From Nigrospora sphaerica (taxonomy: Eukaryota; Ascomycota; Sordariomycetes; Amphisphaeriales; Apiosporaceae): 64,000 bases of DNA. Below the pieces are notes generated by a model, which worked only from the letters and a program-made list of their open reading frames with translations, searched no databases and was not told the DNA's origin. The translations under genes were made by a program, and so were the position numbers. Shown here piece after piece: positions 1-64,000 of this stretch. Positions within the stretch are counted from its first letter, which is position 1; each line of letters opens with the position of its first letter. Location: contig JAGVVL010000025.1 in NCBI GenBank assembly GCA_018287875.1, positions 62,001 through 126,000 on the forward strand, written 5' to 3'.

Positions 1-680
1 AAGGTTCCACGAGTTTCCACGAGTTTCTACGTGGCTCCCTGAAGCTCCCACGAGCCCCCATGAGGCTCCACAAACCTCTATAAGGTTCCATATTGAGACC
101 GGGCCAGGGCTCTTACGTAAGCCTTGATCAAGGGTTTACACAAGTATAAGTTAGGCTTCGGTAGTCCAGTTCATAGCCAGAGACACAGCGCGCTTTTTCC
201 CTCCTTTTAATACACTGCTACTCTTAGTACGATACTTCACGCTCATTTTTCGTGACTATTCTAAGCTTCTTTTACTTCCCTACGTTAAGGATCATCTTGA
301 TCAACGATATCCTCACCTGATTGTCCCTTGGGATCGACCTCACGACCGTGTCTTTCCACCAGACTCCCTACAGTCTGGGGTTTCTTGGTTCCAATATGCT
401 TCTAAGCCACGTAATCACTTACGCAATCACTTACGCGTCCTCTTCCTTGTATTACTAAGAGGATAAGGGTTTAACGGGTATAAGTAAAGGCTGAATCTCC
501 CCTCTTCGTGTAACTAGTCTGTCCTGAAGCAAGCAAGCAAGCACACGAAATACACTCTCGTTCCTCTTGAAGAGAAGTTCCTTATCCTTCCGTGTTTCTT
601 TATAGAAACGACCTTCGAGATCGAAAGAGCCCTTATAAAGGGGTTGCTTCCTCTTTTCGATCAAACCACCACTTCTAACA
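1..680 (+). mobile_element. LTR-A solo LTR, copy 1 (partial, split by LTR-B)
   Basis: Long terminal repeat of an unidentified LTR retrotransposon. Bases 1-93 and 394-680 are continuous with each other when compared with the uninterrupted copies at 1,111-1,670 and 1,799-2,408. They are separated by the LTR-B insertion at 94-393. The 5' end lies outside the window. The copy ends in ...CTAACA at 680 and is followed at once by decayed Fot1/pogo transposase sequence, so it landed in that older element. No internal retrotransposon domains are attached. Confidence 0.75.
94..393 (-). mobile_element. LTR-B solo LTR inserted in LTR-A
   Basis: A 300-bp repeat that is the reverse complement of the LTR at 3,222-3,520. 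It is bounded by TG...CA and by a 4-bp direct repeat ATAT (90-93 and 394-397). Removing it rejoins the two halves of the surrounding LTR-A exactly as in the intact copies. It is a solo LTR, younger than its host. Confidence 0.8.
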
Positions 681-1798
681 AAGTTCGACATCTTCTTTAA
701 AGTAGACTAAACCACTATAGAAGTATAGAATTTCTTTAAAGGTATTAAGAAGGCTTTATTTGAGTGGGATTGCTTTGACTTTATTACGTCGGGTATAATT
801 TAGTATATATTTTAATACAGATTCCGGCTTGAAAGCGGTTTAATTATATATACTGGCTAGAGACCGGCTACTTTCTATCTATTCCGGATATTCTAGCTAG
901 TAAGCCCGGTTATGCGAGCCTTCTAATAGCAGGTAAAGAAATTCCGTTTACTAATTATTGTAGAGTCCGTTAACTAAGTTAGGAATCCGAGCTCCTTCTA
1001 GTACGCCGATTTTAAAGCATTAAAAACGGCTAGGTCGAGAGGTTAAAGGACGTGAGAGGTATAAAGGGGTAAAAAAAGAAGGTAAATCCGATAAGAGAAG
1101 CATTGAAATATGTTAAAAGTATAGGGCTTACCCTTATACCGTTATCCTTCGTTAAGGACTTAGCTATGCACTTATTAAAAAGCTAGTCCTTTAACCAAGA
1201 CTGCCCTAAAGCTCGGGCCACCTTACCCGACAGCACGGGCCGCCCTACCCTAAAGCTAGGGCCACTTTTCCTGTATACGTGGCCTACGCCACTCGGAACC
1301 TTCTATAAGTTTCTATGAGTTTCCACGTACTTCCATAAGGTTCCACGAGCCTCCACGTGGTCCCACGAGGTTCCATAAGCGTCCACGTGCTTCTAAGCTA
1401 CGTCACTGCTTACGCATCCACTTACGCGTCCCCTCTTTGTATTACTAAGAGGATAAAGGGTTAAAAGGGTATAAATAAGAGATAAATCTTCCTTCTTTAT
1501 ATACATAGTCTCGGAAATAAGCAAGCAACTTAGAGATCTCACTCTCTACCCCCCTCAAGAGAAGTTCCTACTCTTCCGTGTTCCTTTATCCTTAAGGAAC
1601 GGCCTCCGAGATCGAAAGAGCCCTTATAAAGGGGTTGCTTCCTCTTCCGATCAAACCACCACTTCCAACAAAATATAAAATCAGTTATTATATAGCTGCT
1701 ATAGCCGTCTATAATAAGTGAGCGGTACTCGAAAGGGTCCTTGGGGGCGGTATTTGGGATAAAGACCTTTTTAAGCTACTTAAGCACAGTTTAATTTG
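681..1798 (-). pseudogene. Decayed Fot1/pogo transposase relic, split by LTR-A
   Basis: Bases 681-1,110 and 1,676-1,798 align by eye with the 3' half of the pogo transposase at about 12,870-13,410, including the stretch around the last DDE motif. They carry many C-to-T / G-to-A changes, so no long reading frame survives. The relic is interrupted at 1,111-1,670 by a solo LTR-A with a 5-bp duplication, and is cut again at 1,799 by a third LTR-A. RIP is the simplest explanation for the decay. Confidence 0.7.
1111..1670 (+). mobile_element. LTR-A solo LTR, copy 2 (complete)
   Basis: Complete 560-bp LTR starting TGTTA and ending CCAACA. It is flanked by the perfect 5-bp target duplication AAATA (1,106-1,110 and 1,671-1,675). 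The host sequence on either side is one continuous stretch of pogo transposase relic. The LTR contains a TATAAA-like stretch and the AAGCAAGCAA tract that is expanded in the third copy. Confidence 0.85.
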
Positions 1799-1937
1799 TG
1801 TTGAAAGTGGTGGTTCGATCGGAAGAGGAAGCAACCCTTTATAAGGGCTCTTTCGATCTCGGAGGTCGTTTCTTATAAAGAAACACGGAAGAATAAGGAA
1901 CTTTTCTTCAAGAGGAACGAGAGTGTATTTCGTGTGT

Positions 1938-1991
<54 letters not shown>

Positions 1992-2408
1992 CTGGACAGA
2001 CTAGATACACGAAGAGGGGAGATTCAGCTTTTACTTATACCCGCTAAACCCTTATCCTCTTAGTAATACAAAGAGAAAGACGCGTAAGTGATTGCGTAAG
2101 TGATTACGTGGCTTAGAAGCATATGGAACCTTATAGAGGTTTGTGGAGCCTCATGGGGGCTCGTGGGAGCTTCAGGGAGCCATGAAGAAACTCGTGAAAA
2201 CTCGTGGAAACTTGCAGAAGCTTCTGCGTGGCGTACGCCACGCTTGTGGGTAAAGCGGGCCATGCTTGCGGGTAAGCTGGCCCGTGCTCCAGGGTAGGCT
2301 GGCCCGAGCTTTAGGATAGGCTTGGTTAAAGGACTAGCTTCCTGTTAAGTGCATAGCTTAGTCCGTAGTGACAGAGAACGGTATGGGATAAGTCCTATAC
2401 CTGCAACA
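1799..2408 (-). mobile_element. LTR-A, copy 3 (complete, minus orientation)
   Basis: A 610-bp LTR, reverse complement of the copy at 1,111-1,670, bounded by TGTTG...GCAACA. It is longer than copy 2 partly because of a tetranucleotide expansion near 1,940-1,990. Pogo relic lies on its left and Gypsy integrase relic on its right. No matching target duplication is visible, so this may be one end of a larger rearranged element rather than a clean solo LTR. Confidence 0.75.
1938..1990 (+). repeat. (TTGC)n microsatellite in LTR-A
   Basis: About a dozen uninterrupted TTGC/CTTG units inside the third LTR-A copy. The other two copies have only two or three units at the same place, so the array expanded after insertion. 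Confidence 0.9.
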
Positions 2409-3221
2409 TATAATAATAAGACTGAGATCCTTAAATATCTTCAGGTTGAACTCGTTAAGGACTTCTATAAGCAGCCCGTTTATAAACACTAAGGAAGGTT
2501 TAAGACCCTAACATAAATTAAGCGATAATACAACTACCCTAACCTGAAGGACATTATCGCGACCGTCATTAAAGAATGCGATCTATATAACAAGGCCAAG
2601 GCCTTACGTTATAAGCTATATAGAGAACTCCAGCTTATATCACCACCGGATAAGGCCTGGAAAACAATTGCATTAGACTTTATCGTGAAGCTACCACTAT
2701 TGAGGGAACCCATAACGTAAGCAGTCTACGACAGTATTCTTATTATCACAGACAAACTCATAAACTACACGTATTTTATACTATATAAGGAATTAAGCAA
2801 CGTAGAGGAACTTATATACGTCTTTCTTAAGACTATTGTCAGCTGACACAGGTTACCAAAGCAAATCATCTTCAACCGAGATAAGCTATTTACTAGCAAA
2901 TTTTAGAAATCACTTATAGCATAGCTAGGTGCCAAGTATAAGCTATTCACGGTCTATTATCTGTAGATAAACAGATAAACGGAAAAAATAAATTAAACAC
3001 TCGAATAGTATCTGCGATATTATATTAACTATCGATAAAATAACTGGATTAGACTACTGCCAACAGTATAGAACTCTTATAATAGTGCTAACAACAAATC
3101 ACTCGGTATATCACTATTTAAAACTAACTATAGATTTAACTTAGAGGTTATATAACTAGTAATCGAAGGGGAAGACGCCCTATTTATAAAAGTCGCAGTC
3201 GTATAGATCGTCGATATATAG
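2409..3221 (+). pseudogene. Gypsy-type integrase relic
   Basis: Conceptual translation with stops read through shows a Ty3/Gypsy integrase. A CDLYNKAKA-like zinc-finger end is followed by a core with ALDFIVKLP and further conserved positions (IIFNRDKLFTS). There are many in-frame stops and a high AT content. It lies directly upstream of the LTR-B at 3,222-3,520, the expected position for the 3' end of pol, so the two probably belong to one element. It is non-functional. Confidence 0.65.
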
Positions 3222-3520
3222 TGAAACCAAGAAACCCCAAACTGTAGGGAGTCTGGTGGAAAGACACGGTCGTGAGGTCGATCCCAAGGGACAATCAGGT
3301 GAGGATATCGTTGATTAAGATGATCCTTAACATAGGGAAGTAAAAGAAGCTCAAAATAGTCACGAAAATAAGCGTGAAGTGCCGTAGTAAGAGTAGTAAT
3401 ATATTAAAAGGAGGGAAAAAGCGCGCTATATTTTTAGCTATAAACTGGACTACCGAAGCCTAACTTATACTTATATAAACCCTTAATTAAGGCTTATATA
3501 AGAGCCTTAGCTTAGTCTTA
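3222..3520 (+). mobile_element. LTR-B, probable 3' LTR of Gypsy relic
   Basis: A 299-bp repeat matching 94-393 in the opposite orientation, with clear AT-drift relative to that copy. It follows an integrase relic, which suggests it is the 3' LTR of a Gypsy element whose 5' half is lost. Confidence 0.7.
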
Positions 3521-3922
3521 ACTGTCCCCTATAGTAAAGTGTGTCGAAAGAAAAGAACTGAAAACATTATAAAAGCTTTTTAATAGAAAGAAGATAGATA
3601 AGCTTGTTATGGAAGGCCCAGGTCTGTGATTCCTCTTAATTAATATCACTTCTTCCTCCTTATGCTGCGTATCACAGCTTTCGCACCCCTACTGCGTAGA
3701 CTCTCAATCCCATTTATTTCCGCTTCTCATCTCTACGCTGAGCGCGCTCTGCCCGGCTTGTCCGCTGGGTATCTGTTCCTTGTCGAGCTTGGTTGAGTGC
3801 CTCCACTCGTGCTCGTATGTCCGCCTATCCTCTCCAGTCTGGCGGTGCTGCGAGGATTGGTCGAGACAGTGTATCGTTTCGGGTGTCACCTTCTTTAGTA
3901 TAACTAATACGTGCGCCATTAT
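3521..3922. other. Non-coding stretch between repeats
   Basis: No convincing reading frame, RNA gene or named repeat is visible. Composition is mixed and there is no resemblance to the neighbouring LTRs. Confidence 0.5.
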
Positions 3923-4247
3923 TAGAACAGACAAACACTAGGTGTAGTGCCTGGTGGAAAGACGCGGTCGTGAGGTCGATCCCTGATAATGTGATAGACA
4001 TGCCCTCGATTTAGGACGTGCAAGTCCTTGATCAAGGGTACATCTATCACCCAAGTAAAAGTGAGGTCCAACTGGGACAATAACTGGGACAAAAACGGTT
4101 ATGAGTGATAGTCTCAAAAGATAAAAAGAAGTGAACATGTCTTGTTGTTGTCTTGTCTCTACGGTGGAAGCTGGACGGCTACTTATAGGTGCAAGTCCTT
4201 GATCAGACCCCTGGCATTGGGTACTTATGTACCCTAGCCCCGTCTCA
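3923..4247 (+). repeat. LTR-C-like dispersed repeat, left copy
   Basis: About 325 bp, clearly similar to 63,344-63,678 at the other end of the window, from AGAACAGACAAACACTAGG to CCCCGTCTCA. Part of it (GGTGGAAAGACRCGGTCGTGAGGTCGATCCC region) is also shared with LTR-B, so it is probably a diverged LTR of a related retrotransposon. It has no coding capacity. Confidence 0.7.
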
Positions 4248-6390
4248 TTATTTAAGGCTTTAAAGGCGTCATCAGTTGAGTACCTAATCAGTGAGCTATT
4301 GTTACTCTGTATTAAGTTTCTTTAAGTTGCGTCCGCACTGTAATTGTATATAGGGATCTCTAGTTAAGTGAAGTGTCGCATTAAGGTAGGAATACCTCGT
4401 TAAGGGAGTATTCCTTTAAGCAAAGGTTAATTAACAGTCTCCTTAAGTATAGGAAGAATAGGTGGCTAACGCCGAGGTGTAAGGTATAGTCGTGGTGTAT
4501 TAGGAGCCGATCGCGCAGGCTCTACTAAGGTCATCTACTAGTTGGCTGTTCCCCCTTTAGGAGTCTAAAGACGGCTTAATTATCGTGGAGTTAGTGCGTT
4601 CTGTGCTAGGTTATCATTGTATATTCCAGTGGCCTGTTGTTATTTTCTAGGATAGGTGTAAACGCAGCAGTTCTTAATCTTAAGCTCCGGCTAGAGGTTA
4701 CAGGTGGTGGCATATTACACGCACGCTGATTTTAGGGTGTTGTTAGTTTAAGGTTGTCGAGGAACTAGTGTATGTCTTCTTTTTTTATGGCTAATCCTGG
4801 TGTACTTATTAAGGACTGTATCCTGTTACTTGGTGTAGCTGGAGCTTATGCTTCCCCTTAATTAAGGCTTAAACTAGCCGCTGATTTCTTTTCCTTAGAG
4901 CCTGGGGTCGGAGGGAAAGGTTAAAAAGGGAGGATAGCAGTTTGTGCTTCACTTAAACCCATCACGGTTCTAAAGTAAGACCAATCGACCTTTAAACCTA
5001 TACTGGCTGCTAAATCCTTAATTATAATGTAGTCTATTGCGTTCGATTTTCCATGTAGCTTACTTAGCTAATAAACAAAGTTAAACTTGTTTAGCAGTCT
5101 AGTCAGTGCTTAGAAGATACTAAAGGACATGTACCTTTCCTACCAGGGATGCTTATTATAACAGGGTATAGTGCTAATTATCACCTTTTAAAACTTATTA
5201 TCGAGTTTAGCTTTGCGAAGTACCTTTATAAAGTGATCACCTATCTTTGTGGCTGTTATCTACTGTTTATCCTTTCCGAAGGTAAAGATTATAACAACTT
5301 GTACCTTAGGTACGAATAACATTAGAGGCCAAGGGCTATCTAATCCTTAATTAATATATTTAAAGACTATAAGGACGTCTTATTCGCCGCCGTTTTCTCT
5401 CAGTTTGTTCACGATATCTATGTTTATCTTGGTGTTAGCAGCATCGAGTGTGAGAGGGAAGTCCTCTATATACCACCAGCTGTGGGAATCCTTGATTATC
5501 GTTTATAAAGTCTTCTAACTGTAGGCAGAGAGAGGTTCGCAGTTTGTGAAGCCGAAGATAGTCCTCGTTATAGTTTTTCTTATGGCCTTGTGTTTAGAGC
5601 CCATTATTAATAAAGGCTGTTGGCCGCTTTAGCTATCCCGACACCTTAACGATTGGCTTTATTCGATTTATATTATAGACCCTTATAGGTGCGTTATATA
5701 GGATCTGGTTCCCTTAAATCGTGGTAGCGTTCTGCAGTCTTTCGGCTTTAATAATATTACTAACGATTTCTAATTTTGCCTAGTGTATCCTTTTAATCGG
5801 CAGTGGTCCTCCTGGAATTATACGTAAGTTAATGGTCCTCTTAGGTATATACGTATACAGGTCTATGCCTTCGCCGAAGGACGCGATATATAGTCGGAAT
5901 CCGTAGTGGTTCTGGATTGTTTTGTAGACTTCTTAGGTTGCTTTCGTTAAGCCTGGCTCTTATCCGATCGTATTAAGTACCTCGCGGGCTTTACCGTGGA
6001 TCAAAGTCTATATAGTTAAAATAAGTATATGGTCGTCCTGCTAGTCTTGGAGGCTTCCGAAGCAGCTGTAGACGGCAATCGTCTTATCCCACATATGTCC
6101 TCGTCTATTATATAGGAGCTCTGTTCTAATCCGCTTGCTGGCATAGTAGGCGTACTTAATGTCCATAGCCTTATACGGGTTGAAGACGTGGAGGATAAAG
6201 CCGTTAAAGAAGCATAGGAGGGTGGCTAGTCTGTTGTTATCGGGGTGCTTTGCCTTGATTAAGAGGGACAGTATCTTGGTTAACTCGTCTTTCTTCTATC
6301 TATCCTATTCCTTTAGGGAGAAGGCGATTTTGTTTATTAGTTTATCGGTATTTATCGTTCCTAGGAACACGACTTTCTTATTTCCTTATA
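4248..6390 (-). other. Unidentified decayed repetitive element
   Basis: Over 2 kb of AT-rich, RIP-like sequence with no intact gene. The minus-strand translation around 6,280-5,480 can be read for several hundred codons broken only by single stops (typically TAG/TAA), so it is an old coding sequence. I do not recognise the protein. The left part, 4,248-5,400, is less readable. The right end is cut by a LINE fragment. Confidence 0.4.
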
Positions 6391-7217
6391 ACAGCATCCC
6401 CCTTAGACACGTGGCTTAACAGAAGGGTGGCGGCATCGGAAGAGAGGCTCCAACAGCCGCGTATCGCATCACTCATCCAAGCGAGATGCGATAGCGCAGC
6501 TAGATGGATCCTAACAAGACCGACTTACCGGCGTAGACCGAAAGGCCCCGACGCTCCCGATCGTAAGAGGTGGCTAAACGAATGGCTAGCTGGAGACTCA
6601 GCATATAAGGCTGAGGAGAAAGACTAGCTTTAAAGATAGCAACAAGCGCAGCAAAATCGAATAGCACGAACCCCGGCAGCAACTAAGATGCTGCCAGACA
6701 AGCACGTCCTTAAGCTCTATAAGGGACTCTATAAAGCCGAGAGCTCTATCCTCGTCTAAGCGAGGACTGGCAAGATTAGGCTGCGAGACTTCCTTTTTAA
6801 GCGTAGCGTCCTAGGCTTCGACAGCCCCTGGTGCGTCTACGGTCAGGGCAGGGAGACCGTCCGGTATATGCTCGTTTTCTGCCCACGGGAAAGAGAAAGA
6901 CGAGAGCATTTCGTCCAAGCTCTAGGAGGACCAATAAACACTGACAGGATGCTCGACACCCCAGGAAAAGCAGGAATCATCGCGAGATGGCTACTCCACT
7001 CCAGAAGGCTGGATATATTCCAGCTAGCGAATCAACTTATCAGCTAAGAAGCGGGCGCGCTAAGCCCGATCTCGGTATGGCAGGTCAAGGAGTAGATAGA
7101 AGCGGTACGACGCAGCGGAACCTAGGTTTTTCACCCGGCCGGACGTTGGCCCGGAACGGTTTTCCTAGGCTAAGATGCGCAGGGGGTCCTCATGGCCTAG
7201 ATAGGTCGCTAGGTGTA
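6391..7217 (+). mobile_element. Tad-type LINE 3' fragment (plus strand)
   Basis: Matches 26,630-27,440 of the larger LINE: the end of the reverse transcriptase ORF and the C-terminal Cys-rich region. In this copy the first Cys-rich position reads WCVYGQG, a Cys-to-Tyr change. The element is 5'-truncated, as is usual for LINEs. It is interrupted at 7,217 by a minus-strand LINE. Its own tail, GTGTAAGAACAATAATAAT..., continues at 12,081-12,121 beyond that insertion. Confidence 0.8.
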
Positions 7218-7239
7218 TTATTATTATTATTATTATTAT

Positions 7240-10200
7240 TCTTACACCTAGCGACCTATTTAGGCCATGAGGACCCCCTGCGCATCTTAGCCTAGGAAAA
7301 CCGTTCCGGGCTAACGTCCGGCCGGGTGAAAAACCTAGGTTCCGCTGCGTTGTACCGCTTCTATCTACTCCTTGACCTGCCATACCGAGATCGGGCTTAG
7401 CGCGCCCGCTTCTTAGCTGATAAGTTGATTCGCTAGCTGGAACATGTCCAGCCTTCCGGAGCGGAGTAGCCATCTTACGATAATTCCTGCTTTTCCTAGG
7501 GTGTCGAGCATTCTGTCCGTGTCTATCGGTCCTCCTAGAGCTTGGACGAGATGCTCTCGTCTTTCTCTTTCCCGTGGGCAGAAAACGAGGATATGCTGGA
7601 CGGTCTCCCTGCCTTGACTGCAGACGCACTAGGGGCTGTCGAAGCCTAGGACCCTACGCTTAAAAAGGAAGTCTCGTAGCTTAATCTTACCAGTCCTCGC
7701 TTAGATAAAGATGGAGCTCTCGGCCTTATAGAGTCCCTTATGGAGCTTAAGGACGTGCTTATCTGGCAGCATCTTAGTTGCTGCCGGGGTTCGTGCTGTT
7801 CGATTTTGCTGCGCTTGTTGCCATCTTTAAAGCCAGTCTCTCTCCTCAGCCTTATATGCTGAGTCTCCAGCTAGCCATTCGTTTAGCCACCTCTTACGAT
7901 CGGAAGCGTCGGGGCCTTTCGGTCTGCGCCGGCGAGTCGGTCTTGTTAGGATCCATCTAGCTGCGCTTTCGCATCTCGCTTGGATAAGTGATGCGATACG
8001 CGGCTGTTGGAGCCTCTCTTCCGATGCCGCCACCCTCCTGTTAAGCCACGTGTCTAAGGGGGATACGTAAGCTTCCGTTTCTAGTACTGCGGTAGCCGTG
8101 GCTTTGAAAGCTCCTGTGACCTTTCGGAGGCACTCTGTCTGGACGTCGTTAAGTGCCTTGGCTCTATTTTTCGAGATCTAGCGGTGCCACTCTGAAGCTC
8201 CATAGCCTATTGCAGACCGTACGACAGCTGTATAAACTTGGCGGGCTCGCTGGAGAGACGCGCCCTATGTCGAGCCGGCTATCCGGTTTAGAGCATAGAC
8301 CTGCGTCGCCATCTTCTTCGATATCGACTGGATGTGGACGTCCCAGAGGAGACGTCTATCCACGTGGACCCCGAGGACGCGGCAGGAGTCTTCTGGTTCG
8401 ATTTCGTGGCCTTCTAAGGCTATTTTCGTGTCCGGACCCTTCCGTCTTCGAGAGAAGTGGACTAGGTGATATTTCTGTACTGCGAAGGTCATGCCGTGGC
8501 TGACTGCCTATTCTTTACAGATCCTGTGAGCGGCTTCCAGCTGCTCGCAGGTCTGCTCGGGGTCCAAACCGAAGCCCACGAGGTTCGTGTCGTCTACGAA
8601 GGCTATAGTAGCTATCCCTGATACAGCGCGGAGAGCCTTATAAAGACCGGCTATGTAGAGGCAGAAGAGGATAGGCGATAAGGGTGAGCCCTGCGGGACG
8701 CCTGCCGGGACTAGGATCTCGTCCGATTCCTGGCCGTCGAAGAATAGCGTCGTGGACCGGTTAGATAGGAAGCTTCGGATCCAGCTGATAGTCTATATAG
8801 GGACCCTTAGCGCTCGCAGGTTAGCGAGAAGCCTTCCATGGTCGACCGAGTCGAAAGCGCCCGAAATATCTAGCGATAGAAGGGTTGCTGCGCCTCCATG
8901 TTTCCAGGCTGTGCGGACTAGGTCCGTTAGCAACCGCAAGGCCGTTTCCGTAGAGCGGCCTTTCCGGTTGCCCATCTGTTCGTCCGGGAGCAGTCCGTTC
9001 TCTTCGGCAAAGCTAGCTAGCCGTTGCGCTAGTAGGCTCTCGATCGCTTTCCCTATAGTGTTAAGCAGCGCAATAGGTCTCCATCCGCCGGCTTGGTGAT
9101 ACTCGTTTAGCTGCTTTCCTGGCTTCCGGAGGATAACGGTGACTGCTTTCCGGAACGCTCTTGGATAGTATCCTATATGCTAGCACGCTTCCGCTAGGGA
9201 GGCCAAGGCCTGGAAGAGGGGCTTTCCTAGGCGTTTAAGGAATCCGTTCGGAAGCTGGTCTAGTCCAGGTGCCTTCCACTGGCCTGCCTTAGTAAGGACA
9301 TCTTAGACTTGTTCTGCTGTCACGTTGCTGTCTATATCGAGAGGCGCTGCAAGCCGGTTCGTTATTCGGAAGCCGGTGTACGTAGCCTTAGGGAGGGGAT
9401 AGAACCTCTCTCGAAAGGCCTCTGTTTTCTCCTTATGGGTCGTTGCTTCGCCACGCGATATGTAGAGTGTAGGGACTGCCGGGGGTAACGGCGGTGCTGC
9501 TCCTTCCGTTCTTGCCCATCTCGCGATATTCCAGACGCCCGCTGGCTGGCTAGACGCCTTGTGGAGCATATGTCTCCAGGACGCCGTCTTAGCTTCTCGG
9601 ATTGCTTTCTTCTTTAAGAGAGTTGACTGCCGGAGGGCTCGCCAAGCTACGTCCGTCCTGTCGGAAAGCTATATCCGCTAGGTTCGTCGCTCTTTTTCTA
9701 TAGCTTCTTCTATCTCGCGGTTCCACCAGGCTTTACCTTTCCTTTTAGAGTAGCGGAGGGGGGCAACTAGGTCGGCTATCCGAGTTAATTCCTTAGTTAA
9801 CGTTTCGGTGTAGCTATCGATTTCTTCTGGTGTCTCGAGTCGCCCTGGCTGTGGTAGGTGTGCCGCCTCTGCCTTCGCCTGGTTATAGTCAGCTGTTTTC
9901 CAGTTACGCCGTGGCTTATTCTGGGGGTCGTTTTGAGGTCCAGCCACGCGTATCACCTGCGGGAGGTGATCGGATCCGGCATATGGGGCGTACCCGTTGT
10001 AGGCAGCTCGGAGATCGTCCGTGGCCCACGCTAGGTCGATCGTGGAGTCTATGCACCCTCTTCGAGTCCATGTTGGTGTTCCAGGGGGCGTGATAAGCTG
10101 GAGTCTCCAGGATTCTGCTAGCTGGAGTAGCTTATCGGCTGCCTTATGAGGTCGGACGTTGTATCCTCCCCAGACAGGGTGGTGGACGTTAAAGTCTCCT

Positions 10201-10601
10201 ACGAGGACTGTTCGTCCTAGCTGGGGACCTGTAAGGAGGGCTTCGATAGCTGGCAGGTTTGATCTGCTAATCGATCTAGGAGGAGGCGAGTATACGCAGA
10301 TGACTATTATAGGACCATCTGGCAACTGGATCGTGATGTTGCACCTATCTGATTGCGCCTTATAAGTCCACTGCGCTGGGGGGTGCTTCTTGTTAATGTA
10401 AATACAAGCTCTGCCTCCCTCGGCGGCATAGAGAAGGTAATACGGAGAGGATCTCGGGCAGTAGGTGGTCGGTATATGTGGGTTTCGCCAGGGCTCTTGG
10501 ATAGCCAGGACGTCGTACTCTTCGGAGATGGCATCGACTGCCGGGATCTGTGCTTTCTTACTTTTCTGCGTGTTCTAGTGTAGGATCCTTAGCGCTGTCA
10601 T
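7240..10601 (-). pseudogene. LINE ORF2 (endonuclease-RT), broken, minus copy
   Basis: Starts at the ATG overlapping the ORF1 stop. An AP-type endonuclease is readable at 10,325-9,678 (GDFNVHHPVWGGYN and SDHLPQV motifs). Reverse transcriptase fragments cover 9,569-8,265 (NRKGRSTETALRLL, LDISGAFDSVDHG), and the Cys-rich end is at 7,629-7,240. At about 10,390 this copy keeps the frame that the plus-strand copy has lost by one base. Numerous RIP-type stops inactivate it. Confidence 0.75.
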
Positions 10602-11956
10602 GGTCGAGCGTGGATGCTGTTTAGCGTTGACTCCGGTGTTTCGATGTCCATATCGTTTATCTCTTCGTGGGTTCTACTGTGGGCTCTGCCAGTGCTTCTG
10701 GTGCGGCAGCTGGTTGCTCGACGCTTCCGCGGCTGTACTGTCTGCCAGTCCTCGGCTGTTGGCTTAGGGGGTTCTTACGAGGGCAGTGCGAATCCCTTCG
10801 GCCTCGTAACGTAAGCCGCCTTAGCGATCTGGACCTGCTCTTGGCGGACTGGACACTTTTTAGACCACGTAGTGTGTGGTCCTCGGCATGCTGGACAGCA
10901 GTACCGGCTCTTATTCTCGGCTTCTGGGCATTCTTTATCGTTATGCTTTGTTAAAGAGCAGAGCCCGCACCTACGTGCGTGGCGGCAGGCACGGGCGATA
11001 TGTCCATAACGGTAGCAGTGGTAGCACTGCTTAAGCTAGGCTCCTTCAACGAAGGGCTCGCATGGATAGTAGCTATACTGCCAAATAAGGCCGTCTCGGC
11101 ATAGCTGTTCCGCTTATTAAACCGTGGGTACTGCAATATATAGGGCCGTGACCTTCCTAAACGAGGTCTTAGCGTTGCGAGGGAGCTTGGCCTTTAGGAT
11201 ATCGATGGGGCCGCCGGGCTGGTTCCGGAATTGGACTCCTAGCTGCCCTTGGTTCGTCTCTATAGCCTCCTTGTTGATGCTATAGGCCACCACTAGGATC
11301 TTTCTCTTCTGGATAGAGGCGTTCTCTCTGAAGGCCTCGGTGGTCCAGGCCTAGTCGGTTTCCAGCTGTCGCTTCTTTTTTACTGTTTTGCAAGTAATAG
11401 CATAGTCTCCGCTAGGAAGCTTCCGTGCAGCTATTGCTGTTTCTCTACCTGTTACTGCGTTAACTTTCCGCACGATCTCTTTGTAAGTACGGCCTTCAGT
11501 TCCTGCGGCCTTGACCGTTACCTCCCGTTCGTGTCGAGGAGGCAGAGTCTTGGCTACCTGGGGGGCCCTGGGCGCTGGGGCTGCGGTAAGGGCAGTAACG
11601 GCTGCAGCGTACGTCTTAAGAGCTTTGATTTCCTTATAGATAGCTTGCAGCGTGTTCTCGATAGTATTGACACGTCTTTCGACGCTGGGCTGGTTATCCG
11701 ATTCCTTAGCCGCCGTCTTTAGGACCGGAATGGCAGCTTGAACCGCTGCGGCTAAGGCCGCAATGTTGACTTCACCAGCTAGGAAGCGTTTGAAGTCGTC
11801 TATAGTGCTGCGTATATCCTTTAGACTGCGTCCAAGTGTTGTGATGCTATCTGGCGATGGTGTTCTTGAGTCCGGAGGTGACGGCTCGGGGGGTGGGGCG
11901 GGCCTATGGCGGCTCCCACCACCCGCGCTTTGCCTCGAGGGTGGTGAATCGACCAT
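10598..11956 (-). pseudogene. LINE ORF1 (gag-like), broken, minus copy
   Basis: Nucleic-acid-binding ORF1 protein. It starts with MVDSPPSRQ at 11,956 and has a Pro/Ser-rich N-terminus. Stops interrupt it from 11,351 onward, and zinc-knuckle sequence lies near 10,850-11,040. Its stop overlaps the ORF2 start as ATGA at 10,598-10,601, the same arrangement as in the plus-strand copy. Its product would coat the element RNA; this copy cannot make a full protein. Confidence 0.7.
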
Positions 11957-12080
11957 TTCTAGGCTAAATGAAGCCCTAGGAACAGTTTCCGGGCTATCCG
12001 GTAGCTTATAGAGTCGTGGTTGTGAAGTTATCGCTGTGTGGGGTCGGTTTCGAAAAAGTTTTTTTTATTGAGGCGCGCCT

Positions 12081-12121
12081 GGTCGCTAGGTGTAAGAACA
12101 ATAATAATAATAATAATAATA
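12081..12121 (+). repeat. LINE 3' tail with (AAT)n
   Basis: The sequence ...GGTGTAAGAACAATAATAATAAT is the 3' terminus of the plus-strand LINE fragment at 6,391-7,217, separated from it by the 4.9-kb minus-strand LINE. It abuts Gypsy pol sequence at 12,122. Confidence 0.75.
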
Positions 12122-12432
12122 TCCCAGTACGGATACTAAGTTTTCTACTTGGCTGGCAAACTAAACTTAGTCCCGGACGCCCTGTCTAGGCTGACCACCA
12201 CTCCGGAGGCCAAGCCCAAGGATGTTGTCCTAGACGAGGTCTGGTAGACTATGTCTACGGCGGTCATGTCTAAGGAACAGCTCGACTAGTTCCGACAAGC
12301 CTATCAGGACGACGCGCGCCTTCGTCCTATCTTAGAGCAGTTGCAGCAGCCTGGAAATGTGGTCGACGAGGACGCCGAGCGACTTTTCTCTCAGCCCGGC
12401 TATCTCTTCGAGGTCCGAAACGACCTGCTGTA

Positions 12433-14290
12433 AGTTCGAGGACCCCATTTGGCCCCCCCCACATTTGGCCCCCCTTAGCTTAATCGTACGAAAATCAACC
12501 TTGCTACTTCAACCGACTACATATTCCTAATTCATAACAACCAGGATACAAGAACCAGCCTCGCTTAGGCTTTCGCTATCGCTCTCTTGATCTAGACCAC
12601 TTTCAGCCTCCCCGACCGCCAATTGAGCTCGGTAGATGTCTTCGATGTTCGCGAACTTCGAATTAGGGCTCAAATCTACCTTCTTCCTCTTCCTTGGTTT
12701 CATAGTCTCAATTCTAGCTTCGAGAGCCTGAATTTGCCTTTACGCAGTAGCTAATTGGACATTCTTCTCATCAAAGGCCTTTTGGATCTTCCGGAAGAGT
12801 AATTGTTGTGTGGTTGAGTGTTCCGCTAGCTGGTTCGAAAGTTGTACTTAATCCTTAAAGTCTGACGTCTTCTTTGGAGTCGACTAAACCACTGTAGAAG
12901 TATGGGATCTCTTTAGGGGTGTTAAGAAGGCTCTATTCGAGTAGGATTGCTTTAATTTTGTTGTATCGGGTGTTATTTGGTGTGTATTTTGAACCAGATT
13001 CCGGCTTAGAAGCGGTTTAGCTATACTCACTGGCCAAAGACCGGCTGCTTTCCACCTATTCCGGATATTCTGACTAGTAAGCCCGGCTAAACGAGCCTTC
13101 TGATAGCAGGCAAGGAAATTTCGCTTGCCAACTACCGTTGAGTCCGTTAATTGAGTTAGAAATCCGAGCTCTTTCCGGTACGCCGATTTTAAAGAACTGA
13201 AAACGGCTAGATCGAGAGGTTGAAGGACGTGAGAGGTATAAGGAGGCAAGAAAAGAAGATATATCCTATACGAGAAGCATTGAAACATAAAATCAGTGGT
13301 TGTGTGGCTGCCATAGCCGTCTATAACGAGTAGGCGGTGCTCGGAAGGGTCCTCGGGGGCGGTATTCGGGATAAAGACTTTCTCGAGCCACTCGAGCGCT
13401 GTTTGGTCTGTAATCCATCCGTTTTCAGTTGCAGTGAACTGCCAGCCTCCGAACTGGCTTAAATCGAGCGGAAACCATTGCTGTTAAACTGTCTTGCCTT
13501 TCAAAATGACCAAGGGGGGAAGGGCATGGCCTTAAGCGGAGATGCATTCAACGAAGGAGGTCCAAGCACAAGAACCAGGCTGTTTCTTTCGGACTGAGCG
13601 TTTTTCTGAACCTCTAAGTACTAGACCGTTCGATCCAGCACCTTCTAGGAGTCCTGCTTCATCTATATTGTAGCGGTTAGCCGGCTTCACCTTCTAGATC
13701 TCCGGTAGCTGAAGATATCGGAACCATGAGCGAATTACCTCGACTGAGGCGCCATTAACACGCTGCGAGTCGATATACCGGCTCTTCTGGACCTGTATAG
13801 CTGGGTTCCTGCGTAGGAAGGCCTGTAGCCACCTCTTTCCGAGTGGCTCGCTGTCGCCTTGAGCCCGGAGGATACGTTCGGCGAACTCCTTAACTTGGGC
13901 GTGTGAAGGCGGAAGCCCTAGGGCAGCTTGGGTTAGGATCCAAGTCGTAAGTAGCTCTTCCTGGACTGGTCTAAGCCTCTGCTGGTATGCGAAGGCTTCT
14001 GACCTGCGTTGATGCCCTTTAATTCGGTTCCGAAGTGTCGACCTTGGTATCCTATATTCTTGAGCGGATTGATGGATTGAAGCTCCACTAGCGACGGCAT
14101 CGAGAGCACCTTGTAGATCTTGTTCCTTATATGGCTTCATCTTTATTTATTATACTTCTAAATTAAATTATAGCTAATTCGAAGTAAAATTGGCGAAGAA
14201 ATAGAAGATATTAATTCGGGTGGCTGGGATGGCGGTGAATATTTTGGGGGGGCCAAATGTGGGGGGGGGCCAAATGGGGGTCCTCGAACT
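12433..14290 (-). mobile_element. Fot1/pogo-type DNA transposon with long TIRs
   Basis: A 1.86-kb element with terminal inverted repeats of about 45 bp beginning AGTTCGAGGACCCC and containing two copies of an ATTTGGCCCCCC-type unit. It is flanked by the TA target duplication typical of Tc1/mariner/pogo elements (12,431-12,432 and 14,291-14,292). It carries one minus-strand transposase gene, now broken. Its insertion splits a Gypsy integrase codon series, and the two sides rejoin in frame without it. Confidence 0.88.
12884..14140 (-). pseudogene. Fot1/pogo transposase, two in-frame stops
   Basis: Cut-and-paste transposase. The N-terminus has a Psq-type helix-turn-helix (residues about 1-50, MKPYKEQDLQGALDAV) and a CENP-B/Tc5-type DNA-binding domain (GKRWLQAFLRRNPAI). 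The DDE domain shows IDEAGL, VIDGYGSHTT and LPPYTSHVLQPLDLAVF, which carry the three acidic positions. Two stops interrupt the frame at 13,694-13,696 (TAG) and 13,484-13,486 (TAA), both explained by a single C-to-T change in CAG/CAA. Total length would be about 418 residues, in the normal range for the family. Confidence 0.85.
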
Positions 14291-15911
14291 TATTATGTGA
14301 GCTACCAGGGCACGCGCAGACTGTGTATTCCGCATGCCCTCGTTAAGGACATACTGTCTATAGCCCACGACGAAAAACACCATTTCGGCCAAAACCGTAT
14401 ACTGAAGGACCTCGAAGGCCTATTTATCCGTAACAAGACCAGAATAGTCAAACAGTATGTTCAGCATTGTCCGACGTGCCAACTTAATCAGACTAAGCGC
14501 GACCAGCCTGCTGGTGACTACCAACCTATCCAACACGATCCTGTCCCTATAAAGACGGTCGCCATCGACTTTATCGTCGGATTGCCCACGGTTCCATCGA
14601 CCGGTTCGCCCTGGCAGCTGAAGAACGTTAAGGCCGACACGTTTAACCAGCTGATGACTATATCATGTCCAGTCTCTAAGTGCACAGCCTTGATTCCTGG
14701 CAACGCCCAATACACCGCACAGAACTGGGGGCAAGCCATAGCTTAGACCTTGACCCTGGCTAATTGGGGCATCCCTTCCGGAATTATCTCGGATCGAGAC
14801 TGCAAGTTCACCTCCGACTTCTAGAAAGGACTATGGTCCGCGCTTAGCACTAAGTTGTTGATAACAACGGTATACTATCCTTAAGCGGACGGCCTATCTA
14901 AAAGAAAGAACCAAACCGTGGAGATCGCTATCTAGTATCACCTGTTTGACCATCCGGATCAGACCTGGACCGATCTGCTCCTAAGCTTGCAGTGGCACCT
15001 CAACAGCGCTCACGTGGAGTCCGTTGGAGTATCTGCCTATGAGCTGCTCTTTAGCTTCAAGTTACCCGGACCCTTAAAGGCAATCATAGACACGGACACA
15101 CTATAGTTTAAGGAGATTCAGAACTTGAGGGATCACCTGCGTAAGGACGCCTAACTAGCTATAGACTTCGCAGCTGCTAAGGTAAAGATAGTGTATAACC
15201 GTAAGCACCAGTTAATTGAGTTCAACCCTGGAGACAAGGTCTACCTGCGCCTCCATCGCGGATACCACTTGCCTAGCAGACCGTCTAAAACCTATTCGCA
15301 GTAGCGCTCCGGACCTTGGACCGTTCTGGAGCGCGTTAGTCGCCTTGCCTACCGACTTGACCTACCAGGAAACAAGATCCATCCGGTGATCTCCGTGGCA
15401 CAGTTGTCGCCGACACCGAAAGGTCGCGACCCCTTCCATCGCGACGCGCCACCTCCTGGCCCAGTGCAGGACGACCAGAACTAAGGCGCTGACGATGAGT
15501 ATAAGATTGAAGCCTTGCTGCAGTATCGAAAGAGCGGCAGAGGTCCCAGACTTGAATACTTAGTCAAGTGGCTTGGTTACAACAACGAACACAACACGTG
15601 GCACCATGAGACCTATTTAGGCAACGCCAGGCGTTTAATAGACGAGTATTAGAACAGACGCAGTCATAGGCCTGTGGTCACCATGGATTCTGGACCTGCG
15701 AAGCGCGGTCGCATTCGACCTCGCAAAACGGACTGAAGATGAGGAATTGAAGCATGACGGTATGGAGCAACTGACATGGAAGACTCCGTGCTACTTTATT
15801 TGTAGTATATCCACTAAGGACAGTGAACTTGTCTTTTGAGCGCGGCATTTGATACGTGGATAGCATCCTGGGTCCAGAACTGGAGGGGCAGGATACTCGT
15901 TTGGAGGGGTC

Positions 15912-16117
15912 TGTTACGACATGGGTACATAGGTACAAGGGCATGGGAACGCATGGACCTCTGGCCGGTGGTACGTACCGCGTTTGGCTGGATATATTCC
16001 TGGCAAACAGTGACTGAGAGGAGCCTGTTCCTCTTCTTTTCCTCTTCACCTGTAGTTTTCGCATCTCAATAGAACCCTTGGGTCATCAACAGATCCCTCG
16101 TTCCTTGAACCGTGACA
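15912..16117 (+). repeat. 5' LTR of the Gypsy element
   Basis: 206 bp, TG...CA ends. It is preceded by target duplication GGGTC. It differs from the 3' LTR at three positions near its start (C/T, G/A, G/A). Confidence 0.93.
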
Positions 16118-16272
16118 CAACTACAGGTCTCCTCATCCGCCTGGGAAGGCTTCTATCAATATCCCAAACCTTCAAGACATCTAGACGGGTGCGCAGCTGC
16201 AAGCGCGACCCACACGATCGATCAGCCAAGACGGGTACGCAGCCGTAGGCGCGACCCACACACACCACTAAG

Positions 16273-17439
16273 ATGCCGCCGAAGCGCGCCACCCCCCAGA
16301 CCACGGAACCCAAGAACGATAACCGCGAGGGTTCTGCCGATACCACCGACTCCAATGATACCGAGATCAATACCGAGCCCCGATTCGCCTAAGAGCGTGA
16401 CCGCCGCCTCGACGTGGAGAGACAGCTGAAGGACCTCCAGGAGCAGATGGCTACCTTGATCCATCAGATGGCAGGAAGTAACCAAGGCACGCCACCGCCC
16501 TTTGTTCCCCCTGCTGAAGGTTCCCGACCGGAGGCTGAGCGCCTCCCTGACCCCCCGGTTTTCTACAATCAGAAGTCTAAGGACATCGTCAAGTTCGAGA
16601 CTTGGTTTCGTCAGGTCAAGAACAAGATCCTGGTAAACGCTTCCCGTTTCCCCACAGACCTCTCTAAGCAGGCCTATATCGAAGGCCGCCTCGGCGGAGA
16701 TGCCAACGATGATCTCCAGCCTTACCTCCAACAGACGCACCCTGGTTCGATCTAGTCGTACGAGGCCTTAATAGCGTATCTCTGGTAACAGTACCATGAC
16801 CCTAACTAAATGGAGGCTGCCTCTTTGGAATTTGAGAACCTTTACATGACCGCGGGAATGGATTTCCAGGTCTTTAAGAACAAGTTCCTTCGACTTACCG
16901 GCGAAACGGGCTAAGCTAAGACGAATTGGAAGCGCCTCTTCAACCGAAAGCTTACGACAGAGTTGCAAACGGCCCTTGCCTCCTCCTATATCAAGAGCAG
17001 CATTAGATTTGATGCGTTTGCAACCGAGGCCGCCCAGATCGCCCTGGTCCTCCAGTCTGCTAAGAATGACGACCCTGGACGTCGCGCGAACCGCGGAAAC
17101 CGTGGCGGCACTCGCCGAACCCCCATCCCCGCTATCGACCAATCGGAGTCTGCCAAGCCATCGGAGAAGCGTTACACTACCTCAGCCCTGGCACGTCAAC
17201 ATGGACCCGACAAGCTCCGACGCCTTTTGGAGAACCGACTTTGTCTTAACTGTGAAAAGCCTGGCCACTACACTAATGACTGCCTAGAGAAGCGAGTCAA
17301 TGTCGACCGCTCGAACCGCATCAACGCTTTAGTTAGCCAGTGGACAGGAATTCCCCGTCCCCGTTCGAACGCCGATAGTCTTATAACCGAGATTCCTAAC
17401 TCCGACCGAGTCGAAGATGTCATGGATTCGGAAAACTAG
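16273..17439 (+). pseudogene. Gypsy gag, interrupted
   Basis: Capsid/nucleocapsid protein. The ATG is at 16,273 (MPPKRATPQ). A coiled-coil-like stretch follows (RQLKDLQEQMATLIHQM), and one CCHC zinc knuckle (CLNCEKPGHYTNDC) lies near 17,240-17,285. Stops at about 16,390, 16,753, 16,786 and 16,807 are CAG/CAA/CGA- or TGG-derived and fit RIP. The protease and pol reading continues downstream. Confidence 0.8.
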
Positions 17440-17453
17440 ATACCCTTAGACAA

Positions 17454-20400
17454 GTGGACTCCGATCTAAGGGAAGTCGTCGATGTTGAGAACACGCGGGA
17501 TGAGCGATCCTCTGATTTTTTAAGCAAGCACCTAGGGGGAAGACCGTTTATCTTCCCCTGTACTATAGCTTATAATGGATCGTCTCTCTCTGCCCATGCC
17601 CTTGTCGACACCGGAGCAAGTGGATACCTGTTTATAAGCGTGGCCTTCGCCCGAAGGCTCCTCCGATACCTATACCTCCCTACCGTTCGTGACTTTTATC
17701 CTTAACCTGTCGGCGGATTCGACGGTACCCTATCGCAACTAGTGGACATTGCCCTGCTGGGACACTTCTAGATCCAGAGCCGTCTCACCGCCCGAACCCA
17801 TTTTCTAGTCCTTAATATGCGCCACGACGTGATAGTCGGTCGCAAATAGTTGGAAACACACGATGTAACGCTGGATGTTCGTCGCTGTCGTCTTCTCTTC
17901 CCCGAGGAATGGACCCCCCAGCGTATAGAATATCATGTCGCGATGGACTAAGTCGGACAGCTTCTATAGAACCCTACCTTTGATGCAGACGCCTAAAGCC
18001 GCGAGAAAAAGATGGCTATAGAAGACTAGCGACGCCTAGCAGGCCGAAGATTACGACGTCCGGATCCTTCGGTTATCCGCAGTCTATGTGCGACCGACAC
18101 CGATCGCAAGAAGTCGCCACCGATAATTCGATATGAGAAAATCCTGATACGACCCATGGCCACTCGTGTGCAAGGACAACGAAACGATGAAGGCATCGTG
18201 AAGATAAAACACGCGTTAGCTAAACCAACCGACGTGCCCCCACCGTCGCTGACACCGCCACCAAGGGCACCGTCGTCCCCGATGGAACGCGACTCTCAAG
18301 GACCCTTCATCCGACGCCGGAGCTCGGCAGGAAGTTTTAAAGAACGCATCGATATCGCTTTTATCTCCGCACCGGCGATGGAAATGTCCTACCGCCGAAA
18401 CCCTCAAGATTGGCACGTCACTAGCCTCCACGCGATAGACAAGATTATCCTCGAGAAGCAAACGTCACGAGGGGACGTGTTACCCTCCGACTCAGACACT
18501 CTTCGCGAAAAAGCATTGCAAGTGGTACCAAAGCAATACCACGAGTACTTAGATATGTTCAGCAAGTTCGAGTCCGACAAGTTACCACCGTATCGTATCT
18601 GCGACCATAAGATCATCCTGAATGATAACGCTAAGCCGGACGAGCTCCTAGGATACTCGGGCCTGCGGAAGATGTCGCTTAAGGAAATGGAGACATGCTG
18701 GAAGTACGTGACCGAGAACCTGGCAAAGGGATTCATCGAGCTAAGTGAAGCACCTTAGGCGGCACCAATCCTCTTCGCGCCTAAAGGGAATGGAGGACTA
18801 CGTTTCTACGTGGACTTCAGAAAGCTCAACTCCGTTACTTGTAAAGACCGACACCCGCTTCCCTTAATCGAGGAGACTATGGCCCGGATCTTTAAGGCAA
18901 AGGTCTTCACGAAGCTGGATATCCGATAAGTATTCCACCGGATCCGAATGGCGCCAGGGTCAGAGGAGTTAACAGCGTTCCGTACCCGTTATGGCACTTT
19001 TCAATATAACGTCCTCCCCTTCGGATTGACAAACGGACCCGCGACCTTTCAGCGCTTTATGAATGACACCTTGATGGACTATCTGGATGATTTCTATTTG
19101 GCGTACTTAGATAACATCGTCATTTTTTCAGATTCGGTTTAAGAACACGAGGACCATGTGAGGAAGGTCCTGCAGCGCCTCCGAGAGGCCGGACTGTAAG
19201 CCGACACTGATAAGTGCGAATTTTATGTTCGGGAAACGAAGTTCTTAGGCTTTATTATCTTTACAGAAGGAGTGGCCGTGGATCCTGCTAAGACGTCCGT
19301 CGTCCGCGACTGGGCGCCCCCGACGTCTGTTAAAGGAGTTCAATCATTTCTCGGCTTCTGCAATTTCTATCGTAAGTTCGTTCGCGAGTATAGGCGGATC
19401 GCTCGACCGCTCGCTAACCTAACGAAGCAAGGCTTACCGACGTTCTAGTGGAAAGAGGAGTGCCAGGAAGCTTTCGATACCTTGAAACGACGACTGCTAG
19501 AGGCCCCGGTCCTCGCATATTTCGGCTACGAGAACGACACACGAGTGGAGACAGATGCTTCCGACGGAGTGATTGCCGGAGTCCTATCGCAAAAGAAGGA
19601 TGACGCTTCTGACAACTGGCACCCCGTCGCCTTTTACTCGGAGACCCTCCAAGGTTCGGAGCTCAATTACAGCATCCACGATAAAGAACTGTTAGCCGTG
19701 GTCTAAGCCCTTAAGCATTGGCGCGCTGAGCTCGTGGGACTTCAGCGCCTACAGTTCACGATTATGACGGACCACAGCGCGCTGGAATACTTTAGCTAGA
19801 AACGTCATCTTAACTTGCGACAAGCGAACTGGGCGGAGCTCCTCGCTGAATACCACTGCCTGCTGAAGTACCGCCTAGGAACGCAGAATACCGCGGCCGA
19901 CGCCTTGTCACGGAAAACGGAAGATCTGAAAACATAGAAAGAGAAAACCGAGGCGATGCGACACCTGGCCATCTTCTAGGAGGGCGAACACGGATACATA
20001 CCAGCGCTTTCCATGGTGGAACCCTTGAGTGAGGCGGCCCTCTTAGAGGACGATGACCTGCCACCGCCACCACTCTCTGGGTCAATGCTGGTACATCGGG
20101 CCGTCGAACTTAACTGCACCGACCCCCTTCTCTAGCCGTTTCAGGACAAGACCACGTTGGAGCCGGCTGACGGCATTACCTGGACCCTCTCTGACGGAAC
20201 TCTCCTAAGAAAGGGCAAGCTGGTAGTCCCCGAATAAGACAATCTGAGGACGCATATCTTAGAAGACTTCTATTCGCGCTTGACATCTGCACACCCGGGA
20301 CGCAATAAGCTCCGTAAGCTAGTGCAGAGCTAGTACTGGTGGCCAGGATTATCTAAAGACGTTGACCGTTTCGTGGCCAACTGTCGAGTGTGCCGATTAT

Positions 20401-21560
20401 CTAAAGTCCCCTGGGATAAGACGCTAGGATTTCTTTATCCCCTTCCGATACCGCTTCGATCATAGCAGTCGATTCAGATGGACTTTAAGACCATGCCTAA
20501 AGATCGAAAGGGTTTCGATAACCTCCTCGTTATGGTTTGCTTGTTAAGTAAGAGGAGTTAGTGCGTTCCTTGCACCCAATCAGTGACAGCTAAAGACGTT
20601 GCTAAGATGTACTACTATAGTCTGTATCGCGTCTTTAGGCTACCACAGTAGATTGGGAGCAACCGTGGACCCCAATTTGTCTCCCACTTCACCGATAAAG
20701 TCTCCAAGCTGCTAGGCATCACCTGGAAACTGGGATCCTCCGGCCACTCCCAGTCACAAGGGCAAGTGGAGCGTATAAACCAGGCCATCCAGCAACGGAT
20801 TCTGCCTTACTTATCACACTTCCAAGACAACTGGTCGTTAGTGATTCCAGCCTTAGACGCTGTCCAGGCTAGCCTGCCCTAGGATTCGACAGGTCTGTCT
20901 CCTTATGAAGTGGAGCGTGGCTTCCTTATGCCGCTGCCATATTCTAAGGCCGACTGGACCCAAGATGTGGGTAAACTTCCGATAACGGAGCGTCTCGGAC
21001 AGCAAGACGCGCAGAAGATTGTGAAGACACTCCACTAATACACAGAAGCAGCACGATAACAGGCTACCTTATCCTAACGCTGTATGTACGACCAGGCTAA
21101 CAAGTCGCGACGCGAGCCAGACTTTAAGGTCGGGGATAGGGTGGTTATTCTTAAACGGATATAGACAACGGACTAACCTGGCGACGCCCTAACGTTCCCC
21201 TTAACGCAGCAATGTTACACTATCAAGGGGATGAGAGGATACTCTTATGAACTCGACACGCCGCCAGACTGGAAGGGCACGAACGTGTTTCACGTTAATC
21301 GCCTTCGGCGATTCTAAGACGACCCCCTCCCGGGATAACAGGCCGAGAATCCGGAGGGCGAAATCGTGGATCCTTCGTTGGATGAAGAATGGGAGGTAGA
21401 CCGAGTGCTGTCCTCTCGACTGCACTATGGGAAACTTCAATACCAGGTGCGCTGGAAGGGTTAGGACCCGGACGCGACGTGGTACGATGCGGAATTATTT
21501 AAGAACAGCGCCACACTCCTCTAGAAATACCACGAGGAGTATCCAGATAACGCAGGACCG
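17454..21560 (+). pseudogene. Gypsy pol (PR-RT-RNase H-IN-chromodomain), interrupted
   Basis: Protease has the DTGAS catalytic motif near 17,610. Reverse transcriptase covers about 18,500-19,300. Its catalytic box reads YLDN instead of YLDD (near 19,105), as expected from a G-to-A change. RNase H follows at 19,480-19,900 (ETDASDGVIAGVLS). The integrase zinc finger and core are at about 20,280-20,850, and a chromodomain is at about 21,380-21,540 (YQVRWKG). There are stops throughout. The chromodomain places it among chromoviruses. Confidence 0.85.
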
Positions 21561-21724
21561 CCGAAACGACTGGCTTCATAGCTTGACGCAGCAGCCAACG
21601 ATAGGATCGAACCACCTCACGCCGACGACAACTCTCCGGCTTCGGCGAACCGAACGAGAAAGAGAATTGCCCGGAAGAAGTGACCGAAACTTGCGGACAA
21701 GTTTCATTTCTTAAAGGGGGGTAA

Positions 21725-21930
21725 TGTTACGATATAGGTACATAGGTACAAGGGCATGGGAACGCATAGACCTCTGGCCGGTGGTACGTACCGCGTTTGG
21801 CTGGATATATTCCTGGCAAACAGTGACTGAGAGGAGCCTGTTCCTCTTCTTTTCCTCTTCACCTGTAGTTTTCGCATCTCAATAGAACCCTTGGGTCATC
21901 AACAGATCCCTCGTTCCTTGAACCGTGACA
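21725..21930 (+). repeat. 3' LTR of the Gypsy element
   Basis: 206 bp, preceded by a polypurine tract and followed by the second GGGTC target duplication. The T/A states at the three differing positions are those expected after RIP. Confidence 0.93.
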
Positions 21931-22616
21931 GGGTCCTGCCTAGCTGACTAGGCCTAATTTAGCAGATAGAACAATATATCTGCTGCCCCTCGCTGCCAGT
22001 CCTGGCAGAGAGGTACGCCTTCTTCTACACATCACTTTGACCCCATGCTTCACCTCATCAGAATGTTACACTATTAAGAGGATAAAAGGACACTCCTATA
22101 AACTTAATACGCCGCTAAACTAGAAGGGCATAAACGTGTTTCACGTTAATCGCCTTTGGCGATTCTAAGACGACTATCTCCTAGGATAATAAGCCGAGAA
22201 TTCGGAGGGCGAAATCGTGGATCCTTTGTTAAACGAAAAATGAAAGGTAAACCAAGTACTGTCCTCTCGACTGCACTATAGAAAACTTTAATACCAGATA
22301 CGCTAGAAAGGTTGGGACCCGGATATAACATTATATAACGCGGAGTTATTTAAGAACAGCGCTACACTTCTTTAGAAATACCACGAGGAGTATCTAAATA
22401 ACGCAGGACTACTAAAGCAACTTGCTTTATAGCTTAACGCCGCAGCTAACGATAAGATCCACCTATCTCATACCGATAACAACTCTTTAACTTCAACGAA
22501 CTAAATAAGAAAGAGAATTGCCCAGAAGAAGTAACTAAAACTTATAGATAAATTTTATTTCTTAAGAGGGGGTAATGTTACAGTATAGGTACATAGGTAT
22601 ATGTGCATAGTAACAT
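21931..22616 (+). pseudogene. Older Gypsy 3' relic with start of its LTR
   Basis: From about 22,055 the sequence is a more heavily RIP-mutated duplicate of 21,207-21,740 of the complete element: the end of integrase, the chromodomain region, then TGTTAC starting a 3' LTR at about 22,575. That LTR is cut at 22,616 by the plus-strand LINE and resumes at 27,479. The first 120 bp (21,936-22,055) has no clear identity and may be the tail of the Gypsy relic at 12,122-15,911. Confidence 0.7.
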
Positions 22617-22738
22617 ATAGACGACTGGAAAAAAAACTTTTTCGAAACCGACCCCACACAGCGATAACTTCACAACCACGACTCTATAAGCTACCGGATA
22701 GCCCGGAAACCGTTCCTAGGGCTCCATTTAGCCTAGAA

Positions 22739-24097
22739 ATGGTCGATTCACCACCCTCGAGGCAAAGCGCGGGTGGTGGGAGCCGCCATAGGCCCGCCCC
22801 ACCCCCCGAGCCGTCACCTCCGGACTCAAGAACACCATCGCCAAGCAGCAACACGGCACCCGGACGCAGTCCAGAAGCCATTCGCAGCACCGTAAACTGC
22901 CTCAGACGCTTCTTAGCTGGTGATTCCGACGTTGCGACCCTGGTCGCAGCCGTACAAGCCGCCATCCCAGTCTTAGAGGCGGCAGCTAAGGAACCAGATA
23001 GCCAGACTAGCATCGAGAGACGCATCGATGCCATCGAGAACACGCTTCAGGCTATCCATAAGGATATTAAGGCCCCTAAGACATACGCTGCTGCTACCAC
23101 CGCTATAACCGCCGCTCCCTTACCTAGAGCCCCTCAGATAGCCAAGGCGCTTCCTCCCCGTCAGGAACGAGAGATCACCGTTAAGGCCACAGAGACAGAA
23201 GGACGCACCTACGCAGAGATCGTTCGCAAGGTTAACGCCGCCGCAGGGAGAGAGGCAGCAGTAGCAGCACGCAAGCTCCCTAGCGGAGACTACGCCATCA
23301 CATGCAAGACAGCGGCGGAAAAACAAGCCTTAGAAGCCGACCTAGACTGGACTGCCGAGGCCTTCGGAGAGAATGCCTCCATCCAGAAGAGAAAGATCCT
23401 AGTAGTGGCCCACGGTATCAACAAGGAAGCCATAGAGGTGAGCCAGGGGCAGTTAGGAGCCCAACTCCGAAACCAGCCTGGCGGCCCCATCGATGTCCTA
23501 GAAGCGAAGCTCCCTCGCAACGCTAAGACGTCGTCTAGGAAGGTCACAACTCTATATATCGCAGTCGCCACGGTCCAACAAGCAGAACAACTATGCCGAG
23601 ACGGCCTCATCTGGCAGTATGGCTATTATCCATGCGAGCCTTTCGCTGAAGGAGCGCAGCTTAAGCAGTGTTACCGCTGCTATCGATATGGACACATTGC
23701 CCGAGTCTGCCGCTATGCACGACGATGCGGGCTCTGCTCCTCGACTAAGCACGAGGAAAAAGAATGCCCGGAAACGGAGAACCAGAGCCGATATTGCTGT
23801 CCAGCATGCCGAGGACCACACACTGCGTGGTCTAAGGAGTGTCCAGTCCGCCAGGAGCAGGTCCAGATCGCTAAGGCTGCTTATGTCACGAGACCGAAGG
23901 GATTCGCACTGCCCTCACATGAACCCCCTAAGCCAACAGCCGAGGACTGGCAGATAGTACAGCCGCGGAAGCGTCGAGCAACCAGCTGCCGCACTAGAAG
24001 CACTGGCAGAGCCCGCAGCAGAGCCCACGAAGAGACAGACGACATGGACATCGAAACGCCGGAGTCAACACTAAACAGCATCCACGCTCGACTATGA
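22739..24097 (+). CDS. LINE ORF1 protein (gag-like, zinc knuckles)
   Basis: Intact 452-residue frame. The start MVDSPPSRQ is chosen because the minus-strand copy keeps the same start, although the frame is open further upstream. The N-terminus is Pro/Ser-rich, followed by an Ala-rich helical middle. Near residues 320-390 there is a Cys/His cluster: CYRCYRYGHIARVC, then CGLCSSTKHEEKEC, then a third CPACRGPHTAWSKEC. This is the usual ORF1 arrangement in Tad/I-type LINEs and binds the element RNA. The C-terminus is basic. The stop codon overlaps the ORF2 start (ATGA at 24,094-24,097), suggesting reinitiation. Confidence 0.85.
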   Translation: MVDSPPSRQSAGGGSRHRPAPPPEPSPPDSRTPSPSSNTAPGRSPEAIRSTVNCLRRFLAGDSDVATLVAAVQAAIPVLEAAAKEPDSQTSIERRIDAIENTLQAIHKDIKAPKTYAAATTAITAAPLPRAPQIAKALPPRQEREITVKATETEGRTYAEIVRKVNAAAGREAAVAARKLPSGDYAITCKTAAEKQALEADLDWTAEAFGENASIQKRKILVVAHGINKEAIEVSQGQLGAQLRNQPGGPIDVLEAKLPRNAKTSSRKVTTLYIAVATVQQAEQLCRDGLIWQYGYYPCEPFAEGAQLKQCYRCYRYGHIARVCRYARRCGLCSSTKHEEKECPETENQSRYCCPACRGPHTAWSKECPVRQEQVQIAKAAYVTRPKGFALPSHEPPKPTAEDWQIVQPRKRRATSCRTRSTGRARSRAHEETDDMDIETPESTLNSIHARL

Positions 24098-27000
24098 CAG
24101 CGCTAAGGATCCTACACTGGAACACGCAGAAAAGCAAGAAAGCACAGATCCTGGCAGTCGATGCCATCTCCGAAGAGTACGATATCCTAGCTATCCAAGA
24201 GCCCTGGAGAAACCCACATATACCGACCACCTACTGCCCGAGATCCTCCCCGTACTACCTTCTCTATGCCGCCGAGGGAGGCAGGGCTTGCATTTACATT
24301 AATAAGAAGTACCCCTGGCGCAGTGGACTTACAAGGCGCAGTCAGACAGGTGCAATATCACGATCCAGCTGCCAGATGGTCCTATAACAGTCATCTGCGT
24401 GTACTCGCATCCTCCTGGATCGATTAGCAGATCAGACCTGCCAGCTATCGAAGCCCTCCTTACCGGTCCCTAGCCAGGACGAACAGTCCTCGTAGGAGAC
24501 TTTAACGTCCACCACCCTGTCTGGGGAGGATACAACGTCCGACCTCATAAGGCAGCCGATAAGCTACTCCAGCTAGCAGAATCCTGGAGACTCCAGCTTA
24601 TCACGCCCCCTGGAACACCAACATGGACTCGAAGAGGGTGCATAGACTCCACGATCGACCTAGCGTGGGCCACGGACGATCTCCGAGCTGCCTACAACGG
24701 GTACGCCCCATATGCCGGATCCGATCACCTCCCGCAGGTGATACGCGTGGCTGGACCTCAAAACGACCCCCAGAATAAGCCACGGCGTAACTGGAAAACA
24801 GCTGACTATAACCAGGCGAAGGCCGAGGCGACACACCTTCCGCAGCCAGGACTACTCGAGACACCGGAGGAAATCGATAGGTACACCGAAACGTTAACTA
24901 AGGAGCTAACTCGGATAGCCGACCTAGTTGCCCCCCTCCGCTACTCTAAGGGGAGAGGCAAAGTATAGTGGAACCATGAAACAAAAGAAGCTATAGAGGA
25001 GGAGAGACGAACCTAGCGAACATGGCTATCCGATAGGACAGACGCAGCCTGGCGAGCTCTTCGGCAAGCATCCCTTGCGAAAAAGAAAACAATCCGCACC
25101 GTAAAGACAGCGACCTGGAGAAACATGCTTCACGAGGCCTCTAGCCAGCCAGCTGGCGTCTGGAACATCGCGAGATGGGCCAGAACCGAAGGAGCCGTAC
25201 CGCCGCTACCTCCAGCCGTCCCCACACTTCACACACCGCGAGGCGAAGCAATGACCCATAAGGAGAAAACGGAGGCCTTCCGAGAGAGGTTTTACCCTCT
25301 CCCTAAGGCTATGCATACCGGCTTCCGTATAACAAACCGGCTCGCAGCGCCTCTCGACATCGACAGCGAGGTGACAGCGGAGCAGGTCCAAGACGTCTTA
25401 AGCAAGGCAGGCCAGTGGAAAGCACCTGGGCCAGACCAGCTTCCGAACGGATTCCTTAAGCGCTTAGGAAAGCCCCTCTTCCAGGCCTTAGCCTCCCTAG
25501 CGGAAGCATGCTGGCGTATAGGATACTATCCAACAGCGTTCCGCAAAGCAGTGACCGTTATCCTCCGGAAACCAGGAAAGCAGCCAAACGAATACCACCA
25601 AGCCGGCGGATGGAGACCTATCGCGCTGCTTAACACCATGGGGAAGGTGATCGAGAGCCTGCTGGCGCAACGGCTAGCCAGCTTTGCGGAAGAAAACGGG
25701 CTGCTCCCGGACGAACAGATGGGGAACCGAAAGGGCCGCTCTACGGAAACGGCCTTGCGGCTGCTAACGGACCTGGTCCGTACAGCCTGGAAGTATGGAG
25801 GCGTAGCAACCCTTCTATCGCTGGATATCTCAGGCGCTTTCGACTCCGTCGACCATGGAAGGCTCCTTGCCAACCTGCGTGCGCTGAGGGTCCCTATATG
25901 GACTATCAGCTGGATCCGAAGCTTCCTATCTAACCGGTCCACCACGCTATTCTTCGACGGCCAGGAATCGGACGAGATCCCAGTCCCGGCAGGCGTCCCA
26001 CAGGGCTCACCCCTATCGCCTATCCTCTTCTGCCTCTATACAGCCGGTCTCTATAAGGCTCTCCGCGCCGTACCAGGGATAGCTACTATAGCCTTCGCAG
26101 ACGACACGAACCTCGTGGGCTTCGGCTTAAACCCCGAGCAGACCTGCGAGCGGCTAGAGGCCGCTCACAGGATCTGCAAAGAATGGGCAGTCAGCCACGG
26201 CATGACCTTCGCAGTCCAGAAATATCACCTAGTCCACTTCTCTCGAAGACGGAAAGGTCCGGACACGAAGATAGCCTTAGAAGGTCACGAAATCGAACCA
26301 GAAGACTCCTGCCGCGTCCTTGGCATCCAGGTGGATAGACGTCTCCGCTGGGACGTACATATCCAGTCAATATCGAAGAAGATGGCGACGCAAGTCTATG
26401 CCTTAGACCGGATAGCCGGCTCGACATGGGGCGCGTCTCTCCAGCGAGCCCGCCAAGTCTATACAGCCGTCGTACGGTCTGCGATAGGTTATGGAGCTTC
26501 AGAGTGGCACCGCCAGATCTCGAAAAACAGAGCCAAGGTACTCAACGACGTCCAGACAGAGTGCCTCCGAAAGGTTACAGGAGCTTTCAAAGCCACGGCT
26601 GCCGCAGTGCTAGAAACTGAAGCCTACGTGTCCCCCTTAGACACGTGGCTCAACAGAAGGGTGGCGGCATCGGAAGAGAGGCTCCAACAGCCGCGTATCG
26701 CATCACTCATCCAAGCGAGATGTGATAGCGCAGCTAGATGGATCCTAACAAGACCGACTCGCCGGCGTAGACCGAAAGGCCCCGACGCTCCTAATCGTAA
26801 GAGGTGGCTAGACGAATGGCTAGCTGGAGACTCAGCACACAAGGCTAAGGAGAGAGACTGGCTTCAGAGATGGCAACAAACGTAGCAAAATCGAATAGCA
26901 CGAGCCCCAGCAGCAACTAAGATGCCGCCAGACAAGCACGTCCTTAAGCTCCATAGGGGACTCCATAAGGCAGAGAGCTCCATCCTCGTCCAAGCGAGGA

Positions 27001-27281
27001 CTGGTAAGATTAGGCTGCGAGACTTCCTTTTCAAGCGCAGGGTTCCAGGCTTCGACAGCCCATGGTGCGTCTGCGGTCAGGGCAGGGAGACCGTCCGACA
27101 TATCCTCGTTTTCTGCCCAAGGGAGAGAGAAAGACGAGAGCATCTCGTCCAAGCTCTAGGAGAGCCGATCGACACAGACAGGATGCTAGACACGCCAGGA
27201 AAAGCTGGGATTATCGCAAGATGGCTACTCCGCTCGGGAAGGCTGGGCATGTTCCAGCTTGCGAATCAGCTTATCAGCTAG
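24094..27281 (+). pseudogene. LINE ORF2 (AP endonuclease-RT-Cys-rich), frameshifted
   Basis: The endonuclease begins MTALRILHWNTQKSKK and has AIQEPW, GDFNVHHPVWGG and SDHLPQV. A one-base loss near 24,312 shifts the frame; the minus-strand copy has CACCCCCCAGCG where this copy reads TACCCCTGGCG. Stops follow at about 24,470, 24,967 and 25,015. From 25,125 to 26,885 the reverse transcriptase is open for 586 residues, with LDISGAFDSVDHG, GVPQGSPLSPILF and FADDTN. A TAG at 26,883 separates the last part, whose Cys-rich motif is CVCGQGRETVRHILVFC. The copy needs only a few changes to be whole but is inactive as read. Confidence 0.85.
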
Positions 27282-27478
27282 GAAGCGGGCACGCTGAGCC
27301 CGATCTCGGTATGGCAGGCTAGAGAGTAGACAAGTGCGGTGCGAGGCAGCGGAACCTAGGTTTTTCACCCGGCCGGACGTTAGCCCGGAACGGTTTTCCT
27401 AGGCTGAGATGCGTAGGGGGTCCTCATGGCCTTGATAGGTCGCTAGGTGTAAGAATAATAATAATAATATAGACGACT

Positions 27479-27640
27479 TACCGCTACCTGGCGGTACATA
27501 CCGCCGCTGGCTGGATATATTCCTACTAAACAGTGATTGAGAGGAGCTTATTCCCCTTTTTTTCCTCTTCACCTGTAGTTTTCGCATCTTAATAGAACCA
27601 TTAGGTCATTAACAGATTCTTTGTTCCTTAAACCGTGAAA
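27479..27640 (+). repeat. Second half of the interrupted Gypsy LTR
   Basis: Matches 21,788-21,930 of the complete element's LTR with many C-to-T / G-to-A differences, ending CCGTGA(AA). Together with about 22,575-22,616 it makes one LTR, split by the LINE. Confidence 0.8.
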
Positions 27641-28040
27641 AATACGTCTTTTAACACTAGGCTAGTTATCTAATTCTTTAGCTGCCGTCTTTAAGACCGG
27701 AATAGCGGCTTAAACTACTGTAGTAGCTAAGGCCGTAATATTGACTTCACTAGCTAAAAAGCGTTTGAAGTTGTCTATAGTGCTGCGTATATCCTTTAGA
27801 CTGCGTCCAGGTACTGTAATGCTGTTTAACGATAGTGTTTTTAAGTCCGGAGGTGACGGCTTGGGGGGTGGGGCAGGCCTATGGCGGCTCCCACCACTTG
27901 CGCTTTGCCTTGAGGGTGGTGAATCGACCATTTCTAGGCTAAATGAAGCCCTAGAAACATTTTCCGGGCTATCCGGTAGCTTATAGAGACGTGGTTGTGA
28001 AGTTATCGCTGTGTGGGATCGGTTTCGAAAAAGCTTTTTA
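27641..28040 (-). pseudogene. LINE 5' fragment with partial ORF1 (minus strand)
   Basis: Matches about 11,670-12,060 of the minus-strand LINE: the 5' untranslated end (TTTCGAAAAAGCTTTTT), the ORF1 start MVDSPPSRQSA at 27,931 and about 70 codons. It then breaks off against the Gypsy LTR. Several CpA-to-TpA changes are visible. This is the last transposon sequence before the gene-rich region. Confidence 0.78.
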
Positions 28041-29149
28041 AGCTTTATACGGCTATGAAATTACGGCGGCATTTTGGCCCCGTTAGAGCCCTCTCTATAC
28101 GAAATCGCTGCGGCCGGCCGTGGCGCCCAGGTTTCCCGCCGTGAGCACCATTGTCACGTGCATGCAAGGGCTCGAGTGCCGCCATCGAAGATCTACCAGA
28201 ACAATCGGCCCGCTACAGTCGAAATAAGGTGTCCTGGCTCATGGCCCCCGTTTACGATGTCTTCCTTGGACGTACTGAGCGCCGTGGACCGTGTCGTCGT
28301 GGTGTTCGGCGAATTTACTTGTCACTCATACCATGAATTTCGGCGATTTTTAACCAAAGCCCCCCAGTCGGCAGCCGCCCCGCCTTGCCTATCCTGGGTT
28401 GGTGCTGATCCACTCGAGAATGGGTTCCCCTAGTGATAAGTATGCGTACTATATAGTAGGGATAGTCCGGCAGAGCCGCATTGAGCGTAGCCGAGGTCCG
28501 TATCTGTACCTGGCAGGTCTGGTGGCGGTATCGGCAACAAGCGGCCCCTGCTCGACACGCGAGTCAGGGATCCATTTTCAACCACCACGTGGCTGACGCC
28601 AACCTTTTTGGGTGAATACACGGTACCCCCCCTTGTCTCCTGGCCCCGGTTCGGAGTGTTGTGTTTCGGAGTGTATTCGCTGGCTATCACGGCAAGCCGT
28701 GTGGCCGCCATCGTACGCTCCACACACACGCGATGGCCCCGGCCATGGGACAAGGCGGCCGCTGCCGCGGGAATGCTGGCCCCCCCGACCCCATGGGCTC
28801 TGGTTAGCGAGGGCTCGGCACAATGCCATCGGACCCTTTGCTATACCCATGGCAGATGGCAAACCCCGTCTGGGTAGTGGCAGGGGCATCGGGCTCTTGG
28901 TGACAATGTGAAAAACACGGCTTTTTATCGTGTGCTGGGCCGGCAGTTCTAGATTCCCGGTTCCAGTACGAGACAGAGAGAAGATCGCGGTATTCCAGCT
29001 GTCATCTGTCATTTGCTGTCCAGACTTGACCACCTGAATTGAGGCCTTCTGCCACCTTTCGAAATTGGCCTCTGTTGAGGTCCTGGGACTCCCCCTCCAA
29101 TACACAACAGACCTAAGCATCGATCACACGGCGATACAACCTGTGCACA
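28041..29149. other. Gene-free boundary between repeats and cluster
   Basis: The GC content rises and transposon similarity stops at about 28,040. No reading frame has convincing protein features. The last few hundred bases contain the promoter and 5' leader of the methyltransferase at 29,150. Confidence 0.5.
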
Positions 29150-30067
29150 ATGGCGTCCACAACCACCGTGACAGAGTCAGCGGCGGCCAAGGGCAGCGTT
29201 ACACTGTCTGGGTCGGTAGAAACGCTCCTCATCACGCTCATCGCGCGGGCGCAGGACGCGCTATCGCCAAGCCCAATCCTCAACGACCAGCATAGCCTCG
29301 AGACGGTGGAGCGGATCCGAGCGCAGGGCTACGACTTCTCGCGCACTACGCTCGACAAGGCGCCGGGCATGTACACGCGGCTCGTGGCGACGCGGGCGCG
29401 TATCCTCGACCGCTACTGCGAGGCCTTCCTCGCGCGCAACCCGGGCCCCGCCACCGTCATCCACCTCGCCTGCGGCATGGACTCGCGGGAGCGCCGCATC
29501 GCGTGGCAGGGCGAGGGCCGCCTCTGGATCGACGTCGACCTGCCCGACGTCGTGGCCTTGCGACGACAAGTCGTCGACGCGCCCTCGACGGCACGCGGCG
29601 GCGAGTACCGCCTGCTCAACCCCGACATCATCCACGACGACCAGTGGTTGCACAAGGCCAACGTGCCCAGCGACCGGCCCATCATCGTCATGTTCGAGGG
29701 CCTCACGCCCTACCTCACGGGCGATGAGGTCCACGGCCTTCTCGGCGGCATCGTCAACCACTTCCGAGAAAGCGGCGTCGGCGGCGAGATCCGCTTCGAC
29801 ACCCTCGGCTCTATCTCCTACTTCCTCATCAACTACGTCTTCAACCGCCACCTCACCTCGGTCGGCGCCAAGTTCCAGTGGTACATGGACGACCCGCGCA
29901 CGCTCGAGAAGCACGTGCCCGGCCTGCGCTACAAGGAGCGCATGTTCAACATGATCGACTTTGCCACCTACGGCCAGTCTGGCATGCTCGTTCACGGCCT
30001 TATGCGCATCGCCGACTGGTTCAACCTCGCAGGGCCCATGGGATCCGGGTACGGCTATGAATTTTAG
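29150..30067 (+). CDS. LCM/Ppm1-type S-adenosylmethionine methyltransferase
   Basis: A 305-residue single-exon protein of the leucine carboxyl methyltransferase-like family, which also contains O-methyltransferases acting on polyketides. Visible features are the SAM-binding loop VIHLACGMDSR (residues about 103-113), an acidic strand end DVDLPDVV (about 127-134) that normally contacts the ribose, and FEGLTPYL (about 184-191), corresponding to the family's EGxxxYL. Length is typical. The start gives a good context (ACAATGG). It is the first gene of the cluster and converges on the P450. It could methylate a phenol or carboxyl group of the meroterpenoid; the substrate cannot be read from the sequence. 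It is unlike the small PRC-type methyltransferases of DMOA pathways. Confidence 0.8.
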   Translation: MASTTTVTESAAAKGSVTLSGSVETLLITLIARAQDALSPSPILNDQHSLETVERIRAQGYDFSRTTLDKAPGMYTRLVATRARILDRYCEAFLARNPGPATVIHLACGMDSRERRIAWQGEGRLWIDVDLPDVVALRRQVVDAPSTARGGEYRLLNPDIIHDDQWLHKANVPSDRPIIVMFEGLTPYLTGDEVHGLLGGIVNHFRESGVGGEIRFDTLGSISYFLINYVFNRHLTSVGAKFQWYMDDPRTLEKHVPGLRYKERMFNMIDFATYGQSGMLVHGLMRIADWFNLAGPMGSGYGYEF

Positions 30068-30783
30068 GTGGGTCCTGGGTTAAGGCCAGGTGAGGTTTTC
30101 AGCGACGTTCGTATTGTAGCGCATAATGTTGCCACACATTTCGTATCTTCCTTCTTTCCAGACCATGTCTGGCGTGAAAGTGCATGATGTCAGGAATATT
30201 GTAATCGGAAATATCCAGTACGAACTGGGAGTACTGTCGCGACACGTACTTTTGGGAGGGGCACATGGCTAAACAAAATAACATATCATCATTTTCGAGA
30301 ACAAAATTAGAGTATTACCATTCGACGTCGTTGACAACAAAAGAAACACATCGCTGAATGATAAGAGGTACTTTTCATGTACGAGGCATCGGTATCTCAC
30401 TTATTTGCAATGGTATTGGGCTCATGAACGTATATCACCCTTGAATCCGCCGCTGATCCAGACATCGCCCACTGCCCTAGACCTCATACACTTCGCTAGG
30501 CCAAACCTCCAAAGTTGGACATTTTTCAACGCCCATTCCGGGCCTTGGCACCGAAATCTTTCTAATATGCGTGCAAGGTCGTGGCCACCATTGAAGTCGG
30601 GTTTTCACGGCTTCTACTGAGCTATATCACTGAGGGTATATGCTGAGGCTCGTGACGGGGAACTAAGACGATCAAACAAACTCACATACATCCGAAGCCA
30701 TTCCCAAGTCCAAATACTTCCACGACCTTCTCACAGCCACCGCCGACGTTCCAAGATGGTGCAACTTGGCCCCTCCTCCGCCT
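30068..30783. other. Convergent intergenic region
   Basis: 3' ends of the methyltransferase and the P450 face each other. AT-rich in the middle; no gene seen. Confidence 0.5.
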
Positions 30784-32757
30784 CTATGCGGCGCTGGGCT
30801 TCTGGACGCGTACGAGAACCTGGTGACCGTACCACATGTAGTGGCTCGAGACGTCGCGGTCCCAGACGAACTCAGGGTTCGCGAGGGTCAGGTCGCTGGC
30901 GAAGACGATCTTGGCGACGTCGAGGCGCATGGCGTGCAGGGACATCTCGCGGCCGATGCAGACGCGGGCGCCCATGCCGAAGGGGCGCGAGGCCGTCAGA
31001 ATGTCACGTGCAAAGGGGCTCGCGGGGCTGCGACCCTCGGGCAGCCAGCGCTCGGGGTGGAACTCATCGGGAAGCGCAAAGTAGCGCGGGTTGCGCGACA
31101 CCGAGTAGAAGTCAGCGCTCACCTGCACGCCGGCGGGCACGTGCACGCCGTCAACGACGCACGCCGTCGCTGCCACGCGGTGCGTTGAATGCCCGTTGAA
31201 GGCCGGCACCAGCCGCAGTGCCTCGTTGAGGCACGCATTGAGGAAGGGCAGCTGCAGCACTTTGGTGCAGTCGACGTCGTCGACGGACCCGAACTGCGCC
31301 CGCACCTCGGTCTTGAGCCGCTCATAGTACACGGGGTTGTTGAGGAGGTAGTAGAAGAGCGCCGACAGCGTCACTGCGCTGCTCTCGTAGCCTCCCATCC
31401 TGGTAAGCATCGACATCCTCTGGTCAGTATTTGTAGCTTTACCGGTACAGGGCTAAAGGTGGCCTCCTTACAAGAGCAACAGCATGTTACTGTGGATATC
31501 GCCCGTGGAAAGACCAATGGCCTCTTTAGACTCGAGGATGGCGGTGAGAAAGTTCTTCTGGCCGTTTTGATGCGCAATGTGCCTGTCGCGGCCACCAGAG
31601 TCAGACATGGGGGCCTCGCCAACGGATGCGTCGCCGGGTGCCAGCTTACTTTTCGAGCTGGGCCCTACCCAGAACGTTGCCACTGAGCCCAAACAGCTTG
31701 CGGGCCGACGCCACGACGGCCACGGTGATGCTCTTGACGATGCGGAAGCTGTTGATGTAGCAGAAAAACTCGAGATATGGAGCCACCTTGCCGTAGATGT
31801 GCTTGGAGGACTCGTGGTGGTCTGTTTGGGATCTCGAGGTTAGTTCTGTTGCCCTCACGGGGTCGTGAATGCGCCAAAAGCAAAGGGGACATGGATGCTC
31901 ACCGAGGTGTTCAAAGGACACAGGCTCGCCAAAGCAGAGGTTGCCCACGTTGCCCCAGACCATCTTGTTCACTTCGTGGGTGAGATTGATGACCTGGGAC
32001 GGCGTGTCGGCGGCCTTGGTGAGGTTCGCGACGGCCTTATTGGCGTGGTGCTGCGTGATGGCTTCCTGCTCGCGCATGGCCTTGGCCGTGAAGGCAGGCC
32101 CAAGCACGTTGCGGAGCCGCTTGTGGTCGGGCCCGTCGTCAACGGTCAGGAGGTTCTCCTCGGCGAAGGTGAGTACGCGGATGAGGTCCTCGGACGTGCC
32201 ACGCTTGGTGAACTTGCCGACGTGCGGCGCCGGATGGTGGATGTCCTTGATGGCCTGCTCCGTGTCGAACGAGAGCTCGTTGGGAGCGACACGGACGACG
32301 GGTCCTGCGTTGCGTTCAATGCGTCAGATAAGGGTGCCTGACACGGTGGAAGGAACTGGCAGGGGCGGTGGGCATTTACCATATTTTCTGTGCAGCGCCT
32401 TGATGTCGGGGTTCAGGCGTGCGCCGGCCACGGACTTGACCAAGAACAACTAGGGACACGGTCAAAATTGGGAAGGTCATGCTACCAAGGCTAAATGACG
32501 CACTGGAGAAATGCTGGCCAAGAAAGGCCCCTTGATGTGGGCGATGGGGTGCAGAAAGTAGTTGTAGAAGCATAGACCGATAACGAAGACAATGCTCTGC
32601 GCCGAGTTAGCACGTGATGTTCCAAAGGTGTTGTTGGTCGACAACGTACGCCGACCACTGAGACCAAGCCAAGACACAAAAGGAGAGTCCAGCGATCCTC
32701 GGTCCAGGGTAAAGCGGCCTCGAGCAGGCTCTCCACATGAGGCTTCACGTAGTCCAT
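30784..32757 (-). CDS. Cytochrome P450 monooxygenase, seven exons
   Basis: Spliced model of 523 residues. Exons are 32757-32650, 32596-32504, 32449-32380, 32304-31903, 31821-31650, 31582-31472 and 31399-30784; all six introns are GT-AG, 53-81 bp, and the frame closes exactly. The N-terminus has a membrane anchor (LLLCLGLVSVVG...FYNYFLHP). The core shows the LHRKYGPVVRVAPNELSFD region, I-helix GGYESS (normally AGxET/S), ExxR as EALR, the PERW region HPERWLP, and the haem loop FGMGARVCIG with its Cys ligand. It is a complete microsomal P450 needing a reductase partner. In this cluster it probably oxidises the terpene or aryl part. It converges on the methyltransferase. The first two exons are the least certain. 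Confidence 0.88.
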
Positions 32758-34358
32758 TGTGTCCCGCCCTCAGAGCGAGGCAAAGAGCAGACGGCGGTTT
32801 CAGTGTAGAGGTAAAGCGCGTCGTCGGCTGAATGCAATGGCTGGGCGGGCAAGAATACCATTTTTGCTCTATTAATGATCAAGTAGGATTTGCCTATGGG
32901 CTTCTCGGCGAATTGTCAGCCTGCCGTCGGCGCTTCTCGAGATGCAAGGGGTTGGGAAAGCGGAAAGCGGGAAGCGCCGGTCAGGGTATCGGCTGGTCTC
33001 GCGAGGGCCATCGGACGATAGACGCATGGTTCATCTCTATTTACATGGGGGTGTAATTGACTCGGTCCTCATCACGTAAGGTTTAGCTGTCGGCGTGTTA
33101 TCCCCACGCGTGGCCTTGCATGAACGATGCACGCCGCGGGGTCTTAACTGAGTAACAGCGATCGGCCGATCGTTGAGACATACTGGCGGGGGAACCTGGG
33201 CCGGAAAATCTTTCCATGCCAAGGCCGGAATGTCGCTGGAGCAGAACCGCCATTACTGCAATGCAATGGCGCCTTATCTCCTTGAGCTCGAAAACGGCGG
33301 GTTTGGGGGCGAACGGCTCCTAACGAGCAAGTACCTACATAGTATCTCACTAAGCGGGAGACCATAATTAAGCTTTCGGGGAGGGACAGTACATATGCTA
33401 GACTAGAAGTACATGATCCGCCAGAGACGATGCCGCTAGCGAGAGGTTTCTGTCATGCCACAGCATGTATTGCGGGTCGCGCTAAGATCCGCCGTTTCCA
33501 GGCCTTGACATAGTACTTTGTACATGGATATTACAAGGTACGGTAGTCTATCTCCACATTACGTAGCCTTGATTTTCTCACCGACTTCCCCCAGCGACGG
33601 GGCTTTCCCAGCTTCTACGGGCTTGGTCGGTTAGTACTTTACATGTGCATGTGCATGTGTGTGGTGCTCATGTTTGACAGGAGACAATGAATCCCCGCTA
33701 AGCTTTATCAGCGGCCGACGGACCTCCTCGCTGTGACGGTACTTCCTCCTAGTGTGATGCAAGGGTACATACTTGTGGTAAAATGCAAAAAGTCCCACCT
33801 AGGGCCGATCAGGACGCCGGTGTTGAGCTGAACCACGTGCACGTAATCCGTGGCTCGGCAAGAAAGCTCGACGCCGAGGCCCAAGTGACAATCAGAAGTC
33901 TTGGCGGTGTTTGTACAAGAAGATGGACGGGGCGGAAAAAGAGAACTCCCGACGGCACCCAGAGCTAACAATCTGGTTTGCGAGGGTACGGCAGAGCATT
34001 CGTCTTGGCGGTGTTGTGTCATGGCGCGGCGGAGCTGTCCTGGCCCTTGCATGGTGTAAGTGATTGACAGCACGACTACTTTTGTGCTCGGCAGCTTTGT
34101 TGAATATCTCCCCGCACGCACTAGAAGCGTGTCACTAATATTAATCTTTATTTCCATGGCAAGCGGATGTTGCCCGGTGTGCTTGTAAATTCATAAAGTT
34201 AACACGGGCTTGATATTAAGCACATGAAGAGGAATGTATCTAAAGAAAGCATCCCGAGAACCCGTACATGTAATGTGCAATTAAGTGCCAGGACAAGCCA
34301 AAAAGAGGAAGCCTCTTCCTCATGGACAGATCAAAGACCCGTACGCAAGGTACCTCGC
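32758..34358. other. Intergenic region upstream of the P450
   Basis: 1.6 kb with no supported gene. It contains the P450 promoter and, at 33,159-33,172, a perfect 14-bp palindrome. Several short open frames here lack any protein-like features. Confidence 0.5.
33159..33172. promoter_or_regulatory. Palindromic CGATCGGCCGATCG site
   Basis: Perfect 14-bp palindrome about 400 bp upstream of the P450 start. The core GATCGGCCG recurs upstream of the FAD oxidoreductase (36,179) and the second SDR (54,491). Zn2Cys6 regulators bind CGG/CCG pairs, so it is a candidate operator; this is inference. Confidence 0.35.
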
Positions 34359-35786
34359 CTAAAAGGTGGCAAGAAACTTGGGGAGAAAGTCATGCTCCAG
34401 ACCCTCCCAGATGGTGGTACTGCTCGAGGTGGCCCAGGCGGCACCAATGTACCACGTGTCCCGCCGTCCCTGTAGGGCCTCGAGACGGCCGTAGAGGCCG
34501 TTTTTGATGGCGTCGACGGGGGCGCGGACGTTCCAGGGGTGGGCGGCCTGGTAGACGATGCGCGGGGTGACGGCGGGGTCGGCGTCGGCGGCGCGCACGG
34601 CGGCGGGCAGGCGGGCGAGGTCGGCGGTAACGAGGGCCTCGACGGCGCCGGCGGGCAGCGGTCGCTCAGCCGCCACTGTGACCTGGTAGAGGCCGTCGGT
34701 GCCCGCCTGAGGCACCACCGAGTAGACCACGGGCCCGTCGGGGTAGGCGTAAGGGTTAGCCGGGTGGCGGTTGCGTAGCGTCATGGAGGTGTTGGTGCCG
34801 GCATCTTTGACCACAAGCGAGTACCAGACGCCGTCAGTGAGGGGTGCGAACTGGGCCGCCTCATCGGCGCCCAGGTCGAGCCCGGCGGCCCGCAGGTTGG
34901 CCAGCGTCGGCGGGATTGCCACGATGAGCTTGCGCGCCCGCACGCGCCGCTCACCCGTCGTTGACTGGCCTACCGTGATGGTCATGGGCGCGCCGTCCGC
35001 AGCGGGCCGCTTGACGCGCATTCCGCCCACGCCGTAGAGTACGCGATCGCCGAGGAAGCGGGCGGCGTTCTTGTACAGCGTGCTCGTGTCGTGATTGCTG
35101 GCGATGATGAAACCCTGCTTCAGGGACGCGAGCTCGTACGTGTCGAGGTACTTGAGGATGTACAGCGTCGGCACCTCGAGCAGCGGCACGAAGCCGCCGT
35201 TGAAGTCGAACAGCGTGTTGGCGAGGGCCTCGAGCTCGTACTTCTTCATGAATTCGCCAAAGGGCAGCAGGAGGTCCTCGGGCACGGGCGTCGGGAGGTT
35301 GTAGCCGAACTTAAGATAGGGATACTTAGCGAGCTGGGTGGCATAGCGCTGCAGTCCGACGGCCTGGGCGGCGGCGTCGGGCTGGGTGAAGTTGGGGAGC
35401 AGCTGGCCCGTGGCGAAGTCAACGAACTTTGTGCCGACGCCGAGCTGCTTGCCAACGTTGAGGCTGCCGGCGGGGAAGTCGAAGCGGCGCAGGAAGGCGT
35501 CGACGACGCTTGTGTTAGAGAAGACCTTGACGCCTACGTTAACGGGCGTGCCCGTCGCCGGGTCGTAGTACGTCTCGGTCTGCCCGCCGATCTGGCTTTG
35601 TTTTTCGAGCACGGCGACTGTCTTGTTGTGGTCGAGCAGCCGCGCGGCCGCGTAGACGCCCGCCGCGCCGCCACCAATGATGGCCACATCCACATCGATG
35701 ACGGTGCTGTTCGCGGTGCACGTCGCCGCCGCAGGACCCCCGACGGCCAAGGCGCCCAGCAGGGCCGAAGTGAGCAGTCGGTTCAT
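34359..35786 (-). CDS. Secreted-type FAD-dependent oxidoreductase (amine-oxidase fold)
   Basis: A 475-residue single-exon protein. The start MNRLLTSALLGALAVGG at 35,786 is preferred over the longer open frame because it gives a clean signal peptide (residues 1 to about 22, cut after AAATC or nearby). The FAD Rossmann motif follows immediately: VDVAIIGGGAAGVYAAARLL, then EKQSQIGGQTETY. Towards the C-terminus YIGAAWATSSSTTIWEGLEH contacts the flavin in this fold. It resembles the beta-cyclopiazonate dehydrogenase (CpaO)-like group of fungal FAD enzymes, which oxidise C-N or C-C bonds and can close rings. Here it could carry out an oxidative step on the meroterpenoid in the ER lumen or outside the cell. 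The substrate is unknown. It lies downstream of the PKS on the same strand. Confidence 0.82.
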   Translation of the reverse strand: MNRLLTSALLGALAVGGPAAATCTANSTVIDVDVAIIGGGAAGVYAAARLLDHNKTVAVLEKQSQIGGQTETYYDPATGTPVNVGVKVFSNTSVVDAFLRRFDFPAGSLNVGKQLGVGTKFVDFATGQLLPNFTQPDAAAQAVGLQRYATQLAKYPYLKFGYNLPTPVPEDLLLPFGEFMKKYELEALANTLFDFNGGFVPLLEVPTLYILKYLDTYELASLKQGFIIASNHDTSTLYKNAARFLGDRVLYGVGGMRVKRPAADGAPMTITVGQSTTGERRVRARKLIVAIPPTLANLRAAGLDLGADEAAQFAPLTDGVWYSLVVKDAGTNTSMTLRNRHPANPYAYPDGPVVYSVVPQAGTDGLYQVTVAAERPLPAGAVEALVTADLARLPAAVRAADADPAVTPRIVYQAAHPWNVRAPVDAIKNGLYGRLEALQGRRDTWYIGAAWATSSSTTIWEGLEHDFLPKFLATF

Positions 35787-37052
35787 AGTTAAGAGAGAGG
35801 GGGCTCCGTCTTGGCACGAAAGGAGCAGGGCCGGGGCAGGGCAGAGTTGTGCGATTAATTGCAAAGCAAGGCGGCCAATAGTGAGCGAGCCTGTCAGAAC
35901 CAAAGATTCGCGGTCGGGATGCCGCCAGGCTTTTTTACCACTGATGCACTCCCCAAGTACCCTCGGACTTCAACACTGGCGCCTCGTGCTCCTTTTCCCA
36001 TGGGTACCTCAACTGTCGAGCTACGTAACGTGACGGTGACGAGTCAGGCCGGCAACTTCCTCTTTTATCACAATCAAGGAACATGTAGCCCAAGCTCCAC
36101 CAACCCACGCGCAGTGCGGAGCATATTCGGTAGAAAATTCCAGTGGTTCATGTGTGCACGGCACAACCCGTGATTACGATCGGCCGTGACAGAGTGACCG
36201 ATGAAGCCCCACAAATCCACCGGGGATTTAGGTGAAACAAGCATTGTCTATCAGTTGGGGAGTGGTTGGGAAAGCATGGGGAATTGGTGGGTGCGGAACG
36301 AAACCACAGTGGGGGCGGATAAGATCACGATAGGGGCGGAGGAGACCACGATGAGTGCGTAAACGACCCGCAGTCTCACCTGCTAAGGAATGAGCACAGT
36401 TAAAAGAAGGTTAAGGGGGAGTCGAGGATAGTGAATGAAAAAGAGTCACGAATGTGTAAAAATTCATGCAAACTTTAGAGAATAATGCAGGACCACTTTT
36501 AGTGATCAGATTTTATCTAGTGGAAGGGATTCATAACACCGATAAGGTAACAAAACACCTATATGTTGAGATTTATCAATAGCCTGATTTATGAAAGGAT
36601 CGCGTAAACCTATGAATGAAGTCGGAAGCTATGCACGGATTTCACTTTATATTGCAGGAATCACGTGTGAGCAACAGTACTGGCAGTGGGAATGGCCATG
36701 CGGCCGTGTTCCCACCATGCAACTCGCGGGACAAGGACGAGAAGGCCTCTATAAGGCTGTTACAGGGTGTACTGGGCTTCCCGAGATCTCTTTGACATAC
36801 AACTGAGGTGCCCTACAGTAAGCTTCGCGGAGAGAATTCAAAGCATGTAATATCGTTGTGGTATACAAGTAAGAACCACAAGTCGTCAAAGTTGAGCATG
36901 AGATGTCAAAAAAGGATTATGAAATAAAGTATTTACAAGAACAAAAAACAGACTCCTCGCTATGAAAAGATAAGCAAAACAATGTCTAGTGATAGAAGAA
37001 GCGCTGGTTTAAAAGTCCAACCGAAAGAAAAATTGAGATTCACGACATATCC
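35787..37052. other. Intergenic region between FAD oxidoreductase and PKS
   Basis: 1.27 kb without a gene. It holds the FAD oxidoreductase promoter, a CGATCGGCCGT site at 36,178-36,188, and an AT-richer half next to the PKS 3' end. I searched it for a thioesterase or reductase domain that could extend the PKS and found none. Confidence 0.55.
36178..36188. promoter_or_regulatory. CGATCGGCCGT candidate site
   Basis: Shares GATCGGCCG with the palindrome at 33,159 and with 54,491. It lies about 390 bp upstream of the FAD oxidoreductase start. Confidence 0.3.
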
Positions 37053-40000
37053 CTACCGCCAAGCGGTAATTAGGCGGAATTGCTGGGACTCGGGGGTACC
37101 ATCATCGCTCCAGTCGACGTGGGCGAAGCCGGCACCGAGCAGGACGTCTCGCCAGTGGTGCTCGTGGGCGAGGGCGTAGGCGCGGCCATCCTCAAAACGC
37201 CACCAGCCGTCGAGCAAGCCGAAGACGCAGTCGAGCCAAGGCAGGGGCCGCGCGAGCTCGAGAAGGCAGAGCAGGCCGGCGTCGGGGCGCAGCAGGCTCG
37301 CCATGTGGGCGCCAGCGACGGCGAGGTCGCGCGTCGCGTGCACGCAGTTGGACGAGAGCACGACGTGATAGCGGCCGACGCGTTCGGGGCGGGGAGGACG
37401 CTCGAGGTCGAGTACGGTGAACTCGACGTGCCGCGCCAGCACCTCGCGCCCGTACCGCGCCTCGAATCGCCGCCGCGTGCCCGCCACCAGCGCCGCCGAC
37501 ACGTCGGTAAAGACGTAGCGGAAAGCGGCGCCGCGCACCAGCAGCAGGTCAAGCATGCGACCCGTCGTGCCGCCTGTGCCGCCGCCGATCTCGAGGATGT
37601 CGAGGGGCTCGTCGGAAGATGTAACCACGGAGTCAAGCAGCTGCTCCATGAAGCGGCCCAGCAGCGCGTTGCCCGTCGCGAACATGGGCGACTTGACGTA
37701 GACATCCTCGAGCACCTGCCGCGACGCCGCCTCCTGGAAGAGGAGCTGCAGGCCGTCGGCGGCGCCCATCAGACATGCGCCAAGGTGCGGTCCGGTGATG
37801 CCGAGAAGTTCATGATCGGGCCGGTACTGCGGGTGCTTAGCGAGGATGCCGGTGTACAGCTCCTCGGCTGTCGGCATGTGCTCGTCCTTCCCGTCGTCGA
37901 GGCCGCGGGGCCCCTTGATGTACTGCCGCTCGGCGCCCTCGCCGCCGCAGGTCTCGACGAGGCCCGACGATGCGAGGATGTCCCAGAGCCGGCCCACGAG
38001 CCGTGAGTACTTTGCCTGGTGCGCGACGGGCGGTAGCGGCGCGCCCACCGGTAGGGCGCGCAGGTCACATCCGAGCGCCGCGAAGGCGTCGACGATGTAT
38101 GTGTGCACGAGGCGCATCTGATCCGGGTGCACCTGGGTGAAGAAGCCGGCGAAGCCCGTCTCCTGCGTTACGAGACCTGTGGCCTGCTTCAGCGACGCGA
38201 AGGCCCGCGTGCTCTGCTCGACGAAGGTGCTGCTGTTGAGCCCTGGAGATGTGTGGGTAGGCGGCGCCAGCGAGGCTTCGTCCTGCGGCGTCGCCGATGA
38301 CGACGACGCCAGATTTCGGGGCCGAGCGCCCGGCAGCGGCGCGGCGCCCTCGTGGGGGAAGAGAGCGGCGCAGAGGCCCGGGAAGGTCAAGTTCTCGTCG
38401 ACATTGGCGACGTCGACGCGACCGCCAAAGGCCTTCTTGATGTCCGACTTGAGCTGCATCATGACGAGCGAGTCGAGCCCTAGCATGACCAAGGGGGTGT
38501 CGGCGGGCAGGCTGTCACTGATGTCGACGTGCTGCGCAAGCAGGGCCAGGAGGGCCTTAGCGTTCTCCGACTCGTCGGGCGTGTCGAGGTCGGCGGCCGA
38601 CGAGAGCGAGGTCGACGACGACAGGCCTGACGCGTCGCTGCAGTCGTCAGCAATGAGGTTGGATGCGCTGTAGGTACGGTTGCCTATGCCGCGTGGGCGC
38701 CAGTCGTGGTCACCGTGGTCCCGCCCGCGGCTCGGCGAACGGCGGGTCGGGCTGACGCGAGTCTCCTCAAAGCCGACGACGGGGGCGCCGCGGGGAGAGT
38801 CGGCGCGCGTGAGGAGGGCCGCGGAAGTCGTGGCTCCGTTCTCGCCGCCGTCGGCCAGCACGAGGGCCTGACGCAGCGAACGCGTCGAGATCTGAGTGAA
38901 GCGAGCGCCCAAGACGGATAGGGCGGGCGCCTTTTGGCTCGGGCTGAAGACTATGAGGTCGCAGACGACGTCCTTGGGGCTCTGGCGCTCGAGCCGCGAG
39001 TGGACGGTCCAGGGTCCCTCGACGGCGGCGCCCGTGAGGGCGCCGCGCAGGCTGGCATGGGGGATGACGGACTCGATGCCCTTGCAGATGTACAGGCTGT
39101 CCTTGACGAGGCCCTCGAGGCTACCGGCGTGGATCTCGCCCACGATGAGCACGTTGTCGAACAGCGGCGGGATCAGCGCCGTGGCCGCGCACCGCTGCGC
39201 CGCGACGTCAGGCATGTCGACGACGCCCACGGCCTCGAGGCCTTGGGACGTGATGGACCGGATGCCCATGTAGCGCTTGTCGTAGTCGGCCACCTGGCCC
39301 AGCAGCTTGGTCACGAAGGTACCGTTCACCTGCGACGCCTCGGGATCCTGGCGCAGGCTCGCACACCGGTCCGACAGCGACCGGCACAGCGAGAGGTACG
39401 CCCGCGTTTCCGAGTTTTGGGTCGTTGGCCCTACGATGCCTGACGCATGGAGCTCCTCCTGGCCCTCATGGGCGTCCTCGACGGCCTGACTCTCCACTGA
39501 GAAGTCCCACGTGCCGCCGGGCGAGCCCGTCTTCCTCCGCAGCACCATGCGGAGCGCGCGCTGGCGGTCCAATCCAAAGGGCCGGTGCAGGCTGACCTGG
39601 TGGACAGCCACCGGCGCGCCGTCATTTGTATAGCCGGGGACGAGCTGGAAGGCGCGGACGGCCGCCTCCATCCAGACCGACGCCGGCGCCAGCGTGCGTC
39701 CGAAGATGGTGCGACCCTGCACGAAGAGGGCGTAGTCCTCGTGGTCCTGATTGATGGCGAACTTGGCCACGTGCTCGGCCGCCTCGAGGAGTGACACAAA
39801 GGGGCGCGGCTTAAATGGCGAACCGGCGCTGGGCGACCGGGCGTCGGCGGTCTTCTCACGGAGCGGCAGCCAGAGGCGCGCGCTTTCGAAGCAGTAGGAC
39901 GGCAAATCGACGGCAGCATACGACGCGACCTGGGCGCCGTGGAACAGCCATGCCTGCACGGGCACGCCCTCGCGCCAGAGGTCGAGCGTCGCGCGCGTGA

Positions 40001-43000
40001 CGTGGTCGAGGGCTTCGGCGCCGTAGGGGCGAGCCGAATAGAAGATTGACGACGACGAAGCCGTCGAAGACGTGGCCTGGAGGGCGCGGCGGGCCAACGT
40101 GGTGCCGACGGAGCGGGAGCCGGCCTCGAGCCAAACGCAGGGTCCGAAACGGGCCTCGAGGCGGCCCACGGCGTCGCCAAAGTAGACGGCGTCGCGCGAC
40201 TGCTGCGTGATCATGGCCGGCGTTGCCCGCGACCAGTCGGCGGGCGAAGCCGCGCAGGCCTCGATGGGGATCCGGCCCTCACGCAGCGTCAGGCCCTCGA
40301 CGAGCCGGCGGTACTCGGGCAGGATGGGCTCGACGAGGGGCGAGTGGAACGCGTGCGTCACCTCGAGCCGCTGCGTCGCAACACCCCGGGTCTGGGCGGC
40401 CTCCTCGATGGCCATGATGGCCGTCTCGGTGCCTGCCAAGATGTGGTGTATAGCCGAATTGCGGCAGGCGACGGCGGGCGTCGCGGTCTCGGTCTCGCAA
40501 CCGCTGGCCACGGCGCCCTGAAGGGCATCCACGGTGGCGGCGTCGGCGTCGACGGACAGCATACAACCCATCTCGGGGCCCCAACGGGCCTGGATGAGGG
40601 CGGCACGGCCGGCAACGAGGCGCAGGGTGTCGCGCAAGCTCAGCACACCGCTGACGGCGAGCGCCGTGAGCTGGCCGAGGCTGTGGCCGACGAGGGCGCA
40701 CACAGGCAGACCCGCGTCAAGCCAGGCCATGGCCACGGCGTACTGGACGGTGAACTGCAGGCAATGCAGGGCGACGAGGTCGTCGACGGGCTCGGCGCGG
40801 AAGAGGAGAGATAGTAAACCCTCCTCCTCGCCCGCTGTTGTTGTTGTTGCTACGAGGCCTAGCGACTGCGCCGTACGGTCGCAGGCGTCGACGTGGTGTC
40901 GCAACAGCGCGCAGCCGTAGTACGCCTCCTCACTAAAGTGGACCTCGCGGCCTGTCTGACCCCCAAAGACGAGCACGACGGGTCGCGCGCTCCCGGGCCT
41001 TCGGGTTATCATCGTCCTGGCGGTATCGCTGCTGCGCAGGCCCGCCTGGAGCTCCTCTACGGTGCCGGCGGAAAAGACGCGGCGGTGCGCCAGATCGTGG
41101 TTCTGCGTCTGCGCCAGCCGGCAAGCCACTGCGGCGACAAGGGCGGACCCGTCGAGGCCCCGCTGCTGCTGTTGGCTCTCGACGAAGGCCGAGAGAGCGT
41201 CGCAGTAGCGGCGTAGGCTGGCGGGCGAGTGGGCGCTGATGAGAAAGGGATATTTCTGGGGCCGAGCCGCGTGTTCAGGCCCCCGCGGTTCCGGCTCCGG
41301 TCCCGGCGGCGGCTGGCAGAGCACAAAGGCGGCGTTAGTGCCCGAGGCGCCGTAGTTGTTGACGAGAGCGGCGCGGAAGGGCGCGTCCCAGGGCCGCAAG
41401 CGCGTGGCCACCTCCATGTGGCCCTCGTGGACGCCCGAGATGGCCGGGTTGAGCACCGTGAAGTTGGCCTGCGGCGGAATCTTGGCGTGCCGCAGCATGA
41501 GGACCGTCTTGATGAAGGCAGCGACGCCTGAGGCGGCCTCGGTGTGGCCGAAGTTGCCTTTGACGGACCCAAAGACGAGCGGCTGCGCGTCGGGCCGCTG
41601 CGCCTTGCCGAGCACCTTCTGCAGGCTTCGGCACTCGATGGGGTCGCCCTTTGCGGTGCCGGTGCCGTGCGCCTCGACGTAGGAGATGCGCGCGGGCGCT
41701 ATGGCGGCGCGGCGCAGCACGTCGGCGTAGAGGTCGCTCTGTGACTCGGACGACGGCAGCGTGATGGAGCGGTTGCCCTTGCTGTTGTTGACGCCCGATG
41801 CGGCCACAACGGCGAGCACACGATCGCCGGCGGCCACTGCAGCCGCAAGGGGCTTGAGTAGCACGAAACCGCCGCCCTCCCCGCGCTGGTAGCCGTTGGC
41901 ATTGGCGTCGAAGGGCCGGCACTGGCCCGTTGGGCTCAGGAATGACGCTGCGTCGAGGTTCTGGTGCGACCGGCCCTCGGCCGTCGTGAGGTTAACGCCG
42001 CCCGCGAGCGCGGCGTCGCACTCGCCGGCCGCGAGGGCGCGGCATGCGGCGTGCAAGGCGACGCCCGACGACGAGCACGCCGTGTCGACGGCCATGGACG
42101 GGCCCGTGAGCCCGAAGAAGTGACTGATGCGGCCGGGCGCGAAGGCGCGCGCCGTGCCCGTGAAGGAAAAGGCTGTCGCGTCGTGCGAGTTGACGTTGGC
42201 CTCGTAGTCGCACGACGACACGCCCACGTAGCAGCCCACGCGGTCGCTCGCCTGCGCTTCCGGTCGCGGCTGGAAGTAGCCGCCGGACTCGAGCGCCTCG
42301 TAGGCGAGGTGAAGCGCCAACCGCTGCTGGGGGTCCATGAACTCAGCTTCGCGCGGCGACTTGCGGAACAGCCCGTAGTCGAAGGCCTCGACGGGCCCCA
42401 GCGCCGTCGCCGTCCGCCGCGCCTCGAGCGTCGCCCAGAACTGTGCGGGGTCGTCGGCCTGCGGGAACCGGCACGATAGCCCGATGACGGCGACGGCGTC
42501 GTCGCCGTAGGCATAGGGCAGCGTCTCGGGTGCCGCCGCTGCTGGCCGCGCGACTCGGATGGGCACCGTTGTCGCAAAAGACGGCCGTGGCGCGCACTCC
42601 ATGGGGCCGAGCACCCACTGCTGAAGCTTAGCACCCGCCGGCGCTTGGGCTGCCATGGTCTGAAAGGACCGCGTCATGGTGGTGTGCCAGTCGGCGCGCT
42701 CAAGCAGGATGCAGCGCAGCGCCGTTTCGTGGAGCGGCGTCGTGTTGTCATGGGACGTCACGAGTTCGCCGCTGTCGCTGCGTCGCAGGGGTACGAGGGG
42801 TCGCGCGTCGCGCGGGAACCGCAGCAGCGGCACAGCATCGCATATGGCTAGGAGTTTCTGAAACAATGGCGTGTGGTCACCGTGGTGGTAGCGGCCGCCC
42901 AGGTTTATCCGCTTTACAGAGGCGCCCTTCTGCTCGAGCGCCGCCACGAGACCTGACGCCGCGCCTTTCCGCGTCGTGATGGTGGCGCTGCATGCATCCG

Positions 43001-43762
43001 AACGCACGCTGATGTACGCCTGTCGGTAGCCGTTCAACGTCAGTATCGTGCCGGGCAAGGGGGGCAGGCAACACCGGGTAGGAAGGGGAGGGGACCCTGT
43101 ACCGGTGCAAATTCATCTACCAAGGCGGCAATGGTGCTGCCGTCTTCATCGCCCTCCTGTCGCGCCCATCGCGCACCGAGACACACGGTGGGCTCTGAGG
43201 ACTTCAGCTCGTCGAGGTCAACGCAAGCGGCGGCGCATACGGCCAGCCGCACGGCGACGGCCGCGTTGTGTGCCAGCTCAGCCTTGTTGCGGGAGCACGA
43301 AAGCGCCATGGCGGAGAGCAGGCCGATGCAGAGCCCCTGGATGCCGCCACCCCGGAGCTCTCCTAGCCTTTGACCATGCAGGTCCCTCTCGCTCAGGTCG
43401 GCATTGCTGTGCATTAAGGCCATGTACTCGGCGATGTGGGTGAGGACGGTGAGAAGTGCGTGGTATATGTTGGAGGGCGCGCCTTCGGGGCGGCGCAGCA
43501 GCGCACCCGAGGCGGAAGCGTGACCATCCGAGGAGAGCCAGGCTGATATTGCTTGGAACAGTGGCGTGGTGTCGAGGCTGTGAAAGATGGGCTCGCGGTC
43601 AGTGAGGAGGGCCCAGACATGGGGCAGTTCGGCGAGCGCCTGTCTCAACCGCGCAAAGCCGGCGTCGTGGAGGAGAGTCGAGCGCAGCTGCCCGAGGCTG
43701 GCAGCGCTCTGGTTCGTGATGAGTGAGCCGCACACCAGCATCGAAGTGCATGTCCCCGCCAT
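37053..43762 (-). CDS. Non-reducing polyketide synthase SAT-KS-AT-PT-ACP-CMeT, no release domain
   Basis: Two exons (43762-43103 and 43019-37053; 83-bp intron with a TACTGAC branch site) give about 2,208 residues. SAT has GLCIG with Cys145. KS has DTACSSS (Cys about 535), EAHGTGT and NFGHTEA. AT has GHSLG (Ser about 1000). PT is at about 1250-1560. ACP has GLDSL (Ser about 1737). CMeT has [10 protein letters not shown] (about 2030) and SSNCVHAT. Such enzymes make C-methylated orsellinic-type acids from acetyl/malonyl-CoA and SAM. Two oddities: the protein ends in the CMeT (QFRLITAWR) with no thioesterase or reductase domain, and the PT position normally held by the catalytic His reads VQGR (residue 1323), although the Asp (PPLFDN, about 1508) is present. 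It is divergently arranged with an SDR. I expect a methylated aryl acid, released or taken up by another protein. Confidence 0.92.
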
Positions 43763-44526
43763 GGTGTGGAACACTGCCTTGCAGACGTCAGGATGCCACA
43801 AGTCAGGTAATGGGGGTCAATCAGGACAAGGCAAAGGTCTTGCTAAGTGGTTAATTGATATCGAAAATGGCCCGATGTTTTGGGTCCCTTCACTCTGGTG
43901 TTTCTTATCGCCCGGCACATGGCCTATGTGGTCACGTCCTCGGCCGCCCCCCCCCCCCCCGCTCAGATGTTTTGTTCTGATGCATGTCAGCCACCTGCTG
44001 TCGGTGATATGGGATCCCACGGATGTGATAGTCGTGTCCGGCCGCCCTTGTGTGGCCCGGCCCTCGTATGATACGGGGAATTCGCGGAGCCCGAGTCATA
44101 CAAGCGGCAGTGCCCCCAAGGGCCTCGAATAGCCCTGAAAAAGGCGTTCTGCGGCAAGACTTGTGGGTTGTGGGCGCTGCATATCCACTGGGGACTTTTC
44201 CGATGCCGGCCCACGCCTCGGTTTTTCGCCGGAGCTAGCCCCAGCCAGGACCTGTTTATGGGGAAGGACGTCTATAAATGGGTTCACAAAGATTCTGCAG
44301 GGCGGAAATGGAAGTGGGTTGAAACATTAACGGTTCTACTTGGTACTGCCCTGGTTCTGTACTACCAACCCTCGATCCAACCTTGCCTCCTATCTCGCAT
44401 CCGTCATCCAACGCCACCTCCACCCCCCACCACCCACCCCCCTGATCTGTAACAAACCACGGTTCCAATTTACCGATTTACGCCCGAGGCTTGCACTCTA
44501 CCCGCCTCCGCGCCCTACCCATTACC
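43763..44526. promoter_or_regulatory. Bidirectional promoter region, PKS / SDR
   Basis: 764 bp between divergent starts. It contains a run of 14 C around 43,950, and TCTATAAATG at 44,271-44,280, a TATA-like element on the SDR side about 250 bp before its ATG. A CCACC-rich pyrimidine tract lies near 44,410. No gene seen. Confidence 0.5.
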
Positions 44527-45411
44527 ATGGCATCCACCGCCGCGATCCAGCCAGCCACCCTGTCGGGCAAGACGTGCCTCGTGACGGGTGGCGCCGGCGG
44601 GCTTGGCAAGGCAATCGCCACCGCCTTCCTCCAAGCGGGGGCCCAAGTGGTCGTCGTCGACGTCCACGAGGAGCGCGTGCGCCAGACCGAGGCCGACCTC
44701 GCGGCGACGGGGCCCGGCTCGCTCACGGCCGTGACCGCCGACATCACGAGCCAAGAGGCCATGGAGCGGCTCTTCGCCGACATTGCTAGCAAGTTCCAAA
44801 GGCTAGACATCCTTGTCAATAACGCCGCCATCATGGACCGCTTCGAGCCAGTGGGCGACCTCGACCTGGCGCTGTGGGACAAGGTGCTCGCCATCAACCT
44901 GACGGCGCCGGCGCGGCTCAGCAAGCTGGCCATCGCGAGCATGCTCCAGGGGGGGTCCCAGCGCCAGGATGAAAACGCCACGACGGCGCCAGCGATGACG
45001 CCGGCGGTGGCAGGTCCCGGCAGGCCCAAACCGACGGGCCACATCATCAACATCGCGTCGGGAGCGGCCAAGGCAGGCTGGCTGGCGGGCACGGCGTACA
45101 CGGCCAGCAAGCACGGGCTCGTGGGGCTCACTAAGAGCACGGCAGCCTTCTACGGCGAGCAGGGGGTCCGCTGCAACGTGCTGGCGCTGGGTGTCATGCC
45201 CGAGACCAACATCAACGACGCCTTCGCGGCTGGCATGCACGCCGGCGGCCGCCAGAAGGTGGGCGCCATTCTGTCGGGGGTCCGGCCAACGCCCTGCGAC
45301 CCGGCTGACGTGGCGGCGCTGTGCGTTGCCCTCACCTCAGGCCCGGCAGGCAATGCCGTCAACGGGGCTGTGATTGCGGTGGACCATGGTTGGACCAGCG
45401 TCGTGGGCTAG
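44527..45411 (+). CDS. Short-chain dehydrogenase/reductase (classical)
   Basis: A 294-residue single-exon protein. The start MASTAAIQ (ACCATGG context) is chosen over an upstream in-frame ATG. The NAD(P) Rossmann motif TGGAGGLG lies at residues about 19-26, NNAA at about 97-100, and a Ser (IASGAA) precedes the catalytic YTASK (about 194-198). The acidic DVHEE after the second strand favours NAD(H). The region between the NNAA motif and the catalytic Ser has an Ala/Pro-rich insertion (residues about 146-175), longer than usual. It lies divergently from the PKS and presumably oxidises or reduces an alcohol/ketone of the product; 3-hydroxyterpene oxidation is a common job in such clusters. Substrate unknown. 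Confidence 0.88.
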   Translation: MASTAAIQPATLSGKTCLVTGGAGGLGKAIATAFLQAGAQVVVVDVHEERVRQTEADLAATGPGSLTAVTADITSQEAMERLFADIASKFQRLDILVNNAAIMDRFEPVGDLDLALWDKVLAINLTAPARLSKLAIASMLQGGSQRQDENATTAPAMTPAVAGPGRPKPTGHIINIASGAAKAGWLAGTAYTASKHGLVGLTKSTAAFYGEQGVRCNVLALGVMPETNINDAFAAGMHAGGRQKVGAILSGVRPTPCDPADVAALCVALTSGPAGNAVNGAVIAVDHGWTSVVG

Positions 45412-46305
45412 GCAGGGAAGGGAGGGTATGGAACGGGTCAGGGGGGGGAATCGGAACATGGTAGCGACGGTGTGCCCTTCGGTACATTTTTAGGCCTTAG
45501 GCGGAGAATTGATTAGCCGCTTAGACTCCCACCCTTGAACTTGCTATACCCCTGTACCATGTAAAGCTCGCGGTACGTAATCCCGGTTCGTTTCTTGGGT
45601 CGCCAGGGGATGGGACGAATGTGGGGGTTGCGGTTTCGCCTCTAGCCGGCGGGTGGAGATTGCGGGCGGTCAGCCAAGCTTTTGATCACCCTAGGCAAGG
45701 TATGCCTTGGTAGTGCTTGACCGTGACGGATACCGACGAGGGGGTTCCCAATACAGGATACAGACAAACAGCACGGCTGTGGCACCGTTATTAACACTTA
45801 ACCAGGTCCGGCATGTCCATCGAGATACAGAGTTGCTAGCTCCCTTTAGACTGAAAATGTTGGTTCAAGCTGGTAGATACAGCTACTAATTACCCAGTTA
45901 GTGGGTGCCCATGCGGCTCCCTCCCGCCGCAGGCATTTAACGACCAGCATGCCAGCGGCGGCCAAACCTTATCGTTATGGGGTGCCCGGAAGCGCGAAGC
46001 ATGGCTATTCCCGATGGGGGATTAAATCCAAATGCCAAAATGTTAGCTCGTTATGAGGTCACCGCCAAGAATTGTCCGAATGCCGGGGTGGGGAGGCCGG
46101 GTTAACGGCGGACACCGATCCGCCGGGGCGTATTGCGGCGAATAGGCCATGGTAAACATGTATGTAGTTAGTTGCAGAGTAGGGTGGCCTGCGCCTGTTT
46201 CACCAACCATCAGTGCAGACTTTGACGTTTCCTTGGTATCGTCGACCCTTGGGGGCATTTGGCACTGTCGCATTCCCCAGGTAGGTCATGGAGCATTTCC
46301 GAAAC

Positions 46306-46361
<56 letters not shown>

Positions 46362-46400
46362 ATGTGCAGCTAGATAACGCAAACCCGCCCAAAAGAAAAT
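45412..46400. other. Intergenic region upstream of terpene cyclase
   Basis: About 1 kb with no supported gene. It contains the cyclase promoter and, just before the start codon, a long CA microsatellite. Confidence 0.5.
46309..46358 (+). repeat. (CA)n microsatellite in the cyclase leader
   Basis: About 24 uninterrupted CA units ending some 43 bp upstream of the terpene cyclase ATG, so in the 5' leader or core promoter. Dinucleotide tracts of this length are usually length-variable between strains. Confidence 0.95.
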
Positions 46401-47187
46401 ATGGACGCCCATGACATCTCGCGCGCGCCGCCCGAGTACCTCCGGGTGGCGTGGGTGACGGACGTGTGCAAGCTCGTCATGGCGGCCGGGTGGCTGTCTA
46501 ACTACGTGGGCATGATCCACAAGTCCGTTAAGGAACAGACGTACAGCATGGCGCTGATGCCGCTGTGCTGCAACTTCGCATGGGAGTTTGTCTACTTCTT
46601 CGTATACCCGTACGAGGTGCCGGCCGAACGGCGCATCCACACGCTCGCATTCCTGCTCAACTGCGGCGTCATGTTCACGGCTGTCCGCTACGGCGCCCGC
46701 GAGTGGAGCCACGCGCCACTCGTGCGCCGAAACCTGCCCCTCCTTGTCTTGATTTCCGTCGCCGCCTGGGTCTCGGCCCACGCCGCCTTCGCTCAACAGT
46801 TCGGCCGCGGCCTCGCCCAGGCCATCAGCGGCTTCGCCTGCCAGGTTCTCCTCAGCACCGGCGGCATCTGCCAGCTGCTGTGCCGCGGCCACTCGCGCGG
46901 TACTTCCTACAAGCTATGGTAAGCCTTGCTCCCCCTTCCCCTTGTATACCTGCCAACCCCGTCTTGTCAACAGGTTCTCCCGCTTTATGGGGTCCTTTGC
47001 CCTCATCCTGCCCAACATGCTGCGCTACAAGTACTGGCCCGAGGACCATCAGTACATCGGCTCGCCCATCTACGTCTGGTTCATCGGCATGTTCCTCTTT
47101 CTCGACGGCGGCTACGGCTTCGTGCTCTGGTACGTCCGCCGGCACGAGCACCAAGTGGCCGAGGCCGAAAAGGCCAAGACGCAATGA
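46401..47187 (+). CDS. Pyr4/PaxB-type integral membrane terpene cyclase
   Basis: Two exons (46401-46918, 46974-47187; 55-bp intron) give 244 residues, the normal size for this family, with about seven hydrophobic segments. The acid/base residues known from Pyr4 have counterparts here: Glu62 in NFAWEFVYF and Asp217 in FLFLDGGYG. These enzymes protonate a terminal epoxide and trigger polyene cyclisation of prenylated aromatic or pyrone substrates in the ER membrane. It follows the SDR on the same strand and shares the cluster with a PaxM-type epoxidase, its usual partner. It most likely forms the polycyclic diterpenoid part of the product. Confidence 0.9.
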
Positions 47188-48671
47188 AAGCTTGGCAGAG
47201 TGGTCGAAGGGATCCGACAAGCTTTCTCTTATCGTTTCTCGGTTCGCATTCTGATGGGAATATTTTCAAGTGGGTCCGCGCTTACAATGATGACGACCTC
47301 GGCATCTTTTGCCGGTCAAGTATAAGCAAACTCTGTTTTGCTGCTGAAGGCATCCGTTCATGAGCATTTAATGATACGGACGATTATATGAATCCAGACT
47401 CTTATCTATACCTATATGCTAGAGTGCTTGCCATTTTAAACTAAGGTGCAGAGCGAAGGAGAGCTAGAACTAGACAAGGCCGATTACTTCTTCTATATGC
47501 ATGTAACATAGCATGGTATGGCCAGTGGAGATACTAAGCCATCATCTTTAACACCCTTCTTAATCTGATAAGAGTTCTAGTTCTATAACATCTGATTAGA
47601 GGAACTGTAATGTAACGAACACTATGCTTAAGTAGAACTTATACTTATAAGATAGAAAGCGTTTTAAGTAAGTCCGAGACCAACTTGACTTGAATATTAG
47701 GCTTATAAAATTAGGTAAAGGTAGCCCATTAAGTGATATGTGTAGTAATAAATAATGATATTAAGTGTTGATTAACCAAGAAATAGTATGCGCTTTAATT
47801 ATAAGTAAGGAAAGTACGAGAATGTTTCTGTCATTGTCTTATTGAGAGGCGTTTGAATTAATAATTAAATAATAATTTAACTTTCTTAAGATTGTGTCGC
47901 ATATAAGGCGCAGTTACTGCAGGGCAACTAACAGGTTCGTTTTTATGCCACAGATTTTATAAACTATTACGTTGTTTACTTAATACTTCACGTATTAAAT
48001 GTGAATATTAAAATAGAAAATCCACTATCCTATTCTAATAGGTTTGGACAATGCGAATTACAGCGCGTCCCCACTAGTACTTTAGAATTTTAAATCTGTC
48101 TTGTTACCTATCGCGCTCTATATAGGCCGTGCCGTACTTAAATTCTAGCGTAAGTGTTTTTGAACCTTCCTTTTCTTGACGCTGTTTTTTTGTTAGTTAG
48201 ATTAGGCTATAAAACTAAAATATGCATTTCCCGGGCCTGTTAGGATATATCTATTAAGGGGTCTTCACCTTCTTTAAGTTCTTTTCTTTTTCTCTATTTA
48301 ATGTAAGATCTTAATTCACTATTATATAACTTTCCCTCTAAATCTTTATTTTATATAATAGGAGTATAAAACAAAGTATCATGGCTCTGCTGCGAGCGCG
48401 CTTACTGAACAGCACTACACGGCCCTGATGGTAACTTGATTAGGAATCTCAAAGGTGGGGGCCTTCCGTCTCATTAGGGCTTATCTTCCAATGCCAAGTA
48501 CCGACACTGAAGGCGCCTCTGAAGGATCACGTTATACGTAAGATATATCAATGTATGTACGAGTTACATATCTCCATGTATGTATCACGACGCCCCATGA
48601 GAAACCAGCCATAAAAGACATCAGGGGTATATGCTGTATGGTACAGGAGAAAGCGCACGACGACGTTGCTT
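47188..48671. other. AT-rich gene-free island inside the cluster
   Basis: 1.5 kb between the convergent 3' ends of the cyclase and the FAD monooxygenase. From about 47,350 to 48,400 it is strongly AT-rich and broken by stops in all frames, unlike the GC-rich genes on either side and like the RIP-affected repeats at the window ends. No recognisable transposon domain or terminal repeat. Confidence 0.6.
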
Positions 48672-50445
48672 TTACAAACAATACCAGCCAGGCAGGTCCT
48701 GGGGCACCCAGCCGAGCATGTTCTTGGGCACCCAGTCGAGCAGGTCCTGGGGCACCCAGCCGTACCAGACCAATGCGGCGGCAAGTGCAGCGACCGACAG
48801 CAGCGGGAAGGCCATGCAGGCCCCAGCATTGGCGCCCGGCTTCTCCTTGTACTTCTCCCAGCCGGGATGCTCGGTGCCCTTGGGCGGCAGGTAGTCAAGG
48901 ATGGGCCCGTTGACAAGGATGCGGAAGACTCTGCCAGTGACCAGTCTCGCCATGTACGGCATCACGTAACGCGCCATGAGGCGCTGGCGCAGCGTGGTCT
49001 GGGCGTGCACGCGCACCGTGGTCCGGGCTAACCCCTCAAGAGTGCGCAGCCGCGGCAGCCGCTGCTTGAAGAAGCGCTGAAGCATCGCCTCGACCTCGGC
49101 GTAGCTGGGCTTCTTGTCCCGGCACTCTCCCAGCAGGCCTTGCAGCATGTTGGTGAGCAACGCCACGTCCTCAATCGCCGAGTTGGCGCCCTGGCCCGTG
49201 TTGATGGTCATCTGTCCACAGGCGTCAGCATAAGCAAATAAACTTGTCATCGACTGACCGCGATAGTACGCAGTACGCAGCATGGGAGAGAAAGAGAGAG
49301 TTCTTTACCTTGTGGACGCTATCGCCGACACAGACGACGCGGCCGTGGGCCCACGTCTCCAGCAGGCCCTCCTGCAGCGGCAGCATGTTGATGACCTGGC
49401 GCTTCTCCCAGAGGCGGGCAAATGGGACGCCGGGCTTGACCTCGGTCTGCAGGCGGGCCTCGCAGAAGGCGACGGCGTCGGCGTACGTGTAGCGCGGCGA
49501 CTCGTGATAGGCGTAGGTGCGCTCCAACTTCCGGATTAGGAACCAGAAGACGACGTTGTCGACCCCCAGCGCCGCACCCTTGCTGCCAATGATGTAGAAG
49601 GTGTAGCCGTTAGCCAGCTGCAACACCTGCTCGCCCAGCTCGAATTCGGCCACATTGTGCGAGATGCCGAAGACGCATGAGAAGTCGGTCGTCATGTCTA
49701 TAAAAAGGATTAAAACAAGGTAAGCAGGCACTTTATTCACCGGCCAGGAGAGAAGGTTCCCGAGGGGGTCACGCACTCTGTTTCTCGCTCTCGGCCATGT
49801 TGCCCACGGCCGTCTGACCCATGAGGCGCCACATCTCGCGTCGGACATTGCTGTGGATGCCGTCGGCGCCGACGACCAGGTCGGCCTCGTACTCGCGGCC
49901 GTCCGCCGTGAGCACCTTGGCGCCGCCCTCGCCCTGCTCAATGCGGGTGACGTTTGCGTTAAGATGGATCTTGGATTTGTCAGGGAGAGCCTCGTGCAGG
50001 ATCTCGAGGAGCCCTCGCCTCTCCATGAAGGCGATAGGGTATCCGAACCTGGGTTGCGAGAAGGAATGGGCGTCAGTATGTCGTTGCATGGCCAGGCCCT
50101 TGGCGCATCTCGGCCTTTAGGAGAGGGCAGGGGTCCGTACTCTTTGTAAAGCTTCCTCGGGTAGTCACTGGGAAACTGGAAGCCGTTCTGGTTGGGCAGG
50201 TAGACGTCGGTGATGTCCAGCGGCACAACGCGCTTCAAGATATCGTCGTAGAGGCCCAGCTGGTCCAGAATCCGCCCGCCATTGGGCATTACGGCGATGG
50301 AGGCGCCCTCCTGGACTACAACGGCCGGCCGCCTCTCGAGCAACGTGTACTCGACGCTCAGCCTTTCAAGGCAGTGTGCTAGCGTGAGTCCCGACACGGA
50401 GCCGCCCACGATGACCACCTTGAACGCCGGCGGTGGAGGTGCCAT
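48672..50445 (-). CDS. PaxM-type FAD-dependent monooxygenase (epoxidase)
   Basis: Four exons (50445-50141, 50048-49777, 49697-49309, 49211-48672; introns 79-97 bp) give 501 residues. Features are the FAD Rossmann motif IVGGSVSGLTLAHCLE near residue 10, the DG motif VVGADGIHS, and the GD motif GDSVHK followed by NTGQGANSAIEDV. The C-terminus has hydrophobic membrane segments, as in PaxM, AusM and Pyr5-like epoxidases. These enzymes epoxidise the terminal double bond of a prenylated substrate before cyclisation. The tail carries three near-identical 8-residue units, WVPQDLLD/WVPKNMLG/WVPQDLPG (residues 474-497), an unusual extension. It is divergent from a UbiA prenyltransferase. Confidence 0.9.
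48687..48758 (-). repeat. Three tandem 24-bp coding repeats
   Basis: Encodes the WVPxxxxx units at the C-terminus of the FAD monooxygenase. The first and third units differ at few bases. In-frame, so the protein is merely lengthened. Confidence 0.85.
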
Positions 50446-51178
50446 GACTGCTTCGCTATGCTTGCTTCCTAAGCGCTGGGTTTTTACTGAGGACGCGTGG
50501 TTATACCATCACCAGATCCATAGGCCTTTTTCTTCTTCCTCCCCTAGGTCCGTCAGCTCGCTGTCGCCGATGCGCCACGGGGCGTTATTGTGGCTGGTGC
50601 TCCGCTAGCACCCAGAACCACTTGCATCTCCACAAAACTTCGGCGATTTTCTCGTGTGCCCGTGCCGCACCACCACAGCAACGAGCCGCTTCTGCGCATG
50701 ATGGGCGGCGGGGCGACGGCGGCGCTTCGCGGACCGCCGTAGAGATGGAGAGGCGGAGGCTGATTTTCCCCTGATTTGGGCCGAATCTCTTGGAACGTCG
50801 GGTGGGGACGGCTTCCCTTATCACCCCTTTGCCGACTTAGTGGAGTGCATGGGGGGCCGACAAGCTGGAAAATCCACCGCCAGGCTCAGGCTCGACTGGC
50901 TCACGGCCCGCGAGTGCGTGAAATCTCATCCACCGTGGTGCTGAAGAGATGGCCGTGGATGCCGTTACCCTCCTTCCCTAGGCGTGCGTCGTCATGGTTG
51001 GGTTAAAACGGGGCACACGACCCTGGCTCGTGGTTTTGTCTCGTCGCATAGATAGAAAACAGCGACTTGAGCAACTCTTTGACACGCGTCACGACGTCCC
51101 CGTCCATCTATCGTTTTATTTCCCCTCCATCCTCTCGGGATCTCTTCTTACTGCATCGCGGGTCGAGGGATAGCAACC
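50446..51178. promoter_or_regulatory. Bidirectional promoter region, FAD monooxygenase / UbiA-1
   Basis: 733 bp between divergent start codons; no gene seen. Epoxidase and one prenyltransferase probably share control here. Confidence 0.5.
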
Positions 51179-52271
51179 ATGGCACGTTCAACGGCCACCA
51201 AAAACAATAGCCTGTTCTACCAGCTGCTGGTGCTGTCCCGCTTCACCAAGTACAATCCAGTCTTCACTACTTTCGCCGGAGGTATGTGTCGCGCCCTTGC
51301 TTAGGTGTGTTGACCACCAATACAAGCTGACCAAAGACCTACACAGCTTTCTCGGCCCTTCTGGCGGGCTCAACTGTGGTCGGCAATGGCCCCTCGGATA
51401 TGTCCCTCTGCCGGGTTTTCGGCCAGACGGCTCTCTGTGTTTTGGCCTCATACGCATTCTGCGGAGCCGGCATGGTTTGGAACGATTGGATAGACCGTGA
51501 CATTGACATCAACGTCACACGCACCAAAGACCGGCCCTTGGCAGCCGGTCGGGTGACAACGGGCCAGGCTATGATTTGGATGTGGGTGCAGATCGCCGCG
51601 TGCTGGGCACTCCTGCACGTGATGCTCGAGGGCGTGGATGTGTACGTATTTGCCCTTACCCCCCCCCCTCTTCCCCTGTCATGTTCTTACCGCTCACGTC
51701 GCATTGTAGATGGAAGCACATGCTCCCAGCCGCCGTTGGCTCCTTCCTCTACCCCTTCGGCAAGCGCCCCATCTGCCGCAAACTCTGGATTTACCCCCAG
51801 TACATCCTGGGCTTCACCATTGCCTGGCCCGCTGTCATCGGCCGCGCCGCCATTCTTGGGCGCGAAGAGACGTTCGCCGAGACGGTGCAGGCGTGCATGC
51901 CGCTATGCAATATGGTCTTCTTCTGGACCATCTTCCTCAACACGGCCTACAGCTATCAAGACGTCGTCGACGACCGCAAGATGGGCGTCAACTCCTTTTA
52001 CAACATCCTGGGCCAGCGCATCCACCTGCTGCTCTGGATGCTCCTCCTCCCCATTGCCCTCTCCATGCCCCGCTACCTTCAGCAGTTCCACTCCCTCTGG
52101 CTCTGGGTCAGCTGGGGCGCCGTCTGGTCCCTCAGCCTCCTGCGTCAGATCACGCGTTTCGATGCCAAGAACCCTGCGAGCGGCGGTAGCCTGCACGTCG
52201 ATAACTTTCTTCTTGGTACCTGGACTATTGGTGCTTGCGCCGTCGAGGTGCTCCTTAAGTGCTACGCCTAG
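51179..52271 (+). CDS. UbiA-family prenyltransferase 1 (Pyr6-like motif type)
   Basis: Three exons (51179-51281, 51347-51641, 51710-52271; introns 65 and 68 bp with GCTGAC-like branch site in the first) give 319 residues and multiple membrane segments. The first Asp-rich motif is NDWIDRDIDINVTRTKDRPL, the second YQDVVDDRKMG; both bind the Mg-diphosphate of the prenyl donor. The wording of the first motif resembles enzymes that prenylate pyrones or indole-type acceptors (Pyr6-like), and differs clearly from the second UbiA at 61,614. It is paired head-to-head with the epoxidase, which suggests it works in the same route. Donor is probably GGPP given the GGPP synthase nearby. Acceptor unknown. 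Confidence 0.88.
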
Positions 52272-53040
52272 TCACGTAGCGAAAGCGGGAAGTTTCTTTT
52301 TATACTAAATTGACCCCTAAACGCCTTTGCTTGGTAACAGAGCTTTTCCGTTTGGGTTTTAGCGTTTGGATTCAATGGTTGGCGCAAAGTGGCAAAGCGG
52401 TAGAGATGGTAAATTTTGAGAACAAAGAACATGTCGGCTCCCATCCGTGACTGCCAGCAGCACTTGGGGGGACAAAGGTATCATGAATAAGAGATAACAT
52501 CAGAATGGCGTAAGGAGACTTATGAAAGCACTCAACGCCAGTAGTTGTACATGTTATAAAAGATTCATGTGGACTTCGTCCGCAGTGATTGGCAAATTTG
52601 CTCTCTACGTTCCTGCCACTGAATGTAACAAGGATTCGAATCAAGGTAGAATAAGCACAGTTCTGCCGTCACGACAGCCTTGAACAACAGGGAAGTGTCG
52701 TCTTGACTTCCGTTTGTTGCATTTCCCCGAAACTCTGTCATGGGCACCGATGTCTTGGTTCAAGTACAATGGGAGAACGATTTATAATTCACCCAGCACA
52801 CACGAATATGTGGGCCAGAATGGTATGGAGAGAACCCAATATGCCAGTTCCATGATCTGCTAGAGGAAACGGCTCCATCGGCGAGTATGCAGAATACGAG
52901 GAACACGTCGATGTAACTGTACAGAACCACACCCAGCCCCGTTCGTTCTAAATATTCGACCTCCCTACGGAACTCCACTCGTCATGTACTATACAAAGGG
53001 TCCTCCAAGAGCGAGTTGCCAAGAAGGATCATTCGATCGT
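52272..53040. other. Convergent intergenic region
   Basis: 3' ends of UbiA-1 and the second SDR face each other. No gene or repeat seen. Confidence 0.5.
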
Positions 53041-54335
53041 TTAGAGCCCTTCCAACGCACCCGTGGCCCGGACCGCCTTCTCCGTCAGGTCCCACAGGTT
53101 CCGCGCTATCACCTCGTCCCGCGATCCTGCCGAAGCGACCTGCATCTTGCCGGGCCCGTCGAGGAATTGGCCCCGCCAGCGGGCGCTATCCTGGCGGACC
53201 TCGCGGGCCGTGGCGGCAAACAACTGGGTCAAGACTCCCTGCTCGACGCGGGTGAAGAGTAGGCCCACGAGGGGCCGCACCATGAAGGGCATGACGGTGG
53301 CGGCGCCCTCGGTGCAGACGGGGCCCGGGTTGAGTGAGAGCGAGAGGATGTTCGTCTCGTTGGCGTCGAGCCGCCGCTGCAGCTCGCTCGCGAACAGAAC
53401 GTTGGCCCGTTTCGACCGCCCGTACCGCAGCGTCTGCCCCAGGCACGAGTCCTCCCACCCACGCCCCACGCATGGCGACTGCAGGTCCTCGAGCGCCGTG
53501 TAAGTCTTGACGGGTGCGTTGCGCTCGCCCGACGACGACACGGTGACGACGCGCACATCGGCATCCTTGCACGCTGCTGTCTTCTTGAGCAGCGGCAGGA
53601 GACAATACGTCAAGGTCCAGTGGCCCACGTGGCTGAAGGGTCGTCGTTAGCCTGAGAAGCTTCGTGTACCTGGGATGTTTCTTCCCCGAGGCCAACTTAC
53701 TTCACAGCCATGGCCGTCTCCAGACCATCATGTGTCAATGTGTAATGATAGGGGTTGAGGCCGGCATTGTTAACTGGACCCATGTTAGCTTCGACAGTCA
53801 GTTCCTGGGTCTCTCCCCCCTTCTTTTTCCCTAAAGACCAATGTCTCACTCACCTAGTATGTCCAGACGCGACTCCGTCTCGAGGAAGCGTCTCGCGGCA
53901 CCAGCCACTTGTGACTGGTCACCGAGGTCCAGCGGCAGCCAGATCAGATTCTCACGCTTGGCCGAAGGGCACTCATTGAGCAGCTTGGCTATGGCGGCCT
54001 CGGCGCGGCTCTGCGACCGTGCGGCCAGGTAGACCTTGGCTCCCCTCAGGACTAGTTGTTTTACCGTGTGGTACCCGAGTCCAGCGCTATCAACATGATT
54101 AAGCACGGCCCATATGGCAAAAATGGCTACAGGGGTTTCCACTCGCTACTCACTTGCCGCCCGTCACTATGGCCACCTTGTGGCTGAGATCGGGGATATG
54201 CGTTTCGTCCCATATGTACTTTGACGTGCCACCGAGGCTGCGTGATACGAACATGACCCCGAGGGGTAGGTAGAGAAGTGCCCCATATAGGATGTCCGCC
54301 GCCAGAACGCAAAGCCTGCCCAGCCGTGAAGTCAT
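53041..54335 (-). CDS. Membrane-anchored short-chain dehydrogenase/reductase
   Basis: Four exons (54335-54154, 54086-53854, 53773-53701, 53632-53041; introns 67-80 bp) give 359 residues with all phases matching. An N-terminal hydrophobic segment (CVLAADILYGALLYLPLGVM) precedes the NAD(P) motif, which is rebuilt across the first intron as TGGNAGLG. NNAG follows at the second splice junction, a catalytic Ser (VTVSSSGE), then YGRSKRA. The type resembles retinol/WW-domain-like SDRs. It is long for an SDR because of the anchor and an extension after the catalytic site. It is probably an ER enzyme acting on the lipophilic meroterpenoid. Divergent from the GGPP synthase. Confidence 0.87.
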
Positions 54336-54490
54336 CGCTGCTGTGTTGCTGCACTCGGAGGTCTTGCTACGATAGTGCGAAACCGGTCTTGTAGTGTCAG
54401 TGAGCAGAATCAAGTCACAGAGGCAGCGGCAACGAGGTCGGATGGCTGGTTTCGAGTACCACGGAAACGTATACGGTACGAATAGTGCCG

Positions 54491-54500
54491 GATCGGCCGT
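54491..54500. promoter_or_regulatory. GATCGGCCGT candidate site
   Basis: Third occurrence of the GATCGGCCG core, upstream of the membrane-anchored SDR. See 33,159 and 36,178. Confidence 0.3.
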
Positions 54501-55008
54501 TATTCGCCGATTTCTGCTCCTCGCTATTAAATGTTACACCAACCCAACCTCTGCACAAGCTCTGCAGGTTCATCCACCCCTTCGTCCGACTCCGCGGCTA
54601 TCGCAAGGTACACGGGTCCCATGGCCCGTGTGTACCCTTCACATGAGACACAGAGAAGCGCGGCCGTGACAAACACACGCGAGTCAGACCCGTCTCTAGT
54701 TGCAGCGCCAGGTCGCAGCCGTTCTTGGTAATGCTATCACACCTCGCGGAACCTTGTGCGTTATCATTCGATTGTTACGTACGCATCGGAACCTGCCGAG
54801 TTAAGAAAGTACTCGGGCGCAGAGCGTGGAGCGGAGCTCGGGTGGACTCCGAAGTGAGTGCACTTTCCTTCGCGTCGGTCAAGGGGCATGGATATGAACA
54901 TGGGGAGCGTTGCCTTGGTTCGGGCCGGGCGGTGCCGATCTCACTTAGACACTTGGGCCTTTTGTATGCGCCAAAACTACCTTGCTTGTCTCTGTCAGCC
55001 ACAGGGCG

Positions 55009-55060
55009 GCTTGTACTGTACATGTCTTGGTTGTCAGTTGGGCGGATGTACAGTACAAGC
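55009..55060. repeat. Inverted repeat with TGTACTGTACA arms
   Basis: Two perfect 15-base arms, GCTTGTACTGTACAT (55,009-55,023) and its reverse complement (55,046-55,060), separated by 22 bp. Each arm is itself nearly palindromic. It lies in the promoter region between SDR-2 and the GGPP synthase. Confidence 0.9.
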
Positions 55061-56037
55061 CCCGCAGTTGAGATGCAGGCTCGGGGCGAACCGGGTCTAT
55101 CATTGGGCCATTGCAAAGACCCATGTCGTGGATCGGATGACAACGCATGAACCCGCCGAAAGACGCAAGACTCCACATAACAGACCCATTCTAAAAAGAT
55201 GTATACCCCACAGTCTCTCGTACATGCCCACTAAGCCCCAATTGATAGAGTTTGCCTTGCTATCAAGGGGGGGCGCGTGCTCTCCAATGCATCACGATTC
55301 GGATCCGGGCGTGGTGGGGGTTTGGGATTCGCATGGTCGGCCGTATCTTCCGAGTACTTTCCGAGGGGGGAATATCGCGGGTTTCTCGCTGTGGCCGTTC
55401 CGCACCTATACCGTACGAGCAACCGCTGACGCAGGCACGTAATTCACCGAACCCAGTGTCTTGGCAGCTTCCCGACACCGCCGCGCGTAAGCACAAGGGT
55501 AGAGGAACACAGGCACCTGGGAAAACTGCAGCCGCCATCGGCGCGAATGCTTGCATGCCCCGGGGGTCGGAGGGCGCCGTCACACACACCAAAGTGGGGG
55601 GTTTGAGGATGTGCGGCGTCGAAGGAGGTCGGCAGCAGGCTCGAACTTGCAGGAGGTTTGACTCGCGCCTTGGGGCGGGTATCTCGTAGCAGTGTTACAG
55701 ACACGGCAGTGAGCAGCAGAGGCAGACGCAGTGATGGTGTAGCTGGTCACATAGCATATGCCTCCTGTTCTAGTACAGGCTCCTGTCCGGAAGCACCTAA
55801 GCAGCGTGAGAGCATCCAAGGTGCAGCTCATCGTTCCACAACTCTGACCCCATCTTATAACAAGTCTGTTCCAAAAACCATAGCAGATAATAACAAGATT
55901 CGTACACAGAGGTACCATCTGGGCATCCCGTCAGGTACTTCCACATTTCCACATCTGACCTCATCTTCCTCTCACACCCGGACGCCATGCACGTTTTGCC
56001 ACCGTATCACGCTCGTGGCCGGACGGCCTCGGTGGCC

Positions 56038-57168
56038 ATGTCCGATGGGGCCGCCGGGCCGGAGCAAGCAGAGAGGCAAGAAAAGGTGTAGTCACCCGTC
56101 CTGATACATGACCAAGTTTGCCTTTGTTATCTCGTCGCTGACAGGCAGATGGTGGCAGGTTCTCCAAGCGCCTCTGGATTACCTCCTCACCATCCCGGGT
56201 AAGGATGTGAGGGGCAAGATGATGGATGCCTTCAACCTCTGGCTCCAGATACCAGCAGACAAGCTCGTCATCATCAAGGAAGTGGTTAAGCTGCTTCACA
56301 CAGCCTCACTCTTGTAAGTGCCACGATGAAAGGCATCCGAAAAAGTGTCGGGAGCTGATGCCCGCACGTGTAGAGTCGACGATATACAGGACAACTCGCG
56401 GCTGCGCCGCGGAGTTCCGGTGGCGCACAGCATCTTTGGAGTGGCCCAGACCATCAACACGGCCAACTATGCCTACTTTTTGGCGCAGCAGGAGCTCCTC
56501 AAGCTGGGCTGCGCCGAGGCCTACGAGGTCTTCACCGAGGAGCTCCTGCGTCTGCACCGCGGCCAGGGCATGGACATTTACTGGCGCGACTCGTCCCTCT
56601 GCCCGACCGAGGACGAGTACTTCGAGATGGTCGGCAACAAAACGGGCGGTCTCTTCCGCCTGGCCGTGCGGCTGATGCAACTGGCCAGCCCCAAGACGTG
56701 CGTAGGCCCCCGCGGTGGACGAAACCAGGTTTCGGCGACGACAACTTGTACTGACCCCAACTCCCTAGATGCGACTTCGTCCCCTTCGTCAACGCGCTGG
56801 GCGTGCTGTTCCAGATCCGTGACGACTACCTCAACCTTCAGAGCGACCTCTACACCAAGAACAAGGGGTTCGGCGAGGACCTGACGGAGGGCAAGTTCTC
56901 GTTCCCCATCATCCACAGCATCCGCGCCGACCCAACCAACATCACGCTGCCCAGCATCCTCAAGCAGCGCACCGACGACGAGGACGTCAAGCGCTATGCC
57001 ATCCGCTACATCAAGTCGACGGGCTCCTTTGACCACTGCAAGCGCAAGATCGACGAGCTCGTCGCCGCCGCCCGCGTCTGTGTCGAGGATATGAGCCCCG
57101 AGGACGCCAAGGTCGCCGACGCCATCATGGGTATGGTGGGACTCGGTGCCGACGGCATCGCCGTGTAG
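56038..57168 (+). CDS. Geranylgeranyl diphosphate synthase
   Basis: Four exons (56038-56085, 56159-56313, 56374-56697, 56769-57168) give 308 residues. This start is preferred because splicing yields [21 protein letters not shown], the normal N-terminal pattern of fungal GGPP synthases; an alternative unspliced start exists at 56,108. The first Asp-rich motif is [14 protein letters not shown] (completed across an intron), the second [14 protein letters not shown] and the KFSFPIIH region are also present. It condenses IPP with FPP to C20 GGPP. A dedicated copy in a cluster that also has UbiA and a Pyr4-type cyclase indicates a diterpenoid, not sesquiterpenoid, moiety. First exon boundaries are the least certain; its donor GTGTAG is weak. 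Confidence 0.9.
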
Positions 57169-57559
57169 CTGGGCGCTTCGCTTGGTTTGGATCTTAGCTT
57201 GATTTTGGATCTCGGCTGCGGAGTAATTTGTATCGGTGTTAGTTGCAGTATCCGAAGTCTCTTCTTGGCTTATGTACGTTTTTGCGACCTGGACAGGGTT
57301 TTGACATAAACCAACTCCGTGTTTTAATGATAGCATCACGAAACTCCTTGCCCTTCTGGTGAACACGAAAAACCTGCTATTACCACGGGGGTTTACCTCT
57401 ACTTTGAGTTGCCAACGTTTCCCCACGATGCAGGTCCAGGCAACAACGTTTGCGAACATGAATCAGTGCCGCGTGGTCGTCTTCAGTCTCGCATCCACTA
57501 TGAAGTGACTACTATTCCATGATGCTGCCTTGATGGAAAACACAAATCGCAGTATATTT
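57169..57559. other. Convergent intergenic region
   Basis: 3' ends of the GGPP synthase and the A-T-R enzyme face each other; no gene seen. Confidence 0.5.
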
Positions 57560-60500
57560 CTATGCACCGAGATACCGAGTCTTCTTCCAGTGGGTGATGT
57601 ATTTGACAACAATCGACTCATCCACGGGGCCCAAGCTGCGTAGCCGCGGCGAAAAACGGGCGGCGACTTGCGTTTCCAGAACCACCTGACCGCACGCCAC
57701 GGGCTCAAAGTAGTTCTGGAAGAACTGCTGCAGCTGCTGCGCCGGGAACTTGTCGCCGTTGCTCTCTTGGCGCGCCACCTCGGCCATCCACGCATCGAAA
57801 GGCAGGGATGGTTCCGGCAGACCCAACGTCTTGGCCAACCAGCCCATGACGTCGTCCCAGGGCTGCCGTACGGGGTTTTCGAGGTGCAGGACCAGAGGCA
57901 GGTTGCTGGCACCCAGCGTCACGTCGGCAACTACATAGGCCGCGTCATCCACCGGGATCCAGGAGAGCATCTGAATACCACGTTAGCCCTGTACGACTCG
58001 GAATTATAACAGCAACATGAACGTTAAAAAGAATTGTGGCCATGGAGCCACAAAGCGGAGGAAACGGTCGGCCACTTACGCCGGACAAACGAGGGAGGTG
58101 GCCCAGGTTTTGGCCTGTCTTCACCAACATTGGAATCTGCTCCCTTTCGTTCCAGACACCGGAATGCCTGGCGCCCGTCATCTGACCGCAGCGGATTGAA
58201 GTGACTTCGAGCTGGCCGGCGAAGGTCTTGGCCGCCTCTTGCACGATGGCCTCGCATACCAACTTGCCGTCGGCATAGCCAACGCCGCAGGCCGCGTCCT
58301 CGAGCGGCACGGGGGCCTCGGGTATGGGCCGACCGGCGGCGCCGTCGAGGCCCAGGCGGGCGGCGGCGGCGATGGACGAGATGAAGACTAAGCGCGGAGG
58401 ATAACTGCGGCCCTCGCCGCCGCCGCCGCCGACCACGAGCTCGAGTAGGCTACGGAGGAAGGCGAATTGGGGGCGGAATGCCCGCAGCGGGAGGAGGTAG
58501 TTCATGGGCCAGGCGGCGTGGACGACGTGGGTGACGCGGGCGCGCAAACCCGCATAGGCGAGGGGGCCGAGGCCGAGCTGCGGCGCCGCCGGGTCGACCT
58601 CAACCGTGGCCAGCTTGGACCAGATGGCGTCGTCGCCGAGGGCGAGGCCGCGCGCCGTGAGGAGACAGTGGTCGAAGGGCCCGCCGCCGGGCGTCGGTTG
58701 CGCGTTGGTACCGCGTTCCTTGCGCACGACGCAGAGGACGCGCGCCACACCGTCGCGCCGCGCCAGCTCCGCCGCCAAATGCGCCCCCAGGCTGCCCGAG
58801 CTACCCGTTAGCAGTACCACGGCCCCGCCGTGGGGTGGGGGAGGCGCCAGTGGCGCCGGCGTCGGAGGCGGCGCGTCGGATAGCGGCGCTGGGGCGAACT
58901 CGGCGAGACACGCGCGCATCTCCTCGAGGGTGTCGGCGGCAGATGTGCCAGTGGGAACCGACCTCTGGGCGATGGCCGCCGCCATCTCGCGGATCGTCGG
59001 CTTCACGTAGACAAACTGGGGCGTGATCAGCTCAGCGGCGTCGATGCCGCTCAGGGCCGGCGTCTTGGCAACGGCGGCAATCAGGAGGCGGCGCAGCTGC
59101 TGGATCCGCAGGGAATCGATGCCCATGTCGAACAAGCTGGCCTTGACGTCCAGGCCCGATGCGGGCGTTGTCGTGACGACGACGTGCTGGCGGAAGAGGG
59201 AGGCGAGGCTGGCCTCGAGATGGTCGAGGTCGAGAGGCTCGACGGCCTCGGTGGCGGCTTCAAGAAGCTTTTCGTACGCCTGGTCGATCTCGCGCGCGAA
59301 GAGGGCATATGCTTCGCGGCGCGCGATGGAGCCCTTGTCGGTGCGTGGAATGTGCATGCCGGCGGGCACGAAGACGATGGCGTCGGGCGAGGGCACGCGG
59401 GCCGAGCTGTCCATGCGCTCGCCGGCCGCCTGGACCACGTCCCAGACGTGGGCACGCAGGGCCTCAAACGCATCACCGTCGCCGTCAGCGGGGACGAACT
59501 CGGGCGGCGGCTCGACGAGCACGCCGAGGTGGAAGCGGTGGTCACCAAAGGCCACTGCGGCGCGCACGCAGGCGGCTTCGCTAAGCATGGCCTCGAGCAC
59601 GAGCGGGTCGGCCTTCTCGCCCGTTGCGAGCACGAGGATGTCGTCGTCGCGCCCGACGGCGGCGAAGTCGGTCGCTGGCTGCTTCTCGTTGCGCACAAGC
59701 TGGTCGGCGATCTCGAAGCCCTCGGTCTTACCCGGCGCGAACACGGTCAGCCGGAAACGCCGCTCGCCGCCGCGCGGCGCCAGCTCGGCGACGCGGCAGT
59801 CCATATCCTTACGCAGCCGGAAGAAGCGCCAGTCGTAGTCGTCGCCCGGCACAAACGTTAGCGATAGCGGCCCCGTCTCGGTCACGCCGTACATGTTGAG
59901 CAGGCGCACGCCAGCGGCGGCGAGCCGGTTGCCGACGCCAGCGCCGAGGGCGGCGCCGCCTGTGGCCACGAAGTCGAGGGGCGCTAGCGCGGCGATGCCC
60001 TCGCCGCCGGGCAGGTGGCACATGTCGTCAAGAAGCGATGGCACTGTCATCATAGAGCGCACGCTGGCGCGCCGGATGAGGGCCACGAGACCTTGCGCAT
60101 TGGGGATGCCGTCGCTGGCGGGGAAGAGGGTCGTCTTACCCGACGACATGGACAGCGCCGGCGCCACGAGGCCGAAACCATGAAACATGGGCAGCGTCGT
60201 GAGGTTCAGCCCCTGCGCCTGCTCTTCGCTGGCCCACTCGTAGCAGACCGCCGCCGATAGGAGCATGCGGTGCGTCAGCGGGATGGGCTTGGGCAGCCCC
60301 GTCGATCCCGACGAGTGCAGCAGCAGGATGGCCTCATCCAGCGCCCGGGGCTTTCCGAGGGGCCGCAGTGTCGTGTCACCAGCCGTGTCGGCGTTGGCGT
60401 AATCGTCGTATGGCTTGCCGACCACCACCTTGATGCCCTTAGCAGCCAGACCGTCGAGCATCGCCTTGAGACCGACGCTGAAGCGCCGCGAGGCGACGAT

Positions 60501-60982
60501 AGTCTTGACGCCCACCGTCTTGAGCAGTGCTTCTATGGCCGCCAGCGGCAGGCGGGGCGATAGCACGAGGGGCTTCGTCAAAAAAATATTAGTAAAGTAG
60601 TTCAGGGTCCCGCCATGCATGGAAGAAAGGGGGGGGGGTTGTTTCTCAGACAAGTACCCACTGGCGTTTGGATGCTGATCAGGGCAAACTCATGGACCAC
60701 TAAGCCGAAGTCGCTCTCCATCAAGAGCGCCACCGGCTCTCCAGGCGTGGCCACGGCCTCCCGGGCCCAGTCGGCGCACTGAGACACGGCGGCCTTGAAG
60801 GCGCCATGGGTGATGGTGTTGAGGGAGCCGTCGGACTTGGCCTGGACGCAGAAGGGGTGCGAAGCGTTGTGGAGGGCGTTGAAATCAATCAGTTCCGTGA
60901 GGGACTGCACGCGGCCGTCGTTGTGGTCTTCCCGCGGCGCCGGAGACTCCAGGTCGGACCCTGCCCGGGCAAAAGCCTTCAT
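57560..60982 (-). CDS. NRPS-like aryl-acid reductase (A-T-R)
   Basis: Three exons (60982-60662, 60572-58080, 57970-57560; introns 89 and 109 bp) give 1,074 residues, typical of the family. The adenylation domain (about 30-520) has LLHSSGSTGLPKP and NMYGVTETGPL. The thiolation domain has MGIDSLRI with its Ser near 594. The terminal reductase domain (about 690-1074) has LLTGSSGSLG, then ISSIAAA and YADGK as the SDR-type Tyr/Lys. Enzymes of this layout (ATEG_03630, StbB, AscB) activate a methylated or plain orsellinic acid and reduce it to the aldehyde. With the neighbouring CMeT-containing PKS this fits conversion of a methylated orsellinic-type acid. It is divergent from UbiA-2. Whether it also accepts acyl chains straight from the releaseless PKS is open. 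Confidence 0.9.
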
Positions 60983-61613
60983 GGTTTCGGCAACACTCTC
61001 GTAGGAACCGAGTTATTTCGCCTGTCTGACGAAATAAAGAGCCACGACGGATGATATCATGTGTGTGAAGAAGAATAGTACGGAGCCGACTTGTCTTCGC
61101 CTTTGAGGGACCGGAAAAGAGACAGTGCCGCAAAACGTCGCAAAAAGGATGTTGGACGCGCTGGAAGAGCATCAGGCTATAGTCTGGTGGCTTACACCTT
61201 GCCGGCGCTCGGACCTGTTCACAAGGCTATAACGGAAAGTACCGAGACTCTGGTCTTCAATGTCAGCATATGTTACCTCCTCATCGCTGGGATGGGGAAT
61301 GCGTTGCCCCCCCGAGAAGTCAGCGCTTTCAGCCACGTCGGGGGGTTTGGCGTTTAGGTTTCTGCGGTGGAGTTGGGACCCAAAACTATCCGATTGGGGA
61401 TGTATCGCGTGGGGGAAAATGTCGGCGAATTACAAATTGAACGTGAAAGTCAAGTTTCATAGTCTCTTGCGTACTTAGGGTCCGGGAGACTTCACATGTT
61501 TCCGGTCAGAGGAGAGTCGGTCCACCTGTGAGCTCACCACCCGTCCTTCCACGCCTTTGTTGCCGTCGACGTTTCCTCCACGCACGTCATCAACAAACAC
61601 CCCGTACCAAAAG
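60983..61613. promoter_or_regulatory. Bidirectional promoter region, A-T-R / UbiA-2
   Basis: 631 bp between divergent starts, no gene seen. The pairing of an aryl-acid reductase with an aromatic prenyltransferase suggests coordinated expression of consecutive steps. Confidence 0.5.
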
Positions 61614-62615
61614 ATGGCGTCTCCGTCTTCCAAGTTGCAGGCCAACGCCGCGGCCGCGGGTCCCGAGTACGTGCGGCCGACGCGCGGCATCCTGTCGGTG
61701 CTGCCGGCGGCGTGGGTGCCGTACGCCGAGCTGATCCGGCTGCACCAGCCGCACGGCATCTACATGATCGCGTTCCCGCATGTCGTGGCTCTGTTCTACG
61801 CGGCTGCCATCACTGAGGGCCCAATGCCGCCTGCGGTGCTAGCCGAGCGCGCCGCCGTGCTCGCCGTCTGGGTCTTCTTCTGGCGCAGCGCCGGCTGCGC
61901 GTGGAACGACAACGTCGATCAGGACTACGACCGCCAGACCGCGCGCTGCCGTCTCCGCCCTATCGCGCGCGGCGCCGTGTCCACCTTCGCCGGCCACGTC
62001 TACGCGGCTGCCCTCTTCGCTGCCGGCGTGGCGCCGTTGTGGTACGCGCTGCCGCCTGCGTGCACGACGGCGGCCATGGTTTCCATTGTGCTATCCATGA
62101 TGTACCCCTTCGGTAAACGATTCACCGACTTTGCCCAGGTCGTGCTCGGCGCGACGCTGGGGTCCACCGTCTTCCTGACCACACTCAGCCTCGGCCTGCC
62201 CGCGCTGTCGCCCGTCTGGCTGCTGCCGACAACCTGCCTCGCCGCCACGGTGCTATTGCTGGTCGTCTTCTACGACACCGTATACGCGCGCGCCGACACG
62301 GCCGACGACATCAAGTCAGGCGTGCGCGGCATGGCCGTGCGCTACCGCCACAACATCGAGGGCCTCTTCCTGGCACTCACCGCCCTCATCGTCACCTGCT
62401 TGACCGTCCTCGGCCGCGTCGTGGGCATGCAGTACTGGTACTACGCCCTCTCAGTCGTTAGCCTCGCCGGCTCCCTTCTCGCCCTCGTCGCCCTCACCCG
62501 CTGGAACCTACTTTCCAGCTGGGCCGGCTCGTCGGGGTGGCTATACGCCCTAGCCATTGCGAACCTGGCGGCCGGCTTCGCCAGCGAGTATTTTGTGCGC
62601 AAGGTGCTGGTCTAA
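61614..62615 (+). CDS. UbiA-family aromatic prenyltransferase 2 (AusN/Trt2-like)
   Basis: A 333-residue single-exon membrane protein. The N-terminal YAELIRLHQPHGIYMIAFPH and the first Asp-rich motif WNDNVDQDYDRQTARCRLRP are the pattern of the meroterpenoid phenolic-acid prenyltransferases (AusN, Trt2 and the COQ2-like group). The second motif is YARADTADDIKSG. It transfers a polyprenyl chain onto an electron-rich aromatic carbon in the membrane, here most simply GGPP onto the polyketide phenol. The start MASPSSKL has an acceptable context (AAGATGG). It is the last gene of the cluster and divergent from the A-T-R enzyme. Confidence 0.9.
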   Translation: MASPSSKLQANAAAAGPEYVRPTRGILSVLPAAWVPYAELIRLHQPHGIYMIAFPHVVALFYAAAITEGPMPPAVLAERAAVLAVWVFFWRSAGCAWNDNVDQDYDRQTARCRLRPIARGAVSTFAGHVYAAALFAAGVAPLWYALPPACTTAAMVSIVLSMMYPFGKRFTDFAQVVLGATLGSTVFLTTLSLGLPALSPVWLLPTTCLAATVLLLVVFYDTVYARADTADDIKSGVRGMAVRYRHNIEGLFLALTALIVTCLTVLGRVVGMQYWYYALSVVSLAGSLLALVALTRWNLLSSWAGSSGWLYALAIANLAAGFASEYFVRKVLV

Positions 62616-63343
62616 ATAGGACCCGCAGGGAAATACGGATGAACGAGCTCCCTTTCAAGCACTTTGGGACAAAGGAAAACGTGATAGCCGTTCAAGATCC
62701 CACAGTATTCGCCCCAAAAGTTGAGATAGTATTGTACCAGGAGTCCAAAAGGCACTATGCATGGTGCAATACTAAAGATGTCCTCTCCATCTCTTTACTC
62801 TTCAGAACTAAGTACATCAAGCCGAATGTCTATACAATCTGCTCTTTAAAGAAAATCTCTTTTACATATGCATCATTAAGGATAGGTGAGTGTTAGATTA
62901 TTCAGTGTAAGTACTTTTAGTCTAGTAGGATCCCGCCAATTAAGTAATATAAATAAGATTCTTGATTAAAGTGCTAATTACTAATAAATAGGTTTTAACA
63001 AGCGTAATTTTAGATACTATTTATAGTAAGGAATTGTCTTTAATTTTTTCTTTTTACGCTTAGCAATTTCTTAAGCTATAAGAGCCCCATATTCATTTAA
63101 GTTTATGGAAACTAATCCTGGCTAACTTTTATCCGGGTATAAAACTTAAGTCTCTTTATATCGCTCCGCGCCTCTTTAGTCTTTAAATTACTATACCGAG
63201 ATTAAGCGCAAGTTACCTACTTCTTAGCTGATATTTTGTTTTATAACCTAATCTCTTAAAGCTTATACAAATTACCCTTATCTTTTCTTTCTTTTCAATA
63301 AAGGAGAAAATATTTTATATAATTCTGACGTCTATAGTAGAAC
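62616..63343. other. AT-rich gene-free DNA after the cluster
   Basis: Becomes strongly AT-rich after about 62,900. No coding region. It resembles RIP-affected repeat DNA but has no recognisable element. Confidence 0.5.
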
Positions 63344-63678
63344 AGACAAACACTAGGGGAAGTGCAGTGCCTAGTGGAAAGACGCGGTCGTAAGGTCAAT
63401 CCCTGATAATGTGATAGATATCCCCTCGATCTCAGACGTGCAAGTCCTTGATCAAGGGTACGTCTACCACCCAAATTAAAGAGAGGTCCAACTGGGACGA
63501 TAAATTGGAGCAGGGACGGTTACGTGCGGTAGTCTCAAAAGATGAAAAGGAGGTGAACATATGTCTTGCGTTGCCATGTCTGTCTGCTATCTCTACGGTG
63601 GAAGCTGGGCGGCTACTTATAGGTGCCTTGATCAGACCCCTGGCATCAGGTATTTATGTACCCTAGCCCCGTCTCAAT
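63344..63678 (+). repeat. LTR-C-like dispersed repeat, right copy
   Basis: Same orientation and near full-length match to 3,923-4,247, ending CCCCGTCTCA. The copies differ at many transition sites. Probable diverged solo LTR. Confidence 0.7.
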
Positions 63679-63829
63679 AGCTGACCAGCACATAAACCCT
63701 AATAGATCTAAGTCTCCTAGTGTCACGGGGCGAGGCCCGTGACAGCGGCTACGACCTGACCCGACCTCTGAACCCTTATATGTGAGAGCAGTGCAGACCC
63801 TTCCGGTTCTGCATCCTAGTCTTTTGCGC

Positions 63830-63895
63830 CCGCTAGCGCAGCGGTAGTGCGCCCGAATGCTCTCGGGAGGCCCCACCGTGATAAGTTCGGAGTTT
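63830..63895 (+). other. tRNA-like sequence with A-box
   Basis: CTAGCGCAGCGGTAGTGCG fits the tRNA D-arm / RNA polymerase III A-box, and is followed by a possible anticodon stem CCCGA/TCGGG. The loop has six bases rather than seven, and the T-arm (AAGTTCGGAGTT) is imperfect. Likely the tRNA-derived head of a SINE or a decayed tRNA rather than a working gene. Confidence 0.3.
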
Positions 63896-64000
63896 CTTAG
63901 TTCTAGTATAAATAAGAGTTAATTGTTCCCTCTTTATATATTTAGTTGTTTCTCGAGTAAGAAAGTTTAATACACTCTTATTCTTATCGAAAAGACGTCC
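63896..64000 (+). repeat. Possible diverged LTR-A fragment at window end
   Basis: The TATAAATAAGAGNTAA... series followed by TTTATATATTTAGTTGTTTCTCG resembles 1,470-1,570 of LTR-A in order and spacing but is divergent. It runs off the window. Confidence 0.35.

Follow-up and report, generated by a model that had tools for sequence, protein, structure and literature searches.

As set out in the main text of PMC7156458, decalin-diterpenoid-pyrone (DDP) clusters share a core of an NR-PKS, a cyclase, a prenyltransferase, a GGPP synthase and a FAD epoxidase, to which some species add a P450, one or two methyltransferases and the pair SDR1 and SDR2, which serve an inversion at C-8. Neonectria discophora has an ilicicolin cluster (Ndi_Ili) that, according to the main text of PMC9569342, combines a PKS of the KS-AT-PT-ACP-TE type with a prenyltransferase, a FAD halogenase and an NRPS-like reductase, and the main text of PMC12134893 gives the Colletotrichum col cluster as colA (prenyltransferase), colB (A-T-R), colC (NR-PKS) and colD (halogenase). 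Ilicicolins B and A also lie on the ascochlorin/ascofuranone route (main text of PMC8902786). Colletotrichum higginsianum makes both higginsianins and colletochlorins and overproduces both families when CclA is absent, according to the main text of PMC6637877.

We analysed a stretch of 64,000 nucleotides (the window; contig C16, positions 62001-126000) from a fungal assembly of 51.6 Mb in 33 contigs. Domains were called by Pfam scans of open frames, some of which were repeated on spliced models, and exons were predicted with a purpose-built dynamic programme for splice sites; the resulting gene models are purely sequence-based and some of their N-termini are uncertain. Start-to-stop models were obtained with this programme for all 12 genes between 29150 and 62615, those of PT1, SDR2 and the GGPP synthase after correction or rechecking, in the order LCM methyltransferase, P450, flavoprotein, PKS1, SDR1, cyclase, epoxidase, PT1, SDR2, GGPP synthase, A-T-R reductase and PT2. 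The frames, Pfam scans and spliced models agree with a preliminary description of the locus that had placed twelve genes here, and its proposal of a meroditerpenoid cluster with its own GGPP synthase also stands. By the look of its frames, the first 28 kb of the window is transposon debris.

Judged by gene content, two clusters of known kinds very probably abut at 57.2-57.6 kb, a DDP cluster on the left and an ilicicolin/colletochlorin-type cluster on the right. Three more biosynthetic or regulatory genes lie no more than 13.4 kb past the right end of the window, whose edge falls inside the second cluster.

The left half (29.1-57.2 kb) is most likely a DDP cluster, since a GGPP synthase, a UbiA prenyltransferase, a FAD epoxidase and a Pyr4-like cyclase all lie beside PKS1. 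The GGPP synthase (56108..57168, plus strand; start at 56108 or 56219) matches PF00348 with 224 bits. PT1 (51179..52271, plus strand, 319 aa), a probable GGPP:pyrone transferase, matches PF01040 with 68 and 57 bits on two frames, and its spliced model features both aspartate motifs, NDWIDRDID and DVVDD. The spliced model of the FAD-dependent epoxidase-like monooxygenase (48672..50445, minus strand, 501 aa) matches PF01494 with 85.6 bits, and the Pyr4-like transmembrane terpene cyclase (46401..47187, plus strand, 243 aa) matches PF25129 with 214 bits (213.6 and 58.3 bits over its two exons). These are accompanied by two SDRs. SDR1 (44527..45411, plus strand, 294 aa) matches adh_short with 153 bits, whereas SDR2 (53041..54254, minus strand, about 320 aa) gives no Pfam match as a bare frame and matches adh_short (57 bits) after splicing across a checked exon junction. 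Probable DDP tailoring genes encode an LCM-type methyltransferase (29150..30067, plus strand, 305 aa; PF04072, 62 bits) and a cytochrome P450 (30784..32757, minus strand; PF00067, 131 and 33 bits on two frames), the exon boundaries of the latter being uncertain. An amine-oxidase-like flavoprotein (34359..35786, minus strand, 475 aa) with NAD_binding_8 and Amino_oxidase matches appears to be an extra gene of the cluster; its best match among solved structures is beta-cyclopiazonate dehydrogenase (9vex, 182 bits).

PKS1 (37053..43741, minus strand, 2195 aa) is an NR-PKS with a SAT-KS-AT-PT-ACP-CMeT architecture, in which the PT region is a weak DH-like match, and it ends right after the CMeT domain, with neither TE nor R. 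A concealed TE domain was considered and ruled out: over the 1083 bp that follow the stop codon on this strand, the three frames stay open for at most 60, 57 and 59 codons. A homologue search with the region from KS to CMeT (1988 aa) returned 5615 proteins, and its listing covers the top 120. Among these, the closest named relatives are from Apiospora (57-61% identity), while proteins from Tolypocladium, Fusarium, Neonectria, Colletotrichum, Macrophomina and others are about 46-50% identical; identity is 44% to subA and 48% to a Fusarium graminearum protein. A tree of 71 rows was then built from PKS1 and 70 of the best 120 matches, picked by rank, name and TE content and at least 1600 aa long; this was a quick tree, made without bootstraps, and the composition of PKS1 departs from the tree model. 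PKS1 was placed in a clade of 35 rows with subA and Fusarium and Colletotrichum rows (SH-aLRT 100), a TE-less clade that also holds Apiospora synthases and has the Macrophomina synthases just outside it. The 23 TE-type rows, identified by eye from their Pfam entries, all fall together on the far side of a branch.

Given its missing TE and R domains and its place among pyrone synthases, PKS1 most likely produces a pyrone rather than the aryl acid that had been proposed for it. The five core genes here are those of the sub, dpfg, dpmp, dpch, dpma and dpas clusters as given in the main text of PMC7156458, PKS1 sharing the TE-less clade with subA, and the two SDRs, the methyltransferase, the P450 and also PT1 are alike in both by kind of gene. 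The SDRs, methyltransferase and P450 may be one-to-one orthologues of the published DDP genes (dpxxG, H, I and J). The locus differs from the clusters described there in its extra amine-oxidase-like flavoprotein, in having one methyltransferase where dpfg has two, and in adjoining a second cluster. With such a gene set already published in PMC7156458, the suggestion that the pathway is undescribed in kind finds no support.

By analogy, PKS1 would make a C-methylated alpha-pyrone that is released without a TE domain, and the GGPP synthase and PT1 would supply and attach a C20 chain to it. The FAD epoxidase and the Pyr4-like cyclase would then form the decalin, the two SDRs would probably invert one carbinol, with the higginsianin B route as a model, and the methyltransferase, P450 and extra flavoprotein may decorate the pyrone or the side chain. 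For this organism, we infer every chemical step, in this cluster and in its neighbour alike.

About 390 bp from the GGPP synthase, the gene content changes to an A-T-R carboxylate reductase of the StbB/AscB/ColB-like kind (57560..60982, minus strand; AMP-binding and NAD_binding_4), predicted to be the first gene of the second cluster, followed by a second UbiA prenyltransferase, the AscA/ColA-like PT2 (61614..62615, plus strand, 333 aa; PF01040, 95.9 bits). The PT2 translation carries the motifs NDNVDQDYD and DTADD, and the cluster to which it is assigned continues beyond position 64000. Past the window edge, the right flank encodes a Zn2Cys6 protein (C16:126940-128517), a second PKS (PKS2, about C16:131002-136698) and a RadH-like FAD halogenase (C16:137420-139315). 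Pfam analysis of PKS2 indicated KS, AT, ACP and an alpha/beta-hydrolase TE, with the PT region seen as weak DH-like matches (KS-AT-PT-ACP-TE), and gave no SAT or CMeT match on the PKS2 model. The halogenase matches PF04820 with 47 bits and RadH (8gu0) with 460 bits, and the missing N-terminal piece of its model was located in frame. Between C16:139.3 kb and 166 kb, no further biosynthetic gene was recognised among frames of at least 130 aa inspected by eye, two of which were run through Pfam.

The homologues of PT2 and the reductase point to the same cluster kind. The PT2 search returned 276 proteins, and among the 120 listed, those from Apiospora, Colletotrichum and Pyricularia are 56-70% identical, with a C. 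tabaci protein at 60%. PT2 is also 52% identical to a Cladobotryum protein named ascA and 42% identical to a prenyltransferase from Thelonectria discophora, which we take to be the same species as Neonectria discophora. The reductase has 89 homologues, which include proteins named ascB (49 and 50%) and stbB (51%). For the reductase and, within the matches listed, for PT2 and PKS1, the nearest named relatives include Apiospora proteins. In four species, the PT2 and reductase homologues are paired with consecutive locus tags (PspLS_00308/00309, QQX98_003135/003136, G7046_g1521/1522 and G7Z17_g2694/2693), and 20 longest-contig sizes recur in both sets when the 119 listed PT2 rows for which a size is given are set against all 89 rows of the reductase. 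Homology, pairing and neighbours thus suggest that the reductase and PT2 belong to an ilicicolin/colletochlorin-type cluster. The earlier assignment of the reductase and the second prenyltransferase to the same pathway as the left-hand genes is not supported, as their homologues are paired elsewhere and PKS2 and the halogenase adjoin them.

The twelve genes of the window are contiguous across the short gap between the GGPP synthase and the reductase, which would suit a single hybrid pathway in which GGPP and a PKS1-derived aryl polyketide are turned into one product with the help of the aryl-acid reductase and the two prenyltransferases. However, a releasing domain is missing from PKS1, which groups with pyrone synthases; the PKS next to the reductase and PT2 is a second one, with a TE but no CMeT; and relatives of the reductase and PKS1 have widely separated locus tags in three Apiospora species (PG989_007395/016311, PG994_009823/004361 and PG998_005241/012796). 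We consider this hybrid extremely unlikely, and the single-pathway reading was set aside because the right flank holds a second PKS and a halogenase; the claim of one undescribed aryl-diterpenoid pathway finds no support.

The right half, from 57.6 kb to C16:139.3 kb, is instead most likely an ilicicolin/colletochlorin-type cluster for a chlorinated prenyl-orsellinaldehyde. It has the same four kinds of gene as Ndi_Ili in the main text of PMC9569342 (PKS, prenyltransferase, A-T-R reductase and FAD halogenase), and differs in the 42% identity of PT2 to the deposited T. discophora prenyltransferase and in a Met at the aligned reductase position 355. The same four kinds make up the col cluster as described in the main text of PMC12134893, a likeness of gene kind. 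Proteins named ascA and ascB, after the ascochlorin/ascofuranone clusters, share 49-52% identity with PT2 and the reductase. The difference from these clusters is that no terpene tailoring genes of the asc type could be recognised next to PKS2 and that the Pyr4-like cyclase sits among the DDP genes. In the predicted route, PKS2 would make orsellinic acid, PT2 would prenylate it with a chain whose length we infer, the A-T-R enzyme would reduce the prenylated acid to the aldehyde and the RadH-like halogenase would chlorinate the ring.

Within this clade of carboxylate reductases, residue 355 is reported in the main text of PMC9605436 as a correlate of specificity, which does not define a cluster: StbB and AscB have Phe there, PnlA has Gln and six other enzymes have His. 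Phe was sought at the aligned site of the reductase and was absent, Met being found here and in the nearest match, P0121. Across the 63 of 89 matches longer than 900 aa, the aligned site is Phe in 30, His in 19, Leu in seven, another residue in five, Met in one (P0121) and a gap in one; both ascB-named rows carry Phe and the stbB-named row has the gap. As a guess, a hydrophobic residue at this site would be compatible with a prenylated substrate.

Three frames of the left flank that were run through Pfam match reverse transcriptase, endonuclease and DDE transposase families, and a transposon-rich setting of this kind could have left both clusters decayed or silent. This is very unlikely, as no internal stop interrupts any of the start-to-stop models and every catalytic motif that was sought is present: those of PKS1, DTACSAS, GHSLG and GWSTG in PKS2, WAWFIP in the halogenase and the aspartate motifs of the UbiA proteins.

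Each half probably belongs to a known kind of cluster, and what novelty there is lies in the adjacency of the two in this genome. In the main texts of the literature searched, which included PMC6637877, PMC7260715, PMC12134893, PMC8902786, PMC9569342, PMC9605436 and PMC7156458, no statement was found that DDP and colletochlorin/ilicicolin clusters adjoin, and for the clusters of C. higginsianum these main texts yielded no gene identifiers. The placement could be functional if PT2 also draws GGPP from its neighbour or if one regulator drives both clusters. ColA, a relative of the PT2 family, gave three prenyl lengths in Aspergillus nidulans (main text of PMC12134893), which favours such an exchange, as does the joint overproduction of both product families in C. 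higginsianum without CclA (main text of PMC6637877).

Contig sizes were also compared, equal size being taken as the same contig. Among the matches listed, PKS and PT2 matches lie on equal-sized contigs in two cases (C. tabaci, 4,133,474 bp, and a metagenomic contig of 49,838 bp), and listed PKS matches share a contig size with reductase matches in four (Colletotrichum spaethianum, 1,109,368 bp; Paramyrothecium foliicola, 4,207,603 bp; and two Aspergillus). The two Aspergillus PKSs are of the TE kind and fall outside the DDP clade. Of these cases, only the 49,838-bp contig, which seems to hold relatives of PKS1 and PT2 (P0255 and P0048), is short enough that it may mean closeness, and it too would favour exchange. 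Against this, the genes are apart in Apiospora and in Neonectria punicea, where the relatives of the reductase and PKS1 are QQX98_003135 and QQX98_010824. In a promoter scan, 39 CGG/CCG spacings and all 8-mers were counted in 15 promoters of 500 bp, and the best pattern, CGGN6CCG, occurred in 7 of the 15 where 2.9 would be expected; its p of 0.01 precedes any correction for the 39 patterns, and the counts are not independent as divergent pairs share promoters. Exchange or joint control of the clusters is unlikely. Also unlikely is a heritable twin cluster, present in more than one lineage and under one regulator, in which the GGPP synthase at the junction would feed PT2 to give a chlorinated geranylgeranyl-orsellinaldehyde beside the pyrone.

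Reading the locus as two abutting clusters yields two testable product predictions in place of a spurious new-pathway candidate, and it illustrates that the edge of a window can manufacture an odd combination of genes. If the placement proves to be conserved, it would connect the two families of products whose joint overproduction was seen in a Colletotrichum chromatin mutant (main text of PMC6637877), and would provide a clean case for the joint inheritance or regulation of neighbouring clusters.

The cluster begun by the last two genes of the window, encoding the A-T-R reductase and the UbiA prenyltransferase PT2, is completed by three genes located directly to the right of window position 64000 (C16:126940-139315 of the Nigrospora sphaerica genome), which encode a Zn2Cys6 regulator, an NR-PKS and a RadH-like halogenase. 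This NR-PKS is of the TE type and lacks both SAT and CMeT domains. The reductase gene (window 57560-60982) is the sole close match in this genome to P0121, the nearest homologue of its product, and further reductase-like matches with 25-36% identity were found at C12:1341021, C12:4397651, C12:249152, C10:499116 and C7:664553, among others. Alignment places a Met in the window reductase at the position of carboxylate-reductase residue 355, which is described in PMC9605436 as Phe in AscB-like and His in AtCAR-like enzymes.

On the left side, transposon debris is dense across window 1-28000 and C16:1-60000, comprising LINE-type reverse transcriptase, endonuclease and DDE_1 transposase, along with frames that appear gypsy-like by eye. 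Within the leading 10 kb of C16, no TTAGGG runs of at least three units were observed.

Elsewhere in the genome, a second Pyr4-type cyclase locus (C12:4247660-4248490), whose first exon scores 112 bits, suggests that N. sphaerica may harbour a further meroterpenoid-like locus.
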